Source of the DNA: Sphaerochaetaceae bacterium
GTDB taxonomy: Bacteria > Spirochaetota > Spirochaetia > Sphaerochaetales > Sphaerochaetaceae
Length of the DNA stretch: 64,000 nucleotides
Assembly: GCA_028532765.1 (NCBI GenBank)
Contig: JAQQAR010000015.1
Span: 62,001 to 126,000 of the forward strand
Direction: 5' to 3'
The notes under the pieces: model-generated
Databases searched by the model: none
Seen by the model: the letters and a program-made list of their open reading frames with translations, nothing else
What the model was told of the DNA's origin: nothing
In this document: piece after piece, positions 1 through 64,000 of the stretch
Position numbering within the stretch: the first letter of the stretch is position 1
How the letters are laid out: the number at the start of each line of letters is the position of its first letter
Made by a program: the position numbers and the translations under genes

Positions 1-335
1 CAGTGCTGGGAGGAATTGGTGTATTCCTGCCTGTTCTTCCTACCACTCCCTTCGTACTACTAGCAGGCCTTCTCTTCTCTTTTTCCAGTGAACGTCTAGG
101 AGGCTGGTTGGAACAGAACAGGATTTTGGGTCCCTATCTCAAGCACTATCGCAAGGGGACAGGAATCCCAAAGAAAGCAAAAGTCAAAGCCCTTATAACG
201 CTTTGGATAGGTATGGGGATCACGTTTTACCTTGTAGGAAAGCTTCCCTTGATCATCATGCTTGCAACCATTGCCACCATCGTCAGCATCCACATCATAA
301 CCATCAAACCCAAACACGTAGAGGTAGCGAACTAG
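1..335 (+). CDS. DUF454 (YbaN-like) membrane protein, 5' truncated
   Basis: The gene starts before the window; the first two bases finish a codon and no start with a ribosome site is visible. The 110 visible residues match the YbaN/DUF454 family of small inner-membrane proteins (usually about 120-130 residues): the family core LPVLPTTPF sits near visible residue 10, followed by a hydrophobic helix, a basic cytoplasmic stretch (about residues 45-65) and a hydrophobic hairpin. The family has no established function. It converges on the MFS gene and overlaps its last 4 bases, so the two share no visible terminator. Confidence 0.82.
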   Translation, partial: VLGGIGVFLPVLPTTPFVLLAGLLFSFSSERLGGWLEQNRILGPYLKHYRKGTGIPKKAKVKALITLWIGMGITFYLVGKLPLIIMLATIATIVSIHIITIKPKHVEVAN

Positions 336-1489
336 ACAGAGTATTCCTTATTTCTGGTAAGCAACACCAGGATGGTGATGCTGGAGACAAGCAAGACCAG
401 AATACTTCCTTGCAGGAGGGGCATCCACTGCAATCCCACAAAAGACCCAACCAGCCCAAACAGTGGAGGGGTGACCGTGCTTCCAATATAGGCACTGGCC
501 ATCTGCAGGCCAATGATTCGCTGGCTCAACTCAGGTCCAAAACTTCGTGGGGTTTGGTGAATCAGGCTTGGGAATATGGGAGCACATCCCAAACCAAGCA
601 ACAAGAGAGAGAGTCCGGCAAAGATCAGGGAGGCATAGAACAAGGCAATAATGCTGATAAGGCAGAGGAACAATCCCAGGAAGATCATCTGGATATTGCT
701 CAATCGGTAACTGATGAAACCGCTTGCCATTCTTCCCACAGTTATCCCAAGGAAGAACAGAGACCCATAGAAGGCAGCATCGGAGGGAAGCAACTGCTTT
801 ACCTGAACCAGGTAACTAACCGCCCAAAGTCCTGTAGAAATTTCCAGTGCACAGTAGAAGAAGAAAGAGAGCAAGGCAAAGGGAAGCGCCTTATGACGAA
901 GCAATCCCTTCTTATGGGCTGCATGATGCTCTCCTTCCCTTTTTTCCTTGGGGTCCACCCAGAGGGATAGAGAAGCTATCAACGCAAAGACCAGGAGTGT
1001 TTGCATCAGGGTAAGTATCCGATACCCGCTTCGATAACCAAGCTGCAAGGAGAGGGCAAGTCCCATGACTGCAGGGCCTGCACTTGCTCCCAAGCCCCAA
1101 AATGAGTGCAACCAATTCATATGGCGTGCCTCATAGTGCAGTGCAACATAGTTGTTGAGCGCTGAGTCAACTGAACCAGCACCCAACCCAAGGGGAACTG
1201 CCCACAGCATGAGCATAGGAAGCGATGAGGCAAAGGAGAATCCCAAAAGAGCTACTGCTGTCATCGTTACACTGACAAGGGTCACCTTTCCCGTCCCAAA
1301 TCGACTGGTCATCCGATAACTCATAAGAGCTGATACCACCGTGCCGATGGAAGATGTTGCCCCGATAAGACCAGCACTCCAAAACGGGAGATCGAGTGAT
1401 TGTTGCATGACCGGCCAGATGCTGCCCAATACACCATCAGGCAGTCCAAGGCTGATAAAGGCAAGATAGATAACCACTAAAAGAGCCAT
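332..1489 (-). CDS. MFS transporter
   Basis: A 385-residue protein with about twelve hydrophobic segments, a short basic loop between the first helix pairs (SYRMTSRFGTGK, near residue 60) and a charged central loop (about residues 175-200, with KEKREGEHHAAHKK) that separates the two six-helix halves. This is the layout of a major facilitator; it looks closest to the sugar-carrier-like FucP/glucose group, but the substrate cannot be read from sequence. It starts one base after the uppP stop codon, with GGAG about 10 bases ahead, so it is co-transcribed with and probably translationally coupled to uppP. Confidence 0.85.
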   Translation of the reverse strand: MALLVVIYLAFISLGLPDGVLGSIWPVMQQSLDLPFWSAGLIGATSSIGTVVSALMSYRMTSRFGTGKVTLVSVTMTAVALLGFSFASSLPMLMLWAVPLGLGAGSVDSALNNYVALHYEARHMNWLHSFWGLGASAGPAVMGLALSLQLGYRSGYRILTLMQTLLVFALIASLSLWVDPKEKREGEHHAAHKKGLLRHKALPFALLSFFFYCALEISTGLWAVSYLVQVKQLLPSDAAFYGSLFFLGITVGRMASGFISYRLSNIQMIFLGLFLCLISIIALFYASLIFAGLSLLLLGLGCAPIFPSLIHQTPRSFGPELSQRIIGLQMASAYIGSTVTPPLFGLVGSFVGLQWMPLLQGSILVLLVSSITILVLLTRNKEYSV

Positions 1490-1490
1490 A

Positions 1491-2321
1491 TCAAGCAGCT
1501 CCCCAAGTAAGGAAATAGACCGTTACCAGAACCGCAAGGGCAACACGGTAATAGCCAAAGGCAGAGAAGTCATGACGACGGACATAAGCAACCAATGCCT
1601 TGATACAAAGCAGGGATACAAGGAAGGAGGCAACAAAAGCGATGCCTATCAGGAGGTATTCCTCTGTGCTGTAGCTGAGTCCCAACTTGATCAATTTCAA
1701 GAGGGAAGCTCCTGCCATGACCGGTATAGCCATAAAGAATGAGAATTTTGCCGCCACCGACCGTTCCAAACCAATGATAATCCCGCCAAGTATGGTGGAA
1801 CCACTTCTACTGGTTCCCGGGATCAGGGCAAGCATCTGGAAGAGTCCAAGGGATAATGCATCACGATAGGTAATTTCGGAAAGCTCCTTTACACGGTGCT
1901 CCCTTTTACCCCACTTCCCCTTCTCCAGTACAATATAGAGCAAGCCGTAGGCAAAGAGTGCAATAGCAACCACTTCCCATCGATAGAGGTAGGTGTCCAT
2001 CAGATCATCGATCAAGATTCCTATCACTCCAGCAGGAATCGTGGCAATGATCACTTTCAACCAGAGAATATATGTCTCATTCTTCTGCTTGGCATCCTTA
2101 CCCTTGGTAAAGGGGTTCAACGTGGAGAAGTACAGGATAATCACGGCAAGTATCGATGCAAGTTGAATGATGACAAAGAAGAGCTCTCTTGCCCCCTCGC
2201 CCAAACTGAGATGGATTACTTCATCCAACAGCAAAAGATGTCCCGTTGAGCTGATGGGAAGCCATTCAGTAATCCCCTGTACAATTCCTAAAAGCAATGA
2301 TTTCAAACCTTCCTGAAACAT
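1491..2321 (-). CDS. uppP: Undecaprenyl-diphosphatase UppP (BacA)
   Basis: Removes a phosphate from undecaprenyl pyrophosphate at the membrane, recycling the lipid carrier for peptidoglycan and other envelope polymers. The 276-residue protein carries both family signatures: GITEWLPISSTGH near the N-terminus (catalytic Glu and Ser) and PGTSRSGSTI about residue 170, within a set of roughly eight hydrophobic helices. The ATG at 2321 is preferred over a TTG four codons earlier because GGAGGGG lies 5 bases upstream of the ATG and overlaps that TTG. It is the first gene of a pair with the MFS carrier. Confidence 0.95.
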   Translation of the reverse strand: MFQEGLKSLLLGIVQGITEWLPISSTGHLLLLDEVIHLSLGEGARELFFVIIQLASILAVIILYFSTLNPFTKGKDAKQKNETYILWLKVIIATIPAGVIGILIDDLMDTYLYRWEVVAIALFAYGLLYIVLEKGKWGKREHRVKELSEITYRDALSLGLFQMLALIPGTSRSGSTILGGIIIGLERSVAAKFSFFMAIPVMAGASLLKLIKLGLSYSTEEYLLIGIAFVASFLVSLLCIKALVAYVRRHDFSAFGYYRVALAVLVTVYFLTWGAA

Positions 2322-2456
2322 ATACCCCTCCAATCTTGAGCAAGTCTAAAGCAAACGGTTCCTCATTACAAGATTGGTTATTCTCTCATGCATAAGTTCC
2401 CCCACCTTGTGTTGATTCCCTGCAAATGATAGATTTGCCGTGTAAGGGAGAGGAGC

Positions 2457-2957
2457 ATGGCACTGCATATTGTCCTGTTTGAGCCAGAGATACCACAAAA
2501 CACCGGAAATATTGCACGGACATGTGCAGCAGTTGGTGCAACCTTGCACTTGGTGCATCCTCTTGGATTCAGCTTGGAGGAGAAATATCTGAAACGTGCT
2601 GGGTTGGATTATTGGCCGTTGCTCACGATGGTTGAACACCCCAGCATTGAAGTTTTCCTGGCAGCACACCAAGAGAAACCGTTGTACTACTTCACCACAA
2701 AAGCTCCAAGAACCTACTGCGAGGTCACCTACCCTGAAGAGACCTATCTAGTCTTCGGCAAGGAGAGTGCTGGTATCAGCGAATCACTGCTTGTCAAAAA
2801 CAAACAACGTTGTGTGAGAATCCCCATGAGGGAAGAAGCACGAAGTCTGAATCTCTCGAACAGTGTAGCAATCGCAGCATATGAATACCTACGACAGCAA
2901 TCCTTTCCCTTCCTACAAGGGACAGGATCGTTACATAGACTTACATGGGAGGCCTGA
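2457..2957 (+). CDS. trmL: tRNA (cytidine(34)-2'-O)-methyltransferase TrmL
   Basis: A 166-residue SPOUT-class (trefoil knot) methyltransferase that methylates the ribose of the wobble base in tRNA-Leu isoacceptors in well-studied bacteria. The start FEPEIPQNTGNIARTCAA is the RNA-binding/active-site region, and VFGKESAGIS and RSLNLSNSVAIAAYEYLRQ near the C-terminus form the SAM-binding knot. Length and motifs are standard. GAGAGGAGC precedes the ATG. It is followed after 2 bases by proC and is likely first in a trmL-proC-serS-pncB run. A tRNA-Leu(UAA), a typical substrate, lies in this same window. Confidence 0.93.
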   Translation: MALHIVLFEPEIPQNTGNIARTCAAVGATLHLVHPLGFSLEEKYLKRAGLDYWPLLTMVEHPSIEVFLAAHQEKPLYYFTTKAPRTYCEVTYPEETYLVFGKESAGISESLLVKNKQRCVRIPMREEARSLNLSNSVAIAAYEYLRQQSFPFLQGTGSLHRLTWEA

Positions 2958-2959
2958 GC

Positions 2960-3763
2960 ATGGATAGTATCGGCATCATTGGATGTGGAAACATGGGTGG
3001 AGCAATCGCAGGGAGCCTGCAAATGGAAGTCTTGGTATATGACAGTGATGAGCAGAAAGCCAAGCAGCTTGCATCAAGCAAGGAAACCATTTCAGTGGCA
3101 GAATCTCTCGAAGCACTTTTGAGTACATGCCAAACCATACTCATTGCAGTAAAGCCCCAGATACTTTCTACGCTCTATCCAGAACTGAGAGCATTGGGTA
3201 GTGACAAGAAACGATGGATTTCCATTGCGGCAGGGGTTCCCCTCTCGGTACTTGCTGAGCAACTTGCCACTGATGAGATAGTACGGTTCATGCCAAACAT
3301 CGCAGCACAGTATGGATCTGCTGTTACCGCTGTAGCTCCAGCTGAAGGTTGTTCCCCATCCCTACGTGAAGACTCCCTTCATGTTGCGTCCTCCTTTGGC
3401 TCCGCCTTCCTTCTACCAGAGTCCCAGTTCTCAGCCTTTATTGGGATAAGCGGCTCAGCCATTGCCTATGTATTCTCGTTCCTGCATGGACTTGCAATGG
3501 GAGGAGTAGCGCAAGGAATCGCCTATCCAGAGGCGCTGAAGATAGCAAGCGACACCATGAAGAGTGCTACCTCCTTGATAGACGCAACAAAGGCAAATCC
3601 AGTGGACCTTGCAACGCGGGTCTGCTCTGCTGGGGGAACTACCATTGAGGGCATGAAAGCACTCGCCCAGGGAGGGTTTGAGGGTTTGGTCATGCGTGCT
3701 GTCGAGGCATCAAGTGAGAAGTCAAAAGTGCTTGAGGCAAAAGCAGCCAAACAGGGGAAATAA
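2960..3763 (+). CDS. proC: Pyrroline-5-carboxylate reductase ProC
   Basis: Last step of proline synthesis: NAD(P)H-dependent reduction of pyrroline-5-carboxylate. The 267-residue protein begins with the Rossmann motif IGIIGCGNMGGAIAG, has AVKPQIL after the second half of the nucleotide fold, RFMPNIAA, and the C-terminal family signature VCSAGGTTIEGMKAL. The ATG at 2960 is chosen over one at 2945 because GGGAGG lies 7 bases ahead of 2960 and the earlier ATG lies inside trmL. proA and proB are also in this window but in a separate leftward operon. Confidence 0.95.
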   Translation: MDSIGIIGCGNMGGAIAGSLQMEVLVYDSDEQKAKQLASSKETISVAESLEALLSTCQTILIAVKPQILSTLYPELRALGSDKKRWISIAAGVPLSVLAEQLATDEIVRFMPNIAAQYGSAVTAVAPAEGCSPSLREDSLHVASSFGSAFLLPESQFSAFIGISGSAIAYVFSFLHGLAMGGVAQGIAYPEALKIASDTMKSATSLIDATKANPVDLATRVCSAGGTTIEGMKALAQGGFEGLVMRAVEASSEKSKVLEAKAAKQGK

Positions 3764-3791
3764 GTAATTCTGAAAGGAAGAAGGAATCAGT

Positions 3792-5069
3792 ATGATAGAT
3801 TTGAAAGAACTAAAAAGCAGACGAGACGAAATAGCAAACAACATTGCTGTAAGAAACATGCAGGTGGATATTGATGCCATCATTGATTTACAGGAAAAAC
3901 GCTCTGCACTGCTGCAGCAGGTTGAGGAACTCCGCTCCAAGAGAAATGAAAATGCCAAGAAAATGAAAGGCAAGCTGGATGCTGATACCCGTAGCAGTCT
4001 GATTGCAGAAGGTAAGTCGTTGAAAGAAGCGATTGCTGAGATTGAGGGCAGCCTTACCCAGGTTGAGGAAGAGTTCCAGAAACTTGCAAGGACTATTCCC
4101 AACTATGCCCACCCCGCCGCCCCGGTTGGAAAAGAAGACAAGGACAATACAGCGATCAAGTTCGTCGGTACCCCACCCCAGTTCTCTTTCAAGCCTCTGG
4201 ACCATGTCCAGCTTGCTGAACGGCTCGATTTGATTGATTTCGATACAGCAACAAGGGTAAGTGGACCCAAGTTCTACTACCTGAAGAGGGAAGCAGTCAT
4301 TCTTCAGATGGCCTTGGAACGATATGCAATGGATATCCTGATCAAGAAGGGATTCACCCCCTTCATTACCCCCGATATTGCCAAGGAGGAGATTCTCCAG
4401 GGCATTGGATTCAATCCAAGAGGGGAAGAGAGCAACATCTATACCATTGAAAATACTGACACATGCTTGGTAGGAACTGCTGAGATTACCCTTGGTGGCT
4501 ACTACGCAAACCAAATCCTTTCCAAGGAACAGCTACCGATCAAGATGGCAGGTCTCTCCCATTGCTTCCGCAGGGAAGCTGGAGGTGCTGGACAGTATTC
4601 CAAGGGACTCTACCGGGTTCACCAGTTCTCGAAGCTTGAGATGTTCATTTACTGTACAAGTGAAGAGTCTGAGGCATTTCATGACGAACTGCTCGCAATC
4701 GAGGAAGAGATTTTCAATGGACTTGGCGTAGCCTACCGTGTAGTTGATACCTGCACTGGTGATCTCGGAGCCCCAGCCTACCGGAAGTTCGACATTGAAG
4801 CATGGATGCCTGGTCGTGGAGAGGAAGGCGAATATGGTGAGGTTACCTCCACCAGCAACTGCACCGATTACCAGGCACGTTCATTGGCAATTCGCTATAA
4901 GGACGAAGAGGGAAAAACGCAATTCCCCCATATGCTCAACGGGACAGCCATTGCGCTTAGCAGGGCAATGGTTGCCGTCTTGGAAAATTTCCAGAATGAA
5001 GATGGATCCATCACGATTCCCCCCATCTTGGTCCCCTACACGGGTTTCTCCAAGATAGAGGCACGCTAA
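3792..5069 (+). CDS. serS: Seryl-tRNA synthetase
   Basis: Charges tRNA-Ser with serine in the cytoplasm. The 425-residue protein has the usual architecture: an N-terminal antiparallel coiled coil (about residues 1-105, rich in Glu, Lys and Leu) that grips the long variable arm of tRNA-Ser, then the class II catalytic domain with motif 2 (HCFRREAG, and GLYRVHQFSKLEM) and motif 3 (GTAIALSRAMVAVLENFQ). GGAAGAAGGAA precedes the ATG. It lies 28 bases after proC and 13 bases before pncB in the same direction. Confidence 0.97.
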   Translation: MIDLKELKSRRDEIANNIAVRNMQVDIDAIIDLQEKRSALLQQVEELRSKRNENAKKMKGKLDADTRSSLIAEGKSLKEAIAEIEGSLTQVEEEFQKLARTIPNYAHPAAPVGKEDKDNTAIKFVGTPPQFSFKPLDHVQLAERLDLIDFDTATRVSGPKFYYLKREAVILQMALERYAMDILIKKGFTPFITPDIAKEEILQGIGFNPRGEESNIYTIENTDTCLVGTAEITLGGYYANQILSKEQLPIKMAGLSHCFRREAGGAGQYSKGLYRVHQFSKLEMFIYCTSEESEAFHDELLAIEEEIFNGLGVAYRVVDTCTGDLGAPAYRKFDIEAWMPGRGEEGEYGEVTSTSNCTDYQARSLAIRYKDEEGKTQFPHMLNGTAIALSRAMVAVLENFQNEDGSITIPPILVPYTGFSKIEAR

Positions 5070-5082
5070 CAAGGACGGAAGG

Positions 5083-6534
5083 ATGCAGATCAGCGCACTT
5101 ACAACCGACTTCTATGAATTGACCATGATGCAGGGCTACTTCTCGAACAAGCATAACCCAAATGTAGTCTTCGATATGTTCTATCGAACAAACCCCTTTG
5201 ATGGAGGGTATGTGGTTTTTGCCGGTCTCCATGAATTGATAGACAAGCTTGAATCACTATGCTTCAGTGAAGAGGATATCGCGTATCTTGAAAGCCTTGG
5301 GAAGTTTACTCCTGAATTTCTCTCCTATCTGGCAAACTATCGCTTTAAAGGGGATCTGTATGCCATGGAAGAAGGTACGGTGGTCTTTCCTGGAGAGCCG
5401 CTGCTCCGTATCCATACCGATCTGATCGAGGCTCAGTTGATTGAGGGGTTGTTGCTCAACACCCTCAACTTCCAAAGCCTTATTGCTACAAAAGCCTCCA
5501 GAATGTCTCTTGCAAGCAAACATGGACTCCTGATGGAGTTCGGCCTGAGAAGAGCACAAGGCAGTGATGGTGCGCTTTCAGCCAGCAGGGCTGCATTCAT
5601 TGGAGGCTGTCAGGTCACCAGCAATACCCTTGCAGGAAAGCAGTACAACATCCCGGTTGCAGGTACCATGGCCCACTCATGGATCATGAGTTTCTCTAGC
5701 GAACTGGAGTCCTTCCGTGCCTACGCAGAGCTCTATCCTGACAACACGGTGCTCTTGATCGACACCTATGATACGCTTGGCTCCGGTATCGACAATGCCA
5801 TCATTGTTGGATTGGAACAGAAGCAAAAGGGAAAGAAGATTGGGGTGAGAATCGACAGTGGGGACCTCTCCTACCTCCCTCGGGTTATCAGAAAACGTTT
5901 GGATGCAGCAGGACTTGAAGATGCAACCATCGTGGTCTCAAATGACTTGACTGAGGCGATTGTGCAAACCCTGGTTCTTGATGGGGTTCCCATCGACAGC
6001 TGGGGAATTGGGACGCATCTGGTCACCGGTGGTTCACAGTCCTCCTTGAATGGGGTGTATAAACTTGCTGCAAAGCAGGGAAATGATGGAGTTTTCATCC
6101 CAACCATGAAGATTTCCAATAGTTTCGAGAAGACCACCAACCCTGGTATCAAGCAGGTCTACCGCTTCAGTGATGACGAGGCCGGTTCCATTGCTGACCT
6201 GATCACACTGGATAAGGAAAAGATCACCTTGGGAAGAAAGTATGTTTTCTACCATCCATTTGCTGAGGCTGACTTCTTTGAGATGCAGAGTGGCCGATAT
6301 ACCCATCTGAAACCGTTGATCAACAAACAGATGGAAAATGGTAAGAGAATTGGGGAGAAACCAAGCCTTCAGGAAATCCAGAAGTATGTGCATAAGGAAC
6401 TCAGTACGTTCCATAAGAGCTACTTACGGCAGATCAACCCACATATCTATAAAGTCAGTCTCTCTTCCAAGCTGAAGAAATTGAAGATGGATCTTTTGGT
6501 TGCCCAAAGAAAGAGAACCAAGGAAGGGTTATAA
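5083..6534 (+). CDS. pncB: Nicotinate phosphoribosyltransferase
   Basis: Joins nicotinate to PRPP (with ATP) to give nicotinate mononucleotide in NAD salvage. The 483-residue protein shows the family landmarks TDFYELTMMQGYF at the N-terminus, EFGLRRAQG (about residue 150), AHSWIMSF with the catalytic His, DTYDTLGSG, and RIDSGDLSYL for phosphoribosyl binding, and is close to the usual family length. AAGGACGGAAGG precedes the ATG. It ends by overlapping the convergent GyrI-like gene by 6 bases. Confidence 0.94.
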   Translation: MQISALTTDFYELTMMQGYFSNKHNPNVVFDMFYRTNPFDGGYVVFAGLHELIDKLESLCFSEEDIAYLESLGKFTPEFLSYLANYRFKGDLYAMEEGTVVFPGEPLLRIHTDLIEAQLIEGLLLNTLNFQSLIATKASRMSLASKHGLLMEFGLRRAQGSDGALSASRAAFIGGCQVTSNTLAGKQYNIPVAGTMAHSWIMSFSSELESFRAYAELYPDNTVLLIDTYDTLGSGIDNAIIVGLEQKQKGKKIGVRIDSGDLSYLPRVIRKRLDAAGLEDATIVVSNDLTEAIVQTLVLDGVPIDSWGIGTHLVTGGSQSSLNGVYKLAAKQGNDGVFIPTMKISNSFEKTTNPGIKQVYRFSDDEAGSIADLITLDKEKITLGRKYVFYHPFAEADFFEMQSGRYTHLKPLINKQMENGKRIGEKPSLQEIQKYVHKELSTFHKSYLRQINPHIYKVSLSSKLKKLKMDLLVAQRKRTKEGL

Positions 6535-7095
6535 TTCCCTCACTGGGAGACGGAGGATGGTTTTTAAATCATCCCTTCGCCTCCTAGGATGATCGAGGTA
6601 AATCTCACGATGAGATCGACCACGACGAGTCAGATTATGATCCTTGCAATAGGCTTCCATCATCTGGAAGCTTTTTCCTTCAAAGCTGAAAGGGCCGGTA
6701 TGCAGGAGTGTGACACAGAGACCATCCTCAATATTGGAGCGGTAGATATCCAGGGTAGGGATTCCCTCCAGGAAAGCCAATTCATCCCTGACTTCCGTGA
6801 ACAAAGAATCTGTAATCCCTTGTGGCTCCCCTATCATTGCCGACCAACTCCAAGGCTCACGATTCTCAATTTCCCTTGTTGTCCAGATACACTCCAAGAT
6901 AGGGTTCTCCTCTCCTCCCTTTCGTTCACAAAGAAGGTCATGTAAGGAAAAAAGCAACCGGGTGGAACGAGTATACTCATCTTCGTTTGAGTTTCCCTCA
7001 CCATCAATGATCAGATACGGAACTGAGGGAACAATAACCAAGGAAGGGGTCTCTTTTGCTTTATAGAGAGACTTTCGCCCTACTCCAATACCCAT
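6529..7095 (-). CDS. GyrI-like small-molecule-binding protein
   Basis: A 188-residue soluble protein with the fold seen in GyrI and in effector domains of AraC/MerR regulators. The C-terminal signature HREIYLDHPRRR followed by LKTILRLPV is typical of stand-alone GyrI-like proteins, and an acidic residue in the ligand pocket (TGPFSFEGKSF) is visible. There is no DNA-binding domain, so it is not a regulator by itself; relatives bind or hydrolyse small amphipathic compounds. TAGGAGG precedes the ATG by 5 bases. It runs toward pncB and lies just upstream of nothing else in its direction. Confidence 0.8.
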   Translation of the reverse strand: MGIGVGRKSLYKAKETPSLVIVPSVPYLIIDGEGNSNEDEYTRSTRLLFSLHDLLCERKGGEENPILECIWTTREIENREPWSWSAMIGEPQGITDSLFTEVRDELAFLEGIPTLDIYRSNIEDGLCVTLLHTGPFSFEGKSFQMMEAYCKDHNLTRRGRSHREIYLDHPRRRRDDLKTILRLPVREL

Positions 7096-7104
7096 TACTA
7101 CCTC

Positions 7105-7851
7105 CTACAAGCATTCTTCTACTGCTTGGGCCAAGATCTGGGCCATTCGTTGCCTCCATTGGGGAGACACCAAGTTTCTCGCATCCTCTTCATTGGATAG
7201 AAAGCCAACCTCTACCAATACGGTAGGCATTCTGGAGCCATTGAGTACCCATAGATCGCGTTCTTTTATTCCACGATTACGACTGGTCACCAACGAACCG
7301 TTCAGAGCTTGCTCGAAGAGAGAAGCAACCACCAGATTTCGCTGATTAAGCAGCCGGTTCAAGGAGAGCTGGGAGTGTGCCGCATAGAGTGGGATATTCT
7401 CAATCGGGGTGAACGCATCAAGTAACGTCACCCGCTTATCCTGTTCCTTGGTTAGTATCTCAAAACCCGTAGCTTGATTGCTCGTAGCACTGTTCACATG
7501 AATAGAAATAAAAAGTGAACTTGTTTGCGGTTGGAGAGGAGTGGTATAGGCAATGCTGCATCGCTCTTCCAGAGAGATAAACACATCCTCTGAGCGAGTC
7601 ATGACAAGCTGCAAATGGGGGTGGGAGACTGCAAGCAAGGCATGAAGCCGTTTGGCTATGTCCAAGGTAAGGTCCTTCTCGTAGATGGTACCACCAGCAA
7701 AACTCCATGCATTGGTAGCCCCTGGGTCATGTCCTCCATGGCCGGCATCAATGATCACCGTACCCAAGGGGTAGGAGAACGGATCGGCTGCACCAAACAA
7801 ACCCAGTGAGGCCATGATGAGGAAAAGAATGGTCAGTATACGACGTTTCAT
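7105..7851 (-). CDS. N-acetylmuramoyl-L-alanine amidase (Amidase_3)
   Basis: A secreted zinc amidase that cuts the bond between MurNAc and the peptide stem in peptidoglycan. The 248-residue protein opens with MKRRILTILFLIMASL, a signal peptide, and carries the zinc ligands and catalytic Glu of the family: VIIDAGHGGHDPGA (His), YEKDLTLDIA (Glu), FISIHVNSA (His) and LVEVGFLSNEEDA (Glu). It lacks the AMIN or LysM domains that target some relatives. The ATG at 7851 has GGAGGA just ahead and overlaps the stop of the upstream glycosyltransferase (ATGA). It is last in the proA-proB-glycosyltransferase-amidase set. Confidence 0.92.
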   Translation of the reverse strand: MKRRILTILFLIMASLGLFGAADPFSYPLGTVIIDAGHGGHDPGATNAWSFAGGTIYEKDLTLDIAKRLHALLAVSHPHLQLVMTRSEDVFISLEERCSIAYTTPLQPQTSSLFISIHVNSATSNQATGFEILTKEQDKRVTLLDAFTPIENIPLYAAHSQLSLNRLLNQRNLVVASLFEQALNGSLVTSRNRGIKERDLWVLNGSRMPTVLVEVGFLSNEEDARNLVSPQWRQRMAQILAQAVEECL

Positions 7852-8768
7852 GCATCCTCCTTGGGCCATTGGCTGCACAGGGTATGAAAATCGAGCTTCT
7901 GCAACCATACCATCCGTTTCTTTACTTCATTGTTATAGACTTCCTTGTCGACATACCCTTTGTATCGTTTTGCAACATTCTTTCCCTTGATTTGCTGTAC
8001 GCTCAGGGCTTTGGTATAACAACGCTGGAATCCCTGTGCTTCACTGCGGTCCTCGATTACACTCTCCCGGTCAGGGACCTGCATCATCAGATTGCTGTTG
8101 AGGGCAAGATCATACCCGTAGAGGTGGCAGCGTAGCCCCCAATCGAGGGCCTGCCAGTACTCGCTGTGAATTTCCTCATCAAATCCCCTCAGTCTTTGAA
8201 ACAGTGCCCGGTCGTAGAGCCCCAGGCAGGAGATGGGATAGAGTGTGGAACGAATGATAGAAGGATCGGGAGAAGGAAAATCAGAGTCAGGGTCCAGCTC
8301 CCGCCCGGTAAGGCGGGGAATTCTGAGGCAGGGAATAATTTCCCGCTTGGCATTTGCGATAACCGCTCCAAACGCTGCAGGGTGATCTCCCTCACTCATA
8401 GTGGAGAACAGAAAGGAACCATCGAATTTCACGAGCAATAGATCGCTTCTTACGATTAGGAATAGATTTGCATGGCACTCATTTGCAACCGCATTTACCT
8501 TCTCACCGGTAAAGGCGTGTGTGGCAAATACCAGAAAGGTAACATCCTTATACTCTTGTTGCATGGCAAGGATATCAAATCGACCCTCTTGTGTAACGAC
8601 ATGCAGACTGTAATTCATCTCCTGTACATACCAGTCCAAGGACTCCTTCAACTGCTCAGGAGTACCGGTATCGAGAATCCCGATGGCAAGCTGCTCGATA
8701 TTGTGCAACTGATTGATGCGCTTGCCAATCTCTTGTTTTCTCCGATAGATCCGATAGTTAGTCATCAT
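7848..8768 (-). CDS. Glycosyltransferase family 2-like protein
   Basis: A 306-residue soluble protein without signal peptide. The part about residues 165-225 looks like the acceptor side of a GT2 (GT-A fold) enzyme: LYPISCLGLYDRALFQRL, then GFDEEIHSEYWQALDWGLRC and GYDLAL. The usual DXD metal motif is not obvious; the N-terminal half (LHVVTQEGRFDILAMQ) is divergent. Donor and acceptor are unknown; position upstream of a cell-wall amidase hints at envelope work. It begins inside the end of proB (two adjacent ATG codons at 8768 and 8765; no clear ribosome site), so translation is probably coupled. Confidence 0.7.
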   Translation of the reverse strand: MMTNYRIYRRKQEIGKRINQLHNIEQLAIGILDTGTPEQLKESLDWYVQEMNYSLHVVTQEGRFDILAMQQEYKDVTFLVFATHAFTGEKVNAVANECHANLFLIVRSDLLLVKFDGSFLFSTMSEGDHPAAFGAVIANAKREIIPCLRIPRLTGRELDPDSDFPSPDPSIIRSTLYPISCLGLYDRALFQRLRGFDEEIHSEYWQALDWGLRCHLYGYDLALNSNLMMQVPDRESVIEDRSEAQGFQRCYTKALSVQQIKGKNVAKRYKGYVDKEVYNNEVKKRMVWLQKLDFHTLCSQWPKEDA

Positions 8769-9882
8769 CGTTTAACAACACCAAGTCCTCAGGGCGGAAG
8801 ATCACACCCTTATGCCCTTCTTTGATTATCTTATGGATATCCTTGCTGCTATGGCCAGCCACTGCAGCTATCTCAGTACTATTATAGTAGGGAACTGCCT
8901 TCGCAAAGGGTTTCCCATCGGTAGTACAGATCTGCACTACATCACCGGCACCAAAGACTCCTTCCACTGATACAATACCCTTGGGAAGCAGGCTCTTCTT
9001 CGCAATAAGCGCCTTTTTCGCCCCATCATCAATCACAATGGATCCGAGATGGGAGTTATAGAGAATCCAACGTTGCCGTTGGCTCAATCGTTTGACACTA
9101 TGTATACAGGTCCCTAACACTTCTCCGGTCAGAAGGCGGGGAAGCACATTCCCTTCATAACCACTGGCGATAATGGTGGTACAACCAGCCATTCTTGCGA
9201 TTTTTGCAGCAAGCAGCTTTGTTTTCATACCCCCAGTTGAATGGGTAGAACCAGCTCCTCCTGCGTAGGAGAGGATGGTTGCATCAAGGGAGGTGATATC
9301 GCTAAGCAGTACTGCTTCCTTATCTTTCTTTGGGTCAGCGGTGTATAACCCTGTAATATCGGTGAGGATGACCAAAAGATCTGCATCGATCTTGCTGGCA
9401 ACCATGGCGCTCATCCTGTCATTGTCAACAAAGGCTGTCCCAATCTCAGCGGTACTTACCACATCGTTCTCGTTGAAAATGGGGATTACCCCAAGGTCCA
9501 ACAACGTAATGACACTGTTCCTGAGGTTCACGTAGGTTAGACGGTTGTTCAGATCGTTACGTGTTAAAAGGATCTGGGAACATACCATTCCATGTCGCTT
9601 GAAAGAACGGCGATAGCTGGACATGAGCAGAGGCTGGCCTATAGACGCACAAGCCTGACGCATCGGTACCTGCTTCACGGGGCCCTTAAGTGAGAGCTCC
9701 TTTGCACCCATGCCGATTGCTCCACTGGAGACCAAGAGCACCTGATACCCAAGCGATCGTAGCTGAGCCAATTGATCGACTATTACGTCAATGCAACCCT
9801 CATCAATACCACTCTCACAACTAAGCAGATTGGTTCCTACTTTTACCACAACCCTGCGTACTGATGAAAAGTCCCTCATCAT
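8758..9882 (-). CDS. proB: Glutamate 5-kinase ProB
   Basis: First step of proline synthesis: ATP-dependent phosphorylation of glutamate. The 374-residue protein has the amino-acid-kinase fold (VVVKVGTNLL at residues 10-20, VSSGAIGMG near 53, DNDRMSAMVA for glutamate binding) and a C-terminal PUA domain from about residue 275. The length is typical of the two-domain form. Its start overlaps the end of proA by 4 bases (ATGA), giving a coupled proA-proB order, the reverse of the common proB-proA arrangement. Confidence 0.96.
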   Translation of the reverse strand: MMRDFSSVRRVVVKVGTNLLSCESGIDEGCIDVIVDQLAQLRSLGYQVLLVSSGAIGMGAKELSLKGPVKQVPMRQACASIGQPLLMSSYRRSFKRHGMVCSQILLTRNDLNNRLTYVNLRNSVITLLDLGVIPIFNENDVVSTAEIGTAFVDNDRMSAMVASKIDADLLVILTDITGLYTADPKKDKEAVLLSDITSLDATILSYAGGAGSTHSTGGMKTKLLAAKIARMAGCTTIIASGYEGNVLPRLLTGEVLGTCIHSVKRLSQRQRWILYNSHLGSIVIDDGAKKALIAKKSLLPKGIVSVEGVFGAGDVVQICTTDGKPFAKAVPYYNSTEIAAVAGHSSKDIHKIIKEGHKGVIFRPEDLVLLNDDD

Positions 9883-11207
9883 AGAACCTCTTCACCAAGC
9901 ATTGACGGCCCATCCAAGGGCAAGTCCTGATGAGAAAAACTCCGACCCCCATCCTTGGTATAGGAGGAAACCACCTGGCCACTACCCCTGACGAGATATT
10001 TGGTTGTCATCAACCCTTCCAAGCCAACGGGTCCCCTTGCATGGATCTTTGCTGTACTGATACCAACCTCGGATCCAAGGCCAAAGCGGAACCCATCAGC
10101 AAATCTGGTGGAACAATTGGCAAATACATCTGCTGAATCCACACCAGTAAAGAAGGTTCTCACCGAGTCATCATCTTCACTGACAATAGCATCACTGTGA
10201 TGAGAACCGTAGGTCTCAATATGGTTGATCGCCTCCAAGAGGGATTCCACTACATGGATATTGATTTCCAGGGCAAGATATTCTTTCTTCCAATCTCCTT
10301 CCTGGTAGGGTATGCAATCAATGAACTGAGAAGCCTGTTCATCCCCATGCATGACAACCCCAGCCGCAGAGAAACGCTCTGCAAGCAAAGGAAGGACGCG
10401 AGGAGCTATTTCTTTATGCACCAAAACTGTCTCAATGGCATTACAGGCTGCAGGGTATTGGGTCTTTGCATCAAAGGCAATTTCCACTGCCTTGGCGATA
10501 TCAGCCTTGGCATCAATGTAGAGGTGGCAAATCCCATCAGCATGCCCCAATACGGGGATTGAGGTGTTGTCCATGACGTAGCGTACGAAGGCATTCGATC
10601 CACGTGGGATCAAGAGGTCAATATCCCCTTCCATGCCCAGCATTGTATCAACATCACTATGACTTTCCAGCAACAGCAGCCAATCTGAACCAAGTCTGGA
10701 GGATTCACAACTTTTCTTGATTGATTCCACGAGGACGGTATTGGTCTGGAATGCTTCCTTTCCTCCCTTGAGAATGATGCCATTGCCACTCTTGAGACAG
10801 AGGGACACAATCTGGATCAAGGCATCAGGTCGTGCTTCAAAGATCATGCCGATAACGCCGATCGGAACGGCAATCTGCTCAAGCAAGAGCCCCTCATCAA
10901 GTTCCCTTCGTTGCTTGATACTGCCAATGGGATCTGGCAGGGATGCTACTTGTTCCAACCCAAGCAGGGATGCATGCAGTTTCTCATCATTGAAAACCAG
11001 TCGTTTCACCAGGGCTTCTCTCTGCCCTGATTCTTTCGCTTGGAGAATGTCTCTCTCATTCGCAACCTTGATGGTTTCCCAGTCACGACGCAAACCCTCC
11101 CCGATCATTTGGAGTAGCAGGTTGCGTTCCGTTTCCGTACTGGAGGCGAGGCGTTTGGCACTCTTTCTCAGTGAGCGAATGCTCTGTTGCAAGTCTGTTG
11201 ATTCCAT
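9879..11207 (-). CDS. proA: Gamma-glutamyl phosphate reductase ProA
   Basis: Second step of proline synthesis: NADPH-dependent reduction of glutamyl-5-phosphate to the semialdehyde. The 442-residue aldehyde-dehydrogenase-fold protein has IGVIGMIFEARPDALIQIV, KSGNGIILKGGKEA for nucleotide binding, and the catalytic-Cys region YPAACNAIETVLVH. AAGGGG lies about 9 bases ahead of the ATG. It is the first gene of the leftward proA-proB-glycosyltransferase-amidase set and diverges from the FecCD-type importer at 11358. Confidence 0.96.
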   Translation of the reverse strand: MESTDLQQSIRSLRKSAKRLASSTETERNLLLQMIGEGLRRDWETIKVANERDILQAKESGQREALVKRLVFNDEKLHASLLGLEQVASLPDPIGSIKQRRELDEGLLLEQIAVPIGVIGMIFEARPDALIQIVSLCLKSGNGIILKGGKEAFQTNTVLVESIKKSCESSRLGSDWLLLLESHSDVDTMLGMEGDIDLLIPRGSNAFVRYVMDNTSIPVLGHADGICHLYIDAKADIAKAVEIAFDAKTQYPAACNAIETVLVHKEIAPRVLPLLAERFSAAGVVMHGDEQASQFIDCIPYQEGDWKKEYLALEINIHVVESLLEAINHIETYGSHHSDAIVSEDDDSVRTFFTGVDSADVFANCSTRFADGFRFGLGSEVGISTAKIHARGPVGLEGLMTTKYLVRGSGQVVSSYTKDGGRSFSHQDLPLDGPSMLGEEVL

Positions 11208-11290
11208 AGTCAGCCCCTTATTTACAGTAAGTATACACTAAACTGATTATGGGAAGCTATCAAGGTGATAAAGATTGAAGAGGTTCTGAT

Positions 11291-11317
11291 TTGCGATTGC
11301 CTTTTGAAAAGTATAAT
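11291..11317 (+). promoter_or_regulatory. Probable promoter of FecCD-type importer
   Basis: A perfect -10 box TATAAT (11312-11317) is preceded after 15 bases by TTGCGA (11291-11296). The spacing is short, but the -10 is strong and the predicted transcript start near 11324 fits the gene start at 11358. Confidence 0.5.
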
Positions 11318-11324
11318 GGTAAAC

Positions 11325-11340
11325 TGCAACCATTCGCAAC
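11325..11340. promoter_or_regulatory. 16-bp direct-repeat element, site 1
   Basis: TGCAACCATTCGCAAC: two copies of YGCAAC ten bases apart. It begins at the predicted transcript start and ends exactly where the AAAGGAG ribosome site (11341-11347) of the importer begins, so a bound protein would block transcription or translation start. The same element occurs at 15977, 21588 and 32906. Confidence 0.6.
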
Positions 11341-11357
11341 AAAGGAGACCATAATTT

Positions 11358-12461
11358 ATGAAAGTGAGAACCTTAGCCTTACTACTCTGCATGATCCCAG
11401 CTTTGCTCTTTGCACAAGGGGCGGCAGAACAAGCAATACAGGAGAGTGACTACTACCAGGCAGTTGATGCAAATGGGAGAACACTCAAATTACAGGAAAA
11501 GCCATCAAAGGTTCTGATTGCAGGAAAAGCGGGTAATATGCCAGCAAATGCCTTATTTCTTTTCCCTGAAGTGACTGAGATGGAGCTTACGCTTCCCAAG
11601 ACTGACCAGGGATTAGGAGACTTCTTCTCATTCATCAGGCCCTCGTTGGATGACAATCCACGTATCAGCCAGGTAGCCAGTGTGGAAGAGATTGCCAGTT
11701 ACCAGAGTGAGTTGGTGCTGACCAAGGCAACCCACTTTACCTCAATTGCACAAAAGCTTGACCAACTTGGCGTACCCAATTTCACGATGAACCTTGAATC
11801 CTACGAGGATTGGAAGAGAGAGGTAGGTGAGCTTGGCAAGCTACTGAAGAACAATACAAGAGCTGCAGAAATACTTAATCTCTACGAAGAGCGGCTTGAT
11901 CCTATCAGGGAGACAGCCTCCTCAATCGATGCAAAGGACAAGAGACGTGTACTCCTCCTCCAGGCAAACACTGCCGACAACACCTACTCCTACAAGATTG
12001 CCCCGGATGAGTGGATGCAGACATGGATGGTCGAGACCGTTGGTGCCGAACCAGTATGGAAAGGTGCCAACAAGGCAGCAAACGGCTGGTCTACGGTAAG
12101 TTTCGAACAGATTGCTGCTTGGGATCCTGATATCATTATCGTCGTAAGCTACCGTACACCGACTGTCCAGTACATTGAGGCAATCTATGATTCAGAGATA
12201 TGGTCAACCCTTAGAGCGGTAGAGAACAGACAGGTAAAGGCAAGTCCCTATGATATGATGAACTATATCCAGCCTGTTGCCTCCTGGATCCTTGGGCTGC
12301 AGTGGCTGGCCGCGGAAGTCTATCCCGAGCGCTATCCTGACCTGAACATGCGAGATGAGGTCACCTCCTTCTACCAGGATTTCTATCATCTCACCGATGA
12401 GAATAAGCTTGGTTTCCTGAGAGACCGCTACAGTAGTTCGGTTGCCATCAACGCACTATGA
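11358..12461 (+). CDS. ABC importer substrate-binding protein (FecB-like)
   Basis: A 367-residue exported binding protein of the iron-complex/cobalamin/molybdate type (PF01497-like). Residues 1-19 form a signal peptide ending LLFAQG; no lipobox Cys is visible. PSKVLIAGKAGNMPANALFL begins the first lobe, a long helix joins the lobes, and AWDPDIIIVVS is the typical second-lobe motif. The ligand is not readable; siderophore-iron is the usual guess, but the shared 16-bp element ties this operon to purine catabolism, so molybdate/tungstate for XdhD is an alternative. The stop overlaps the permease start by 4 bases. Confidence 0.85.
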   Translation: MKVRTLALLLCMIPALLFAQGAAEQAIQESDYYQAVDANGRTLKLQEKPSKVLIAGKAGNMPANALFLFPEVTEMELTLPKTDQGLGDFFSFIRPSLDDNPRISQVASVEEIASYQSELVLTKATHFTSIAQKLDQLGVPNFTMNLESYEDWKREVGELGKLLKNNTRAAEILNLYEERLDPIRETASSIDAKDKRRVLLLQANTADNTYSYKIAPDEWMQTWMVETVGAEPVWKGANKAANGWSTVSFEQIAAWDPDIIIVVSYRTPTVQYIEAIYDSEIWSTLRAVENRQVKASPYDMMNYIQPVASWILGLQWLAAEVYPERYPDLNMRDEVTSFYQDFYHLTDENKLGFLRDRYSSSVAINAL

Positions 12462-13477
12462 ATGCCCCTCAGCGCTATCAGGCAGAGCGTAAACGACGAA
12501 CAGGACTCCTGCTAGGAATGCTGGGAGCAACACTGCTTCTAGCCTTCCTGTTCCTCTTTGCGGGGAGGTATCCCACTGCCGGATTCAGATTCCCAACAGA
12601 CTGGACAACCAATGCCATGACCAGGAGTATCTTCCTGCGCATCCGGCTTCCTCGTATTGTTCTGGCCCTGCTTGCCGGGGCAATGCTCAGTGCAAGCGGA
12701 TTCACGTTCCAGATGCTGTTCTCCAATCCTTTGGTTGAACCTGGTTTCCTGGGTGTAAGCCAAGGGTCGGCCTTTGGGGCAGCATTGATGATTGTCCTGG
12801 GGGTGGGATCAACCCTCTTTGTACAACTAAGCGCTACGTTCTTTGGACTGTTGGCCTTGCTTGCTTCCTACTTGCTTGCAACCCGTTTCAGGTTTGGAGG
12901 GTGGTTGTTGCGGCTGGTGCTTAGTGGAATAGCGGTATCAGCCCTCTTTTCCAGTGCACTAGGTGTGATAAAATTGGTGGCGGAACCTACCAAGGACCTG
13001 CAAGACATTACCTTCTGGATGATGGGCGGGCTCTGGAATGCCTCCTGGGCCCAGATTCTCTCCATCCTATGGGTGGTCATCCTCAGTATGGCCATACTCC
13101 TCGGATATAGATGGAAACTCAATCTGCTTAGTCTCCAGGAGAAGACATCATTCTCTGTGGGAATGAACCCAAAGAGAGATAGGATCATTCTTCTGATAGT
13201 TGCCACGGTAGGGACCACGGTCACCATTTCCATCACCGGTCTGATCGGTTGGGTTGGCTTGATCACCCCTCACCTGGGTCGTAAGTTGTTTGGTTCCGAT
13301 AGTTCCACCAGCCTTCCCGGTTCCATGATCCTGGGATCATTCTTTCTCTTGATCTGCGATACCATCGGGAGAACCGTCCTGGCTACCGAGATCCCCATTG
13401 GATTGCTTACCAGCTTCATTGGGGCCATTATCTTTATGATCATCCTTTCTCTCAAGCACCAGGAGGGCAAAGCATGA
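12458..13477 (+). CDS. FecCD-family ABC permease
   Basis: A 339-residue inner-membrane permease with about ten hydrophobic segments. Family marks include RIRLPRIVLALLAGAMLSAS near residue 65, NPLVEPGFLGVSQGSAFGA, FWMMGGLWNASW and GLITPHLGRKLFGSDSS, the last contacting the ATPase. It forms a homodimer in characterised systems (BtuC, FhuB half, MolB). It is coupled by 4-base overlaps both to the binding protein before it and to the ATPase after it, so all three are one importer. Confidence 0.93.
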   Translation: MNAPQRYQAERKRRTGLLLGMLGATLLLAFLFLFAGRYPTAGFRFPTDWTTNAMTRSIFLRIRLPRIVLALLAGAMLSASGFTFQMLFSNPLVEPGFLGVSQGSAFGAALMIVLGVGSTLFVQLSATFFGLLALLASYLLATRFRFGGWLLRLVLSGIAVSALFSSALGVIKLVAEPTKDLQDITFWMMGGLWNASWAQILSILWVVILSMAILLGYRWKLNLLSLQEKTSFSVGMNPKRDRIILLIVATVGTTVTISITGLIGWVGLITPHLGRKLFGSDSSTSLPGSMILGSFFLLICDTIGRTVLATEIPIGLLTSFIGAIIFMIILSLKHQEGKA

Positions 13478-14229
13478 ATGCTTTGACGGTAAACCATCTG
13501 AGTTTTATCTACCCAAGCGGTACCAAAGCGCTCGATGATGTCTCACTATCAGTAGAAGAAGGACAGAGTGTAGCTATCCTGGGCTCCAATGGAGCAGGTA
13601 AATCAACACTTCTCGATGTACTGTTGGGATGGCAGAAGAGTGCACAGGTATCATTATATGGGAAACCAATCTCCTCTTATGGACGGAAGGAACTTGGCAG
13701 GACATTGGCCTTGGTTCCCCAATTTGAACAATACAACTTCTCTTTTTCTCTAATAGATTACGTGCTGTTTGGGCGTTCCCCCTACCTTTCAGGGCTGGGA
13801 ACACCAAGTGAAGAGGATGCAGAGATAGCCTATCAGGCACTGTATGATGTGGGTTTGTCTGACTATGCAGAGAGGCATATCACTACATTGAGCGGAGGAG
13901 AACATCAGTTGTTGCTACTTGCAAGGGCCATTGCTCAACAGAGTTCCATGCTCTTGCTCGATGAACCTACCAGTGCATTGGACCCTGCCAACCGGAAACG
14001 GGTTCTTACCATCCTGAAACAGCTGCATGCGAAGGGAAAAACCCTTCTGTTTACCACCCATGACGCAAACCTTGCATACGAGCTTGCAAGCCACGTGGCC
14101 ATGGTGAAGAAGGGATCCCTGCTCTGCTATGGACTAAAAGAAGAGGTGGTCAACACAGCCATGCTGACCACCCTCTATGATACCGAACTAACCGTTGCCC
14201 AAGTCGGTACAAAAACGCTTATTTATTGA
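13474..14229 (+). CDS. ABC importer ATP-binding protein
   Basis: A 251-residue ATPase powering the importer. Walker A is GSNGAGKST (about residues 36-44), the Q-loop is in LALVPQFEQYNFSF, the signature is LSGGEHQLLLLARA and Walker B is MLLLDEPTSALDPAN, followed by TTHDANLA with the switch His. The signature has His where most have Gln or Glu (LSGGEHQ). It ends by overlapping the convergent ade gene by 11 bases. Confidence 0.94.
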   Translation: MNALTVNHLSFIYPSGTKALDDVSLSVEEGQSVAILGSNGAGKSTLLDVLLGWQKSAQVSLYGKPISSYGRKELGRTLALVPQFEQYNFSFSLIDYVLFGRSPYLSGLGTPSEEDAEIAYQALYDVGLSDYAERHITTLSGGEHQLLLLARAIAQQSSMLLLDEPTSALDPANRKRVLTILKQLHAKGKTLLFTTHDANLAYELASHVAMVKKGSLLCYGLKEEVVNTAMLTTLYDTELTVAQVGTKTLIY

Positions 14230-15964
14230 GCTCCAGAGGGACAAAGCTGAAACTTCTTACATCAAACAACCCCATATCGGTGAGCTTATAGGCAGGGATA
14301 ACCGGTAAGGACATGAAACAGAGTGTCATGAAGGGATCGATCTCCTTGCCGATATGCAGTGATTCCTGCGCAATATGATGAAGGTTGTCCAGCTGCTCAG
14401 CGATAACTGAGCCTGCCTCATAGCTCATCAAACCAGCAACGTTCTGTGCAAAGGAAGCCAGTATTTTCTTCTGTTTCACAATCACCATACCACCACCAAT
14501 GGAGATCAAGTGCTCTACAGCCATGGCCATATCCTCGTCATCATCCCCTGCTACAATGATGTTGTGTGAGTCATGGGCAACGGATGTAGCCATTGCCCCA
14601 CCCTGCAAGCCATACCCACGCAAGAGCGCAACAGCCACATTTCCTGTTCCTGTGTGGCGCTCAACCACTGCAAGCTTGATGATATCCTGACTCTTGTCAT
14701 GGACCCATTCGCCATTTTCCACCTTAACGGTAGCCTCTCCTGCTCCAGTGACCACCCCGCCTGGGATGATATCAATAACCCGAACAAGGGATCTGGAAAG
14801 AGGCAGACGGAGACGATCGACAGAGAAATCCTTGACATGCATCATCCCGGAGACTCTCTCATCATGCCTTGCCTTTGCAGCCTTGCAGATAACCCCATCT
14901 TCAGCTACCAACGTTCCTGCTACATACACCTGATGCATGGAGAACTCTTTCAGGTCATTGCAAAGCAGGAAATCCGCACGCTTACCAGGTGCAATCGCAC
15001 CCCGGTCTGTTAGATGATAACAATCTGTGCTATTTACGGTGGCCATACAGATTGCCTCGATTGGATCAAGTCCATCCTGTACTGCAATGCGTACATTGTT
15101 GTTGATATGCCCATCGGTGAGAATGCTTTTTGGTTGCCTGTCATCCGTACAAAAAATACAGCGTCTGCTGTTTTTTTCCGTCACTCCCCCCAGGAGCATC
15201 AAGACATTTTTACATGCCGACCCTTCACGAAGCATGACATACATGCCACGTCGGACACGGTCACGCAGTTCTTGCTCATTCTCACACTCATGGTCGGTAA
15301 GGATCCCTGTACTTGCATAGGCATCAAGCTCTGCCCCGCCGATCGCTGGACTATGGCCATCTGTAACCTTATGTATGCGTTTCGCCTCCATGATCTTGTC
15401 CAGGACCAAATCTGTCCCGGCTACAACGCCAGGAAAGTCCATCATTTCACCCAAGCCGAGAACTCTCTCATGTTTCAAGGCTTCCTTGATATCCTTTGCT
15501 TCCAATACAGCTCCACTATGCTCAAAGGTAGTAGCAGGTACACAGGAAGGCACCATAAAGAAAGCTTGCAACGCTGTCTCTTTAGATGCCTCAAGCATAT
15601 AGGACAAACCATCGAGGCCACATACATTGCAGATTTCATGGGGGTCTGCGATTACTGTGGTCGTTCCACAGGGAACCACAAGATTGGAAAACTCTTCTGG
15701 AGTGGCATGGCTGGACTCAATATGCACATGACCGTCAATAAATCCAGGCACAAGATATCGTCCCCCACCATCAACCACCGTTTCTGCCTCTCCCTGTCCA
15801 CACTCAGCAAAACCAGCTATATATCCGGACTGGACCAAAAGGTCAGCCTCAAACCACTCCTTGTTATATACATCCAATATATGGGCATTCGTAATGCACA
15901 AGTCAGCTTTTTGCCTTCTTGCTGCAGTTTCTATCACTTCCTGCAGACTTTTCTTCGTAACCAT
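14219..15964 (-). CDS. ade: Adenine deaminase
   Basis: Hydrolyses adenine to hypoxanthine and ammonia. The 581-residue amidohydrolase has the metal motif PGFIDGHVHIESSH (about residue 70), IADPHEICNV, DGHSPAIGG, and the C-terminal AVAHDSHNIIVAGDDDEDM typical of bacterial Ade. The ATG at 15964 is preferred over one 54 bases upstream because AAGGAGC lies just ahead of it. It is divergent from the azgA purine permease (288 bases between starts), and a 16-bp direct-repeat element sits directly upstream of its ribosome site. Its product would feed the purine-degrading island further right. Confidence 0.95.
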   Translation of the reverse strand: MVTKKSLQEVIETAARRQKADLCITNAHILDVYNKEWFEADLLVQSGYIAGFAECGQGEAETVVDGGGRYLVPGFIDGHVHIESSHATPEEFSNLVVPCGTTTVIADPHEICNVCGLDGLSYMLEASKETALQAFFMVPSCVPATTFEHSGAVLEAKDIKEALKHERVLGLGEMMDFPGVVAGTDLVLDKIMEAKRIHKVTDGHSPAIGGAELDAYASTGILTDHECENEQELRDRVRRGMYVMLREGSACKNVLMLLGGVTEKNSRRCIFCTDDRQPKSILTDGHINNNVRIAVQDGLDPIEAICMATVNSTDCYHLTDRGAIAPGKRADFLLCNDLKEFSMHQVYVAGTLVAEDGVICKAAKARHDERVSGMMHVKDFSVDRLRLPLSRSLVRVIDIIPGGVVTGAGEATVKVENGEWVHDKSQDIIKLAVVERHTGTGNVAVALLRGYGLQGGAMATSVAHDSHNIIVAGDDDEDMAMAVEHLISIGGGMVIVKQKKILASFAQNVAGLMSYEAGSVIAEQLDNLHHIAQESLHIGKEIDPFMTLCFMSLPVIPAYKLTDMGLFDVRSFSFVPLELNK

Positions 15965-15976
15965 GCGAGCTCCTTC

Positions 15977-15992
15977 TGCAACATTTTGCAAC
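15977..15992. promoter_or_regulatory. 16-bp direct-repeat element, site 2
   Basis: TGCAACATTTTGCAAC, i.e. GTTGCAAAATGTTGCA toward ade. It lies between the predicted ade transcript start (about 15997) and the ribosome site, the same placement as at the importer promoter, which suits a repressor. Confidence 0.6.
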
Positions 15993-16003
15993 GTCTTTCT
16001 ATC

Positions 16004-16031
16004 AGTGTACCACTTCACGATAATTGTTCAA
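16004..16031 (-). promoter_or_regulatory. ade: Probable ade promoter
   Basis: On the minus strand TTGAAC (16031-16026) and TACACT (16009-16004) are 16 bases apart, a good sigma-70-type match, about 40 bases before the ade ATG. Confidence 0.55.
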
Positions 16032-16079
16032 GGGAAAATATTGGTAGTAGGTATACAGCATAATTAATAATTTGTATTG

Positions 16080-16104
16080 ATAGCGAAGTCAGATTTTTCG
16101 CTAT
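16080..16104. promoter_or_regulatory. Inverted repeat in ade-azgA intergenic region
   Basis: A perfect 8-bp inverted repeat, ATAGCGAA and TTCGCTAT, separated by 9 bases, lies midway between the divergent ade and azgA promoters. It has no run of T, so it looks like an operator rather than a terminator; the binding protein is unknown. A possible azgA promoter (TTGTAC 16146-16151, TATAAC 16167-16172, 15-base spacing) lies to its right. Confidence 0.4.
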
Positions 16105-16252
16105 ATTGCAAAATTTCTTGAATTAATTTAGCCAGATTCCCAAAATTGTACCCTGTAATTTGGTTATATAACAAATGTAACGATTTTTCTGTACGATTTG
16201 ATACAGATAGGGTAGAATGGTATCAACCAAAACATCTGCAAGGAGTGCATCG

Positions 16253-17539
16253 ATGGAAAAGTTTTTCACGCTCAAAGAACTAAAAACGACCGTCAAGACT
16301 GAAGTCATGGCAGGTATTACTACCTTCTTAACTATGGCTTACATTCTTGCCGTCAACCCAGGCATCCTTTCCGAATCCGGAATGGACTTCTCCAAAGTAT
16401 TTGCTGCAACTGCAATTGCTGCATCAATCGCAACATTGGTAATGGCCCTGTTGGCCAATCTACCATTCGCTCTTGCCCCAGGCATGGGTCTGAACGCCTT
16501 CCTTACCTACACCGTCGTTTTCGGTATGGGTTACACATGGCAGTTCGCCCTCACGGCAGTATTCGTTGAAGGTATCATTTTCTTGATCCTCACCGCTGCC
16601 AATATCCGTGAGGCAATTGTCAACAGTATTCCGGCCAACCTAAAACGTGCAATCGGAGTTGGTATCGGCCTCTTCATTGCCTTCATTGGTATGCAGAACG
16701 CTGGTATCATCGTTGATGGAGCTACGTTGGTTGCTCTGAATGCTGACTGGTTCATGGGAGCTCCTGGCCTTGCCATGATTGGCCTGATCATTACCGGTAT
16801 CCTTTTAGCCCATAAGGTAAACGGTGCCCTCCTGATTGGTATTATCGTCACCACCATTATCGGCATTCCTTTCGGAGTAACGAAATATGCTGGCGGATCT
16901 TTCCTCCCCCCAGCCCCTTATTTCTTCCCGTTTGAATTCTCAAGCATCATGAGTGTTGACTTCATTGTCGTAGTATTCACCTTCTTGTTTGTGGATATGT
17001 TCGATACAGTTGGAACCCTGATCGGTTGTGCCACCAAGGCTGACATGATCCAGGATGATGGATCCATCCCCAACTGTAAGGAAGCACTGTTCGCTGATGC
17101 AATCGGTACCACCGCAGGTGCAATCCTCGGAACCTCAACCGTTACCACATTTGTTGAATCTTCCAGTGGTGTTGTTGAAGGTGGACGAACTGGTCTGACC
17201 GCATTGACTGTTGCAATTCTCTTCGCTCTCTCCCTGTTCCTTGAACCGTTGTTCGGTTCCATTCCTAGTGCTGCTACAGCACCTGCCTTGATCATCGTCG
17301 GTGTTATGATGATGAGCCCGGTAAAGGAAATCGAGTGGGATGAGATGACTGAAGCTATCCCAGCTTTCTTGACCATGATCTTCATGATCGTAGCTTACAG
17401 CATTGCAGATGGTATCATGTTTGGTATCCTCTCCTATGTATTGCTCAAGCTCTTCACCAAGAAGACCAACGACATTTCAAAGATGACTTGGGTTGTTTTT
17501 GCTCTGTTCGTGATCAAGATTATTTTCGGCGCCCTCTAA
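16253..17539 (+). CDS. AzgA-type NCS2 purine permease
   Basis: Proton-coupled uptake of adenine, guanine or hypoxanthine across the inner membrane. The 428-residue protein has about 12-14 hydrophobic segments and the family marks GITTFLTMAYILAVNP near residue 30, ALAPGMGLNAFLTYTVV, DMFDTVGTLIG and GTSTVTTFVESSSGVVEGGR. The ATG at 16253 is chosen because AGGAG (16241-16245) precedes it by 7 bases; an upstream ATG at 16217 lacks a site. Pairing with divergent ade fits purine uptake; which base is carried cannot be decided. A terminator follows. Confidence 0.93.
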   Translation: MEKFFTLKELKTTVKTEVMAGITTFLTMAYILAVNPGILSESGMDFSKVFAATAIAASIATLVMALLANLPFALAPGMGLNAFLTYTVVFGMGYTWQFALTAVFVEGIIFLILTAANIREAIVNSIPANLKRAIGVGIGLFIAFIGMQNAGIIVDGATLVALNADWFMGAPGLAMIGLIITGILLAHKVNGALLIGIIVTTIIGIPFGVTKYAGGSFLPPAPYFFPFEFSSIMSVDFIVVVFTFLFVDMFDTVGTLIGCATKADMIQDDGSIPNCKEALFADAIGTTAGAILGTSTVTTFVESSSGVVEGGRTGLTALTVAILFALSLFLEPLFGSIPSAATAPALIIVGVMMMSPVKEIEWDEMTEAIPAFLTMIFMIVAYSIADGIMFGILSYVLLKLFTKKTNDISKMTWVVFALFVIKIIFGAL

Positions 17540-17560
17540 GAGCTTCTGCTCTGTTCTTAT

Positions 17561-17590
17561 GGACCTCCTTTCTCAGGGGGTCCAATTTTT
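17561..17590 (+). terminator. Intrinsic terminator after azgA-type permease
   Basis: GGACCTCC pairs with GGGGGTCC (8 pairs with one G-T) around a 7-base loop, followed by AATTTTT. Confidence 0.85.
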
Positions 17591-17647
17591 ATCCCCTACC
17601 CATCACCCAGTTTCTACGGTACAATAGCACTCGTTGAGGAGTAAATT

Positions 17648-18652
17648 ATGCGCGCAAATATGATGCGATTGGATACGAATAAAGTGTATTTGGTCACCGG
17701 GGCTGCCGGTTTTATTGGGTTTCATCTAAGCAAGCGATTGCTTGGGCTTGGATGCAAGGTCATCGGTTTGGATAACCTGAACGATTATTATGAGGTGTCT
17801 CTCAAGGAAGAGCGACTGAGAATGTTGGCCTCAGAACAATTCATCTTTTATAAAGTTGATCTTGCTGACAGGATTGAGCTTGATGCAATCTTTGTCAGAC
17901 ACCAGGTAACCCATGTCATCAACCTTGCTGCCCAAGCGGGGGTTAGATACAGCATCGACAACCCGTATGCATACCTACAATCGAATCTTGTTGGCTTCCT
18001 CAATATCCTGGAGTGTTGTCGTCATCATGCAGTAGAACATCTGGTATATGCCAGCAGCAGCTCAGTCTATGGCTTGAACAGCAAGATACCCTACTCAACA
18101 GATGATAAAGTCGATAATCCTGTAAGCCTCTATGCAGCCACCAAGAAATCCAATGAGCTGATGGCCCATGCGTATACGCACCTCTATCATATCCCGACCA
18201 CTGGACTGAGATTCTTCACGGTCTATGGTCCGTATGGAAGACCGGATATGGCATACTTCTCATTCAGCAAAAAGATTATGGAAGGGAAAAGCATCAAGGT
18301 ATTCAACAATGGGGATATGTGGCGTGATTTCACCTATGTCGATGACATCATCACCGCATTGGAGAACATCATTCCCAATATACCTGCAGAGAATGAGGCA
18401 AAGGATCGATACAAGGTCTACAATATCGGGAATAACAAACCAGTGAGATTGAAGCAGTTCATAGAAACACTGGAACAGTGCCTTGGAAAGAACGCTGAGA
18501 AGGAGTATCTTCCGATGCAACCCGGGGACGTATACCAGACCTATGCAGATGTCACTGACTTAATGAAAGATTTTGATTTCAGACCCAACACCCCTCTTGA
18601 GCAAGGGCTTGAGGCTTTTGTCTCGTGGTTCAAGCCATACTATGGATACTAG
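17648..18652 (+). CDS. NAD-dependent epimerase, UDP-glucuronate 4-epimerase-like
   Basis: A 334-residue extended short-chain dehydrogenase that interconverts nucleotide sugars in the cytoplasm. The Rossmann motif VTGAAGFIGFHLS is at residues 16-28, the catalytic Ser region is YASSSSVYG, and the YxxxK pair is in SLYAATKKSNELMAHAY. GLRFFTVYGPYGRPDMA matches the UDP-glucuronate 4-epimerase group (LpsL/CapI), which supplies galacturonate for envelope glycans, so that activity is likely but not proven. GAGGAG lies 7 bases ahead of the ATG. Confidence 0.88.
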   Translation: MRANMMRLDTNKVYLVTGAAGFIGFHLSKRLLGLGCKVIGLDNLNDYYEVSLKEERLRMLASEQFIFYKVDLADRIELDAIFVRHQVTHVINLAAQAGVRYSIDNPYAYLQSNLVGFLNILECCRHHAVEHLVYASSSSVYGLNSKIPYSTDDKVDNPVSLYAATKKSNELMAHAYTHLYHIPTTGLRFFTVYGPYGRPDMAYFSFSKKIMEGKSIKVFNNGDMWRDFTYVDDIITALENIIPNIPAENEAKDRYKVYNIGNNKPVRLKQFIETLEQCLGKNAEKEYLPMQPGDVYQTYADVTDLMKDFDFRPNTPLEQGLEAFVSWFKPYYGY

Positions 18653-19871
18653 AAATACACTCTACGATGTAGTGATCATTGGAGGAGGAGCTGCTGGGCT
18701 GTTTCTTGCTGCTAATCTTCCCACTTCCAAGGCACTGCTGCTCGAACACAAGGAAGCAGCAGGCAAGAAGATCCTGATAACCGGTGGAGGCATGTGTAAC
18801 CTTACCAATACCCAAGCGAAAGAGGATTTCCTGCAGCATTATGGTAGCAGAGCACAGCGCAACTTTCTTCTTCCCTCCTTCCAGGCCTTTCCTCCCTCAT
18901 CTCTGATCCAATGGTTCGAGTCCAAGGGGGTTTCCCTCGTGACCAGGGAGGATGGGAAGGTGTTTCCCGCTTCGCTGGATGCCCATGAGATCAGGGATGT
19001 GCTGGTCAGGGAAAGTAAAGCCAGCATAGTGTACAACTCCAAGATATCTACACTCAGCAAGGATGGAGAATATTTCTTTGTGCGAACCGATAACGGGAGT
19101 TTTACATGCAAAAACCTGGTATTGGCTACTGGTGGAATGAGTTATCCGAACACAGGAAGTGATGGGAGTGGATATAGCCTAGCCAAAATGCTTGGGCACT
19201 CCATCGTTCCTCCAAAACCAGCGCTCGCTGCCATCATGGTGGATACGTATCAGTGGACGCATCTTGCAGGTAATGCAATCCGCTCTTCTTATGCAGAGTT
19301 TCATCATCCAGGGGAGAAAAAACGGTTTCTGCAAGCTACTGGGGATATATTGTTTACACACGATGGACTCTCAGGTCCCCTGATCCTTACGGCCAGTCGT
19401 GAGCTGAAAGCAGGCGATTCCATCACATTCTCCCTGCTGCCGATGGAGAACAAGCGAGAGGTTCAGGAAGATCTCCTTGCACTCCTCTCCTCACAACCCA
19501 AGAAGCAGGTTTCAACCATCCTCAAGGAGGCAGGTCTTGTAACATCCCTTGCCCAGCAGGTAGTCAGGGAACTTGCGCTTGATCCTAGCAGTACCACAGC
19601 CCACCTGAACAAAGCACAGCGGCAGGACCTGGTTAGGATGGTTACAGAGAGACGGTTCATCATCAAGGGGATCAAGGGATTCAATGCAGCGATGGTCACC
19701 TCTGGTGGCGTGAGCTTGAAAGAGGTAGACAGAAACAACATGCAGTCGAAGGTGGTTGAGCATCTCTATTTCTGTGGTGAAATTTTGGATGTGGATGGAC
19801 AGAGTGGAGGCTACAACCTTCAGGCGGCGTTTTCAACAGCGTACTGTGTAGCTGAACATATACAAGTATAG
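18642..19871 (+). CDS. HI0933-family FAD-dependent oxidoreductase
   Basis: A 409-residue flavoprotein of the HI0933/YhiN ('aminoacetone oxidase') family. The FAD-binding motif VVIIGGGAAGLFLAANL starts at residue 10, KKILITGGGMCNLTN follows, VLATGGMSYPNTGSDG sits mid-protein, and FCGEILDVDGQSGGYNLQAAF near the C-terminus completes the FAD site. The physiological substrate of the family is not established. The ATG at 18642 lies within the end of the epimerase gene (11-base overlap), so the two are coupled. Confidence 0.88.
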   Translation: MDTRNTLYDVVIIGGGAAGLFLAANLPTSKALLLEHKEAAGKKILITGGGMCNLTNTQAKEDFLQHYGSRAQRNFLLPSFQAFPPSSLIQWFESKGVSLVTREDGKVFPASLDAHEIRDVLVRESKASIVYNSKISTLSKDGEYFFVRTDNGSFTCKNLVLATGGMSYPNTGSDGSGYSLAKMLGHSIVPPKPALAAIMVDTYQWTHLAGNAIRSSYAEFHHPGEKKRFLQATGDILFTHDGLSGPLILTASRELKAGDSITFSLLPMENKREVQEDLLALLSSQPKKQVSTILKEAGLVTSLAQQVVRELALDPSSTTAHLNKAQRQDLVRMVTERRFIIKGIKGFNAAMVTSGGVSLKEVDRNNMQSKVVEHLYFCGEILDVDGQSGGYNLQAAFSTAYCVAEHIQV

Positions 19872-19883
19872 GAGGAAGATTAT

Positions 19884-20243
19884 ATGCAATTTCTTTGGAC
19901 AACCATAACCGTTGGGAATATGGAAGAGAGCCTGGAATTTTACCAGGATATTCTCTCACTACCGGTATCCAGCAGGATGCAAACACCTGCCGCTGAGATC
20001 GTGTTTTTAGGAGATGGAGAAACAAAGATCGAGTTGATCCATCACCCAGAAGAAAAGGTCTCTCCCGTGGGAAAGAACATCAGTATAGGATTAAGCGTCG
20101 AGAATCTTGATGATTATATGGCGATGCTCAAGGAAAAAGGCATTCCTATCGCAGAGGGACCTTTCTCACCAAATCCTTCCATCCGGTTTTGCTTTGTGCA
20201 TGACCCGAACGGTGTCCGTGTACAATTCGTGGAACGTAACTGA
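19884..20243 (+). CDS. VOC/glyoxalase-fold protein
   Basis: A 119-residue vicinal-oxygen-chelate protein with two beta-alpha-beta-beta-beta repeats. TITVGNMEESLEFYQDILSL is the start of repeat one, FCFVHDPNGVRVQFVE ends repeat two, with the metal-ligand Glu (VQFVE) and His (IELIHHPEE) candidates visible. It may be a lactoylglutathione-lyase-like enzyme or a binding protein; the substrate is not readable. AGGAGG precedes the ATG and it is 12 bases after the HI0933-type gene, hence in the same operon. Confidence 0.82.
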   Translation: MQFLWTTITVGNMEESLEFYQDILSLPVSSRMQTPAAEIVFLGDGETKIELIHHPEEKVSPVGKNISIGLSVENLDDYMAMLKEKGIPIAEGPFSPNPSIRFCFVHDPNGVRVQFVERN

Positions 20244-20248
20244 CAGAG

Positions 20249-20276
20249 TTTGAGCCGGGATTTCTCCCGGCTCAAA
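20249..20276. terminator. Hairpin between convergent VOC gene and ygeW
   Basis: TTTGAGCCGGGA pairs perfectly (12 bp) with TCCCGGCTCAAA around a 4-base loop. It sits between convergent genes and likely stops both; neither side has a long T run beyond the stem's own AAA/TTT. Confidence 0.65.
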
Positions 20277-20302
20277 AACCCTAGATACCTTTGGGATACT
20301 GA

Positions 20303-21502
20303 CTATTTGATGCGCTTTACAGCAGCCTCAAGCAGCTCTTCCAGCTTTGCAGAAGGATTCTGGAACTTTGCAAGGAAGATCATTGCAGCAATGATGTATG
20401 GCTTGTAACTGGCTTCCTTGTACAGGGGTACCAGATACCTGTCGAATACGGAAGCTTCAACCTCACCTTCCTTACAGGAAAGACCGGTGATGTCAGCAGG
20501 CAGGCAGTGCATGTAGAGTGCCTTTCCGTCCTTGGTGGTCTTCATCAAGTCTTCGGTACAGGTCCAATCCTTGAATTTTGCATTGTTTGCCAGACAGGTC
20601 TTCTCCAGTGCCTTCAATGCTTCCTGGTCGCCCTGCTCAACAATCTTGGTTCTCTCTTCCATAACAGCAAAGGGAGCCCAGCTCTTGGGATAGACAATGT
20701 CAGCATCCTTGAATGCTTCAGCCATGGACTCCACTCTCTTGTAGGAACCACCGCTCTTCTTTGCATTCTCTGCAGCGACTTCTTCAACATCAGCCATAAC
20801 ATTGTACCCTTCTGGGTGAGCAAGTACGACATCCATGCCAAAGCGGGTGAACAGTCCGATGATGCCCTGAGGAACAGAGAGTGGCTTGCCGTATGAGGGG
20901 CTATATGCCCAGGTCATGGCTACTTTCTTGCCCTTGAGGTTCTCAACACCACCAAAGTGATTGATCACATGCAGCATGTCAGCCATGCTCTGGGTTGGGT
21001 GATCGATATCGCACTGGAGGTTGACCAAGGTGGGTCTCTGCTCGAGTACTCCATCGTCATAGCCGTCCTGTACAGCCTCAGCAACAGTCTTCATGTAGGT
21101 GTGGCCTTTGCCAATATACATGTCGTCACGGATACCGATGACGTCAGCCATGAAACTTACCATGTTGGCGGTTTCACGAACGGTCTCGCCGTGAGCGATC
21201 TGGCTGGTTTTCTCGTCAAGATCCTGGACTTCAAGGCCGAGCAGGTTACAAGCACTTGCAAAGCTGAAGCGTGTTCTTGTGGAGTTGTCACGGAAAACGG
21301 AGATTCCAAGTCCACTGTCGAACACCTTGGTGGAAATATTGTTCTCGCGTAATGCACGCAGTACTTCTGCTACCTGAAAAACGGCAGCAATTTCGTCATC
21401 ACTCTCTTTCCAGGTATGGAAAAAGTCGTTGAGATACATGTTGTCAGTTTTGAGGGTTTTCAGTTCCTCGATCATCTGTTTGATTGTGGCTTTGTCCTTC
21501 AT
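20303..21502 (-). CDS. ygeW: Knotted carbamoyltransferase YgeW
   Basis: A 399-residue member of the aspartate/ornithine carbamoyltransferase fold in the YgeW group, which is tied to anaerobic purine catabolism; the exact substrate of YgeW is not settled. The carbamoyl-phosphate loop SVFRDNSTRTRFS is at residues 68-80, NLQCDIDHPTQSMADM carries HPTQ, and MHCLPADITG is the H-C-L-P motif. From memory, sequence matches E. coli YgeW (396 aa) almost end to end. GGAGG lies ahead of the ATG at 21502. It follows xdhD but is separated from it by a terminator-like hairpin and a 16-bp direct-repeat element. Confidence 0.93.
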   Translation of the reverse strand: MKDKATIKQMIEELKTLKTDNMYLNDFFHTWKESDDEIAAVFQVAEVLRALRENNISTKVFDSGLGISVFRDNSTRTRFSFASACNLLGLEVQDLDEKTSQIAHGETVRETANMVSFMADVIGIRDDMYIGKGHTYMKTVAEAVQDGYDDGVLEQRPTLVNLQCDIDHPTQSMADMLHVINHFGGVENLKGKKVAMTWAYSPSYGKPLSVPQGIIGLFTRFGMDVVLAHPEGYNVMADVEEVAAENAKKSGGSYKRVESMAEAFKDADIVYPKSWAPFAVMEERTKIVEQGDQEALKALEKTCLANNAKFKDWTCTEDLMKTTKDGKALYMHCLPADITGLSCKEGEVEASVFDRYLVPLYKEASYKPYIIAAMIFLAKFQNPSAKLEELLEAAVKRIK

Positions 21503-21532
21503 GTGGGGAAACCTCCGTAAGTTTTGAATCAT

Positions 21533-21583
21533 AAAAAATCCAGACAATGGCACTATACCATGGCAGTGTCCCATTGTCCAGAT
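21533..21583 (-). terminator. Terminator/attenuator between xdhD and ygeW
   Basis: On the minus strand AATCTGGACAATGG pairs with CCATTGTCTGGATT (14 pairs, two G-T), with an inner CACT/AGTG stem, then TTTTTT (21538-21533). It lies only about 30 bases before the ygeW ATG, so it would end xdhD transcripts or act as an attenuator in the ygeW leader. Confidence 0.75.
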
Positions 21584-21587
21584 TTAT

Positions 21588-21603
21588 GTTGCAGTTTGTT
21601 GCA
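21588..21603. promoter_or_regulatory. 16-bp direct-repeat element, site 3
   Basis: GTTGCAGTTTGTTGCA on the plus strand (TGCAACAAACTGCAAC toward ygeW). It lies in the 108-base gap after the xdhD stop and just before the terminator-like hairpin, so it may control ygeW separately. Confidence 0.55.
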
Positions 21604-21611
21604 AGATTCCG

Positions 21612-24491
21612 TTAAATCTTGCCAAGCTCCTTCAAGATCTTCTCAGGTGAGAACGGCCAACTGCGCATCCAAACTCCTACAGCATCGTGTATGGCGATGG
21701 CGAGAGCTGGAGCTGCTCCGTTGGTTGCGATCTCACTGATAGATTTGGCTCCATAGGGGCCTACCTCATCATTGATATCGATCAGGACCGCCTTGAAGTC
21801 CTCTGGCTGTTCATCAACCATGGGGACTCCATACTCACTCAGTTTTGCATTGATACAGACACCATTCTCATCGAGGAGCATCTGCTCATAGAGCGAATGC
21901 CCGACAGATTTCAGGGCAGCACCATACATCTGACAGAGTGCCAATTCCGGATTGATCGGGGTACCGGCATCCTGCAGGGCATAGTACTTCTGTACCTTTA
22001 CCTGGCCAGTTCTGACGTTGACCGCGACCTGCACAAAGTGAGCACCGTAAGGGATGGAGTTGTGGTTCGTGGTAAAGGAACCTTTTCCCATCACCTGACC
22101 ACGACCTGTACCGGTAAGTGCATCATGACTGAGCTTTGCGTAATCAAGTGTCTTGCCACTCTTGGTACTGTACACCTCACCAGGAGAGCGAAGGATCAAA
22201 TCCTCTGCTTTCTCTCCCATCTGGTAGGCTGCCTCATCAAGCAGATTCTTCTTCAGGTCCTGTGCAGCCTTGTAGCTTGCACCACCACTGAAATAGGTCC
22301 CACTGGAAGCATAGGCACCCGTGTCAAACGTACAGCTGTCGGTATCACCACTGGTAACGGTCACCCTGTCCAGAGGCACACAGAAGGCTTCACTGATCAT
22401 CTTAGCGCTGATGGTATCCAACCCGGTACCCAAATCGGCGCCGCCACTGAATATCTGGAATGTTCCATCGGTCAGCAGTTTAGCCCATGCATTGGAGTGG
22501 TCGAGGCCGGGCAACCCGCTTCCCTGCTGGATCATGGCAAAACCCTTGCCGATTCTCCAGTCGGGGTCCTTGGATTCAACTTTCTTGCCCCACTCGATCA
22601 TCTTTGCACCCTGGGTAAGGGCCTGTTCCAAACCACATGAACCAACGGGCACCACATTTCCTTCACGGCCTTCGCCGAGGCCCTTGAGAATCTCAAGCAT
22701 GTAGCCTGGTTCAACCTTGTTCTTCATGGCCATGTCGTAGTAATCGATTCCCAGCTTTTCTGCAAGCTCCGCCATACAGGTCATCAGTGAGTAGGTACCC
22801 TTAGGGGCTCCATAGCCCTGATAGGCTCCTGTAGGTGGAATGTTTGTGTAATAGGTAATTACATCAAACTTCATGTTGTCGCACTTGAGCAAAGGCAAGG
22901 TCTTGCTGCATGCATTCATCGGGACCGTAAGACAGTGGTTGCCGTATGGTCCGGTATTTGCCCTTACATCCATGTAGACTGCGGTAATGGTGCCGTCTTT
23001 CTTTCCGCCCATCTTGACGGTCATCCGCATCGGATGGCGGGTGGAGTTTGCGATAAACTCTTCCTCACGGGTATTGCGGTAGTAGATTGGTTTTCCGGTG
23101 ATCCAAGTGGCATATCCTACCAGATCCTCGACCAAAATATCCTGCTTGCTGCCATATCCACCGCCAACACGCTCCTTGATGATGCGAATCTTGTTCTCAG
23201 GAATCTGACAGACCCAAGAGACAATTCTTCTCACATGGTAGGGAACCTGGGTGGAGGCATTGATAACCAATCTTCCACCATCAATCCTGGCATAGGCCAG
23301 GTGTGGCTCAAGGGGAGTACACTGGATCTGACTGGTCTGGTAGGTCCTTTCGACCACAGCATCAGCTTCCTCAAATCCCTTTTCCACATCACCAATCTGC
23401 CCATGGGCTGCTGAGGCAATATTTCTTCTGATATCACCATGAAGCGGGAACTGGTAGACAACCTTTCCATCCCTGGGGTCGGCATCCTTGTTGTACTCCT
23501 CCAAATTCTCGGGAGCACCACTGCGATACTCTACCACCCCGTTATGAACACGAGGGGCTCCTTCTTCCATCGCTTCCTCAACGGTGAATACTGGCTTGAG
23601 TACCTCGTACTCCACCTTTATCGCAGATCGAGCAGCAACTGCCTGTTCATACGTTTCTGCAACGATTGCTGCTACACGGTCACCCACATGCCTAACCTTC
23701 CTGTTCAGCAATCTGCGATCGTGTGGGCTGGGTTCTGGATTCCCCTGCCCAGCCTGCATATAGAATACATCAGGACAGTTCTCATGGGTGATGATAGTGA
23801 CCACGCCTTCCATCGCCAGGGCTTTCTTGGTATCGATCTTCTTGATGTAAGCATGGGCGTATGGGCTGCGAAGGATCACCATGGAGTGATAACCCGGTAA
23901 AACCCTGTCCTCAACAAAGCTGGCTTCGCCTGCAACCAGTTGCGGTCCATCGACCTTTCCCTTTGGCTTTCCAACATAGGTCAGCTCATCTCTAAAGGAG
24001 GGAGAAATTTCGCTCTTGTATGCACCATCCTTCATTCTTTCCAGAGCCAACTTCACTGCCAGATAGTAGTGTTCATAGCCTGCATCGCGGATAAAGATAC
24101 CACTAAGTACCTGATTGATTTGTTCCTTGGTAGGATTGGTTTCATGTTCAAGCAACCAAGTCAGGAGCAACGCTGCAGCAGGTGCATTGTAAGCACTCTG
24201 TACGACGCCTGCATCGATCATGGCCTGCTGGATGACATTCAGACTTCGACTGGTACCCATCGATTCAGCGGTCTTGATCTCAGCACCATCAGCCTGGAGT
24301 GCCAACATCAGATTGGCATACACAGGAACATCATTGAAAATAACGGTATCACTGCCTGCAAAGCCTTCCTTATCATCACTATCACGTACGCTGGTATACC
24401 CAAGGCGAACGAGCATTTCACGCAAGCTTTCTGACTGCTTGCAACTTACTGTATGTTTCTTACCGTTAACGGTACAGACAATTTTGTTCAT
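21612..24491 (-). CDS. xdhD: Molybdenum hydroxylase XdhD
   Basis: A 959-residue xanthine-dehydrogenase-family enzyme, proposed to hydroxylate purine or an 8-oxo/2-oxopurine. Residues 1-165 keep the two-domain [2Fe-2S] fold, but ligand cysteines are gone: residues 38-48 read SDDKEGFAGSD where relatives have CGxGxCGxC, 98-103 read QSAYNAP-like sequence and 131-138 read GIFIRDAG for GNLCRCTG. The Mo-binding part (about 180-959) is intact, with GGGYGSKQD, GGADLGTGLD and the catalytic Glu near 920 in GAKSISE. E. coli XdhD shows the same loss. AAAGGAGG precedes the ATG, which overlaps the ygfM stop (ATGA). Confidence 0.93.
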   Translation of the reverse strand: MNKIVCTVNGKKHTVSCKQSESLREMLVRLGYTSVRDSDDKEGFAGSDTVIFNDVPVYANLMLALQADGAEIKTAESMGTSRSLNVIQQAMIDAGVVQSAYNAPAAALLLTWLLEHETNPTKEQINQVLSGIFIRDAGYEHYYLAVKLALERMKDGAYKSEISPSFRDELTYVGKPKGKVDGPQLVAGEASFVEDRVLPGYHSMVILRSPYAHAYIKKIDTKKALAMEGVVTIITHENCPDVFYMQAGQGNPEPSPHDRRLLNRKVRHVGDRVAAIVAETYEQAVAARSAIKVEYEVLKPVFTVEEAMEEGAPRVHNGVVEYRSGAPENLEEYNKDADPRDGKVVYQFPLHGDIRRNIASAAHGQIGDVEKGFEEADAVVERTYQTSQIQCTPLEPHLAYARIDGGRLVINASTQVPYHVRRIVSWVCQIPENKIRIIKERVGGGYGSKQDILVEDLVGYATWITGKPIYYRNTREEEFIANSTRHPMRMTVKMGGKKDGTITAVYMDVRANTGPYGNHCLTVPMNACSKTLPLLKCDNMKFDVITYYTNIPPTGAYQGYGAPKGTYSLMTCMAELAEKLGIDYYDMAMKNKVEPGYMLEILKGLGEGREGNVVPVGSCGLEQALTQGAKMIEWGKKVESKDPDWRIGKGFAMIQQGSGLPGLDHSNAWAKLLTDGTFQIFSGGADLGTGLDTISAKMISEAFCVPLDRVTVTSGDTDSCTFDTGAYASSGTYFSGGASYKAAQDLKKNLLDEAAYQMGEKAEDLILRSPGEVYSTKSGKTLDYAKLSHDALTGTGRGQVMGKGSFTTNHNSIPYGAHFVQVAVNVRTGQVKVQKYYALQDAGTPINPELALCQMYGAALKSVGHSLYEQMLLDENGVCINAKLSEYGVPMVDEQPEDFKAVLIDINDEVGPYGAKSISEIATNGAAPALAIAIHDAVGVWMRSWPFSPEKILKELGKI

Positions 24492-25321
24492 TGTGCACCT
24501 CCTTTGAGAAATGCAGAGAAGAGTTGCCCCACCCCTTCACTGGCTATATAGCGCTTGTAATCGGAGCTGCCAGTCATATCGTCCACGACCTCAATGTCAT
24601 GCCGCACAGCAAGCTGTACATCCTCTCTTGTGGTCAACTCACCGTTCTCGATAGAATTTTCCACCTTTTCCAATCGTTGGACTCCTTTTCCGTATACAGC
24701 AACAAAGACCCGTACGTGGTCTATGACCTGCTCACTGTCCTTTGTTGCACTGAATCCAACGGTTACCGCAGCACGATTCTGGCTGCTCATTGCATACCGC
24801 AAGGTTCCCACATACCGGTCATCCTTGGAAAGGCTGACAGCCAACAACAAGGTACCTGCAAACTGCTTATGATAAGCATGGTATTCTCGGATGGGGATAT
24901 TGTCCTCACTGTATACTCCCTTCTCGGTCAGATTGGCCGTAAGAAGCCGAGCACGGCTTGCAAGCAATGCTGGAGCAAGATAGGAGTGATCACTCATCAG
25001 TGCAAGGTTGCCTCCAATGGTGGCCATATTACGCTTCGTGAAGGAACCACAGAAATGAGCAGCATCCTTGAGCCATGAAGGGATCAATGGTGATTCGATC
25101 AGCTGCTGCAGCGTCACCATGCTACCAATCTTGATGGTGGAACCTTCATCTGTGATGGTATCCAAACCAAGCTTGGAGAGGCTGATGGCAGTCTGGCCCT
25201 CAACGGTTGAATGAAGACGGTTGATCTCCGTCCCCCCTGCATAAAACACACTCTTGGTGTTTGAACGCTTCTTGTTCAGAGCGTCTTCAGTAGTATTCGC
25301 TATGAGATATTCCTGTATCAT
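24488..25321 (-). CDS. ygfM: FAD-binding subunit YgfM
   Basis: A 277-residue FAD-binding subunit of the CO-dehydrogenase/xanthine-dehydrogenase medium-chain family, the expected partner of XdhD. AGGTEINRL (about residue 30) and NMATIGGNLALMSDHSYLAP (about residue 95) are the two FAD contacts (family forms AGGTD and xTIGGNLA). Normally electrons reach it from the Mo centre through two [2Fe-2S] clusters, which XdhD lacks here. Its ATG overlaps the deaminase stop and its stop overlaps the xdhD start, so deaminase-ygfM-xdhD are translated as a coupled set. Confidence 0.92.
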   Translation of the reverse strand: MIQEYLIANTTEDALNKKRSNTKSVFYAGGTEINRLHSTVEGQTAISLSKLGLDTITDEGSTIKIGSMVTLQQLIESPLIPSWLKDAAHFCGSFTKRNMATIGGNLALMSDHSYLAPALLASRARLLTANLTEKGVYSEDNIPIREYHAYHKQFAGTLLLAVSLSKDDRYVGTLRYAMSSQNRAAVTVGFSATKDSEQVIDHVRVFVAVYGKGVQRLEKVENSIENGELTTREDVQLAVRHDIEVVDDMTGSSDYKRYIASEGVGQLFSAFLKGGAQ

Positions 25322-26706
25322 ACAGCCTCCTCTTTGGCAGCTTGACCCATCATACGCTTGCTGATGGCATTTGCCTTGTCTGCAAGTTCCTGCTCGTCAT
25401 ATCCGACCAGCTGCCCGTGATCGACTACAACCTTTCCGTTTATGATTGTATAGTCAGTGTTGTGATTGGTGCCGCAGAAAAGCAAGCTTGCAACCGGATC
25501 ACTTTGACTTCCCGCATAGGGTAATTTGGAAACATCAAAGATTGCCAGATCGGCAGCCCACCCTTCTTCCAGGCGGCCAACGTTCGAGAAATTAAGCGCT
25601 TTCGCACCGTTTTCTGTTGCCATGGTAAATGCCTCATTGGCACTCAGTGCATCAGAACCATATTTCACCCGTTGCAGAAGCATTGCCTGACGTACCTCAG
25701 CAAGCATATCCGAGCTGTCATTGCTGGCACTTCCATCTACGGCAACCGCTACATTGATACCCATCGGCAACATCTCGTTGACCCGGCAGATACCACTACC
25801 GAGGCGCATATTCGAGGACGGGCAATGGGCAATATGGGAACCTGTCTCTGCAAGGATTTTCAACTCTTCATCATTGAAGTGGATTCCATGTGCATAAAAG
25901 ACATCATCCCCGATAAGGTTACACTCCTGCATAAGAGCAACAGGACGCATCCCATACATCTCCTGGCAGAAATCAGCTTCGTCATAGGTCTCACAGAGGT
26001 GGGTATGTAATCGCACCCCATACTTCCTTGCAAGTTCAGCGGTCTTTGTCATCAAATCCTTGGTGACACTGAAGGGACTACATGGAGCGAGGGCTATCTT
26101 GTGCATTGCATCCGGGGCACTGTCATGGTAGGTCTTGATGCATCGCTCACTGTCAGCGAGAATCTCATCCTCAGTCTGTACAACGCTGTCGGGTGGAAGC
26201 CCTCCGTCCTTCTTGCTCAAACTCATCGAGCCTCTCGTGGGACTGAAGCGCATTCCCAGCGTGTCTGCAGCCTCAAATTGAAGGCCCATCAGATCACCCT
26301 TGAATGAGCGTGGATAGAGGTAGTGGTGGTCAGTGGTAAGGGTACAACCGGTCTTCATCAGCTCAGCCATTGCAAGCATTGATGAATAGTAGACTGCTTC
26401 CTCATCCACATATTTCCAAACCTCATAGAGGAATTTCAACCAATCGAAGAGCTTTGCATTCTGCACAGCAGGATGATTTCTGGTTAATGTCTGGTAGAAG
26501 TGATGGTGCGTGTTTACCAAACCCGGGATGACCACATGGTTTGAGCAGTCGATGGTACGACCCTTTGCGGGAGCAGCCAATCCACCCCCAGGAGCAATCT
26601 TGGCGACCTTGTTGTTTTCGATCAACAAATCAGCGCCCCAATATTTCTTTCCATCAAATGTGGGTTGTAGACAGTAGATGTTCTTCAAGAGAAGCGAGGA
26701 ACTCAT
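25318..26706 (-). CDS. 8-oxoguanine deaminase-like amidohydrolase
   Basis: A 462-residue amidohydrolase of the SsnA/AtzC deaminase group. Metal and catalytic residues are visible: NTHHHFYQTLTRN (about residue 67), HLCETYDEADFC, YAHGIHF and AVDGSASND. LAPCSPFSV and AHCPSSNMRLGSGI are patterns of 8-oxoguanine deaminases, so conversion of 8-oxoguanine to urate is a reasonable guess; guanine or another aminopurine is possible. The ATG at 26706 is chosen because GAAGGAG precedes it. It opens a translationally coupled set with ygfM and xdhD and lies 310 bases downstream of ygeY. Confidence 0.82.
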   Translation of the reverse strand: MSSSLLLKNIYCLQPTFDGKKYWGADLLIENNKVAKIAPGGGLAAPAKGRTIDCSNHVVIPGLVNTHHHFYQTLTRNHPAVQNAKLFDWLKFLYEVWKYVDEEAVYYSSMLAMAELMKTGCTLTTDHHYLYPRSFKGDLMGLQFEAADTLGMRFSPTRGSMSLSKKDGGLPPDSVVQTEDEILADSERCIKTYHDSAPDAMHKIALAPCSPFSVTKDLMTKTAELARKYGVRLHTHLCETYDEADFCQEMYGMRPVALMQECNLIGDDVFYAHGIHFNDEELKILAETGSHIAHCPSSNMRLGSGICRVNEMLPMGINVAVAVDGSASNDSSDMLAEVRQAMLLQRVKYGSDALSANEAFTMATENGAKALNFSNVGRLEEGWAADLAIFDVSKLPYAGSQSDPVASLLFCGTNHNTDYTIINGKVVVDHGQLVGYDEQELADKANAISKRMMGQAAKEEAV

Positions 26707-27016
26707 GCCTGTATATCTCCTTCTTCCTGCAAGGACACGACACATAGACGTCGGTGCTACACTTGCAATACTTTATGAGGACGGCATGCGGGTAGTTCCG
26801 CAAGGAAGGAGTGGAGAAGGAAGGGGGCAACTCCACAACCTTGGTTCTTTCTATATACCCTGCAGGCAGAGCCCCTTTTGCACCTGCCGGGCTAGTTCCT
26901 GTATTCCACCATTATCTTATGAGATAAACAATGAAACACCATAAGCTCCAAACAGCCACAAGGCGTCAATCCCTGTGGCTGCAGTATACCATATGTAGCG
27001 AGTGCTAATCTACGTA
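26707..27016 (-). other. 310-base non-coding region before deaminase gene
   Basis: No gene is visible. On the minus strand it contains, in order, a hairpin CAGCCACA/TGTGGCTG followed by TTTGG (26981-26953) that may partly stop ygeY transcripts, a short TTATCT/AGATAA hairpin, a GGCAGG/CCTGC stem with a purine-rich loop near 26870, and the deaminase ribosome site. I recognise no known riboswitch; a promoter or structured leader for deaminase-ygfM-xdhD is likely. Confidence 0.5.
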
Positions 27017-28231
27017 CTACTTCTCCAAGGAATAGGGAAGCATTGCATAGAATGCAGCACAGATCTCAAGGTCATCCACACGGTTGATTTCGTTCGGTGC
27101 GTGAGCCTGTGACTCATCGCCAGGGCCAAAACCAATAGCAGGAATCTTATGACGACCAGTGGTAGCAACCAAGTTGGTGGAGAAGGTCCACTTGTCAACA
27201 ACAGGCTTCTTTCCAAAGAGAGCCTCATGCCCGGCAACACCAGCTTCTACCAGTGGGTGATCAGCGTCGATCTTCCAGGTGGGGAAGTACAGCTCTTGGG
27301 AGTACTCCTTCTTGGTCCAACCAATCTTCTCATAGTTGGGCATCTCGACAACGATTGACTCTGGATCATCACCGGTTGCCTTGCTGATGTACTCACGAAC
27401 CTGCGAGATTGCAAGGTCTGCATCCTCACCCCAGGTAAGACGGCGGTCAAGGTAGAGCATTGCATAGTCTGCAACAGCACACTGGCTCGGTCCCTTTACA
27501 TCCATCTGGCTGACGGTGATGGTACCTTTTCCAAGGAAGTTCTCTGCATCCGGCTTGAGGTCCTTGTTCAATTGCTCGATTGCAAGAGCTGCCTTTGCAG
27601 CCTTGTAAGCAGCACTTACGCCACGCTCTGGAGCACTACCGTGACAGGAAATTCCCCTGAGGATTACCCTGATCTCCATGCGTCCGCGGTGTCCACGATA
27701 GAGGCGGCAGGTTGTAGGCTCAGTGGAAACAACGAGGTCGGGTCTGAAGTTCTCTTCCTCGATGAGGTACTTCCAGCACATACCATCACAGTCTTCTTCC
27801 ATAACGGTGAAGGTGAAATAAGCGGTATATTCACCACTGTAGCCGAGCTCCTTCAGGATCCTACCGGCAGTGATCATGGAAGCTGCACCACCCTTCTGGT
27901 CACTGGAACCGCGTCCCCAGACCTTTCCGTCCTTGATCTCACCACTGAAAGGATCGAAATCCCAGTTCTTCAGGTTTCCAACCTCAACAGTATCGATATG
28001 GGCATCGAAGGCAATCTTCTTGGGACCATTGCCGACGCGGCCGATTACCGAGCCCAATCCATCGATATACACTTCATCAAAGCCAGCTTCTTCACAAAGG
28101 GTTACGATGAGACGACAAACGTCCTCTTCCTGGGAGCTATAGCTCTTGGTCTGCACCATCTTTGAGAGATTCAATGCCGTGTAGTCACGATACTCGGCAG
28201 CCTTTGCCCTAATTTGTTCTTGAATTGTCAT
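27017..28231 (-). CDS. ygeY: M20-family hydrolase YgeY
   Basis: A 404-residue metallopeptidase-fold amidohydrolase (M20) of the YgeY group linked to selenium/Mo-dependent purine degradation. Zinc ligands and catalytic residues are seen in IAFDAHIDTVEVG (His, Asp), GRGSSDQKGGAASM (Asp), VMEEDCDGMCW (catalytic Glu pair), VVSTEPT and the C-terminal HAPNEINRVDDLE (His). A central dimerisation domain contains HGSAPERGVSAAYKA. It likely cleaves an acyl- or ureido-amino acid formed after purine ring opening. AGAGGTAAAG precedes the ATG. It sits 52 bases after ssnA in the same operon. Confidence 0.9.
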   Translation of the reverse strand: MTIQEQIRAKAAEYRDYTALNLSKMVQTKSYSSQEEDVCRLIVTLCEEAGFDEVYIDGLGSVIGRVGNGPKKIAFDAHIDTVEVGNLKNWDFDPFSGEIKDGKVWGRGSSDQKGGAASMITAGRILKELGYSGEYTAYFTFTVMEEDCDGMCWKYLIEEENFRPDLVVSTEPTTCRLYRGHRGRMEIRVILRGISCHGSAPERGVSAAYKAAKAALAIEQLNKDLKPDAENFLGKGTITVSQMDVKGPSQCAVADYAMLYLDRRLTWGEDADLAISQVREYISKATGDDPESIVVEMPNYEKIGWTKKEYSQELYFPTWKIDADHPLVEAGVAGHEALFGKKPVVDKWTFSTNLVATTGRHKIPAIGFGPGDESQAHAPNEINRVDDLEICAAFYAMLPYSLEK

Positions 28232-28283
28232 GTTACTTTACCTCTTTCGTTCTCTATTCTCTTCTTCGTCGTAATCGAACCGG

Positions 28284-29606
28284 TTACGGAGCGATTGTAT
28301 TTACTGTATCCCAAACGCGCTTAGCTACTTTTGCTGCCTCGTCATAGATCTTCTGTACATCAAGGCCTGGGAACTGATGGTTTTCCATCACCAGCTTTCC
28401 ATTAATGATGACACTTTCCACACAGTTGCTGCTCATGCCCCATACAAAATGGGTTGCAGCATTGTCTGCTACCAGAGGGGTTGGTGAATGGTAGTCACAG
28501 ATGGTCAAATCAGCCTTATAGCCTGCAGCAACCTTACCGTACTTCCCGTCAAAATACTTCTCAACCAACTGGTTTCCACGACCCATGGCAGTCACAAAAT
28601 CTGCGGGCCACCAGGAACCACCCTGATCCTTGTGCTTGAAGAACGCAATCTTGAGCTCTTCAAACATATTTCCACCACAGCCATCGGTTCCGATGACCAA
28701 ATTATCAACCTTCTGGATCTGCTTGAAGTAACCAACATTGTTGTTCATGTTGCTGCGTCCATTGTGTGCAAGGAACGTACCATGAGCGTTGATCTTTTCC
28801 ACCTCAGCCTCACTGAGCCATAGCCCATGAACCAAGAGAGAGTTATCAGTCAAGAGTCCAAATTTCTCCAATCGGTCAACGATATCCAGGTGGTACTTAT
28901 GGTGGCTGTGCACCACATCATACTTGTCCTCTGCAACATGGAGATGAAGTCCGGCACCGGTCTCTGCCATCGCCTCTCCCATAAGCTTCAATCCAGCATC
29001 AGGGATGGTGAACGGTGCATGTCCCCCAATCATTCCTCTAACCAGAGAACTGCTCTTGGCGGCCATGGCAAAACGAAGGTTTTCCTCGACGCCTGCTTCA
29101 ACCTCTTTCATTCCACCATTTCTATCGGTGACTTCATAGCAGGTAGCTCCACGCACCCCAACTTCTTCCATTCCCTTGGCAATAGTATCCAAGGATCCTG
29201 CAATATATGAGGGGCTTGCATGGTGGTCGATACAGGTGGTGGTACCACTAGCGATTGCGTCGATCGAGCTGATCAGGGAACTGTAGTAACAAGCTTCCTC
29301 ATCAAGTGCACGGTCGATACGCCACCACCACTCCTTCAGAATCTGAATGAAGTCGGTCTGTGGACCTGCAGAGGCAAGCATGCCTCTGGAGAGTCCTGAG
29401 TAGTAGTGGTGATGGGAACAGACATTCCCGGGAATGACCGTCTTGCCTCTTCCATCAATAACCTTGTCTGCATGTATAGTCTCTGATGCACCCTTGCCTA
29501 CCTTGGTGATGACATCATCGACGATGACGATGTCAACACCTTCCTGCACCTCAAAAGGCGGCTGGGTCTGCATGATCCGGGTTTGTTTAATTACCGTTGT
29601 AGCCAC
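28284..29606 (-). CDS. ssnA: Putative aminohydrolase SsnA
   Basis: A 440-residue amidohydrolase matching the SsnA group found next to ygfK in purine-degrading gene sets. Metal ligands are visible in SHHHYYSGLSRG (about residue 65), GLHLHVAEDKYD, LLVHGLWLS and NVGYFKQ...IGTDGCGGNM. Compared with the paralogue at 25318 it is a separate subgroup, so the island has two distinct deaminase/amidohydrolase steps. It starts with GTG at 29606, with AGGAGG 8 bases ahead, 10 bases after the ygfK stop. Confidence 0.9.
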   Translation of the reverse strand: MATTVIKQTRIMQTQPPFEVQEGVDIVIVDDVITKVGKGASETIHADKVIDGRGKTVIPGNVCSHHHYYSGLSRGMLASAGPQTDFIQILKEWWWRIDRALDEEACYYSSLISSIDAIASGTTTCIDHHASPSYIAGSLDTIAKGMEEVGVRGATCYEVTDRNGGMKEVEAGVEENLRFAMAAKSSSLVRGMIGGHAPFTIPDAGLKLMGEAMAETGAGLHLHVAEDKYDVVHSHHKYHLDIVDRLEKFGLLTDNSLLVHGLWLSEAEVEKINAHGTFLAHNGRSNMNNNVGYFKQIQKVDNLVIGTDGCGGNMFEELKIAFFKHKDQGGSWWPADFVTAMGRGNQLVEKYFDGKYGKVAAGYKADLTICDYHSPTPLVADNAATHFVWGMSSNCVESVIINGKLVMENHQFPGLDVQKIYDEAAKVAKRVWDTVNTIAP

Positions 29607-29616
29607 TTATTCCTCC

Positions 29617-32600
29617 TTACGCTTCTACATATCCAAGCAGGTAGCTGTATGAGGTGTATACCTCTTCGATCAAGGCGGCAACCTCATCAGTAATGCCTTC
29701 CTCTTCCCCTACCAGGATACCGTCTGCGTCCATCTCGCACTCGTAGGTTTTCCCATCGAGGCGAACCAGGATATCCTCACCTTCAACGAAGAATCCACTG
29801 TTCTCTGAGTTCTCAAAATCATCCTTTCGGCTGAAGAGTGTGAACTTCTTGCGATAGGGACCGCCATCGTAGGGACAGAACGTTTCACAGTTGCCACACT
29901 CGTTGCAGTATGCATCGAGGTGGAGAATCTGGAATGGGTCTGCAAACAACCCAAGATTCCTTACATCAATGGCAACGTTTGCGCGGTTCGGACATACATC
30001 CACGCACTTATTGCAGAGATAGGAACATTCCATGCAGCGGGCAGCCTCAGTTGCTGCAAATTCCTTATCGCCGAACTCCTTCGAAGAGAGAATTTTGCTC
30101 TTCTTGTCAGTTACGTCTGCAAAGAACTCATTCTCATCATTTTCGAGCTGCACTCTCTCTTCGTCGCTCATCTCTTCTTCTTCAAATGCTTCATCATCGT
30201 GGTCATGGTCACAATGCTCATCGTGCACATGCTCGCTCTCTTCCTCTTCAGGACCAAGCACCTTGTCGATGGCGGCTTCAACTGCCGCTCTAGCACTAGC
30301 AATACACCTTACCACAGTAGAAGGACCACTCTGTGCATCACCAATGACGTATACATCTGATACTTCTGACTCCTTGGTCTCCTCGTCTGCCTTTGCCCAA
30401 CCCTTCTCGTTGACAGGCACTCCGTACCAAGTAAGCTTCTCTGTATCAGCATGTTCACCAATTGCAGTAATCATGGTGTCTGCTTCAATGGTGAAGGTCT
30501 CTTCGGTAGCAACTGGTCTTCGTCTTCCGCTGGCATCCATTTCACCGAGCTCCATCTTTCGGACGGTGAGCATATTGCCATCGAAGCGTTCAGGATTTGC
30601 AAGGAAGATGAACTCAACATTCTCTTCCTGTGCCATACCATACTCTTCATGGTCGGCCGGCATCTCCTTTTCGGTTCTTCGGTAGATTACTGAAACCTTC
30701 TCAACACCCTTGATCCGGGTAGCGGCACGTGCGCTATCCATTGCAGTATTTCCACCACCGACAACCACAACATGCTTGCCAAGGGAAAGGGTTGATGGAT
30801 CTTTCCTGAATGCGGAGAGGAAGGAGAGAGAGGGTCTTACCCTGCTCCGGTCCCCCTGCAAGGGGATATCATTGTCTACTTCGCTTCCGATTGCGTAGAA
30901 GATACGGGAGTAACCCTGGGCACGTAGTGCTTCTACGGTCATTTTCTCTGCATCTACTCCATAATTGAACTGTACGCCATGAGCCTTGATGAATTCGACA
31001 TCACTTTCAATTGCTTCCACAGGAAGGCGGAATCCAGGGATGACATGGCGAACCACACCACCTGCACTCTCTTCCCTTTCGAAGACAACGGTATCGAAAC
31101 CTGCTCTCGCAAGGAAATATGCTGCAGAAAGTCCGGCAGGACCTGCCCCAACAACTGCTGCCTTGATTTCAGCTTTATCAGTCGGGCCTTCCCATAGCTG
31201 CTTATACTCTTCAAATCCGTTCTCTACTGCAATACGCTTCATATCACGGATACGAACTGCTCCCTCATAATCCATGCGGGTACAGTGTAGCTGACACTGG
31301 TGGTCACAGATGTGACCGGTGATGGCGGGAAGTGCGTTCTTGTCATAGATGACTGCCAAGGCTTCCCCATAGCGTCCCTGACCAACCAGCTGGACATACT
31401 CAGGTACGTCCTGATGGATCGGACAAGCAGTTTGACAAGGCGCAACATAGCAATCAAAGAGGGGTAGCTTCTCCCCAATCTTCACGGTATCAGTTCCCCT
31501 GAAGTCTTTTTCAGCTACGGCATACTTACCCGCTCGTGCATCCTCTGAGAGCTTTTCGAGTTTCTTGACATCAATGCCATCCATCTTCCAGGCATCACTC
31601 TCTTCAAGAATTTCCACAAGCTGTTTCATGCGGGTGTAGCCACCTGGCTTGAGCATATCGGTTGCCAGGGTAATTGGCCTGATACCACTCTCAAACAGAG
31701 CCTTGATCGTAAAGGCATTGGCACCACCACTGTAGCTGATGGGAAGCTTGCCGTTAAATTCCTTGCTGAGCTTAAGTCCCACAGTTGTGGAGATAGGAAG
31801 CAAGGTACGACCTGACATGTACATCTCACCACCGGGGAGTACTCCCTGGTCGTTTACTGATCCAAGGGTGTTGGTCAGTTTTACACCAAAACCCCTGCCC
31901 TCTTTCTTTGCGAGGTCAACCAGGCGATGCAACATGGCAATTGCATCAGGGTACTGCAGGTCGTGCTCAAAGCTTTCCTTGCTGAGGGTAAGATAATCAA
32001 ACCCGAGATCATCAAGGATTTTTCGAACTGTATCAAATCCAAGCAAGGTTGGATTGAGCTTTACAAAGGTGTCTACCTTCTTCTCTGTCAGCATATAGCT
32101 GCAGATTGCTTCAATTTCTTTTGGAGGACATCCATGCATGGTACTGAGCGTGGTCGATGGGCTGATATTCCAGCTGATCTTCTCAGTGATGCCTTTTACC
32201 TTCTTCTCGAGCCCTTCCCAAGGAGTGCCTTCGAACAAACCCTCTTCGATCAGTGCTTCCAGCTCCTGCAAGTACTCTGCAAAGCGTTCATCTTTGCGTG
32301 CGTCGATCATGGAGTCTATGAATTTTTGCATCTTCTCTGTCTTGATGCCTTCCAGGTTGTAGCCAACAGACATATTAAAGATAAAGGAAGGCTTCTCGAA
32401 CTTACCTTTCTGCATCACTGCTTCCAGCAGATGTAGGATAATCCAAGCTTTTGCATACTCGTCCCATGCTTTGGGAAGGGTAAACTCACTGGACCATTCG
32501 ACGTTGTATCCTTCATCCCGTGCATCAATACAGGGTTTCTCAATCTCCAAGGTATCAAGCACCTGGACTGTCTTCAACTCCATGAATCGGCCACCCACAA

Positions 32601-32820
32601 GATAACTTGCGATGATATTCTGGGCCAACTGGGTGTGGGGGCCTGCAGCGGGTCCGCAGGGTGTGGCACAACTCTGGGAGAATACGTTCAGGCTGTGCTT
32701 GCCGCTCTCATGATAAAATTGTTCTTCGGCAATACCGAATATGGTATGGTGATTTCTGTACTCACCAACGATACGGCTAATAAGTTCCGTGAAGGGAACT
32801 GGGCGCATAATGTCTCCCAT
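29617..32820 (-). CDS. ygfK: YgfK iron-sulfur flavoprotein
   Basis: A 1067-residue multi-domain oxidoreductase, annotated elsewhere as putative selenate reductase subunit but linked to anaerobic urate/purine breakdown. Domains: a dihydroorotate-dehydrogenase-like barrel (about 1-430), a Cys-rich Fe-S segment (CYVAPCQTACPIHQDVPEYV), an FAD/NAD(P) domain (VVGAGPAGLSAAYFLA, VVVVGGGNTAMDSA) and a C-terminal two-cluster ferredoxin (CMECSYLCNKCVDVCPNR, CNECGNCETFCPYDGG). Between the last two lies an extra His/Asp/Glu-rich stretch (about 856-900, with HVHDEHCDHDHDD) that I do not recall in E. coli YgfK. AAGGAG precedes the ATG. First gene of the leftward purine operon. Confidence 0.92.
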   Translation of the reverse strand: MGDIMRPVPFTELISRIVGEYRNHHTIFGIAEEQFYHESGKHSLNVFSQSCATPCGPAAGPHTQLAQNIIASYLVGGRFMELKTVQVLDTLEIEKPCIDARDEGYNVEWSSEFTLPKAWDEYAKAWIILHLLEAVMQKGKFEKPSFIFNMSVGYNLEGIKTEKMQKFIDSMIDARKDERFAEYLQELEALIEEGLFEGTPWEGLEKKVKGITEKISWNISPSTTLSTMHGCPPKEIEAICSYMLTEKKVDTFVKLNPTLLGFDTVRKILDDLGFDYLTLSKESFEHDLQYPDAIAMLHRLVDLAKKEGRGFGVKLTNTLGSVNDQGVLPGGEMYMSGRTLLPISTTVGLKLSKEFNGKLPISYSGGANAFTIKALFESGIRPITLATDMLKPGGYTRMKQLVEILEESDAWKMDGIDVKKLEKLSEDARAGKYAVAEKDFRGTDTVKIGEKLPLFDCYVAPCQTACPIHQDVPEYVQLVGQGRYGEALAVIYDKNALPAITGHICDHQCQLHCTRMDYEGAVRIRDMKRIAVENGFEEYKQLWEGPTDKAEIKAAVVGAGPAGLSAAYFLARAGFDTVVFEREESAGGVVRHVIPGFRLPVEAIESDVEFIKAHGVQFNYGVDAEKMTVEALRAQGYSRIFYAIGSEVDNDIPLQGDRSRVRPSLSFLSAFRKDPSTLSLGKHVVVVGGGNTAMDSARAATRIKGVEKVSVIYRRTEKEMPADHEEYGMAQEENVEFIFLANPERFDGNMLTVRKMELGEMDASGRRRPVATEETFTIEADTMITAIGEHADTEKLTWYGVPVNEKGWAKADEETKESEVSDVYVIGDAQSGPSTVVRCIASARAAVEAAIDKVLGPEEEESEHVHDEHCDHDHDDEAFEEEEMSDEERVQLENDENEFFADVTDKKSKILSSKEFGDKEFAATEAARCMECSYLCNKCVDVCPNRANVAIDVRNLGLFADPFQILHLDAYCNECGNCETFCPYDGGPYRKKFTLFSRKDDFENSENSGFFVEGEDILVRLDGKTYECEMDADGILVGEEEGITDEVAALIEEVYTSYSYLLGYVEA

Positions 32821-32870
32821 TACTCACTCCTTCGAAAGGTGTCGCCGGGTTCACTACCCGACCCTTTCTC

Positions 32871-32898
32871 ATTCTAATGCAGATTGAAGAGAAGTCAA
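32871..32898 (-). promoter_or_regulatory. ygfK: ygfK operon promoter
   Basis: Minus-strand TTGACT (32898-32893) and TAGAAT (32876-32871) with 16-base spacing; predicted start about 32864, some 44 bases before the ATG. Confidence 0.7.
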
Positions 32899-32905
32899 TA
32901 TTTTT

Positions 32906-32921
32906 TGCAACATTTCGCAAC
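32906..32921. promoter_or_regulatory. 16-bp direct-repeat element, site 4
   Basis: TGCAACATTTCGCAAC. It lies just upstream of the ygfK -35 box, centred about 50 bases before the predicted transcript start, a placement more typical of an activator. An imperfect further copy (CAACAAACATTTC) follows on its right. Confidence 0.6.
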
Positions 32922-33126
32922 AAACATTTCATACCAACAATGAACACCCTCTATGAAATTCTTTGTATATCCTCAAATACCAATGGTCTACAAAAAAGGA
33001 TATCTTCTGGTATGAGTATAGCATCAATGTCCATCGTAAAAAACGCACTTTTCGCTAGTATTATCGATTCTAACTACCACTTAACGCAAATTAGTTTTCA
33101 AAAATTCAACTTTTACGAATATTCTC

Positions 33127-33154
33127 TTTACATTTTTTCTCATTACGGTATACT
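33127..33154 (+). promoter_or_regulatory. Promoter of PLP enzyme gene
   Basis: TTTACA (33127-33132) and TATACT (33149-33154) with 16-base spacing, about 40 bases before the ATG. Confidence 0.6.
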
Positions 33155-33202
33155 TGACTAATCTAAAAAACAGTAACCAAGTGTCACCACGGAGGAATAG
33201 GC

Positions 33203-34669
33203 ATGCTAATTAATTTGAATGTCAATGAAGAAGTACGGAAAAAGAATATCCAACGTTGTAGGGAGAAAAACATTTTGCTACCTACGTTTAAGCAGATGAT
33301 GGATCCTTCAACCGTACCTGCTGATATTAAAGAGAAACTTACCCATGTAGGACTTTGGGATGTCGATCCGACGAACCTGTTTAGGATCACATGGAAGAAC
33401 GAACCTACCAAGCAGGGTGGAACCTTCGGTGGTGTGAATTATATTGAAGTTCCTCGCGAAATTACCGGTGTTAAGGCAAGAATCCTTGCCCTGGTCGGAA
33501 AATGGTTCCCGACCGGTGCTCATAAAGTTGGAGCAACCTATGGCTGTTTGGCTCCCGCACTGGTTTCTGGAAACTTTGACTCTGTTCACCAGCAGGCTGT
33601 CTGGCCTTCCACCGGTAACTACTGCCGTGGTGGTGCATATAACAGTGTATTGCTGAACTGCGATTCCATTGCAATTCTCCCTGAAGAGATGAGCCAAGAA
33701 CGATTCAATTGGCTTAAGAGTGTCGCTGGAGAAGTAATTGCAACCCCAGGTTGTGAGTCCAACGTCAAGGAAATCTTCGACAAGTGCCATGAACTCGATG
33801 CTGAAAGAGGCCACAACATTGTCATCTTCAACCAGTTTGACCAGTTCGGAAACTACCTCTGGCACTATAAGGTAACTGGAGCTGCAATCCTCGAAGCACT
33901 CAAGCAAGAGAATGTCGACCCCGAGAATGTTCGTGGGTATGTTTCAGCTACTGGAAGTGGCGGCACTCTGGCTGCAGGTGACTTCCTCAAGGAACATTTC
34001 CACAATCTCAAGATTGTGGCTGCAGAAGCATTGCAGTGCCCAACTCTCCTCCGCAATGGGTTTGGTGGACACCGTATCGAAGGAATTGGCGACAAGCACG
34101 TTCCCTGGGTACACAATGTAAAGAATACCGATATGATCGCAGCCGTTGATGACCAGGACTGCATGGATCTCTACCGCTTGTTCAATGATCCTGTTGGTAT
34201 CGAGTACCTCAAGAAAATGGGATTGGATTCCAAGGAAATCGCTGACTTGGACCTCTATGGCATCAGTGGCATCGGTAATGTACTGGCAGCCATCAAGATG
34301 GCAAAATACTACGAGATGGAAGAAGATGATGTTATCTTCACCGTCCTCACCGACAGCTCGGAGATGTACACCTCCCGCTTGAAGGAGCAGGATGAGATTC
34401 AGGGTAAGTTCGACGAGAGTGCAGCAATTCGCGCACTTGCAGCTTGTGCTCATGCACAGGGCATCGATAACCTGAAGGAACTTAACTACTACGATCGTCT
34501 GGCTGTACACAATCTGAAGTACTATACTTGGGTAGAGCAGCAGGGCAAGACCTATGAGGAAATCAATGCACAGTGGTATGATAAGAACTACTGGAAAGAT
34601 ATTCCCAAAATGGCTGACCAGATCGACGAGTTGATCGAGGCGTTCAACAAGGAAATATTGGCCAAATAG
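33203..34669 (+). CDS. Fold-type II PLP-dependent lyase/synthase
   Basis: A 488-residue enzyme of the tryptophan-synthase-beta/cysteine-synthase superfamily. The Schiff-base Lys is probably Lys108 in PTGAHKVGATYG; SATGSGGTLAAGDF is the phosphate-binding glycine loop. It is longer than cysteine synthases and not obviously the E. coli diaminopropionate lyase YgeX (about 400 aa), which occupies the corresponding place in E. coli. From its position I infer that it works on an amino-acid product of purine ring breakdown; this is unproven. GGAGG precedes the ATG by 8 bases. A terminator-like hairpin separates it from the next PLP enzyme. Confidence 0.8.
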   Translation: MLINLNVNEEVRKKNIQRCREKNILLPTFKQMMDPSTVPADIKEKLTHVGLWDVDPTNLFRITWKNEPTKQGGTFGGVNYIEVPREITGVKARILALVGKWFPTGAHKVGATYGCLAPALVSGNFDSVHQQAVWPSTGNYCRGGAYNSVLLNCDSIAILPEEMSQERFNWLKSVAGEVIATPGCESNVKEIFDKCHELDAERGHNIVIFNQFDQFGNYLWHYKVTGAAILEALKQENVDPENVRGYVSATGSGGTLAAGDFLKEHFHNLKIVAAEALQCPTLLRNGFGGHRIEGIGDKHVPWVHNVKNTDMIAAVDDQDCMDLYRLFNDPVGIEYLKKMGLDSKEIADLDLYGISGIGNVLAAIKMAKYYEMEEDDVIFTVLTDSSEMYTSRLKEQDEIQGKFDESAAIRALAACAHAQGIDNLKELNYYDRLAVHNLKYYTWVEQQGKTYEEINAQWYDKNYWKDIPKMADQIDELIEAFNKEILAK

Positions 34670-34687
34670 GTCAAGCAAAGCAATAAG

Positions 34688-34713
34688 TGCCGGGCCTTGT
34701 GTCCGGCATTTTC
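34688..34713 (+). terminator. Hairpin with T tract between the two PLP genes
   Basis: TGCCGG and CCGGCA pair around a 9-base loop and are followed by TTTTCTAT. It would end many transcripts of the first gene, leaving partial read-through to the second. Confidence 0.6.
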
Positions 34714-34732
34714 TATATGATGAGGAGGAACC

Positions 34733-35956
34733 ATGCGTTTTACCTATGAATGTTGTGACTGCGGTGCAGTCTATGAGACGGATGAGGTATTCTACCAATG
34801 CCCTACCTGTGCCAAAGAGAATGATGGCACCTCATTTCCCAAAGGGAATGTAATCGTCAAATTGAATAAGGAAGATGTACAGAAACTTGCAAAGCAGGAC
34901 CATGTCTCTATGTATGATTTCTTCCCCTACCCGGTCCCTGACAAGGATGTCTATCCAGTTGGAGGAACTCCTGTCGCAAAACCAAAACGGCTTGCTACCA
35001 AGTACGGACTGAAGAACCTGGTCTGCAAACTGGACAGTGCACTGCCTTCAGGGTCTTTCAAGGATCGTGCGAGTCAGCTGATCGCTGCTCAGGCATTGTA
35101 TCACAACCAGCATAAGATAGCCTTGGCGTCCACGGGGAATGCGGGAGCTGCGATGAGTTGCGCTGGGGCTGCTTACGGCCTTGAGATTGTGCTTTTTGTA
35201 CCAGCAACTGCTCCGGTCAATAAGTTGATGCAGAGTGTGTTGTATGGAGCAACTGTTGTTCCGGTAAAGGGCAGTTATGATGATGCTTTTGCACTCTCCA
35301 TCGCTTATACCGATGAGTTCGGAGGGATCAACAGGAATACTGCTTACAACCCTATGACCATCGAGGGAAAGAAGAGTGTTTCCATTGAGCTGTTTGAGCA
35401 ACTGGGACGCAAGGTGCCTGACGTGGTATATGTGCCTGTTGGTGATGGTTGTATTTTCGCTGGTGTTTATAAGGGCTTCTATGACCTGAAGGAAGCTGGT
35501 TTGATCGAGAAAGTCCCTCAACTTGTTTGTGCACAGAGCAAGCAGAGTAATGCGATCAGCACCGCTTGGAAGAGCGGTGATTTCACCAACCTTCCGAAGG
35601 CTACCACCCGTGCTGATTCAATCAGTGTAGAGAGCCCTGCCAACGGCAGAATGGCGGTAAGGTACATTAACGAGAGTAATGGCTGGGCAACAGAGGTAGA
35701 CGACCAAGCAATCCTCGATGCACAGCTTGAGCTTGCCAAGGAAGCAGGAATTTTTGTAGAACCTGCTGCTGCTTGTGCTTGGGCAGCGCTTAGAGCTGAT
35801 AGCGAAATGCTTAGAGAGAAGTTTGGTGAGGATGTTGAGGTTTGCTGCTTGCTTACCGGTACAGGCTTCAAGGATATGGCTGTTTTTGAGGGTAAAGTCT
35901 CCATTCCAGAGGCAATCGAGAACAGCAAAGAGGCGGTCAGAAATCGTTTCAAGTAA
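34733..35956 (+). CDS. Threonine synthase-like PLP enzyme
   Basis: A 407-residue fold-type II PLP enzyme of the threonine synthase family. The N-terminus has a small zinc-ribbon-like set of cysteines (Cys 7, 8 and 10, then 23 and 26). The PLP Lys is Lys110 in PSGSFKDRA, STGNAGAAMSCAGAA binds substrate, and VPVGDGCIFAGVYKG is the phosphate loop. It could be the genuine threonine synthase (O-phosphohomoserine to threonine); no thrA or thrB is next to it, and its place beside purine genes leaves room for a different amino-acid lyase role. GAGGAGG precedes the ATG. Confidence 0.82.
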   Translation: MRFTYECCDCGAVYETDEVFYQCPTCAKENDGTSFPKGNVIVKLNKEDVQKLAKQDHVSMYDFFPYPVPDKDVYPVGGTPVAKPKRLATKYGLKNLVCKLDSALPSGSFKDRASQLIAAQALYHNQHKIALASTGNAGAAMSCAGAAYGLEIVLFVPATAPVNKLMQSVLYGATVVPVKGSYDDAFALSIAYTDEFGGINRNTAYNPMTIEGKKSVSIELFEQLGRKVPDVVYVPVGDGCIFAGVYKGFYDLKEAGLIEKVPQLVCAQSKQSNAISTAWKSGDFTNLPKATTRADSISVESPANGRMAVRYINESNGWATEVDDQAILDAQLELAKEAGIFVEPAAACAWAALRADSEMLREKFGEDVEVCCLLTGTGFKDMAVFEGKVSIPEAIENSKEAVRNRFK

Positions 35957-35970
35957 AAAAACAGAAGAAA

Positions 35971-36003
35971 GCGGTGCCAAAAGGCACCGCAATCTTCTTT
36001 CTC
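35971..36003 (+). terminator. Terminator after threonine synthase-like gene
   Basis: GCGGTGCC and GGCACCGC form a perfect 8-bp stem with an AAAA loop, followed by the T-rich AATCTTCTTTCTCC. Confidence 0.85.
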
Positions 36004-36005
36004 CT

Positions 36006-36034
36006 TTGACAAAATTGCCCGCTTACAGTACCTT
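36006..36034 (+). promoter_or_regulatory. Possible promoter of coiled-coil membrane protein
   Basis: A perfect -35 TTGACA (36006-36011) followed after 17 bases by the weak -10 TACCTT (36029-36034), 25 bases before the ATG. Confidence 0.4.
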
Positions 36035-36058
36035 TTGTCCTGTGATGAGGAGATTCGC

Positions 36059-36532
36059 ATGGAAAGTTTTCTGATCGGTCTTGGAATCGGAGTAGTACTC
36101 GCCATTGTCCTCGTGGTTACCATGTCTGTTAAACGGCATAAGGAGATCCTTGCAGCAAACAAGGAAACCGAGCGGCTGAAGCGGATGCTGACTGACCGAA
36201 TGGACTTGGAAAGCGAAGGTCTGTCCAAGCTGAAAGAACAAAACGAAGAGCTGAAGAAGCAGAATGAGAACCTGCGCATCACGATGAACACATACTCACA
36301 AAAACCAGGCAGGAAGGAACTCGCTCGTCTGCAGGTCTACCAACTTGCTGTCGATCGACTGACGATCAATAGTCCTGGCTTTGGTGCCGCCTGGCAGGCA
36401 GCACTCAAGGAGAGTGAAGATGAGTTCCAGAAGACCTATGTCGGGGTACAGCCGTTTATCAAGCGTCTGATACCGATTAAGACAGAGGCAAATGTCCTCC
36501 CCCGTACGGTTGATACAGAGGAAGATAAGTAA
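36059..36532 (+). CDS. Small membrane-anchored coiled-coil protein
   Basis: A 157-residue protein of unknown function. Residues 3-25 (FLIGLGIGVVLAIVLVVTM) form one membrane anchor; residues about 30-85 are a charged heptad-like coiled coil (KETERLKRM, LKEQNEELKKQNENLR), and the last third is a compact soluble part. The overall plan recalls E. coli YhcB (ZapG), an envelope-growth protein, but I see no specific signature, so this is only a resemblance. The ATG at 36059 has GAGGAG ahead. tRNA-Leu follows directly. Confidence 0.75.
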   Translation: MESFLIGLGIGVVLAIVLVVTMSVKRHKEILAANKETERLKRMLTDRMDLESEGLSKLKEQNEELKKQNENLRITMNTYSQKPGRKELARLQVYQLAVDRLTINSPGFGAAWQAALKESEDEFQKTYVGVQPFIKRLIPIKTEANVLPRTVDTEEDK

Positions 36533-36541
36533 TTAACACCA

Positions 36542-36625
36542 GCCGAAATGGTGGAATTGGTAGACACAAGGGACTTAAAATCCCTTGACCTTATGGTCGT
36601 GCGGGTTCAAGTCCCGCTTTCGGCA
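36542..36625 (+). tRNA. tRNA-Leu (UAA)
   Basis: An 84-base tRNA: acceptor arms GCCGAAA and TTTCGGC with discriminator A, D-arm with GGTAGACA, anticodon stem AGGGA/TCCCT around CTTAAAA (anticodon TAA at 36576-36578), a long variable arm typical of class II tRNA-Leu, and T-arm GCGGGTTCAAGTCCCGC. The CCA end is not encoded. Confidence 0.97.
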
Positions 36626-36722
36626 TTATTTTATTATATTGTATTTACTTACAATCCTCCCAATACGTTACTTTATCAAAAACCCACTATACAGTTCCCA
36701 ATGAATTAACATTTACGTTTTT

Positions 36723-36749
36723 TAATCTACGCAAATTCTGCGGAGATTA
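36723..36749. repeat. 27-bp palindromic repeat, copy 1
   Basis: An imperfect palindrome with arms TAATCTACGCAA and CTGCGGAGATTA. It is a near copy of the element at 36757, with a 34-base period, in an AT-rich non-coding area downstream of tRNA-Leu. Confidence 0.7.
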
Positions 36750-36756
36750 GGGTAGT

Positions 36757-36783
36757 TAATCTACGCAAATATTGCGTAGATTA
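36757..36783. repeat. 27-bp palindromic repeat, copy 2
   Basis: A perfect 12-bp inverted repeat, TAATCTACGCAA and TTGCGTAGATTA, around ATA. No T tract beyond the arm, so an operator-like or mobile-element-end function is more likely than a terminator; no gene follows that it could serve. Confidence 0.75.
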
Positions 36784-36860
36784 TTTCTAACACTCCACCA
36801 CATATACAATGAGGGAAGGACACCAATTCAAGATTTCTCCCACTAGCACTTCAAGCAAGC

Positions 36861-36899
36861 CAAGGTAAGAACACGACTAACGTGTTCTTACCTTGTTTT
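36861..36899. terminator. Perfect 15-bp hairpin beside CRISPR remnant
   Basis: CAAGGTAAGAACACG pairs perfectly with CGTGTTCTTACCTTG around ACTAA, followed on the plus strand by TTTT. It immediately borders the first CRISPR repeat. It can serve as a terminator or as a structured end of a repeat transcript. Confidence 0.6.
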
Positions 36900-36900
36900 G

Positions 36901-36996
36901 GGTCAATCCACGCACCTACATGAGGTGCGACCAAGCAATCAGGCGATAACAGGACAATGGGCCGGTTTCAATCCACGTATCCATTACAAATACGAC
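36901..36996 (-). CRISPR. Orphan type I-C-like repeat-spacer-repeat unit
   Basis: Two 31-base repeats (36901-36931 and 36966-36996) flank one 34-base spacer (36932-36965). Read on the minus strand each starts GTCG and carries CGTGGATTGA; the first-transcribed repeat (36996-36966) ends CGTGGATTGAAA, the other ends GATTGACC, as expected for a degenerate last repeat. The repeat at 36901 has the standard I-C stem GCACC/GGTGC; the other has a different stem, CGTAT/ATACG, still paired. Repeat and spacer lengths fit type I-C. No cas gene lies in the window. Confidence 0.75.
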
Positions 36997-37182
36997 TACT
37001 ATATGCCCAAAATATTGCAGCAGAAATTATAGTATTGAGCAACCGCTTAACTCATTAGTAATATTACATATTGAATGTGTCATATAGTGTCACACTGGAA
37101 GAAAATTATTTATTTTTTGTCAAGAATCCCTTTATCATACTAATCACTTGACCCTACTCCAAACCTAAGTCAAGCTCATCCC
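36997..37182 (-). other. AT-rich stretch, possible CRISPR leader
   Basis: About 185 AT-rich bases between the leader-side repeat and the next gene, without an open gene. Its place, on the upstream side of the array in minus-strand reading, is where a leader with the array promoter would be. It must also hold the rightward promoter of the gene at 37183. Confidence 0.4.
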
Positions 37183-38223
37183 ATGGACAGAAATGTTTTT
37201 GGATTACACGCAGATCAGCTCCAGGCTATTGAGGATTTTCTGCGATTAACAAATTTCGGCAGTGACCATACACAACGGGTTGCTGACCTCTCTACCTCTA
37301 TCTCAAACAGAGATACCAGCAAGACAGCAACCCTGCTTAACGATGCATTACAAAGCTTTGGCGCACTCTATCCACTTGCACTTATTCTTGAGGTAGAAGA
37401 TACGGTCAAATCAGTATATGCCGATGCTGGAATAGACGACGCTGTCAGGGATGCGACTTTGCGTGACGTTCGTCTTTGGGTAGACCAGTACGCATCCCAA
37501 CATAATGGAGCTATTGGATTAGACCGACTGTTCTGGATCAGCAGGCATCTTTGTACAAATATCCTCCGCCTGGGTCGGTTACAGTTTGAGCCTAAGACAT
37601 TTGATTATCCCTATCAGATCTTCAAAGACTCAAATGATGATACGATGATTATCGTTGCGGGCGGAGGACTCTCCTGTGACAGGGATGGGTATCTTACTGG
37701 GGATCAGAATGCAGCGTTTTATACCTCATTCCAGGATGAAACCAGTCAGATATCTGGTCACTTGGTTAATACCACACTAGGCACGATTGATAGACAAACT
37801 ACACAACTACCTTTACAAAGGTTTGGTCTCGTAACAGATAGTGAGACATTAGTACTACATCTACACATACCCTCCGGCAGTCCTCTCACCCCGTCATTTG
37901 TTGACGAATCACTATCAATGGCAAAGATATATTTTCCATCAATTTCCTTTGTTGTTTGTTCCTCTTGGCTCCTTGACCCTGCCTTGGAATTGGTGGCAAA
38001 CCAAGAGAGCAACACCAGAGCGTTCATGCATCGATTCAGGAAATTCCCCGTAATGCATGGCGTGCCTCAGATCTATGAACGGGTCTTCGGCTTTGGAATG
38101 GTTGAAGATGATGTTCTTTCTTTCGGGGCAACCACCAGCTTACAGAGGAAGGTGCAACAAGCTCTAAAAAATGGGGTTAAGTTTCATACCATGGGTGGAT
38201 ATTTAACAAATCTCTCTAATTAA
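37183..38223 (+). CDS. Acyltransferase-like protein (GNAT_C type)
   Basis: A 346-residue soluble protein without signal peptide. It resembles two-domain proteins annotated as acyltransferases with an N-terminal helical domain and a C-terminal GNAT-like domain (PF18082/PF18164 type): helical residues 1-140, then a beta-rich half with HLHIPSGSPLTP, ICSSWLLDP-like FVVCSSWLLDPAL and FGFGMVEDD. Substrate and biological role are unknown. No ribosome site is evident at the ATG. It converges on the FAD/Fe-S gene with an 8-base overlap. Confidence concerns existence more than function. Confidence 0.65.
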   Translation: MDRNVFGLHADQLQAIEDFLRLTNFGSDHTQRVADLSTSISNRDTSKTATLLNDALQSFGALYPLALILEVEDTVKSVYADAGIDDAVRDATLRDVRLWVDQYASQHNGAIGLDRLFWISRHLCTNILRLGRLQFEPKTFDYPYQIFKDSNDDTMIIVAGGGLSCDRDGYLTGDQNAAFYTSFQDETSQISGHLVNTTLGTIDRQTTQLPLQRFGLVTDSETLVLHLHIPSGSPLTPSFVDESLSMAKIYFPSISFVVCSSWLLDPALELVANQESNTRAFMHRFRKFPVMHGVPQIYERVFGFGMVEDDVLSFGATTSLQRKVQQALKNGVKFHTMGGYLTNLSN

Positions 38224-40039
38224 TCGTTTTCAAATAAGAGCACACCCGCTCAATCTCTACAGCCTCTTCCCTGATACAGGAAGACTCAAGGATTTTATAG
38301 GTGTCCATTGTTGCTGATTCAAGTAGTCTCTTTGCACCCTTGTAGTTTCCCACTGTTACCCTTCGCATAATCCCTGGTACATCCAAGTCTGTTCCCTCAG
38401 AGCAGGATGGATGCTCGCAGTAGAGACAATGTCGGGCTGCAAAACGGATTTTGCGTAGCTCTTTTGAGTCTTCTGCAAAAAGCAGGTCCTTCGTAAAGGG
38501 AGGGTCGATGAGTCGCACATACGCTTTCCGTGTCTTATCGTAGACAAAGGGTTCAAGAGAGCGCTGTTTCAACACCGCATTAGCTGCAGCGATACCACTG
38601 GTTGTTACAGTAGGTGTTCCGGTTCCCATGACCGTGGACTCACCACAGCAGAAGAGATTCGAAAACTCTGTTTGTATATGGAGCCGCTTGAACATGTGGT
38701 TTCCAAGCATCTGTTTTGGACCGGCTACCGCTCCCCCATTTTTAAGAGTGTACCGCTCGATTGTCTTAGGTGTGGCAAGTTCAACATGCCTTACATGATT
38801 CCTTATCTCTGGCCAACGCTTTTCCAGGACGGTGAGCAGACGGTTGATCTCCTCTTCTTTCCGTTGCTTATAGGAGTCTTCATCAAGTAGGGACCAATCG
38901 GCAAACGATGGGCCGATTGCCATCACCACATGAGCATCCTCAGGGCAGATGGACTTGTCATCAACACTCGGGATGTAGGCAGTAACTTCTGCCTCATCCA
39001 ACGCATCAATGTTCCCGATCAGCATCTCTACAGCAATAGTCCCTTCATCGATGGCTTTCTTATCTACCAATAGATACAAGGCAACACTTGGGTAGGTAGG
39101 CACCTGATTGCTTGCCCAACTTCTCCTCTCTACTGTAGTGGATTCTTTTGGCAGCAATTTTTCATATAAGTTCCATACTGTACCGCTATAAATTACTTGA
39201 TCTGCTGTCAGTTCACTTCCATTTGAAAGAGTAACCCCAGTTATTCGGTTCTCTGCTGTGGTAAACGCAATCACCTCTGTCTTGTTGATCATCGTCCCCC
39301 CATGATCCTCGATGACCTTCTCCAGTTTTCCAGTCAGGAAGAGTGTGGACCCAGCAGGATAATAACTACCCCCGACATGGTTATCAACAAACATGACTGA
39401 GGAAAGGATTGCAGGGGACTCTGCTACCGTGGTGTAGCAGTACGTACTGGTGAGCTTGTCGAAAAAGTTGAAAATCCTTGGATCTGAGAAATACTTGGAG
39501 AGCAATGATCTTGCACTTTTATTCAAGTATGAAAGAAACCGGATGTAAGAAACAGGATGGTGACGCATAGACTCAAGCGCAGCTTTCCTGTCAACCTCAT
39601 CAGGGGTGGTGTAAGAAGGATTTTCCACCATCACATGAGTATAGAGTTTCTCCATATCATGGTAAAACCTTCTTAGGTTCTGTTCCTCATCAGGAAAAAG
39701 AGGGACAAGCTCTTCAATGAACTGTTCAATGTTGGGGAAGAACCTCACCTTGGTATCGTCAAAATGGATACAATAAAGCAACTCATGCTGAATGATATCT
39801 ATGGGTTCTTCCAGGCAGCTAAAAAGAAATCGGTGGGCATTGAACCCCTTCTCGCCCCAACCAAAAAGCATGGAGGAGCCTTGGTCGAAGAGCGTATCAT
39901 CACGACGGAAAGCACCACAGCTCCCTCCAGGATGGGTTGCCTTATCAACAACAGCAACCTTCACACCCCGCTTTGCGAGCAAGGCAGCAGCACTCAATCC
40001 ACTGAGGCCACCCCCAACTATCAGTACCTCAAAGTTCAT
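38216..40039 (-). CDS. Phytoene-desaturase-like FAD protein with C-terminal Fe-S motif
   Basis: A 607-residue FAD oxidoreductase. Residues 4-30 give VLIVGGGLSGLSAAALLAKRG, and GSCGAFRRDDTLFDQGSSML follows the CrtI/retinol-saturase pattern; CGESTVMGTGTPTVTTSGIAAANAV closes the FAD site near residue 490. The last 75 residues are unusual: ARHCLYCEHPSC, then DVPGIMRRVTVGNYKGAKRLL, resembling half of the Fe-S domain of glutamate synthase small subunit and dihydropyrimidine dehydrogenase. GGAGGGG precedes the ATG at 40039. The gene follows a flavodoxin by 10 bases, suggesting an electron-transfer pair. Carotenoid synthesis is not implied; no crtB is near. Confidence 0.8.
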   Translation of the reverse strand: MNFEVLIVGGGLSGLSAAALLAKRGVKVAVVDKATHPGGSCGAFRRDDTLFDQGSSMLFGWGEKGFNAHRFLFSCLEEPIDIIQHELLYCIHFDDTKVRFFPNIEQFIEELVPLFPDEEQNLRRFYHDMEKLYTHVMVENPSYTTPDEVDRKAALESMRHHPVSYIRFLSYLNKSARSLLSKYFSDPRIFNFFDKLTSTYCYTTVAESPAILSSVMFVDNHVGGSYYPAGSTLFLTGKLEKVIEDHGGTMINKTEVIAFTTAENRITGVTLSNGSELTADQVIYSGTVWNLYEKLLPKESTTVERRSWASNQVPTYPSVALYLLVDKKAIDEGTIAVEMLIGNIDALDEAEVTAYIPSVDDKSICPEDAHVVMAIGPSFADWSLLDEDSYKQRKEEEINRLLTVLEKRWPEIRNHVRHVELATPKTIERYTLKNGGAVAGPKQMLGNHMFKRLHIQTEFSNLFCCGESTVMGTGTPTVTTSGIAAANAVLKQRSLEPFVYDKTRKAYVRLIDPPFTKDLLFAEDSKELRKIRFAARHCLYCEHPSCSEGTDLDVPGIMRRVTVGNYKGAKRLLESATMDTYKILESSCIREEAVEIERVCSYLKTIN

Positions 40040-40049
40040 GCACCCCTCC

Positions 40050-40550
40050 TTAAAAGGCTTTGCTATGCTCATGAACTATATTGCAGATTGACGCAATCTG
40101 CGCTTCATCACGCGCGGAGGTTTCTTCACTTGGATGTACAAATCGCTCCTCACCCAGGATAGATGCGCCTTTAGCGGTTTTTCGCATTCTTTGGAAGCAT
40201 CGCTTGGCTGGCCCTCCGCTACAAGTGGCAATGAAAAACACTCTCTTGGCAGTGAGATCTGTCTGCTTGAGAAAGGAGTACATGGGGGCGCTGGTGGTCT
40301 CTGCCCAGATAGGTGTACAGAGCAAAACCAGACCGTAGCTCTCAAGCTCAGGAACCGGAGGTTGTAATGCAACATTCCATTTGAGGCTGGCATCTCTTCC
40401 TGCTCGATAAAACTTAAGGAATCCTTTAGTAGGATATTTTCTTTTTGGATGAATCTGGAAAAGATCAGCACCCAATCTCTCGGAAAGCTGCTCTGCCAAA
40501 TACTTTGTATGACCTTCCAGTGAATAGAAAACAACTGCAATGGTATTCAT
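40050..40550 (-). CDS. Flavodoxin-family protein
   Basis: A 166-residue FMN-binding protein with the fold of flavodoxins and NADPH:quinone-type flavoproteins. AVVFYSLEGHTKYLAEQL (residues 4-21) is the phosphate-binding loop, LLCTPIWAETTSAPMYSFL is the first isoalloxazine loop and FFIATCSGGPAKRCFQRM the second. It contains an insertion IHPKRKYPTKGFLKF seen in larger flavodoxin-like proteins. It precedes the FAD/Fe-S gene by 10 bases and is the likely redox partner. The ATG at 40550 has no clear ribosome site. Confidence 0.85.
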   Translation of the reverse strand: MNTIAVVFYSLEGHTKYLAEQLSERLGADLFQIHPKRKYPTKGFLKFYRAGRDASLKWNVALQPPVPELESYGLVLLCTPIWAETTSAPMYSFLKQTDLTAKRVFFIATCSGGPAKRCFQRMRKTAKGASILGEERFVHPSEETSARDEAQIASICNIVHEHSKAF

Positions 40551-40602
40551 GTAGTGAGTGTACCACGAGTTATGCTGGCGGACCATGGGATATTTTACTA
40601 CC

Positions 40603-40631
40603 TTGCAACAATGTTTGGCCTACGTTATAAC
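40603..40631 (+). promoter_or_regulatory. tatD promoter, possibly leaderless
   Basis: TTGCAA (40603-40608) and TATAAC (40626-40631) with exact 17-base spacing. The predicted transcript start is about 40638, one base from the ATG at 40639, and there is no ribosome site. Confidence 0.55.
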
Positions 40632-40638
40632 AGAGCAT

Positions 40639-41427
40639 ATGCAGACACTACCCCTTCATATGATCGATTCACACTTCCATCTATTGTCCATCGAGCGAAA
40701 AGGCATCGAGGTTGATTCCCTTCTCAACACCATGCAGGAACACTTCATGGAAGGCATTGACATTGGACTCGAAGCTGATGACCTGACTGCGCGGGCTAAG
40801 CGCTTTGCGGGCTACCCCTTTGTGCATCTGAGTGGGGGGATAGGACCATGGGGGGTGAAAGAAGGAGAAAGGCCGGTGGAGAGTCAGCTGGAAACACTGC
40901 AGAAACAGCTCGATGAAACCAAAGCGGTGGCCATTGGTGAGATTGGGTTGGATAATCATTGGGACTATGGGACCAAAACTGCACAGGAAGGGCTGCTCCT
41001 CTCACAAATTGACATTGCAGAACGGAGGGCCCTCCCCGTAATCTTCCATAACCGTGAAGCAGACGAGCAGTTCATCACACTGCTGAGAAGCCGTGGCTTC
41101 TCCAGACAGGGTGTCTTTCACTGTTTCCAAGGGAGCGAGGAGCTTGCAAAGCTCGCAATCCATAAAGGATTCTTTCTCTCCTTCGCTGGGCCTTTAACCT
41201 ACAAGGCAAACAGGGCAATGCAAGAACTCTTTAAGCAGATGCCCCCAGAGCGTATTCTTCTGGAGACTGACAGCCCCTATCTCAGCCCGAATCCCATGAG
41301 AGGAAGAGTGAATACCCCCTTGCATATGGAGCATATCTACCGATTTGCGGCAGATTTGCGGGGTATTGAGCTAGCTGATCTGATTCAGCAAGTAAAAACC
41401 AACTTCCAATCCTTCCTTAGAGGCTGA
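40639..41427 (+). CDS. TatD-family metal-dependent hydrolase
   Basis: A 262-residue TIM-barrel metal hydrolase of the TatD/YcfH group, thought to act as DNA 3' exonuclease or deoxyribonuclease. The metal motif MIDSHFHLL follows the N-terminus, with GEIGLDNHWD (Glu), PVIFHNREAD (His), GVFHCFQGSEELA (His) and LETDSPYLSPNP (Asp). The start is at 40639 or the ATG at 40660; neither has a ribosome site, and a promoter placed just before 40639 suggests a leaderless message. It overlaps the convergent gene at 41417 by 11 bases. Confidence 0.9.
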   Translation: MQTLPLHMIDSHFHLLSIERKGIEVDSLLNTMQEHFMEGIDIGLEADDLTARAKRFAGYPFVHLSGGIGPWGVKEGERPVESQLETLQKQLDETKAVAIGEIGLDNHWDYGTKTAQEGLLLSQIDIAERRALPVIFHNREADEQFITLLRSRGFSRQGVFHCFQGSEELAKLAIHKGFFLSFAGPLTYKANRAMQELFKQMPPERILLETDSPYLSPNPMRGRVNTPLHMEHIYRFAADLRGIELADLIQQVKTNFQSFLRG

Positions 41428-42181
41428 TCATCCTCCACGTAAGTTCGTGGATCCCTTCTTCTCCTGACAACAAGTCCTTCATCCCAGCTACAAGATCTGG
41501 TACCAGTACCCCACTTTGCTGCTTTGGGGGGATCATGGACAGATACTCTGCAGGGACCACCCATTGCATGGAAGCATCCTGCAACAAGGGTATTGCCCAA
41601 GAGCCTAGAGAGGGAGCAACCACTGTTATCACCTGGCGTTCTTGCAGGGTGCGAGACATGCGCTCCGCAAATTGACTGTCAATTTCATCGTTCCCTTTGA
41701 TGAACACTAAATCACTGGGGAAATATTGAGAGAAACGTTCTACATCCTCATCCCCTACCAACGCAGTAAGCAGGTCAGGATACTCCAAGTGGTTGAGCAT
41801 GGTCTCATCATCAAAAAGCCAAAATCGTTGATAAGCACGAGCTTGGTCGGTGCTTCTGCCTTGTCCTACCAGATATGGAGGAATATCGGTGTTTTTCAGT
41901 ATTGAACTCACCAAAGGGGAAGCAATGACAAACAGGCTTCTCTCATCTACTTCATCAAACAACTTCCCAGGTTCCGTCGTAAGAGAAACTTCTTCAACCG
42001 TGAGGATATATCCTGATTGTAAAAGAGAAAAGAAGAGCTTGGGTCTCTGCACAGATAGCACAGTCTTACTGTAGGCTGTATCCACAAGAAAGGTTACCCG
42101 GGGCGAGAAGATAGAGAACACCAAGATTGTTGCAATGAGCAACAATACAAGAGACAAGGGCAACACAATCCTTCTATTCAT
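41417..42181 (-). CDS. Membrane-anchored periplasmic protein of unknown function
   Basis: A 254-residue protein I do not recognise. From the ATG at 42181 residues 3-27 (RRIVLPLSLVLLLIATILVF) are one membrane anchor or uncleaved signal, and the rest looks like a soluble extracytoplasmic alpha/beta domain: SLFVIASPLVSSIL, VFIKGNDEIDSQF and VVAPSLGSWAIPLL are strand-turn units like those of periplasmic-binding-protein folds. No catalytic motif is visible. It is divergent from fba and convergent with tatD. No good ribosome site is seen, and an upstream in-frame start at 42289 is possible but would prefix non-conserved-looking sequence. Confidence 0.7.
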   Translation of the reverse strand: MNRRIVLPLSLVLLLIATILVFSIFSPRVTFLVDTAYSKTVLSVQRPKLFFSLLQSGYILTVEEVSLTTEPGKLFDEVDERSLFVIASPLVSSILKNTDIPPYLVGQGRSTDQARAYQRFWLFDDETMLNHLEYPDLLTALVGDEDVERFSQYFPSDLVFIKGNDEIDSQFAERMSRTLQERQVITVVAPSLGSWAIPLLQDASMQWVVPAEYLSMIPPKQQSGVLVPDLVAGMKDLLSGEEGIHELTWRMISL

Positions 42182-42235
42182 GCCCGAAACTGTACCAATC
42201 GTGTTGCCTGCAGTCAAGAAACAAGTGGATACTGG

Positions 42236-42264
42236 TTGACCACTTCCACCATATTGGCTACATT
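42236..42264 (+). promoter_or_regulatory. fba promoter
   Basis: TTGACC (42236-42241) and TACATT (42259-42264) with 17-base spacing, 39 bases before the ATG. Confidence 0.65.
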
Positions 42265-42303
42265 TGTACCGAAAAGAACCTACCATCATACAAGGAGTAA
42301 CCT

Positions 42304-43296
42304 ATGACATCCTATAAAGAACTTGGTCTGGTAAATACCAAAGACATGTTCGCAAAGGCTATCAAGGGTGGGTATGCAATTCCTGCCTACAATTTCAACA
42401 ACATGGAACAACTTCAAGCAATTATTCAGGCTTGTGTTGAGACCAAGTCCCCAGTAATTCTTCAGGTTTCCAAAGGCGCTCGAGACTACGCCAATATCAA
42501 TCTGCTGAGAAACATGGCCCGCGGTGCTGGTGAATATGCCAAGGAACTCGGTTGTGAGATTCCCATCGTTCTGCACCTTGACCACGGCGACAGCTTTGAA
42601 ACCTGCAAGGAATGTATCGACAATGGTTTCTCCTCTGTCATGATTGATGGTTCCCACCTCCCCTATGAAGAGAACATTGCAGTCACCAAGAAAGTGGTAG
42701 AGTATGCACACGAGCGTGGCGTAACGGTTGAAGGTGAACTTGGCGTGCTCGCCGGCATCGAAGATGATGTCGTTGCTGAGGTAAGCCACTACACCAAGCC
42801 CGAAGAGGTTGTGGACTTCGTCAACCGCACCGGTTGTGACTCCCTTGCCATCTCCATCGGAACAAGCCACGGCGCAAACAAGTTTGAGCCCAGCCAGTGT
42901 ACCCGCAACGAGGAAGGAGTGCTTATTCCACCTCCGCTTCGCTTCGACATCCTCGAAGAAATTGAGAGACAGCTCCCAGGCTTCCCCATTGTCCTCCATG
43001 GTTCTTCCTCTGTTCCCATGCAGTATGTAAACATGATCCTGCAGTACGGTGGAAAGCTCAAGGACAGCGTTGGTATTCCTGAGGAACAGCTTCGCAAGGC
43101 AGCAAAGAGTGCTGTATGCAAGATTAACATCGACAGTGATGGAAGACTTGCAATGACTGCTCTTATTCGCAAGACCATGGCAGAGAAACCCGGAGAGTTC
43201 GATCCCCGTAAGTATCTCGGACCTGCTCGCGATGAGCTGAAGAAGATGTACATGCACAAGAACATCAACGTGCTTGGTTCTGCCAATCACGCGTAA
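42304..43296 (+). CDS. fba: Class II fructose-bisphosphate aldolase
   Basis: Zinc-dependent glycolytic aldolase that splits fructose 1,6-bisphosphate to two triose phosphates. The 330-residue protein shows VLHLDHGDSFETC (zinc His and catalytic Asp), DGSHLPYEENI, GELGVLAGIED, SIGTSHGANKF (zinc His) and VLHGSSSVP (zinc His). The short class II form is typical; related tagatose-bisphosphate aldolases share these motifs, but the size and context favour Fba. AAGGAG precedes the ATG; a promoter and terminator make it a single-gene unit. Confidence 0.94.
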   Translation: MTSYKELGLVNTKDMFAKAIKGGYAIPAYNFNNMEQLQAIIQACVETKSPVILQVSKGARDYANINLLRNMARGAGEYAKELGCEIPIVLHLDHGDSFETCKECIDNGFSSVMIDGSHLPYEENIAVTKKVVEYAHERGVTVEGELGVLAGIEDDVVAEVSHYTKPEEVVDFVNRTGCDSLAISIGTSHGANKFEPSQCTRNEEGVLIPPPLRFDILEEIERQLPGFPIVLHGSSSVPMQYVNMILQYGGKLKDSVGIPEEQLRKAAKSAVCKINIDSDGRLAMTALIRKTMAEKPGEFDPRKYLGPARDELKKMYMHKNINVLGSANHA

Positions 43297-43311
43297 GTTT
43301 CTTTAGTTCTC

Positions 43312-43343
43312 AAAAGGCCACTGGAAACCCTGGTGGCCTTTTT
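43312..43343 (+). terminator. fba terminator
   Basis: AAAAGGCCAC pairs with GTGGCCTTTT around an 11-base loop; the T tract continues to 43343. Confidence 0.88.
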
Positions 43344-43367
43344 CGCATATTGCCTAGGGGAGATACT

Positions 43368-43397
43368 TTGACACGCTTCCTAGGCATGTGTTATATT
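43368..43397 (+). promoter_or_regulatory. infC operon promoter
   Basis: A perfect -35 TTGACA (43368-43373) and a -10 of TTATAT or TATATT (43391-43397) at 17-18 bases. Predicted start near 43404. Confidence 0.75.
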
Positions 43398-43402
43398 GTT
43401 TT

Positions 43403-43467
43403 GCGTCGGCCCTTTAGGCTGACTTACCTTCAACGATATGGTTTTCACCGAAAACAAAGGAGCTCGA
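43403..43467 (+). promoter_or_regulatory. infC: Structured infC leader
   Basis: The short leader holds two hairpins: GTCGGCC/GGCTGAC (43405-43423 region) at the very 5' end and a perfect GTTTTC/GAAAAC with an ACC loop ending at 43454, directly before the AAAGGAG ribosome site (43456-43462). Autoregulation of infC-rpmI-rplT by IF3 or L20 is known in other bacteria; that this leader does so is inferred. Confidence 0.5.
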
Positions 43468-44019
43468 TTGGCTACAAAGGATTTGAGGATCAACAAACAG
43501 ATCCGTGCACGAGAAGTATTCGTCATTGATGCAGATGGCAATCAAAAAGGTATCATGAGCGTCTATGACGCTGTCGCATTTGCAGATGAACAGGGATTGG
43601 ACTTGGTAGAGGTTTCTCCAAATGCAAGACCACCGGTTTGCAAGATTCTTGATTATGGTAAGTATCGCTATGAGCAAGAAAAGCGCATGAGAGAAGCCAA
43701 AAAGAACCAGAACATCATCAAGATGAAGGAAATCCGGATGCAGCCCAAGATCGAAAGACACGATCTTGAGACCAAATCAAAGTTCATCGGTGACTTCCTT
43801 GACGAAGGGAACAAGGTCAAGGTAAGCATACGCTTCCGTGGCCGTGAACTTGCCCATACTGAATTGGGTAAGGTTGTCCTGGACAAGATACTTGCCCAGC
43901 TCACCGAAAATGGTGTAGGGTACAACCTTGACCGAGGAGCGATGATGGAAGGAAGAATGATGAGCATGATCGTCAGTCCCTCCAAGAGTGCTTCTGGATC
44001 GGGCAAGAAAAAGAATTAG
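43468..44019 (+). CDS. infC: Translation initiation factor IF-3
   Basis: Binds the 30S subunit and checks start codons. The 183-residue protein has the N-domain ([41 protein letters not shown]) and C-domain ([29 protein letters not shown]). The start is taken as TTG at 43468, where AAAGGAG lies 5 bases upstream and the protein begins in line with other IF3 sequences; the ATG at 43438 lies inside a hairpin region without ribosome site. A non-ATG start is a known control feature of infC. rpmI and rplT follow. Confidence 0.93.
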
Positions 44020-44104
44020 TAACAGTATCCCGCATGGGATGGTGAATATGCAGCTCCAAGGGGTTCTTGTTCCTTGCGAGCGCAAGAATGGAAGGTGCAA
44101 TACA

Positions 44105-44302
44105 ATGCCCAAGATGAAAACAAGAAAATCCGCTGCAAAGCGGTACCGTGTGACTGGAACTGGAAAGGTCCGCTATAAAAAGCAGGGTCTTCGCCATATC
44201 CTCACCAAGAAGAGCAGCAAGCGCAAGGCCAACCTGCGTGCAACTGGAATCCTAGCAGACATGGAAGCAAAACGAGCTAAATCGATGCTTCCATACGCGT
44301 AA
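44105..44302 (+). CDS. rpmI: 50S ribosomal protein L35
   Basis: A 65-residue, strongly basic ribosomal protein. [20 protein letters not shown] and the following [17 protein letters not shown] are the standard L35 sequence. The ATG at 44105 has GGAAGG about 9 bases ahead; an in-frame start further left would add a non-homologous extension. It lies between infC and rplT in the classical order. Confidence 0.97.
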
Positions 44303-44314
44303 GGAGGGTGGGAT

Positions 44315-44674
44315 ATGCCTAGAGCAGTAGACGGAACGAAACACAAAGACAGAAGAAAGAAGATTCTTGAGCTGGCCAAAGGTTATTATGGTCGCAGAAG
44401 CACAAACAACCGTGTTGCAAAAGACGCAGTTGCAAAGGCTGGGCAGTATGCCTATCGCGGTCGTAAAGAGCGAAAGCGGGATTTCCGCAAGCTCTGGATT
44501 GCAAGAATCAACGCAGCTGTGCACGCTGAGGGTCTCAACTACTCCCAGTTCATGCATGGCATGAAACTTGCCAACATCGAGATCAACAGAAAGGCCCTCT
44601 CCAATATGGCTATTGAAGACAAGGCTGCATTCTCTGCTCTCGTTGCACAGGTCAAGGTTGCCTTGGAGAACTAG
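44315..44674 (+). CDS. rplT: 50S ribosomal protein L20
   Basis: A 119-residue basic protein that organises 23S rRNA domain I early in 50S assembly. HKDRRKKILELAKGYYGRRS and YAYRGRKERKRDFRKLWIAR are the family signatures. AAGGAGG precedes the ATG, 12 bases after rpmI. In several bacteria L20 represses this operon through its leader. The next gene (coiled coil) follows 37 bases later and ends at a terminator. Confidence 0.97.
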   Translation: MPRAVDGTKHKDRRKKILELAKGYYGRRSTNNRVAKDAVAKAGQYAYRGRKERKRDFRKLWIARINAAVHAEGLNYSQFMHGMKLANIEINRKALSNMAIEDKAAFSALVAQVKVALEN

Positions 44675-44711
44675 CTCCTGGCAAATCGTCCAAATGCTGT
44701 AAGGAGGAACC

Positions 44712-45068
44712 ATGTCAGTTGTCGATTCTGTAAAAATGCTTGAACTGCGAACCAAGAAGGCTGCAGGCCTGATTGCAATGCTCCGCAAGGAGAAGGAAGA
44801 GTTGCAGGAAAAGTTTGATTTGGTACATGCACACAATGCTGAGCTTGAAGAGTACGTTGAGAGTTTTCAGACGAGCAACAAACTTATTGAAGATAGTATT
44901 GCAAACGCCATGGACAATCTGTCTACCATCGAAGGACTGGATGACGTTCCCCTCCTAGATGATGCTCAGATTGAGTTGGAAGCCGCAGATGGATTCACCA
45001 GTGGTGATGCCCTCATTGATGAGGAAGTCGATCTGGATGCCCTTCTTGAGGACAGTCCCTCTCTCTGA
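44712..45068 (+). CDS. ZapB-like coiled-coil protein
   Basis: A 118-residue acidic protein. Residues 5-60 form a coiled coil (ELRTKKAAGLIAML, KEKEELQEKFDLV, NAELEEYVESF) like cell-division protein ZapB; the remaining half is a disordered, Asp/Glu-rich tail (LDDAQIELEAADG, EEVDLDALLED) that ZapB of enterobacteria lacks. Function is therefore only suggested. TAAGGAGG precedes the ATG. It is last in the infC-rpmI-rplT transcript. Confidence 0.78.
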   Translation: MSVVDSVKMLELRTKKAAGLIAMLRKEKEELQEKFDLVHAHNAELEEYVESFQTSNKLIEDSIANAMDNLSTIEGLDDVPLLDDAQIELEAADGFTSGDALIDEEVDLDALLEDSPSL

Positions 45069-45419
45069 TCCTTGTCCAAGTGTTTGGACACTGTCGTAAA
45101 CGGGGCCCACGGGTCCCGTTTTATTATCTATGCCCCCTTTTACAAAGTGGGTTCTTATTGTACGATGTAGGTGTAGCAGACACCTGCTCTGATATTTGAC
45201 AAGTTATTTTCCTGCGGTGTGCGCCTGGAGCCATAGTCTCTTGGCTCAACATACACAAACGGGATGCGGCATAGCTGATTTGCATTGATCCAACTTCCTT
45301 GGGAGTTTAACGGAACAGAATTTTCAGCCAAACTGGTTTCCCACTTGAACCTAAGGTTCAAGAGCAATCTCCGGGTACGGCACCGCAGGTTTTCTCTTGC
45401 ATACAGGAATAAATAATCC
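45069..45419. other. 351-base intergenic region
   Basis: It holds the terminator at 45098-45127 and otherwise no gene I can support. A short leftward open frame (45421 to 45155, 88 codons) lies across it but has no ribosome site and no recognisable similarity. The promoter of the TPR gene at 45420 must lie in its right part; I see no clear boxes. Confidence 0.5.
45098..45127 (+). terminator. Terminator of infC-rplT-coiled-coil operon
   Basis: AAACGGGGCCC pairs with GGGTCCCGTTT around a very short loop, then TATTATC; a typical GC stem with T-rich tail. Confidence 0.85.
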
Positions 45420-46679
45420 ATGCCAGAACAACAAGATCCTTTGAAGCATTGTATCTTCATCTCCCTCCCCTCCTCGATGGAACGAGACATTGGTGATTTC
45501 CATGTCGATAGTTCCATAAAGATTCCGGTTCAACTTCCCGACGGGAAGACCAAGATAGATGCAACGACCGATATATCCATTGAGTTGATTGTTGCCGGAA
45601 TGTTGAAAATCATCTCTTTCAACTGGGAGCATGAACACGCTTCATATTACCGTGATTTTGTACTTGCAGTCCAACCGGACGCTCCCGAGGAGCTTACCTT
45701 AGCTGCAATAGCCCAAGAAAAGAAAGGCAACTACACCTTTGCTGAAGAACTCTTCCTCGCAGTGATCCGACTCGCACCACAAAGTACTTCGTTCATCAAC
45801 TTGGCCACTCTCTACAGCAGGATGGCTATCCAGGATAGTGAGAAAGGCGAGGTCTATGATCTCTATCAGCAGAAGATGATCAACATCCTGCATGAAGGGC
45901 TGGAAGTAGTTGGTGAAGATGCCTCACTCTATAGCGAAATAGGATTCTTCCACCTTTACCAAGGGAATGTAGAACTCGCTGGGGAATATCTTGAACAATA
46001 TCTTGAGCTTGCTGAAGATGGCGAGAAAAAAAAACATGTCATGAACATCATGAAAGACATCAAAACCAAGCTCAATGATGATGCAAACCTCATGCAGGCC
46101 TATGATGCAATCCAGATGAATGATGAAGAGAAAGCACTGGAACTTTTGGCATCCTATATCAAGGATAACCCAAAGATCTGGAATGCATGGTTTCTCAAGG
46201 GCTGGGCACTTAGACGCCTATCGCGCTTCCAGGAAGCTGAAGAAGCATTGGTACAAGCCCTTGCTTGGACAAAAGGAAGCAGTGACATCTATAATGAACT
46301 TGCGCTCTGCAGCATTGAAACGGGGAAAGCAGAACTTGCCAAGACCTACCTCAATACAGCAGTGGACCTCGATGATGATAATATTACACTGGTGAGCAAC
46401 CTCGCCTACCTCCATCTCAAGGATGGGGAACTTGATGAAGCTCGGAAGTTTCTCGAGATGGCTCGAGGCATCGACCCCAATGATCCCGTGATCATCCAGC
46501 TGATGAAGGACTACCAGAACCAGAGTGGAGAGATTCTCTCCTCCCCCGTCGTTGAAGAGCTTGTCAGCGCAGAAGAAGTCATCACACAGAGCAAGGAAGA
46601 ACACCCCTTCTCCATTCAAGGAAAAGAAGAGACCGACGACATTGAGGCTGCTTTTTCCCTGGAGGATGAGGAGCGATGA
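45420..46679 (+). CDS. TPR-repeat protein
   Basis: A 419-residue soluble protein with a spirochaete-looking N-terminal domain (about 1-85; HCIFISLPSSMERDIGDFHVD, IPVQLPDGKTK) of unknown fold, then at least six tetratricopeptide repeats (for example AAIAQEKKGNYTFAEELFLAV, KGWALRRLSRFQEAEEALVQA, NLAYLHLKDGELDEARKFLE) and an acidic tail. Such proteins scaffold complexes; the partner is unknown. Its stop overlaps the tsaE start by 4 bases, so it is co-translated with the tRNA-modification genes. Confidence 0.85.
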   Translation: MPEQQDPLKHCIFISLPSSMERDIGDFHVDSSIKIPVQLPDGKTKIDATTDISIELIVAGMLKIISFNWEHEHASYYRDFVLAVQPDAPEELTLAAIAQEKKGNYTFAEELFLAVIRLAPQSTSFINLATLYSRMAIQDSEKGEVYDLYQQKMINILHEGLEVVGEDASLYSEIGFFHLYQGNVELAGEYLEQYLELAEDGEKKKHVMNIMKDIKTKLNDDANLMQAYDAIQMNDEEKALELLASYIKDNPKIWNAWFLKGWALRRLSRFQEAEEALVQALAWTKGSSDIYNELALCSIETGKAELAKTYLNTAVDLDDDNITLVSNLAYLHLKDGELDEARKFLEMARGIDPNDPVIIQLMKDYQNQSGEILSSPVVEELVSAEEVITQSKEEHPFSIQGKEETDDIEAAFSLEDEER

Positions 46680-47095
46680 CCGTCACCACCCACAGTGAAG
46701 AGGAGACAAGGAACCTTGGCAAAAGCATAGCAAAGCAATGTAAGCCAGGTACAGTTATCTCCTTACGCGGTAGTCTCGGATCAGGGAAAACCGTATTTGC
46801 GAAGGGTCTTGCCGAAGGATTGGGAATTGGGGAAGCTATTGTCAGTCCAACCTTCACGCTCATCCAAGAGTATGAAGGATCACTACCACTCTACCATATG
46901 GATCTCTACCGAATCGAAGGCATTGAAGAGTTTGAGATGATCGGAGGTGAGGAGTTGCTATATGGAAAGGGAGTCACCCTCATAGAGTGGAGTGAAAAGA
47001 TTGAGGAGCTGCTTCCCGATTCAACAATTTTTGTGCATATTAGAATTATGCCTAACCAAGAAAGAATCATCACCCTTGAAGGGGTCCAGCTATGA
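46676..47095 (+). CDS. tsaE: tRNA threonylcarbamoyladenosine biosynthesis protein TsaE
   Basis: A 139-residue ATPase of the TsaBDE complex that makes t6A at position 37 of ANN-reading tRNAs. Walker A is GSLGSGKTVFAKGLAEGLG (about residues 32-50), VSPTFTLIQEYEG is the switch region, and YHMDLYRIEG with WSEKIEELLP complete the family pattern. GGATGAGGAG precedes the ATG. It overlaps both the TPR gene and tsaB by 4 bases. Confidence 0.95.
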   Translation: MTVTTHSEEETRNLGKSIAKQCKPGTVISLRGSLGSGKTVFAKGLAEGLGIGEAIVSPTFTLIQEYEGSLPLYHMDLYRIEGIEEFEMIGGEELLYGKGVTLIEWSEKIEELLPDSTIFVHIRIMPNQERIITLEGVQL

Positions 47096-47805
47096 ATGTC
47101 CTTGCATGTGACACTGCAACAGCAGTTTTGCACCTTGCGCTTGTCCGATATGAAGAAGACAAGCCGGTTTTCTATGAAACCAGTGCAACCACATTGGGGA
47201 ACAAACATTCCGAGTTGCTGATTCCCAGAATTCTTGAGCTCTGTGGTCGATGCAACATTGATCTAAAAGACCTAGATTTGCTGGTATGTACCAGCGGACC
47301 CGGCTCTTTCACTGGGCTCAGAATTGCCATGAGCACCCTCAAAGGAATCTCTCTTGCGACAGGCAAACCCTTGGTTTCCATCCCAACCCTGGATGTCTAC
47401 CAAGGGTGCGTCAACATATACCCAGGAGCAGTACTTGCAACCATTGATGCGAAAAAGCAGCGCTTCTATGCGGCTCTTTTTGTAGATGGACAACGCAAAA
47501 GTGAAGATCTTGATCTCACTGCCCAGCAGATCGAGCAACTGCTCTCAGGATACCCTTCCATCCTCCTTACGGGAGCCGATGCATCTCTCCTTGCCCATAA
47601 ACTCAGCGAACCCTTACAAGAGAAAGTTCTCGTTGACACCCATGCTGGTGCAAATCTGGCTCTTGTCCTTGCAGAGATGGGAAGGAAGCAGTATCTGGAG
47701 AAAGGTAGTGACGACGTGGGAAAAGGACCTTCCTATGTACGTAAAAGTGACGCTGAAATTGCATTACAAAAGATAATCCATTCTTTGGAGGTTTTACATG
47801 ATTGA
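47092..47805 (+). CDS. tsaB: tRNA threonylcarbamoyladenosine biosynthesis protein TsaB
   Basis: A 237-residue ASKHA-fold scaffold that dimerises with TsaD in t6A synthesis. LACDTATAVLHLALV at the N-terminus, GNKHSELLIPRILEL and CTSGPGSFTGLRIAMSTLKG are the standard motifs. It lacks a full ATP site, as usual for TsaB. It begins inside the tsaE end and overlaps the start of the thioredoxin reductase gene by 8 bases. Confidence 0.95.
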   Translation: MNVLACDTATAVLHLALVRYEEDKPVFYETSATTLGNKHSELLIPRILELCGRCNIDLKDLDLLVCTSGPGSFTGLRIAMSTLKGISLATGKPLVSIPTLDVYQGCVNIYPGAVLATIDAKKQRFYAALFVDGQRKSEDLDLTAQQIEQLLSGYPSILLTGADASLLAHKLSEPLQEKVLVDTHAGANLALVLAEMGRKQYLEKGSDDVGKGPSYVRKSDAEIALQKIIHSLEVLHD

Positions 47806-48736
47806 ACAAGATGTACTGATCATTGGATCAGGGGTTGCTGGAATGTCCGCAGCCCAATACGCAGCACGTGCTGGTCGCTCAGTTACCCTGTTGGAGTCTA
47901 TTGCTCCAGGCGGACAGACCATGTACATCGATATGATTGAGAACTATCCCGGTTTTGATCAGCCGATCAGCGGCTATGAAATTGGTATGAAGTTCCATGC
48001 CCAAGCAGAGGCTTTTGGCGCAAACCTTGTGTATGCCACGGTCTCCTCACTCAAGAAAGAGGACGAGGTATTTACTGCAGAGACAGTTGACGGGGAAACC
48101 TACAAGGCAAGAGCCGTCATCTTTGCTACTGGAGCAAAACACCGACATCTGGGAGTTGAGGGCGAAGAAAAGTACAACGGCAAGGGTGTCTCCTATTGCG
48201 GTACTTGTGACGGGCCCTTCTTCAAGGGGAAAAGAATCTTGGTCGTAGGTGGTGGTGATACAGCACTTACTGATGCCATCTATCTTTCCAAGCTCAGTGA
48301 ACACATCACCCTGATCCACCGTAAGGATCGTTTTAGGGCACAAGATCACCTGGTTGACCAAATTGAGCGTAACAAGAACGTGGAAATTGTCATGCAGCAC
48401 ACCGTCGAGCGCATCAACGGAGATGGAGAGAAAGTCACCTCTGTCCTGCTCAATGACTTGGCAAATGACAAGCAGTATGAACGAGAATTTGATGCTGTCT
48501 TCATCTTTGTTGGAATGATTCCACAGACGGAACTCCTTGACAAATCAGTGCTTGATGAGAGCGGATACGTTCTTACCAACGAGCGGATGGAGACCTCCAT
48601 CCCTGGTCTGTATGCGGTAGGAGATGTGAGAGACACTGTGTTCAGGCAGTTGGTGACAGCAGCCAGTGATGGAGCCATTGCTGCCCACTGCTCAAGTGAG
48701 TATATCGACGAATTGGAGGGAAATGCATACCGCTAG
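47798..48736 (+). CDS. Thioredoxin reductase (TrxB-like)
   Basis: A 312-residue FAD/NADPH disulfide reductase. The FAD motif IGSGVAGMSAAQYAARAG is at residues 8-25, the redox pair is SYCGTCDG (CxxC as CGTC, usual form CATC) near residue 135, the NADPH motif is VVGGGDTALTDAIYL, and GLYAVGDVRDT closes the FAD site. It supplies reduced thioredoxin, or reduces a related acceptor. GGAGG precedes the ATG. It ends the TPR-tsaE-tsaB-trxB run; a hairpin overlaps its stop. Confidence 0.92.
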   Translation: MIEQDVLIIGSGVAGMSAAQYAARAGRSVTLLESIAPGGQTMYIDMIENYPGFDQPISGYEIGMKFHAQAEAFGANLVYATVSSLKKEDEVFTAETVDGETYKARAVIFATGAKHRHLGVEGEEKYNGKGVSYCGTCDGPFFKGKRILVVGGGDTALTDAIYLSKLSEHITLIHRKDRFRAQDHLVDQIERNKNVEIVMQHTVERINGDGEKVTSVLLNDLANDKQYEREFDAVFIFVGMIPQTELLDKSVLDESGYVLTNERMETSIPGLYAVGDVRDTVFRQLVTAASDGAIAAHCSSEYIDELEGNAYR

Positions 48737-48747
48737 GATGCATTTCC
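48719..48747 (+). terminator. Hairpin over the thioredoxin reductase stop
   Basis: GGAAATGCAT and ATGCATTTCC form a perfect 10-bp stem around 9 bases that contain the TAG stop. There is no T tract, so termination is uncertain; it may protect the message end. Confidence 0.45.
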
Positions 48748-48808
48748 TAACTCATATATCACACAAATCTCCTTGACGATGACATAACCTTAGTGTTCTA
48801 ATTGAGGC

Positions 48809-50263
48809 ATGAATATTTGTATGGTATCGAGTGAATCTGTCCCCTTTTCTAAATCAGGGGGGCTTGCAGACGTAGTTGGGGCACTATCGGGAGCCCTCGC
48901 CATGATTGGTGAAGAGGTCCGAGTAGTGCTTCCTCTCTATGGGAGTGTCGATAGAACAACCTTCACTGATTTACCGTTTCAAGGAGAGGTCTCTCTTCTG
49001 GGAAGCACGGAGTCAGTAACTTTCTGCGAGACCCGTCTTGGAAAGGTGACGTATTATTTTGTACAACACCCCTATTATACGGACAGGAAGGGGATTTATG
49101 GAGATACCTCTTTTACCCCGTACCACGACAACCTAAAACGCTTCACTATCTTGAATAAGGCTGCTTTGGTTCTCTGCAAACTTCTCGACTGGAAAGTCGA
49201 TATCATGCATTGTCATGATTGGACTTGTGGATTCCTTCCCTATCTCCTTTCTTTGCATGATGATCCGTTTTACCAGAAAACCAAGAGCGTAATGACCATC
49301 CACAATCTGGCCTATCAGGGAGAATTCTCACGCTTGGAGTTGCTCAGTACAGATATCTTGCCAGACAATAGGATGTTCAGTGGTGAGAAGCCAACCAAGC
49401 GCACCAATATGCTGAAAACCGGTTTGGAATTTGCCGACAGTATCACTACCGTCAGCCCAACCTATGCGAAGGAAATCCAAAGCAAAGAGTATGGTTGCTC
49501 TTTGGATGGACTGCTCACTGAACGTTCAGCTGACCTGGAGGGTATCATCAATGGTATCGATCCGGATGAGTGGAATCCCGAGACAGACCCCTTCATAGAC
49601 CACCATTTCTCTGCACATGCTCAGCAAGGGAAACAGGCTATCAAGGCAGAACTGCAAGAGGAGTTCAATCTTCCGAAGGACCCCTCCATACCACTCTTTG
49701 CCATGATCAGTCGACTTGCCGAACAAAAGGGATTCGTCGAATTGCTTGAAGGATCTCCCTGTGCCCTGGAGCAGATGCTGCAAAAGCACACCATGCAGAT
49801 GATCCTTATAGGTACCGGTGACTCGGCGATGGAGATCAAGCTTCGGGAACTCGGGGAGCGATATGAAAATCTCTCAGTGAATATCCTCTTCAGCAACAAG
49901 GCGGCTCACCGTCTTGAAGCCGGAGCAGACTTCTTCCTGATGCCCAGCCGATATGAACCATGTGGGCTCAACCAACTGTACAGCCTACGGTATGGCACCT
50001 TGCCGGTGGCTCGAAAGACAGGAGGTCTTGCCGACAGCATTATCGATCTGGATGAGAGACCAAAGGAAGGAACCGGCATTCTCTTTGAGAGTATGAGCGC
50101 TCGTGGTATACTTGAGGCAGTTGAAAGGGCAATACATTGGTGGGAGAAAGGGCCAAAGACACTTCAGACCATTCGAGAACGATGCATGCTTTGGGACAGT
50201 TCATGGGAACGGTCGGCCAAGGCATATCAAACAGTATATAGATCCAGCTTAAGGGGGAAATGA
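48809..50263 (+). CDS. glgA: Glycogen synthase
   Basis: Transfers glucose from ADP-glucose to growing glycogen. The 484-residue GT5 enzyme has the ADP-glucose-binding KxGGL motif as SKSGGLADVVGAL (residues 13-25), HCHDWTCGFLPYLL, TIHNLAYQG, and the C-terminal EPCGLNQLYSLRYGTLPV with the catalytic Glu. GAGG lies very close to the ATG. glgC follows by 1 base, so the pair forms ADP-glucose and uses it. No branching enzyme is in the window. Confidence 0.95.
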   Translation: MNICMVSSESVPFSKSGGLADVVGALSGALAMIGEEVRVVLPLYGSVDRTTFTDLPFQGEVSLLGSTESVTFCETRLGKVTYYFVQHPYYTDRKGIYGDTSFTPYHDNLKRFTILNKAALVLCKLLDWKVDIMHCHDWTCGFLPYLLSLHDDPFYQKTKSVMTIHNLAYQGEFSRLELLSTDILPDNRMFSGEKPTKRTNMLKTGLEFADSITTVSPTYAKEIQSKEYGCSLDGLLTERSADLEGIINGIDPDEWNPETDPFIDHHFSAHAQQGKQAIKAELQEEFNLPKDPSIPLFAMISRLAEQKGFVELLEGSPCALEQMLQKHTMQMILIGTGDSAMEIKLRELGERYENLSVNILFSNKAAHRLEAGADFFLMPSRYEPCGLNQLYSLRYGTLPVARKTGGLADSIIDLDERPKEGTGILFESMSARGILEAVERAIHWWEKGPKTLQTIRERCMLWDSSWERSAKAYQTVYRSSLRGK

Positions 50264-50264
50264 C

Positions 50265-51560
50265 ATGCGAACTAGAGAAAAAACGATTGCGATTGTACTT
50301 GGCGGGGGAAAAGGTACCAGGCTGTACCCTCTCACCATGGATCGTGCCAAACCTGCAGTTCCCTTCGCTGGAAAGTACCGATTGGTGGATATTCCAATCT
50401 CCAATTGTATCAACAGTGAAATCAGGCAGATTTACATCCTCACCCAGTTCAACTCCGCCTCTCTTCACAACCATATCTCCAATACCTATATCTTCGATAC
50501 CTTTTCAAACGGGTTTGTCGAGATTCTTGCTGCAGAGCAGACTAATCAAACTGATACCTGGTACCAAGGTACCGCTGACGCTGTTCGTAAGAACTTGAAG
50601 CACTTCCACGACCAGAATGCCGACTACTACATCATTCTCAGTGGAGACCAACTCTACAGAATGGACCTTGGACAAATGCTCGACAGACATATCAAGAGCG
50701 GTGCAGAACTGACTATCGCATCCAAGCCCATCAGCAGAGAGCAGGCAACAGGGTTGGGTATAATCGGCTGCGACAAGGAAGGAATGATCACCGATTTCTA
50801 CGAGAAACCAGCTATCGACCTGGATATCAGTGAATACAAAGTTGGTGATGATTTCATGTTTTCTTCACTTGGAGTCCATGTAGGCCCAAGCAATGAGTAT
50901 CTTGCAAGTATGGGAATCTACATTTTCAATGCACAAACGATGGAAGAGGTTCTGAACAACGACAAGACGGATTTTGGAAAGGAAATCATACCCGATGTCA
51001 TCAAGCAGAGAAAGGTTGCCACCTACCTCTTTGATGGGTTTTGGGAGGATATTGGAACGATCAAGGCCTTCTACGAGACCAATCTCGACCTGGCTTCGAT
51101 CAACCCACAGTTCAACTTCTATGACGAAAGAATGCCGATCTACACCCACCGCAGACACTTGCCTGCTACGAAGGTGAATTTCTGCAATATCTCAAACTCA
51201 CTTACCAGTGAGGGATCGATCATAACCAATGCCTACATCGTAAACTCCATCATCGGTGTACGTACCATTATTGAGTCCGGTGCATCCCTTGATGGTGTCT
51301 ACTGCATGGGAGCTTCGTTCTATGAGACACAGGAACAGAAGGCCGAGAATGCGAAGAAAGGCATTCCCAACATAGGTATCGGCAGGGGAACCATTATCCG
51401 AAAGGCAATCATAGACCAGAATGCCCGAATCGGTGATGGATGCCGTATAGGAATTGATGACATCCCTCGCCAGGAAGGGGATTTTGCCATGTATTCCATT
51501 CATGATGGAATTATCGTCATCAACAAGAATGCCATTATCAAGAATGGAACGGTAATGTAA
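50265..51560 (+). CDS. glgC: Glucose-1-phosphate adenylyltransferase
   Basis: Makes ADP-glucose from ATP and glucose 1-phosphate, the controlled step of glycogen synthesis. The 431-residue protein opens with AIVLGGGKGTRLYPLT (residues 9-24) and RAKPAVPFAGKYRLVDIPIS, carries LSGDQLYRMD and ENPAIDLD-like FYEKPAIDLD, and ends with a left-handed beta-helix (IGRGTIIRKAIID). The full-length form is typical. It starts 1 base after the glgA stop. Confidence 0.96.
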   Translation: MRTREKTIAIVLGGGKGTRLYPLTMDRAKPAVPFAGKYRLVDIPISNCINSEIRQIYILTQFNSASLHNHISNTYIFDTFSNGFVEILAAEQTNQTDTWYQGTADAVRKNLKHFHDQNADYYIILSGDQLYRMDLGQMLDRHIKSGAELTIASKPISREQATGLGIIGCDKEGMITDFYEKPAIDLDISEYKVGDDFMFSSLGVHVGPSNEYLASMGIYIFNAQTMEEVLNNDKTDFGKEIIPDVIKQRKVATYLFDGFWEDIGTIKAFYETNLDLASINPQFNFYDERMPIYTHRRHLPATKVNFCNISNSLTSEGSIITNAYIVNSIIGVRTIIESGASLDGVYCMGASFYETQEQKAENAKKGIPNIGIGRGTIIRKAIIDQNARIGDGCRIGIDDIPRQEGDFAMYSIHDGIIVINKNAIIKNGTVM

Positions 51561-51581
51561 TAACAATCAGGTATTTCTACA

Positions 51582-51615
51582 CAGCGGAAGAGATTAATCT
51601 TCCGCTGTTTCTTTG
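51582..51615 (+). terminator. glgC terminator
   Basis: ACAGCGGAAGA pairs perfectly with TCTTCCGCTGT around GATTAA, followed by TTCTTTG. Confidence 0.82.
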
Positions 51616-51625
51616 TTTGTATGCT

Positions 51626-51654
51626 TTTCATAATCCGCTATACAGGCTATAATT
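51626..51654 (+). promoter_or_regulatory. Promoter of FGGY kinase gene
   Basis: TTTTCA (51626-51631) and a perfect TATAAT (51649-51654) with 17-base spacing, 18 bases before the ATG. Confidence 0.55.
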
Positions 51655-51671
51655 ATAGAAAGGAGTAGCAC

Positions 51672-53273
51672 ATGCTGAATAATGCAATTACACAAGAGAT
51701 TGTCAATGGCCAGACAATGCTCGGTATTGAACTTGGTTCCACGAGAATCAAGGCAGTTTTGATCAACTCGGAAAACCAGCCCATCGCCCAAGGGGGGCAT
51801 GACTGGAAAAACACCTTATTCAATGGAATCTGGACATATAGTCTTGAGGATGTATGGAAAGGCATCTCAACCTGCTTCGCCAACCTCCAGAAAGAGGTAC
51901 AAAGCAACTATGGTGTTCCACTGAAAAAACTAAAATCCATGGGTGTCAGTGCAATGATGCATGGCTATCTTGCCTTTGACGAAAAGGGACAACTCCTTGT
52001 CCCCTTCAGAACCTGGAGAAATACGATTACCGCCAAGGCCGCAGAAGAATTGAGTGACCTCTTCGATTATCCTGTTCCAGAGCGCTGGTCCATCAGCCAC
52101 CTCTATCATGCCATTCTCAGTGGAGAAGAACATGTAGGAGATATATCCTTTCTCACCACCCTTGCTGGATACGTTCACTGGCAGCTTACCGGAGAGAAAG
52201 TACTGGGTATTGGTGATGCTTCAGGTATGTTCCCGATTGATACAGCAAGCGGACACTATGACACTGAAATGCTTGATCGATTTGCAGACAAGATCCAAGA
52301 TCGGAAATACCCTTGGGATTTAATCTCCATTCTACCTTCCATTTTACCGGCAGGGGATCAAGCAGGCGTATTGAGTAAGCAAGGTGCTGCCTTGATCGAC
52401 CCAAGTGGTATGCTTGAAGCAGGTACCCCACTCTGCCCTCCCGAGGGAGATGCAGGTACTGGAATGGTTGCAACCAATTCTGTGGCAAAGCGAACAGGTA
52501 ATGTGTCAGCTGGTACTTCCGTATTTGCCATGATTGTCCTGGAGAAGCCTCTTTCCAAGAGCTACAACAAGTTCATTGACCTGGTCACCACCCCGGATGG
52601 GTCACTGGTGGCAATGAGCCATGGCAATAACTGCACCGGAGAGTATGATGCATGGATGCGATTGTTCAATGAGGTTGTTGAAACCCTTGGCTTCTCAGTT
52701 TCCAAGGGAGCGTTTTATGACAAGCTCCTCTTCAAGGCACTGGAAGGTGACAAGGATTGTGGCGGACTCCTGCCGTACAACTACATCAGCGGAGAAACCA
52801 TGACTGATATCAATGAAGGACGACCGCTCTTTGTCAGGGAGACCAAGAACTCCTTCACCCTTGCTAATTTCATGCGTTCCCAACTCTTCACTGCACTTGG
52901 GGTACTAAGAATCGGCATGGATATTCTCTTTGAAGAGGAACATGTTGCTATCGACGCCATCAACGGTCATGGTGGATTCTTCAAGACAGCGGAAGTTGGA
53001 CAAAAGATGATGGCAAGTGCTCTACATACACCTATTTCTGTGTTGAAGACCGCTGGAGAAGGTGGAGCATGGGGCATCGCTCTGCTTGCTGCCTATATGG
53101 CCCAAAAGAAGGATGAGACCCTCTCTGAATACCTTGATTCAAAGGTATTTGCCTCTGCTGAGGTAACGACCATTGAACCGACTGAAGAGGATATTGCTGG
53201 CTTCAATGCATTCCTTGCACGATACAAGCAGGGTCTTCCTGTTGAAAAGGCTGCAGTAGCACATCTTAAATAA
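51672..53273 (+). CDS. FGGY-family pentulose kinase, likely ribulokinase
   Basis: A 533-residue sugar kinase. [15 protein letters not shown] (about residue 17) is the phosphate-1 loop of the FGGY fold, [17 protein letters not shown] and [26 protein letters not shown] follow, and [19 protein letters not shown] with [16 protein letters not shown] forms the adenosine pocket. Because it faces araA with a shared terminator, L-ribulose is the likely substrate; it is not the classical AraB type, and xylulokinase activity is possible. GAAAGGAG precedes the ATG. I see no copy of the LacI-type operator in its promoter. Confidence 0.85.
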
Positions 53274-53293
53274 CTGAGAGCATAAATGCATTA

Positions 53294-53325
53294 AAGAGGT
53301 CGATTCCTAATGGAGTCGACCTCTT
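53294..53325. terminator. Bidirectional terminator, kinase and araA
   Basis: A 14-pair stem (AAGAGGTCGATTCC with GGAGTCGACCTCTT, one G-T) around TAAT, with A-rich and T-rich flanks (TTCTTATTATC on the right). It serves both convergent genes. Confidence 0.88.
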
Positions 53326-53349
53326 CTTATTATCTATTGCCTATCTCTG

Positions 53350-54834
53350 TTACTTGAGCTTCCAAGCAAGATCGGAAAGGAACAGCTGCTGCTTCATTGA
53401 AGCAACGGTAACATCCTTATGGATATGTACGAATTCAATACCCATGATCTCACACCAATCCTCCAACATCTCTGCTGTGGCATCATAACTCAGCACTGCA
53501 TGGTGGGCACCGCCGGCAAGCATCCAAAGATGTGCTGCCTGGTATAAATCTGGTTCGGGTTTCCACATGACTCTTGCAACAGGAAGGTTCGGCATCTTAT
53601 AGATTGGCTTCACCACCTCGATCTCGTTCACTATCAGTCGCAGGCGTCCCCCCATGTCAATCAGGGATGCAAGGACTGCTCTCCCTGGATGTCCTTCAAA
53701 GACAAGACGGGCAGGGGGTTCCTTCCCCCCGATACCTAGTTCATGGACCTCAATCCGTGCTTTCTCTTTGGTGATGGTAGGACAGATCTCGAGCATATGC
53801 GCTCCAAGTGAGAGCTCATTGCCTTTCTCCATATGGTAGGTATAGTCTTCCATGAAGGTAGTACCACCTTCCATACCTTCGGTCATCCTCTTTACCAAGC
53901 TGGTCATGGCAGAAACTTTCCAGTCCCCTTCCCCACCGTAGCCGTATCCTTCGGCCATCAGATCCTGACTCGCAAGACCAGGCAACTGGCGCATAGCCTG
54001 CAGGTCCTCGAATGTATTTGAGAAAGCAGAGATTCCTTCCCGCTCGAAGAAATGTCGCATGGCGACCTCTTCCCGTGCCTGGTAACGAACGGTTTCCAAA
54101 TCCTTGGTGGTAAACACATACTTCTCTGTATATGCATCCATCTGGGCGTCCACCTCAGCATCAGTGACCGCTTCGATCTCCTTGATCAAGTCACCTACAC
54201 CCCAAGTATTCACCTGCCAGCCGAGCTGCATTTGCACCCCGACCTTATCACCTTCAGTGACTGCTACATTTCTCATATTGTCACCGAATCGCATCACCTT
54301 CAGCTTCCTGCTCTCTATTGCACCAATTGCTGAACGCATCCAGGAACCAAGCTTTTTCTGGACTTCATCATCTTCCCAGAACCCAGTGATGATCTTTCGA
54401 CCCATACGCATCCTGGCAGCAATGAATCCATGTTCACGGTCCCCATGGGCAGACTGATTCAGATTCATGAAATCCATATCAATTTCCGTATCGGGTATCA
54501 TGCGATTGAACTGGGTATGGAGATGGCAATACGGCTTCTGCAACAGGGAAAAACCATTGATCCACATCTTTGATGGGGAAAAGGTGTGCATCCAGGTGAT
54601 GATCCCTGCACAGGTATCATCATAATTTGCGTCCTTGATGCATTGCTCAATCTCTTCAGGAGTCTTGAGTGTCGCCTTGTACACAACCTTGCAAGGCAGC
54701 TTACCAGAAGCATTCAATCCCTCCACCATCTGCTGTGCATGACTTGCTACTTCATTGAGTGTCTCTGGTCCATACAGGAACTGTGATCCTACCAAAAACC
54801 AGAACTCATACATATCAATTGATTTTCTTTGCAT
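53350..54834 (-). CDS. araA: L-arabinose isomerase
   Basis: Interconverts L-arabinose and L-ribulose. The 494-residue protein begins MQRKSIDMYEFWFLVGSQFLYG, with WMHTFSPSKMWINGF, the metal-site Glu in EGYGYGGEGDWKV and MEDYTYHM, and HMLEICPT with the metal His; these are all AraA landmarks and the length is standard. The ATG at 54834 has AAGGGGG ahead. It diverges from the LacI-type regulator, with matching operator-like sites before each gene. Confidence 0.96.
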   Translation of the reverse strand: MQRKSIDMYEFWFLVGSQFLYGPETLNEVASHAQQMVEGLNASGKLPCKVVYKATLKTPEEIEQCIKDANYDDTCAGIITWMHTFSPSKMWINGFSLLQKPYCHLHTQFNRMIPDTEIDMDFMNLNQSAHGDREHGFIAARMRMGRKIITGFWEDDEVQKKLGSWMRSAIGAIESRKLKVMRFGDNMRNVAVTEGDKVGVQMQLGWQVNTWGVGDLIKEIEAVTDAEVDAQMDAYTEKYVFTTKDLETVRYQAREEVAMRHFFEREGISAFSNTFEDLQAMRQLPGLASQDLMAEGYGYGGEGDWKVSAMTSLVKRMTEGMEGGTTFMEDYTYHMEKGNELSLGAHMLEICPTITKEKARIEVHELGIGGKEPPARLVFEGHPGRAVLASLIDMGGRLRLIVNEIEVVKPIYKMPNLPVARVMWKPEPDLYQAAHLWMLAGGAHHAVLSYDATAEMLEDWCEIMGIEFVHIHKDVTVASMKQQLFLSDLAWKLK

Positions 54835-54878
54835 GGTTGCCCCCTTAAGCTCATTGCATAAGAACGATATAAAACGAT

Positions 54879-54894
54879 GCGTTAACGTAAACGC
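54879..54894. promoter_or_regulatory. Operator-like site before araA
   Basis: GCGTTAACGTAAACGC is a near-perfect palindrome of LacI-family type (arms GCGTT and AACGC). Twelve of 16 bases recur at 55030 before the regulator gene. Confidence 0.55.
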
Positions 54895-55029
54895 AAATAT
54901 GATTCCATTGTTATCTCTGAATGCAATTCTGTCAAGTAACAAACAGAAAAACCTGTAATATCGCTGAATGAATGGAAATATGTCGGACCGTTTCTATTCA
55001 CCTATAAGATGATATGCTATACTGCATCT

Positions 55030-55045
55030 GCGTTATCGTTAACCA
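55030..55045. promoter_or_regulatory. Operator-like site before LacI-type regulator
   Basis: GCGTTATCGTTAACCA, a weaker copy of the site at 54879, 39 bases before the regulator ATG, which suits autoregulation. Confidence 0.5.
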
Positions 55046-55083
55046 ATTATATTCTGAAAATCATATTGATGAGCAGGGGACTT

Positions 55084-56121
55084 ATGACTATATCTGAGAT
55101 TGCCAAACTAGCGAATGTTTCAATAGGGACCGTCGACCGGGTACTCCATAAAAGAGGAAGGGTTGCTCCCAAGACTGTCGAGAAAGTGATGAGTATCATC
55201 GATGAGCACGGATACCAGCCAAACACCTATGCAAGAAACCTCAAGCTGAGCAAGCAATTTACCATTGGTGTGCTTCTGCCACTTCTCCACAGCGAATATG
55301 GTTATTGGAATCTGATGTACGAAGGAATCCTGAAAGCAGCAAAGGAACTGTCCCCCCTCGCTGTAACTATTGATATGCTTGAATTTGACAGGACAAAGGA
55401 AGGATCACTATTGGCACAGGGTAGACGAATCCTGGAAAAGCCAATTGATGCACTACTACTCGCCCCTGTCGTCCCTGCAGAGGCAGAAGCCTTGCTTGCT
55501 GACTACCCTACCCTCGATTATGCATTCATCGACAGCCCACTCCCTGATTCAGCACCAGTGTGCAGCGTTATCCAGAACCCGTACCAAGGCGGATACGTTG
55601 CAGGCAGGATGATGCATCTACTGCAGCCTAATGGAGGCACACTGCTTGCAGTACAAACCCATCGTGCTGCATACAACTCGGCTGAGCGAGTACGAGGTTT
55701 TCTCAGCTACTTTTCAGATAAACCCGGTTATACAACATATGATATGGAAATTCATTTTGGAGGAGAGGATCCACTAGGAGAACTTGACACGTTTTACAGA
55801 AACCACCCTGACATGAGTGGTATCTTTGTGGTCAATGATGCAATTCACAGAGTAGCGGAACTCGTGGTACAACTTGGGAGGAAAAGTCAGACTGTCATGG
55901 TTGGATACGATGCTATCGCACAAAATTGCAAGGCCATGAAAAACAAACATGTCGATTGTTTGCTCTCCCAGCGCCCAGAGTACCAGGGGTATACGGCCAT
56001 CTACCAGCTGTATCGAAAGGGGTTGCTGAACCAGCTGCCCGAAACTACCATTTGTGTTCCAATCGATATTATCCTACCTGAGAATGTAATGCCCGAACAA
56101 GAAATCTGTCTTAAGCCGTAA
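55084..56121 (+). CDS. LacI-family regulator of arabinose genes
   Basis: A 345-residue transcription factor. Residues 1-50 are the LacI helix-turn-helix and hinge: MTISEIAKLANVSIGTVDRV, then HGYQPNTYARNLKLSK. The rest is a periplasmic-binding-like sugar-sensing domain (TIGVLLPLLHSEYGYWNLMY, DALLLAPVVPAEAEAL, NPYQGGYVAGRMM). In place of the usual VSRVLN the second helix has GTVDRVLHKRGRV, as in a subgroup of these regulators. Position suggests control of araA by arabinose or a derivative. The ATG at 55084 follows AGGGGA. Confidence 0.88.
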   Translation: MTISEIAKLANVSIGTVDRVLHKRGRVAPKTVEKVMSIIDEHGYQPNTYARNLKLSKQFTIGVLLPLLHSEYGYWNLMYEGILKAAKELSPLAVTIDMLEFDRTKEGSLLAQGRRILEKPIDALLLAPVVPAEAEALLADYPTLDYAFIDSPLPDSAPVCSVIQNPYQGGYVAGRMMHLLQPNGGTLLAVQTHRAAYNSAERVRGFLSYFSDKPGYTTYDMEIHFGGEDPLGELDTFYRNHPDMSGIFVVNDAIHRVAELVVQLGRKSQTVMVGYDAIAQNCKAMKNKHVDCLLSQRPEYQGYTAIYQLYRKGLLNQLPETTICVPIDIILPENVMPEQEICLKP

Positions 56122-56215
56122 GACTAGTTCATCTGCTCGACTGTTATGGTATAGGCTCGTGTAGCACAATGCTCTTCTACATGGAGGACCAAGCTCTGTT
56201 TATCCTACAGACAAC

Positions 56216-57226
56216 CTATGCTTCTTCGCTTTTCTTCTCTTCCCGTTTGGTTATCTCTTCTTCCAACACCTTGATCTGTTTCTCCAGCTTCTCTTTCGTG
56301 GTCTTGGTAGCTCCCTCGAGTTTCTTGGTTGCTTTTTCCAGCTGTTGTTTTAGATCTTCTATGGATTGTGCCTCATCTGCCTTGTCGAAGGCTACCTTCT
56401 CAGCAGCAATTGTCTCTTTGGTCGGTTTCTCCTTCTTGGTTGAAACCTTTGGGAGGTATAAGCTGTCCTTCTCCAGCTCTCTTCTATCATTCAGTGCAGG
56501 GGACGCAATCTCTATCCCTCGTTCACAGAAAACATCCAGAACCGTCTTATGAAGCTCACTGAGCTTACTCAATCTCTCCCCTGACTCTTTAAGAAGTCCA
56601 TACAAACGATAGGAGATGGCATGGTCAAGGAAGGCTTCAATGAACACAAATCCATCAGTGAGTCCACATTGACTCGAGGCTTCCAGTAAGGCCTCCTCTA
56701 CTTCTGTTCTGCTCACTGTATACCCGATGGAAACTGCGAGGTTGATAAAGGTCCCATCCCTTCTCGTTACATGCACAGATTGTTGGACCAGATAGAGATT
56801 GGGAAGACTTACCACATCACGGTTGATCAACTGGATTTCAGTATGGAAAATCGCTAAGTCGGTAACGCGACCCACCAATGTCCCAACTTCGATAAAATCA
56901 CCACCGCGGAATTCACCCGTAACACGGAGCATGAGCCCTGCCATGGCATTGCTTACCAGGGTTGTCGAGGAGAGCGCTATGATTGCACTGAGCAATATGC
57001 CCAAGACACTGAGTATCTGGTTTTTCACCTCATTGTGGATGGGGAGAAATGCGATGGACATGAACAGTCCGACCAGAACGATCAAAAACACCAGAAACTG
57101 GCGTTGGTATGGCCAACGTTTTGAACTTTCCACGGTCTTTCTGAATAGAAAATGAATTACTACCACCAGGATAATGGTACCGAAAACTGCAATAATCGTG
57201 CTGGTGTAAGAACCTAAAACGTCCAT
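56216..57226 (-). CDS. MscS-family mechanosensitive channel
   Basis: A 336-residue inner-membrane channel that opens under hypo-osmotic tension in characterised relatives. Three hydrophobic helices lie in residues 5-110; the pore-lining helix is LVSNAMAGLMLRVTG, followed by the beta domain FRGGDFIEVGTLVGRVTDL. The C-terminal 65 residues form a Lys/Glu-rich coiled coil (DLKQQLEKATKKLEGATK) not present in MscS itself. GAGGAGG precedes the ATG at 57226. It is downstream of the Nudix gene in the same direction. Confidence 0.9.
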   Translation of the reverse strand: MDVLGSYTSTIIAVFGTIILVVVIHFLFRKTVESSKRWPYQRQFLVFLIVLVGLFMSIAFLPIHNEVKNQILSVLGILLSAIIALSSTTLVSNAMAGLMLRVTGEFRGGDFIEVGTLVGRVTDLAIFHTEIQLINRDVVSLPNLYLVQQSVHVTRRDGTFINLAVSIGYTVSRTEVEEALLEASSQCGLTDGFVFIEAFLDHAISYRLYGLLKESGERLSKLSELHKTVLDVFCERGIEIASPALNDRRELEKDSLYLPKVSTKKEKPTKETIAAEKVAFDKADEAQSIEDLKQQLEKATKKLEGATKTTKEKLEKQIKVLEEEITKREEKKSEEA

Positions 57227-57242
57227 AGCAACCTCCTCGTGG

Positions 57243-57647
57243 TTATCCCTTGTTGGATTCAACGGAAAGCAATGTCTTTATGATCTCCTGGTCACTTGGT
57301 GCAAAATCATACGATGGCAGATCTTGCAAGGTAACCCAGCGAAACTCACTATGAACCAATAGATCAAGATGGCCTATGGGGGGAGCAGAAACCAAGTAAG
57401 CCTTCAGATGATACAGTGTGTCCTTGTTGATAAAATCATGTGAGTGAATAAGAGGGCCTACAGAGACTGATAGACCAAGTTCCTCCTGGAATTCTCGTAT
57501 AAGTGTCTCCTCTTCAGTTTCCGTATAGCGGTTCTTCCCACCAGGAAACTCCCAGAGCCCCCCAATAGATCCTTTTTCCTCTCTTTTTGCAACAAGGTAC
57601 TTTCCCTCTTGTACCAAGATTCCCGCTGTCGTTACTCGCTCCTGCAT
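57243..57647 (-). CDS. Nudix hydrolase (MutT-like)
   Basis: A 134-residue Nudix protein. The Nudix box is complete: GKNRYTETEEETLIREFQEE followed by LGL (about residues 36-58), fitting GX5EX7REUXEEXGU. WEFPGGK just before it is typical of MutT/8-oxo-dGTP diphosphatases, which clean oxidised nucleotides, but other (deoxy)nucleotide substrates are possible. It lies 16 bases before mscS and 10 bases after the membrane-protein gene. Confidence 0.9.
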   Translation of the reverse strand: MQERVTTAGILVQEGKYLVAKREEKGSIGGLWEFPGGKNRYTETEEETLIREFQEELGLSVSVGPLIHSHDFINKDTLYHLKAYLVSAPPIGHLDLLVHSEFRWVTLQDLPSYDFAPSDQEIIKTLLSVESNKG

Positions 57648-57657
57648 ACAAATCCTC

Positions 57658-58080
57658 CTACAGCAAAACCAACTGAGGTACCAAAAAATGGACTATTGCT
57701 ACCACAACAGTCAAGAATCCTACATTTCGCTTATTCTGTTCCATATAGCGCCCCGTTGCATCCAACACCGAGTCTTCATCATTACGATTGCCATCTTCCA
57801 AACCCCTTATAGACCTGAATACATAGTAGAGCATAAGAGAGAAGATATTGAGCATGGGAACAAAATCCCCAAGGAATACCGGGCCTGGATCCATGGGGAA
57901 GAATCCAAGACCGAGCGTGATCACCATACCCAAGATAATGAGCAATCTTCTCAATGCTCTCTTGGTCCTGAAGGCATAACGCATTGACAACAACAATGCA
58001 AAGGAAAGCCCATAACTGTCAGCCAGCAAGATTCCCGCCCCAAACAGCAGGTAGGCTATGGCTAGTACATAGAGCTGCAT
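57658..58080 (-). CDS. Hypothetical membrane protein
   Basis: A 140-residue protein I do not recognise. Hydrophobic segments at about residues 3-30, 45-65, 72-92 and 118-138 suggest four membrane spans; the loop after the third span (RSIRGLEDGNRNDEDSVLD) is charged. The ATG at 58080 overlaps the last base of the NAD(P)HX-repair gene stop (TGATG), with AGGAGG ahead, so the two are coupled. Confidence 0.75.
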   Translation of the reverse strand: MQLYVLAIAYLLFGAGILLADSYGLSFALLLSMRYAFRTKRALRRLLIILGMVITLGLGFFPMDPGPVFLGDFVPMLNIFSLMLYYVFRSIRGLEDGNRNDEDSVLDATGRYMEQNKRNVGFLTVVVAIVHFLVPQLVLL

Positions 58081-59582
58081 CACCGTTCAGCCTCCTGGGT
58101 AGCCCTTCCTACAAAGGAGATGAGTGTTTCACTGTCATAGTATCCATACTGGGCTGCTGCAAGGCTTCCTGCTCGCTGATGGATCAAGGTACCTTCAAGC
58201 GCTACCTGATTACAATCACGAAGTTTTGGAAGCAAGGCAACAAGAATGCCTGCAAGGACATCACCGCTTCCAGCAACCCCCAAGGATGGGTTGTTCCCCT
58301 CCACTACCACAGTCTGCTTTCCAGGAGAAGCTACATATACCAACTGACTTTTCACCACAAGTGTGGCATCAAGGTGATTGGCAGTACGCTCCAGGACATG
58401 GAAGAATGAAGAGGGAGTATCATCCTTGGCCACCTCGTATGCATCATCAGGAAAGAGCGCCGACACAAGCGTCCTGAGCTCCCCCAGATGAGGGGTAAGT
58501 ATCATGGGGCCATGGGATGACAGCTTTCCTTGCTTTACTATTGACGCATAGGCCCTGATCCCGTCGGCATCAAGAACCATGGGTAATCCTGAGGCTAGAA
58601 GCTTCTCCAACAGGGCTTCCCTTCCCTCTCCCCACCCTGGTCCGGCTAGAATTGCATCGAACCTCTCCAGGTTCTGTCCTTCATACACCTGTACCATAAC
58701 GGAAGCTGATTCACATGAAGCCACCGGGTACACTTCCTCGTCACAAAACAAGGTTACCAATCCTGCCCTTGAGGAAAAAGCGGTACGAGCGGATAGACGA
58801 GCGGCACCAGTGTACTGTTTGCTCCCTCCAAAAATCGCTATATGGCCTCTCGTGGACTTGTATTCATTCAGAGCAAGTGATGGCAGCGTTGCACTTACAC
58901 GCTCACAAAGCAGTGCAGTTGCTTCACACCGATCGAGGAGAAATGAAGGAAAGGAAGGATTCACCAAGATAATACGCCCACAGGAAGCCCTGTTTGCAGG
59001 GTGGTACATTGCCACCTTCTCCAGGCCCATCGTTACGGTCATGTCTGCGTGTATATGTACCGAAGAGACAGGAACATCATCTCCTACAGCACTGGGAATA
59101 TCGATGGACAATCGTTTTGCAGGACTCTGATTCGCTTGCTCAACCAAGACTTGCAGGGATTCCTTCAACGGTCCTTTCAGGCCTGTACCTACTAAGCCAT
59201 CCACAATCCAGGAAGCATTCTCAAATAATGCATGCCGATCAGAATCATGTGCAGCATCCCAGTCAAACCGGGGGATCATAGAGGCTTCGGCAATACTTCG
59301 TTGAACCTCACAAGATGGTGAGATATGTGCCCCGGCATAAACCAATAGCATGTTATGAAAGCCATCATTGTAGGCATAACGGGCAACTACCAAGGCATCG
59401 CCACCATTATTGCCACCACCACAGAGAAAAATCAGACGGTCAGTTGTCTCAATATGTGATTTCCACTTCTGGTAAATCTGCAACCCAGCACTCTCCATCA
59501 AACAGAGAGCGGGTATTTTAGCCTGGCTTTGGGCCTTTGCATCAATGTCAGAAACCTCACTGGAGGGTACAAGTCTTTTCAT
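58080..59582 (-). CDS. Bifunctional NAD(P)HX epimerase/dehydratase
   Basis: Repairs hydrated NADH and NADPH: the N-terminal YjeF_N domain (about 1-215; FLCGGGNNGGDALVVARYA) epimerises, and the C-terminal ribokinase-like domain (about 225-500; HIAIFGGSKQYTGAARLSA, GVAGSGDVLAGILVALL with the catalytic Asp) dehydrates with ADP. The 500-residue fused form is common. The ATG at 59582 begins MKRLVPSSEV; the ribosome site is weak (GTGAG). It is divergent from the thiamine importer and first in a leftward run through the membrane protein, Nudix and MscS genes. Confidence 0.93.
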   Translation of the reverse strand: MKRLVPSSEVSDIDAKAQSQAKIPALCLMESAGLQIYQKWKSHIETTDRLIFLCGGGNNGGDALVVARYAYNDGFHNMLLVYAGAHISPSCEVQRSIAEASMIPRFDWDAAHDSDRHALFENASWIVDGLVGTGLKGPLKESLQVLVEQANQSPAKRLSIDIPSAVGDDVPVSSVHIHADMTVTMGLEKVAMYHPANRASCGRIILVNPSFPSFLLDRCEATALLCERVSATLPSLALNEYKSTRGHIAIFGGSKQYTGAARLSARTAFSSRAGLVTLFCDEEVYPVASCESASVMVQVYEGQNLERFDAILAGPGWGEGREALLEKLLASGLPMVLDADGIRAYASIVKQGKLSSHGPMILTPHLGELRTLVSALFPDDAYEVAKDDTPSSFFHVLERTANHLDATLVVKSQLVYVASPGKQTVVVEGNNPSLGVAGSGDVLAGILVALLPKLRDCNQVALEGTLIHQRAGSLAAAQYGYYDSETLISFVGRATQEAER

Positions 59583-59629
59583 AATTCTCACTGTACATGA
59601 GCGAACGACAGCGGTCAACAGAACGTATA

Positions 59630-59658
59630 TTGACAGTTTCTTCTCATCCCGTTAGGCT
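59630..59658 (+). promoter_or_regulatory. Promoter of thiamine importer operon
   Basis: A perfect TTGACA (59630-59635), 17 bases, then TAGGCT (59653-59658), placing the transcript start just at the riboswitch. Confidence 0.6.
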
Positions 59659-59662
59659 AAAG

Positions 59663-59736
59663 ACGTCCTGGGGTGGCCTCTTGGCCTGAGATTACACCCG
59701 TTAACCTGATCTGGATTATACCAGCGGAGGGAGACA
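59663..59736 (+). ncRNA. TPP riboswitch (THI element)
   Basis: The conserved core is all present: CTGGGGTGGCC, GGCCTGAGATTACACCC, then AACCTGATCTGGATTATACC and AGCGGAGGGA, with a closing stem GTCCT/AGAC. This binds thiamine pyrophosphate. No terminator hairpin follows in the 54 bases before thiB, so control of translation start is more likely than of termination. Confidence 0.95.
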
Positions 59737-59790
59737 GTCATATCTTACAAAATCAATCCCCATGGCAGACTAAATTATATGGAGGTGCTT

Positions 59791-60816
59791 ATGAAAAAGC
59801 ATCAGGCTGTATGTGTATTGGTTGCCATCCTTTCACTTTTCGTCCCACTCGCTGCACAAGGTGTGCAGGAACAGCAGGAGCTTGTAGTTTATGCCTATGA
59901 CTCCTTCAGTGGAGACTGGGGTCCTGGCCCTGTCTTGGTCGAGATGTTTGAGGAAGAGACCGGTATCAAGGTAAACTTGGTAAGCTCAGGTGATGGCATG
60001 GAGATGATGAACAAACTCATCTCAGAGGCTAATAACCCATGGGCAGATGTCGTGGTTGGAATCAGTGATGATATGGCCTCAAAAATCTATGAGGCAGAGT
60101 TGTTGGAACCGTATAAAAGCAAGGTGATTGCTGACATTCCTGAATTCTTGCATTTTGATCCCACCTATCAGCTGATCCCATTCGACTACGGGAACTTTGC
60201 ATTTGTAGTGGATACGGAGGCAATGGACAGTGATATGGTGCCAACGTCTCTTGCCAGTCTGACTGATCCTATGTACCGAGACAAGGTTATCCTGATCGAT
60301 CCCAGGACCAGCTCCGTTGGGCTTGGCTTGTTGCTATGGACAATCGAGGTCTTTGGGGAAGAGGGATACCTCTCCTGGTGGGAGACCATGAAAGAACAGG
60401 CTCTTACCATTACCGATGGATGGTCCAGCGCCTATGGTTTGTTCACTGAAGGAGAAGCCCCCTTGGTTCTCAGTTATACCACCAGTCCTGTGTACCATGT
60501 CACTTATGAAGATACCACCCGCTACCAGGTAGCAATCTTCGAGGAAGGACACAGTACAACCATTGAAGGAGTTGGTTTGCTTGCTTCCAGCAAGAAAAAG
60601 GATGAGGCCAGGCAGTTCATCGACTTTATCTTGACCAAGGGACAATTGACCATTGCCATGGCAAATTCAATGTACCCGGTCAACAGCAAGACAGAACTCC
60701 CTGATGCCTTCGATTATGCACCCAAACCGGAAAAGAACCTCTCCATGGATAGCAAAACCCTTGCAAAAAACCTGGATAGGTGGCTTACTGAATGGACACA
60801 GGTAATGAGTAAATGA
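59791..60816 (+). CDS. thiB: Thiamine ABC importer binding protein
   Basis: A 341-residue exported binding protein for thiamine (or its phosphates). Residues 1-23 form a signal peptide (AILSLFVPLAAQG). ELVVYAYDSFSGDWGPGPVL, FEEETGIKVNLVSSGDG and PYKSKVIADIPEFLHFDP are ThiB patterns; FDYGNFAFVVDTEAM is the hinge region. The TPP riboswitch upstream supports the substrate. GGAGG precedes the ATG at 59791; the stop overlaps the permease start by 4 bases. Confidence 0.94.
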   Translation: MKKHQAVCVLVAILSLFVPLAAQGVQEQQELVVYAYDSFSGDWGPGPVLVEMFEEETGIKVNLVSSGDGMEMMNKLISEANNPWADVVVGISDDMASKIYEAELLEPYKSKVIADIPEFLHFDPTYQLIPFDYGNFAFVVDTEAMDSDMVPTSLASLTDPMYRDKVILIDPRTSSVGLGLLLWTIEVFGEEGYLSWWETMKEQALTITDGWSSAYGLFTEGEAPLVLSYTTSPVYHVTYEDTTRYQVAIFEEGHSTTIEGVGLLASSKKKDEARQFIDFILTKGQLTIAMANSMYPVNSKTELPDAFDYAPKPEKNLSMDSKTLAKNLDRWLTEWTQVMSK

Positions 60817-62507
60817 GAGAGAATAACAGCATTCAGTACAGACGATTCTATCGTACCATGCCCATTCCATCGATGGTTGTCTTGCTGATGCTGTTTTTTG
60901 TTCCTCTGTTTTTCACGCTCTCCTCAGCATTCATTACTGAGGAGGGCTTCTCATTCTCCCGACTTGTCAGTGTTTTCAGCGACCCATATACACAAAAAAT
61001 CATGGGGTTCACCCTGTTGCAGGCAACACTCTCTACCCTTGCCTCGCTTGCAGTCGCCCTACCTGGTGCGTACTTGATCGCTACATACTCTTTCAAAGGC
61101 AAGCGTATGATTCTGGCACTGAGTGCCATACCCTTTGTCATTCCCTCCATTCTGGTTGTACTCGGTTTCGTTATCTTTTTCGGTAATAATGGTTTTCTCA
61201 ATCGTGCACTGATGAGTCTCTTCCAACTTGAGGAACCACCACTGAAAATTCTCTACTCATTCCCTGCCATCATCCTTGCACACACCTTCTACAACTTTCC
61301 GATCATCATGAGCCTTGTATCCTCCTATTGGGAACATATGGATGAGAATTGCGAAGCAGCAAGTTGGACCTTGGGAGCAAACAAGGTTCGGACCTTCTTT
61401 TCCATCACACTTCCCAGACTCATACCTGCCATTGTCTCCTCTGCTAGCCTGGTTTTCTTGTTCTGCTTCAATAGCTTCGCCATTATCCTGGTGCTTGGGG
61501 GAGGACCCCAGTTCACGACCATGGAAGTGGAAATCTACCGGCAAGCAAGGATGATGGGAAATCCTGCCGCTGCAAGTGCTCTCTCTTTGTTCTCCATCCT
61601 CATAACCAGTCTCTTATTGCTCTGGTACAATGCCACCCAGAAGAAGTTGGCACAAAGTGAAACCTACCGTACTTCCCACCGAACACTGGAGAAAAAACCA
61701 GCAACTGTGGTGGGACGAATACTCGCATTCTTGTACACCATCATCTCCTTCCTGTTTATTCTTGGCCCTATCGTATCGGTCGTGGTGCGTTCCTTCATGG
61801 CAGCACCATCTCGTTCAGCCCAGGAAGTATTCAGCCTGAAATGGTATCGTCAGTTGCTCAGCTTGGAAAGCGCAACAGGACATATGGGTTCAGCCTTAGG
61901 GGCATTGACGAACAGCTTGCTTATCGCACTGGTGGTTGCTGCTACCACCGTCCCGCTTGCTCTTACCCTCTCAGTCGCCATCAGGAGGAAGAAACACACC
62001 TCTTCTTTCTTGGAGTTGGCAGGAATGCTCCCTATGACCGTTAGTTCCGTTATTATTGGTTTAGGGTACTACTTGATCGCAAGCCGACTTAGGGGAGGGC
62101 TTGCATTGAGCTACACCCTGGTTGTGTTGGCTCATCTGGTCATTGCCATTCCCTTTGTTCTGAGAACCATCCTTCCTGAGTATCGTAAGATTCCCCTAAC
62201 CTACATGCACAGTTCATTGACCCTTGGTGCTGGCCCTCTAAGGACATTCCTTGCCATTGAACTCCCTTTGCTGAAGGGGGCTATGTTCACAGGGGCAATT
62301 TTTGCGTTTGCCCTCAGTATGGGAGAGTTCAATGCTACCCTGACATTGGCAAACAGTTCGATCATTACACTCCCTGTGGTGATGTATCGACTTATCGGGA
62401 GTTACAATTTCCAAGGTGCTTGTGCTCTGGGAACCATCTTGATTGCAGTCAGTGTATTGGTATTTATTGTAAGTGAATTTGCGAAAGGGGGAACATATGG
62501 CCGCTGA
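60813..62507 (+). CDS. thiP: Thiamine ABC importer permease (two fused domains)
   Basis: A 564-residue inner-membrane permease with about twelve hydrophobic helices in two homologous halves, as in ThiP and FbpB. Each half has the ATPase-contact (EAA) loop: ENCEAASWTLGANKVRTFF in the first and HSSLTLGAGPLRTFLAIELP in the second. It starts inside thiB and overlaps the ATPase gene by 11 bases. Confidence 0.93.
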   Translation: MRENNSIQYRRFYRTMPIPSMVVLLMLFFVPLFFTLSSAFITEEGFSFSRLVSVFSDPYTQKIMGFTLLQATLSTLASLAVALPGAYLIATYSFKGKRMILALSAIPFVIPSILVVLGFVIFFGNNGFLNRALMSLFQLEEPPLKILYSFPAIILAHTFYNFPIIMSLVSSYWEHMDENCEAASWTLGANKVRTFFSITLPRLIPAIVSSASLVFLFCFNSFAIILVLGGGPQFTTMEVEIYRQARMMGNPAAASALSLFSILITSLLLLWYNATQKKLAQSETYRTSHRTLEKKPATVVGRILAFLYTIISFLFILGPIVSVVVRSFMAAPSRSAQEVFSLKWYRQLLSLESATGHMGSALGALTNSLLIALVVAATTVPLALTLSVAIRRKKHTSSFLELAGMLPMTVSSVIIGLGYYLIASRLRGGLALSYTLVVLAHLVIAIPFVLRTILPEYRKIPLTYMHSSLTLGAGPLRTFLAIELPLLKGAMFTGAIFAFALSMGEFNATLTLANSSIITLPVVMYRLIGSYNFQGACALGTILIAVSVLVFIVSEFAKGGTYGR

Positions 62508-63582
62508 GGGTCTGAATTGTGCATTGAAGGCATCCTACAAGGATTTTTCTCTGAATGTGTCATTCTCTGTACAGGCTGGAGAACTGGCATGTATCATAGG
62601 TCCTTCAGGATGTGGAAAGAGCACATCCCTCCAGTTGATCGCAGGATTACTTCCCCTGCACTCAGGGTCGTTGCTCCTGAATGGGAAAGATCTATCCCAA
62701 ACACCGGTCCATGAACGCCAGATCGCCATGGTATTCCAGGACTATGCCCTTTTCCCCCATATGAACGTTGAACAGAATATCGCCTATCCCTTGAAGTTAC
62801 GTAAACTGCCAAAGGTAAAACGAAAGGAGCGTATCGGCCGACTACTCTCGTTGGTTGCCCTGGAAGGGTACCAGAAGAGGCGAAGTCAGGAGCTCAGTGG
62901 CGGAGAACGGCAACGGGTTGCCTTGGCACGAGCACTTGCCTCACAGCCCCAGCTGCTGCTTTTGGATGAACCACTCTCTGCGCTCGATGCTAAATTGCGT
63001 AAGCATCTCCGTGAAGAGATACGAAGAATTCATGATGAGACGGGAATCACTACCATCTATGTAACCCATGACCAGGAGGAGGCTCTCTCCATCGCCGACC
63101 GCATCATAGTGATGCATGAAGGGAAGGTAATGCAGGAAGGGCCAGGAGAGGCAATCTACTCCAATCCTGCCAATCTTTTTGTAGCAACCTTCATGGGAGA
63201 GGGGAATACCCTCCCTTACAGTGTGATTCCCAAGACGCTGGTCAAGATTGGTTCATTTGAACCATTTGTATTCAAACCCCAGGAAGGACAACACTCAATT
63301 TTCTTCAGACCGGAGGCCGTTTTGGTCCAGGATGATGCAACACTTCCTCTGGCTGAATACCTTCCTCATCTCAAATTCAAGAATGCAGAGCTGGTAAGCT
63401 GTGAATTCCAAGGGGACCACTACAGGCTTACTTGCAGTTGGGAAGGGCATACGATTATAGCCCATGCGTCTCATCGACCTATGGCAGACCATGTAACGCT
63501 AGGAGTGAGAATCAAGGCCATAAGGGAGTATCTTGATGGTACGCTTATGACAAAATCGAAACTTACCATGGCTAGGGAATAG
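62497..63582 (+). CDS. thiQ: Thiamine ABC importer ATP-binding protein
   Basis: A 361-residue ATPase. Walker A GPSGCGKST (about residues 33-41), Q-loop VFQDYALFPHM, signature LSGGERQRVALARAL, Walker B LLLDEPLSALDAK and switch YVTHDQEEAL are all intact. The last 120 residues are an OB/TOBE-like regulatory domain, so it is longer than enterobacterial ThiQ (about 230) and closer in build to FbpC or PotA; the role comes from the operon and riboswitch. The ATG at 62497 has AAAGGGGG ahead and lies within thiP. Confidence 0.9.
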   Translation: MAAEGLNCALKASYKDFSLNVSFSVQAGELACIIGPSGCGKSTSLQLIAGLLPLHSGSLLLNGKDLSQTPVHERQIAMVFQDYALFPHMNVEQNIAYPLKLRKLPKVKRKERIGRLLSLVALEGYQKRRSQELSGGERQRVALARALASQPQLLLLDEPLSALDAKLRKHLREEIRRIHDETGITTIYVTHDQEEALSIADRIIVMHEGKVMQEGPGEAIYSNPANLFVATFMGEGNTLPYSVIPKTLVKIGSFEPFVFKPQEGQHSIFFRPEAVLVQDDATLPLAEYLPHLKFKNAELVSCEFQGDHYRLTCSWEGHTIIAHASHRPMADHVTLGVRIKAIREYLDGTLMTKSKLTMARE

Positions 63583-63601
63583 TCATATCCTAGGATTTCT
63601 G

Positions 63602-63607
63602 TATACT
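63602..63607 (+). promoter_or_regulatory. Possible -10 box before envelope gene
   Basis: TATACT lies 7 bases before the ATG at 63615, so a transcript from it would be nearly leaderless; no good -35 is seen. Confidence 0.3.
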
Positions 63608-63614
63608 AAAGAGT

Positions 63615-64000
63615 ATGAAAGGCAAACGACTGTATCTAATCGTTCTTCTACTTCTTGTTGCAGCTTCCCTGTCTGCTGATAGCGGAAGACAGTATTATGC
63701 TGCCTCTTCCTCACTCTCCTACTATCTGGGAATTCCCCACTTCGAGGATGAGATACCTGCCCGCTCTTCATTGGCCTTTAATACAACCATTGGCTTCCTT
63801 GGATACCAAGGAAATAACTGGGAGACTGTGCTTCAGGCACACCTCTTCTCTGTCTCTGACTCCCTCCCCTTTGGCAATTACCGAGCACGGGGTTTCAACT
63901 CACTCGGACTTAGCCTTCTCGGAAGCTGGTCAGTCAGTGATAGATTCTCACTTTTCATCCAAGGTGGGAGTGAAATTAACTTCTATAAGCAGATTGAAGA
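63615..64000 (+). CDS. Exported beta-rich protein, 3' truncated
   Basis: An open frame from the ATG at 63615 to the window end (128 codons, no stop reached). Residues 1-21 (KRLYLIVLLLLVAASLSADS) are a signal peptide. The rest alternates hydrophobic/aromatic and polar residues with many Ser, Gly, Tyr and Phe (SLSYYLGIP, LAFNTTIGFLGYQGNNWE, RFSLFIQGGSEINFY), which is the pattern of an outer-membrane beta-barrel; family not recognised. AAGAG lies too close to the ATG to be a good ribosome site. It begins 32 bases after thiQ. Confidence 0.75.
   Translation, partial: MKGKRLYLIVLLLLVAASLSADSGRQYYAASSSLSYYLGIPHFEDEIPARSSLAFNTTIGFLGYQGNNWETVLQAHLFSVSDSLPFGNYRARGFNSLGLSLLGSWSVSDRFSLFIQGGSEINFYKQIE

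What the first reader, a model, noticed from the sequence alone, without database searches (positions are those of the whole stretch)
11325..32921. Four copies of a 16-bp direct-repeat element mark a purine regulon
Seen directly: TGCAAC-N4-YGCAAC occurs at 11325-11340 (before the FecCD-type importer), 15977-15992 (before ade), 21588-21603 (between xdhD and ygeW) and 32906-32921 (before ygfK). All four are non-coding, and three of the four adjoin purine genes. The 10-base period places both half-sites on one face of the helix, so a dimer in tandem orientation is likely. At the importer and ade it sits between transcript start and ribosome site (repressor-like); at ygfK it sits just upstream of the -35 (activator-like). 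I found no full copy elsewhere in the window's non-coding DNA by eye. Inference: one regulator, not encoded here, senses purine or molybdenum status.
Basis: partly seen in the sequence, partly recalled or inferred. Interest (0 to 1): 0.85.

Follow-up and report, generated by a model that had tools for sequence, protein, structure and literature searches.

The report
Tandem-repeat operator of spirochaete purine regulon
A short DNA word repeated twice, one helix turn apart, marks the switches of the oxygen-free purine (uric acid) breakdown genes in Sphaerochaeta and related spirochaetes, and it is very probably read by a WYL-type regulator, a kind so far described mainly in DNA-damage and phage-defence control.

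Summary
TGCAAC-N4-YGCAAC occurs 4 times in the window (0 in 100 shuffles) and 6 times in the 3.16-Mb genome, each time in front of a gene. It is conserved: 115 exact copies in 25 genus genomes against 7 for the reversed pattern; 36 of 43 ygfK genes checked, in five families, carry it with at most one mismatch. The regulon extends beyond the window to carbamate kinase, an XdhA-type gene and the regulator itself. I propose the regulator: a 322-aa protein encoded elsewhere (G000:C87), with HTH, WYL-like fold and WCX domain. Its own promoter carries the site (at most one mismatch) in 27 of 33 assessable genomes and in 46 of 60 loci of a second, partly overlapping collection (control patterns 0 of 60). 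Regulator and sites largely co-occur. Unsearched flanking bases repeat too (unit YGCAACAWW, 10-bp period), which favours a direct repeat; the WYL homodimers I could read about bind palindromes. Inferred promoters place the site at -59..-44 before ygfK and ygeW, but inside or just after the promoter at the other targets, suggesting a dual activator/repressor. Binding, ligand and direction of regulation are not shown experimentally.

The parts
11325..11340 (+). Operator 1, TGCAACCATTCGCAAC, at 0..+15 from the inferred start of the FecCD-importer operon, just before its ribosome site
11291..11317 (+). Inferred promoter of the importer operon (-35 TTGCGA 11291-11296, -10 TATAAT 11312-11317)
   Evidence: consensus scoring; not mapped experimentally
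11358..14229 (+). Importer: substrate-binding protein, FecCD-type permease, ATPase
   Evidence: the binding protein matches HI_1472 (3psa) and other periplasmic binding proteins
15977..15992 (+). Operator 2 (site on +, gene on -) at +4..+19 of the inferred ade transcript
16004..16031 (-). Inferred ade promoter (-10 TACACT 16004-16009, 16 bp, -35 TTGAAC 16026-16031)
   Evidence: inferred
14219..15964 (-). ade, adenine deaminase (start taken as ATG 15964)
   Evidence: TIGR01178 619 bits
21588..21603 (-). Operator 3, TGCAACAAACTGCAAC, at -59..-44 of the inferred ygeW promoter
21552..21580 (-). Inferred ygeW promoter (-35 TGGACA 21575-21580, 17 bp, -10 TATAGT 21552-21557)
   Evidence: inferred
20303..21502 (-). 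ygeW knotted carbamoyltransferase (likely start ATG 21502; the longer ORF would start at 21574, upstream of the inferred -10)
   Evidence: TIGR03316 776 bits from residue 31 of the longer ORF; start inferred
32906..32921 (+). Operator 4 (site on +, ygfK on -) at -58..-43 of the inferred ygfK promoter
32871..32898 (-). Inferred ygfK promoter (-35 TTGACT 32893-32898, 16 bp, -10 TAGAAT 32871-32876)
   Evidence: site-to-TTGAC gap of 7-9 bp in 32 of 33 ygfK upstreams that hold the two-repeat site
29617..32820 (-). ygfK
   Evidence: TIGR03315 1427 bits
21612..29606 (-). Further reductive purine-degradation genes between ygfK and ygeW: ssnA 28284, ygeY 27017, 8-oxoguanine-deaminase-like 25318, FAD subunit 24488, xdhD 21612

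Best explanation
The 16-bp element is the operator of a conserved regulon for anaerobic (reductive) purine/urate degradation and purine-related uptake in Sphaerochaetaceae and some other Spirochaetia. It is read by a WYL/WCX-type regulator encoded elsewhere in the genome (G000:C87:140752-141720, 322 aa). Two subunits probably contact two tandem YGCAACAWW units one helix turn apart on one face of the DNA. Shown by sequence: the sites, their conservation, their presence in the regulator's own promoter, and their fixed distance to the ygfK -35. Inferred: the promoters themselves; that the protein binds the sites; that it represses where the site lies within or just after the promoter (importer, ade, carbamate kinase, xdhA, itself) and probably contacts RNA polymerase to activate, less likely to repress, where the site lies at -59..-44 (ygfK, ygeW); and that its WYL-like domain senses a purine-pathway metabolite.
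For: (1) Specificity: 115 exact sites in 25 genus genomes (recounted) against 7 for the reversed pattern and 15 at 5-bp spacing, whose own control is 8. (2) Targets: site with at most 1 mismatch before 36 of 43 ygfK, before 15 of 16 assessable xdhA homologues of 19 found, and an exact site before carbamate kinase in 12 loci of three families. (3) Regulator promoter: at most 1 mismatch in 27 of 33 assessable genomes, own included, and in 46 of 60 assessable of 80 genome-contig loci against 0 of 60 for each of five control patterns (partly the same genomes). In the 902,532 bases of these 80 loci, 21 of 22 exact sites (N4 or N5) lie at the regulator gene, reversed control 0. (4) Co-occurrence (orthologue = E below 1e-40): outside the home family 4 of 4 genomes with an orthologue have 2 or more sites against 2 of 20 without (Fisher p 0.0014). 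Of 7 ygfK without a site, 6 are in genomes without an orthologue (G039 and G040 have only 36-38% identical relatives), one of them the 97%-complete G029 of the home family. (5) Direct repeat: unsearched position 17 is A in 79-96% of sites, like position 7; the G a palindrome would need at -1 and 9 is rare (0-14% and 2-6%). (6) Fold: DriD, PafBC, BrxR and CapW head the structural matches; WCX in 33 of 34 orthologues.
Against: No binding or expression data; promoters are inferred by consensus scoring. G032 has an orthologue but no site at ygfK or in its own promoter. G031, G033, G037, G038 and G051 also lack a site with at most 1 mismatch before the regulator. G009, G021, G023, G026 and G035 have sites but no orthologue was found; all are 88% complete or less. 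Two or more sites also occur without an orthologue in G040 and G043. 32 of 88 sites in the fetched relatives' loci have no assigned regulon neighbour and 7 of 30 in the second set. The T that a palindrome would need at 0 and 10 is present in 38-68% and 24-75%, so partial symmetry is not excluded. The structure model is weak (mean pLDDT 65, HTH part mostly under 50); Foldseek TM-scores are 0.19-0.25 by model length for the WYL hits and the two-domain superpositions on DriD/PafBC have rmsd of 17-19. Pfam's WYL model is not among the hits nor the 25 of 27 families shown. The sugar-binding-protein target is unexplained.
Confidence: 0.8

Rival explanations
1. The element is bound by some other, unidentified purine regulator, and the WYL-type gene is only one more member of that regulon.
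For: Five genomes have sites but no detected orthologue; G032 has the orthologue without sites at ygfK or itself; six of 33 assessable genomes lack a near-exact self-site.
Against: The regulator promoter is a target kept in most lineages looked at (46 of 60). Among the gene families that recur next to sites (two or more members), the only recognised transcription factors are this one and a genus-only GntR. The five exceptions are incomplete assemblies (68-88%). In the 97%-complete G029, regulator and exact sites are both missing while ygfK is kept.
Confidence: 0.13
2. The GntR/FCD-family gene divergent from carbamate kinase is the regulator.
For: Adjacent to the site in the own genome and in 4 further genus loci.
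Against: Found at 5 of the 12 carbamate-kinase loci, genus only; at the other seven it is not among the neighbours within reach of the site. GntR operators are normally palindromes (recalled). The next gene looks like a TRAP-transporter binding protein (recalled, not scanned), which suggests another job.
Confidence: 0.03
3. At -59..-44 the protein represses (blocks the UP element or alpha-CTD) rather than activates, so the regulator is a pure repressor.
For: The ygfK -35 is near consensus (TTGAC in 32 of 33), so no activator is obviously needed; the other own-genome sites are repressor-like.
Against: The position is fixed to 7-9 bp before the -35 in 32 of 33 ygfK and recurs at ygeW and at 10 of 48 regulator promoters, typical of contact with RNA polymerase; WYL activators exist (DriD, PafBC).
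Confidence: 0.4
4. The element acts in RNA (leader motif) or is a chance or structural repeat.
For: Several sites lie in inferred 5' leaders.
Against: It occurs in both orientations relative to the gene and upstream of the inferred promoters at ygfK and ygeW; chance is made very unlikely and by the control patterns.
Confidence: 0.02

Closest known systems
WYL-domain transcription factors with WCX extension (DriD, PafBC, SiwR)
   Same: N-terminal HTH, Sm-like WYL-type barrel, C-terminal WCX; DriD entries are best in the PDB profile search and in Foldseek, PafBC and DriD first in the second look
   Different: Described members act in DNA damage or stress and bind ssDNA; DriD binds a 20-bp pseudo-palindrome and SiwR a 19-bp imperfect palindrome (passages of PMC12340889, PMC10693628). 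Here: tandem direct repeat, scattered metabolic regulon.
BrxR/CapW WYL repressors of phage defence
   Same: WYL fold (Z 9.6-11.1 over 83-85 residues, rmsd 2.8-3.5); repressor site close to the -10, in BrxR in front of its own gene
   Different: Bind inverted repeats or palindromes (passages of PMC9122601, PMC9122588); control defence genes, not a scattered metabolic regulon.
Known purine-catabolism regulators (PucR of Bacillus, PurR of E. coli, XdhR, HucR types; recalled)
   Same: Control xanthine dehydrogenase, deaminases or purine uptake
   Different: Different protein families; none among the ten site neighbours I scanned. PMC12507026 says that regulation of uric-acid genes in gut bacteria remains poorly understood (passage).

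Membership tests
WYL-domain transcription factor | N-terminal (winged) HTH DNA-binding domain | tested here: met
   HTH_11 29.1 bits over cut-off 25 in the own protein; all 34 orthologues of A3 match it at E up to 0.01
WYL-domain transcription factor | WYL domain (Sm-like beta-barrel) | tested here: inconclusive
   Fold: CapW, BrxR, DriD, PafBC at Z 8.4-11.8, but unrelated Sm/Hfq barrels also reach about 8; barrel about residues 134-224 at mostly moderate confidence. Sequence: Pfam's WYL model not among the hits nor the 25 of 27 families shown
WYL-domain transcription factor | WCX C-terminal extension | tested here: met
   PF25583 in 33 of 34 orthologues (E up to 0.01), over cut-off in L197 (25.7 against 23.9) but just under it in the own protein (21.9); profile hit to DriD over positions 206-314
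WYL-domain transcription factor | Palindromic operator of a two-fold symmetric homodimer (so for DriD, SiwR, CapW, BrxR in passages read; not for every member, PafBC is asymmetric) | tested here: not met
   Logo shows a direct repeat YGCAACAWW x2; G at -1 only 0-14% and at 9 only 2-6%, though T at 0 and 10 is common
WYL-domain transcription factor | Ligand binding (ssDNA or nucleic acid) in the WYL groove | not testable with these tools
   Only conserved arginines noted (R193, R195 invariant in the 34 sequences)
Reductive uric-acid degradation cluster (XdhD, YgfK, SsnA, HyuA, YgeY, YgeW, YgeX, YqeA) | Presence of these enzymes | tested here: met
   ygfK, ssnA, ygeW, xdhD and ygeY over NCBIfam cut-offs; carbamate kinase over cut-off. 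hyuA and ygeX were not sought in the own genome; a ygeX-type gene has a site in two relatives

The most novel reading that the evidence does not exclude
A WYL-family regulator has been recruited from nucleic-acid sensing to sensing a purine-pathway small molecule, reads tandem rather than palindromic operators, and acts as activator at -59..-44 and as repressor elsewhere, forming the master switch of anaerobic urate/purine degradation in spirochaetes.
Probability: 0.45. Interest if true: 0.85.

Novelty: new variant of a known kind. Interest (0 to 1): 0.72.

Why it matters
WYL regulators are a large bacterial family; the characterised members in the papers whose abstracts or passages I saw serve DNA damage, stress or phage defence, and the homodimers bind palindromes. 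A member with a defined metabolic regulon, a one-turn direct-repeat operator and two fixed promoter positions gives a clean system to ask what WYL domains sense beyond ssDNA and how a WYL protein can bind tandem sites. It also names a candidate regulator for the recently described reductive uric-acid pathway, whose regulation is called poorly understood (PMC12507026, passage), and gives a motif for predicting which spirochaete genes, including transporters of unknown substrate, belong to purine use.

Tried and rejected
deoD as a target: 1-mismatch site before it in the own genome, but only 5 of 27 assessed homologues have a site with at most 1 mismatch, all close relatives: not counted. One-mismatch sites of the own genome: 30 beyond the 6 exact, control 11. 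I examined 28 of the 30 (G000:C90 and C93 not): 24 lie inside ORFs and look like chance, 4 outside; kept the regulator and xdhA, dropped deoD, left the pyruvate-phosphate-dikinase site (L172) open. N5-spacing lineages (L257, L259, L265, L266 and others): I hoped for clean co-variation of spacing with lineage, but these genomes hold both spacings, so no such claim. RNA element: rejected by both orientations. Palindromic reading (TGCA is self-complementary): disfavoured by flanks. Rex (L049), Xre-like (L071 by eye, L087) and other GntR (L085) genes next to single sites: each in one genome only. One search failed because I assumed all loci were oriented; repeated. One search found no deoD start by a wrong motif; repeated. 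One search's first tally missed loci L037-L099 by a naming slip; redone as (88 sites, 56 with a listed neighbour; the neighbour list was partly compiled from the same loci, so this number is not independent; 42 of 88 fall on window-cluster genes, carbamate kinase or the regulator). Literature: searches returned no paper; the listings shown (20 shown of 21 to 205) held none on a purine regulon or this regulator in Sphaerochaeta; most subscription papers are not in that library.
Full report
CHECK. TGCAAC-N4-YGCAAC occurs four times in the window, at the stated places, and in none of 100 shuffles. The own genome (3.16 Mb, 93 contigs) has six copies and none of the reversed pattern. The two others precede a carbamate kinase (G000:C16) and an ABC binding protein that I read as sugar-type (G000:C86; no NCBIfam match at 1e-20).

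GENES. The window holds a reductive purine/urate degradation cluster: ygfK, ssnA, ygeY, an 8-oxoguanine-deaminase-like amidohydrolase, an FAD subunit, xdhD and ygeW, with ade, a xanthine/uracil-type permease and a FecCD-type importer. This matches the pathway described by PMC12507026, of which I saw passages found by term search: XdhD, YgfK, SsnA, HyuA, YgeW, carbamate kinase YqeA, YgeY and YgeX, with Spirochaetota among the carriers. The same paper says that the regulation of uric-acid genes across gut bacteria remains poorly understood.

CONSERVATION. Of 60 genomes searched (59 relatives and the own) 41 have exact sites (recounted). In the genus (25 genomes with the own) there are 115 exact sites against 7 for the reversed pattern. 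With 5-bp spacing the same genomes give 15, that pattern's control being 8. So the spacing is specific in this genus. I looked at the neighbourhood of 88 sites in fetched loci, chosen to favour the unusual ones: 56 have a listed regulon-gene homologue nearby and 32 do not. For ygfK I assessed 43 genes (40 over the family cut-off and three cut pieces), and 36 have the site with at most one mismatch: 33 of the 38 that the script could place, plus G026, G034 and G037. The 36 lie in five families: the home family and those of G037, G038, G051 and G059. The seven without it are G056, G039, G044, G040, G029, G032 and G035. Control patterns at one mismatch or less before the same 38 ygfK: reversed 1, three permuted 0 each, N5 1, N3 0.

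REGULATOR. In two genera, G030 and G034, an exact site sits before a gene for an HTH protein. Its orthologue in the own genome is G000:C87:140752-141720 (L149:4753-5721:-), 322 aa, with TGCACC-ATTC-TGCAAC 19-34 bp before the ATG, just after a TATACT -10. Upstream of 33 assessable orthologues (34 examined, own included; G025 is cut by its contig end) 27 have a site with at most one mismatch. A scan of named genomes, some of them the same as, gave 80 loci; start and upstream could be fixed in 60. Of these 46 have the site within 140 bp, while the reversed and four permuted patterns reach this in none. In the 902,532 bases of the 80 loci there are 22 exact sites at 4- or 5-bp spacing, 21 of them at the regulator gene, and no reversed match. 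In 12 of these genomes, searched whole, there are 61 sites and no reversed match (the genomes were chosen because they hold the regulator). I examined 30 of the 61: 7 flank the regulator (the same promoters as above), 16 flank carbamate kinase (7), ygfK (4), ygeW (3), a xanthine permease (1) or a ygeY-like gene (1), and 7 are unassigned.

CO-OCCURRENCE. I call a match an orthologue if its E-value is below 1e-40. Of 60 genomes, 32 of 34 with an orthologue have two or more YGCAAC-type sites, against 7 of 26 without. Outside the home family, one genome per family, it is 4 of 4 against 2 of 20 (p 0.0014). Shared ancestry inflates the first comparison more than the second. The most telling case is G029, in the home family and 97% complete: ygfK is kept, but regulator and exact sites are both absent. 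The clearest counter-case is G032: an orthologue, no site at ygfK and none in its own promoter, only a single unit there.

WHAT THE PROTEIN IS. HTH_11 and, in 33 of 34 orthologues, WCX. A PDB profile search finds DriD. An AlphaFold2 model of the S. halotolerans orthologue (mean pLDDT 65; WCX part about 85-91, HTH part poor) matches DriD, PafBC, BrxR and CapW: the barrel fits BrxR and CapW over 83-85 residues at rmsd 2.8-3.5, but the two-domain fits to DriD and PafBC have rmsd of 17-19, and Foldseek TM-scores are low. It is therefore a WYL-type regulator by fold and by the WCX domain, though Pfam's WYL model is not among the hits shown.

OPERATOR. In site sets aligned on the motif (28, 49 and 87 non-identical sites, related to one another), position 17, which was never searched for, is A in 79-96% of sites, matching position 7 (78-100%), and 18-19 are A-rich like 8-9. 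A palindrome would need G at -1 and 9; G is 0-14% and 2-6% there. It would also need T at 0 and 10; T is 38-68% and 24-75%, so this part does not decide. The best reading is the unit YGCAACAWW, twice, 10 bp apart: both units on one face, in the same orientation. WYL homodimers whose operators I could read about bind palindromes: DriD (PMC12340889, passages), SiwR (PMC10693628, passages), CapW (PMC9122588, passages), BrxR (PMC9122601, passages). PafBC, a heterodimer, is described as asymmetric (PMC11804915, passages).

HOW IT MAY WORK. Promoters were inferred by consensus scoring, not mapped. Sites fall in two classes. Class A, at -59..-44: ygfK and ygeW here. At ygfK the gap from site to TTGAC is 7 bp in 28, 8 in 3 and 9 in 1 of 33 genes that hold the two-repeat site, with no TTGAC in range in the remaining one. 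The same phase (within a few bp) appears at 10 of 48 regulator promoters by a crude choice of -10. Class B lies within or just after the promoter: xdhA -27..-12, carbamate kinase -36..-21, importer and sugar-type binding protein 0..+15, ade +4..+19, regulator +5..+20. For xdhA and the sugar-type binding protein the promoter used is the second best by score, and for carbamate kinase a second one scores nearly as high; the alternatives put the site at +41..+56, -8..+7 and -5..+10. Class B is mostly the classical repressor position. The fixed phase of class A argues for contact with RNA polymerase, hence activation, but repression from there is not excluded. A ligand from the purine pathway acting on the WYL-type domain is my inference from the regulon and from the family's known nucleic-acid sensing.

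TARGETS BEYOND THE WINDOW. The XdhA-type gene (G000:C42; best match XdhA, below the model's cut-off in the part I had) has TACAACNNNNTGCAAC or a like site with at most one mismatch in 15 of 16 assessable genus genomes (19 found), with changing central bases, so it is a kept site. Carbamate kinase is the most widespread other target: 12 loci in three families. Others in single lineages: diaminopropionate ammonia-lyase (ygeX), xanthine permease and amino-acid carrier, and PnrA-type nucleoside-binding proteins.

NAMES. PucR, PurR, XdhR, HucR, the usual shape of GntR operators, the TRAP and sugar-type labels and the UP-element argument are recalled, from no call.

Noticed in passing
G000:C86 (L006, L319); also L101, L107: The same operator, with a promoter resembling that of the FecCD importer, sits before a sugar-type ABC binding protein downstream of a CTP-synthase-like gene (both labels recalled); its substrate and link to purines are unexplained.
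   Followed up: partly
L172 1501-1516 (G000:C8): TGCAACAAATAGCAAC upstream of pyruvate phosphate dikinase; the same 16-mer stands before the regulator in G059. Conservation was not checked.
   Followed up: no
L239, L257, L258, L259, L261, L265, L266, L267, L271: In some gut Spirochaetales the regulator's own site has 5-bp spacing (11-bp period) instead of 4; the genomes of this group that I searched whole hold both spacings.
   Followed up: partly
L212: An orthologue of the regulator (70% identical), with a 1-mismatch site in its promoter, lies in a bin labelled Cloacimonadota; possibly a binning error or transfer.
   Followed up: no
window 11358-12461: The importer's binding protein matches HI_1472 (3psa/3psh), recalled as a molybdate-binding protein, which would fit molybdenum supply for XdhD; the match covers only part of the protein and is not decisive.
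   Followed up: partly

What the first reader, a model, noticed from the sequence alone, without database searches (positions are those of the whole stretch)
36901..36996. One-spacer type I-C CRISPR remnant without cas genes
Two 31-base repeats with the I-C ending CGTGGATTGA flank one 34-base spacer. The two repeats differ in the hairpin (GCACC/GGTGC versus CGTAT/ATACG), yet both stay paired, suggesting the stem is kept by selection or that the units come from different arrays. An AT-rich possible leader lies on the correct side. It may be a decayed locus, a solo regulatory crRNA-like unit acting with cas genes elsewhere, or an anti-CRISPR-like mimic.
Basis: partly seen in the sequence, partly recalled or inferred. 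Interest (0 to 1): 0.7.

Follow-up and report, generated by a model that had tools for sequence, protein, structure and literature searches.

The report
Orphan CRISPR guide against I-C cas7
A Sphaerochaeta bacterium that has lost its type I-C CRISPR system keeps one leftover guide unit whose spacer matches a gene (cas7) of that same system in sister species, so it could turn an incoming I-C system against itself, as orphan arrays are known to do in E. coli.

Summary
In detail: two 32-nt type I-C repeats flank one 33-nt spacer on the minus strand (36900-36996). They are the only I-C repeats in a 98%-complete assembly with no detectable cas1, cas7c or cas8c. In sister Sphaerochaeta species (G018, G001) the same site, between tRNA-Leu and a GNAT gene, holds a complete ~10-kb I-C locus; the left repeat here is the orthologue of that array's terminal repeat. 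So a whole I-C system was lost. The spacer is not random: it matches the I-C cas7 (csd2) gene of G018 and G001 at 29/33 with a TTC PAM, and encodes the same peptide KQSGDNRTMGR, with almost only silent differences. The repeat-spacer unit persists in two further species (G012, G014), also without I-C cas genes. This matches the anti-cas orphan arrays of E. coli type I-F (Touchon & Rocha 2010; Almendros 2016), here in type I-C and a spirochaete. Guard versus autoimmunity relic is not settled; expression is untested. Promoter-targeting CreR is disfavoured. Wider lead: related arrays target each other's cas genes (an I-C spacer against cas9, a II-A spacer against cas3), and most I-C spacers with hits in the genus fall at this one contested site.

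The parts
36965..36996 (-). right (upstream) I-C repeat, divergent stem GTAT/ATAC, canonical 3' end GTGGATTGAAAC
   Evidence: sequence; hairpin; found only in G000, G012, G014 among 139 family genomes
36932..36964 (-). 33-nt spacer matching I-C cas7 (csd2) of sister species, PAM TTC
   Evidence: 29/33 to cas7 of G018 and G001, shuffles at most 22/33; class-wide only orphan copies and these two cas7 genes match within 3 mismatches, control 0
36900..36931 (-). left repeat = orthologue of the degenerate terminal repeat of the ancestral I-C array
   Evidence: 36500-36931 is 87% identical to G018 up to its terminal repeat; terminal repeat of the G018 array
36997..37049 (-). AT-rich region upstream of the unit (possible promoter; contains TATAAT and TATAGT), of unknown origin
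   Evidence: 34% GC; shared with G012/G014 at 92.5%; no homology to I-C leader of relatives; no sigma-70 consensus hit
36861..36895 (+). intrinsic terminator-like hairpin with T-run on the + strand
36542..36625 (+). tRNA-Leu (TAA), left border of the exchange site
37050..37182 (.). intergenic flank homologous to the region upstream of cas3 in G018/G001; right border of the deleted I-C locus
   Evidence: 37050-37300 = L031:14918-15170, 87%
37183..38223 (+). GNAT-fold acyltransferase ORF (346 aa), right border of the exchange site
   Evidence: Pfam PF18164/PF18082; homologs in 25 of 26 genus genomes

Best explanation
It is an orphan, one-spacer type I-C CRISPR unit left at the site of a lost I-C CRISPR-Cas locus, and its spacer is an anti-cas spacer. 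Shown: the site held an I-C locus in the ancestor (orthologous flanks and terminal repeat), the cas genes are gone, and the spacer matches the I-C cas7 gene of sister species with the I-C PAM. Inferred mechanism: when an active I-C system enters (recombination of the allelic island, transduction or conjugation), its Cas5c processes the orphan transcript, its Cascade loads the orphan crRNA, binds the TTC-flanked site in cas7 and recruits Cas3 to destroy the incoming cas operon. The cell is thus refractory to re-acquiring I-C. Whether selection keeps it for this, or it is the leftover of the autoimmune event that caused the loss, is open; both share the same anatomy.
For: Complete I-C locus (cas3c-cas5c-cas8c-cas7c-cas4-cas1-cas2-array) between the same two flanks in G018 and, by ORF sizes and order, G001. 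Spacer vs cas7: 29/33 in G018 and G001, both preceded by TTC; best of 1000 shuffled spacers 22/33; best of 1000 random window 33-mers 24/33. All three in-frame differences to G018 cas7 and two of three to G001 are silent third-codon changes; encoded peptide KQSGDNRTMGR identical to G018. TTC also precedes the full-length protospacers of six I-C spacers of G018/G001 in their best targets, so the PAM rule holds in this genus; TTC is the tested I-C PAM in Xanthomonas (PMC8406640). In 395 genomes of the class only the orphan copies and these two cas7 genes match within 3 mismatches. The unit persists in three species, none with detectable I-C cas genes. The terminal-repeat hairpin is intact here (-10.5 kcal/mol) but broken in the I-C-bearing relatives (-4.3, -3.0). 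Direct precedent with experiment: E. coli I-F orphan arrays (PMC2886076; Almendros 2016 as summarised in PMC8616872, and PMC5972030).
Against: No evidence of transcription; no good sigma-70 promoter was found. In G012 and G014 the terminal repeat and terminator are deleted between CAAGCAA direct repeats, so the unit looks damaged there. Conservation of the unit (92-97%) is not clearly above its flanks (88-96%). Two of the four mismatches to G018 cas7 (positions 3 and 9) lie in or next to the seed; G001 has an intact seed (1-8).
Confidence: 0.62

Rival explanations
1. Dead relic of autoimmunity: an active I-C system captured a piece of its own (or a sister's) cas7, cells survived only by deleting the cas locus, and the unit now decays neutrally.
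For: Same anatomy; deletion of the terminal repeat in G012/G014; unit no better conserved than flanks; weak promoter.
Against: The right repeat is not a normal array repeat and the sequence upstream is not the array leader, so it is not simply the newest spacer of the old array; both hairpins are still intact in the window; both spacer changes between G000 and G012/G014 are silent relative to cas7 (chance about 0.05).
Confidence: 0.3
2. CreR-like regulatory crRNA that sat by the cas operon promoter and repressed cas expression; it survived when repeat-repeat recombination deleted operon and array.
For: Divergent repeat with kept hairpin, position where the cas3 upstream region lies in relatives, no array leader.
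Against: CreR binds the promoter region of the cas operon (PMC12737573); here the match is nearly full-length to cas7 coding sequence and no good PAM-flanked seed match exists in cas3 upstream regions or leaders (best TTC-flanked seed 5/12). Intact I-C loci of G018, G001, G017 show no such element by the repeat-core scan.
Confidence: 0.07
3. Repeat mimic (solitary repeat / Racr-type RNA anti-CRISPR).
For: Isolated repeat with modified hairpin.
Against: It has a specific PAM-flanked spacer; found on the chromosome, and the unit was not found in phages, plasmids or viral contigs.
Confidence: 0.02

Closest known systems
E. coli orphan I-F arrays (CRISPR3/CRISPR4) with anti-cas spacers (Touchon & Rocha 2010, PMC2886076; Almendros et al. 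2016)
   Different: type I-C instead of I-F, a spirochaete, a single spacer (cas7), a strongly divergent upstream repeat, and a non-homologous leader side; no experiment yet
CreR (cas-regulating crRNA-like RNA)
   Same: divergent repeat with kept hairpin beside the cas operon position
   Different: target is cas7 coding sequence with near-full match, not a cas promoter; no cas genes detected in the genome
Racr / solitary repeat units (PMC10651486)
   Same: isolated repeat-like element; an I-C example, RacrIC1, exists
   Different: has a real spacer; chromosomal; not in a known mobile element
Type I-C CRISPR-Cas locus of Sphaerochaeta G018 and G001
   Same: orthologous site, terminal repeat, GTGGATTGA repeat end, TTC PAM
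   Different: all cas genes and all but one spacer missing; upstream repeat differs

Membership tests
Orphan anti-cas CRISPR array | repeats of a known subtype without cognate cas genes in the genome | tested here: met
Orphan anti-cas CRISPR array | spacer matches a cas gene of the same subtype in related strains | tested here: met
   29/33 to cas7c of G018 and G001; G018 gene identified as Cas7c, E=4e-120
Orphan anti-cas CRISPR array | functional PAM next to the target | tested here: met
   TTC in both; same motif at other I-C protospacers of the genus
Orphan anti-cas CRISPR array | located where the complete system sits in relatives | tested here: met
Orphan anti-cas CRISPR array | expressed and able to drive interference against cas-bearing DNA | not testable with these tools
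   needs small-RNA sequencing and a plasmid interference assay
Type I-C CRISPR array | I-C repeat with 7-bp hairpin and GTGGATTGAAAC end, 33-36 nt spacer | tested here: met
   left repeat ends GACCC instead of GAAAC
Type I-C CRISPR array | leader homologous to those of related I-C arrays | tested here: not met
   no match of 36997-37049 to G018/G001/G017 loci
CreR | seed complementarity to a cas promoter with PAM | tested here: not met
Racr / solitary repeat unit | solitary repeat without repeat-spacer-repeat structure, in a mobile element | tested here: not met

The most novel reading that the evidence does not exclude
The tRNA-Leu/GNAT site of Sphaerochaeta is contested by two allelic CRISPR-Cas systems (I-C and II-A) that carry guides against each other's cas genes: the orphan I-C unit against cas7c, an I-C spacer of G001 against cas9 (35/35 in G012, TTC PAM), and a II-A spacer of G003 against I-C cas3 (26/30, encoded peptide unchanged). 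Orphan units would then be exclusion devices that decide which CRISPR system can occupy the site.
Probability: 0.3. Interest if true: 0.8.

Novelty: new member of a known kind. Interest (0 to 1): 0.6.

Why it matters
Anti-cas orphan arrays were, as far as the held literature shows, described for one case, E. coli type I-F. A second, independent case in type I-C and a distant phylum would argue that turning a CRISPR system on its own cas genes is a general way in which cas loss becomes permanent. It offers a compact one-spacer unit with sister species (with and without I-C) in which this can be tested directly.

Tried and rejected
Repeat mimic: rejected, real spacer and no viral or plasmid copies of the unit (the plasmid hits cover only about 30-43 nt on the left-repeat side, the I-C repeat itself). 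CreR: no good PAM-flanked seed in cas promoters or leaders. Rfam: nothing relevant at the unit. Stronger conservation of the unit as proof of selection: not supported, identity is within the range of flanks. Whole-unit RNA fold: z -0.75, uninformative. An apparent second cas7-like spacer in G003 II-A (LRQIGDRTM) found no target in held loci or viral contigs. My first rpoB tree ignored strand and was redone; the first check of the G003 spacer used the wrong spacer and was redone. Shmakov 2023 could not be read and Almendros 2016 was read only through reviews.

Full report
Observation. On the minus strand the window holds repeat GTCGTATTTGTAATGGATACGTGGATTGAAAC (36996-36965), a 33-nt spacer (36964-36932) and repeat GTCGCACCTCATGTAGGTGCGTGGATTGACCC (36931-36900). 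The left repeat core has zero chance matches in shuffles of the window, and a relaxed repeat pattern finds only these two copies in the 3.16-Mb, 98%-complete assembly. Cas1, Csd1/Cas8c and Cas7c are not detected in the assembly; one search had no positive control, but the PF09709 search found its gene in eight relatives. Both repeats fold into a 7-bp hairpin with a 5-nt loop.

The site. DNA from 36500 to 36931, including the left repeat, is 87% identical to G018 up to the last, degenerate repeat of its 34-repeat I-C array; 37050-37300 is 87% identical to the region upstream of G018 cas3. Between these two points G018 has 10,106 bp with cas3c, cas5c, cas8c, cas7c, cas4, cas1, cas2 and array, and G001 has the same arrangement in ORF sizes and order. 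So an I-C locus once stood here and was lost. In G012 and G014 the same unit and spacer are present, but the left repeat and terminator are gone, deleted between two CAAGCAA direct repeats. These two genomes carry a II-A locus beside the unit (for G012 cas9, cas1-size ORF, cas2-size ORF and csn2), and G012 in addition a ~48-kb prophage with integrase and terminase between the II-A locus and the tRNA-Leu side. G100, of the same species as the window, has a II-A-like locus in place of the unit and a truncated I-C terminal-repeat relic. An rpoB tree puts G000/G100, G012, G014, G018 and G001 in one clade at about 96% nucleotide identity, with G003 and G010 outside.

The spacer. It matches the I-C cas7 (csd2) gene of G018 and G001 at 29/33, in both cases directly after TTC; 1000 shuffled spacers reach at most 22/33 in that operon and 1000 random window 33-mers at most 24/33. 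TTC is the experimentally confirmed I-C PAM in Xanthomonas (PMC8406640), and it precedes the full-length protospacers of six other I-C spacers from this genus in their best targets. Read in frame, the spacer encodes KQSGDNRTMGR, the exact peptide of G018 Cas7c; differences to G018 are all silent, to G001 two of three. In 395 genomes of the class only the orphan copies (G000, G012) and those two cas7 genes match within three mismatches, with no match in the reversed control. The two differences between the spacers of the window and of G012/G014 are both silent with respect to cas7, which has a chance of about 0.05 (22 of 99 single changes are silent).

Mechanism. Best reading: an orphan anti-cas unit. 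If an I-C system enters, its own Cas5c and Cascade would use the orphan RNA and cut cas7. Shown here: the loss of the locus, the target identity, the PAM, the hairpins. Inferred: transcription, processing, interference, and benefit. The precedent is E. coli: cas-less I-F arrays with spacers against I-F cas genes (PMC2886076), shown by Almendros et al. 2016 to interfere with plasmids carrying I-F cas genes (as reviewed in PMC8616872, and PMC5972030). For selection speaks that the terminal-repeat hairpin is intact here but broken in the I-C-bearing relatives; against it, that the unit is no better conserved than its flanks and is damaged in G012/G014.

Open anatomy. The right repeat with its swapped stem occurs in no other array of 139 family genomes, and the 53 nt upstream are not the I-C leader of relatives. 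Its origin is unexplained. It could be a CreR-type element, but no good PAM-flanked seed to a cas promoter exists.

Wider pattern. Spacers of the related arrays also hit CRISPR genes: G001 I-C spacer 41 matches cas9 (G012 35/35, G100 34/35, G014 33/35, all TTC), and a G003 II-A spacer matches I-C cas3 at 26/30, encoding the same RCNREGRLV (peptide read by eye). Of the 79 I-C spacers of G001 and G018, seven have non-array hits in the genus at E<=0.001 and six of these lie at the tRNA-Leu site: prophage, cas9 or flanking genes (only up to 11 candidate places per genome were scored). Inference: incoming DNA around this attachment site, perhaps by specialised transduction, is what these systems meet and record.

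Noticed in passing
L032 (G001) I-C spacer 41 vs L074:1546-1580, L064:13077-13111: An I-C spacer in G001 matches the cas9 gene of the II-A systems of G012, G100 and G014 with a TTC PAM.
   Followed up: yes
L076 about 8995 (G003 II-A, outermost spacer) vs L031:13118-13147: A II-A spacer matches I-C cas3 helicase motif VI at 26/30; all differences look silent.
   Followed up: partly
L076 about 7034 (G003 II-A spacer CCCATTGTCCTGTCTCCTATTTGCCGTAGG): Its complement encodes LRQIGDRTM, resembling the Cas7 GDNRTMG motif; no target found.
   Followed up: partly
window 36074-36104: I-C spacer 32 of G018 matches the 165-aa ORF beside tRNA-Leu (30/33, TTC); G018 itself has a 26/33 version of the target.
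   Followed up: partly
L064:6703-6725 (G100): Truncated I-C terminal-repeat relic next to the II-A-like array in a strain of the same species as the window.
   Followed up: partly
L130-L132 (G012:C2:2898000-2948500): About 48-kb prophage near tRNA-Leu next to the II-A locus; three I-C spacers of G001 target it.
   Followed up: partly
window 36723-36783: Strong inverted repeats TAATCTACGCAA...TTGCGTAGATTA between tRNA-Leu and the unit, also found beside the Fic gene in G100 and at the matching place in G003.
   Followed up: no
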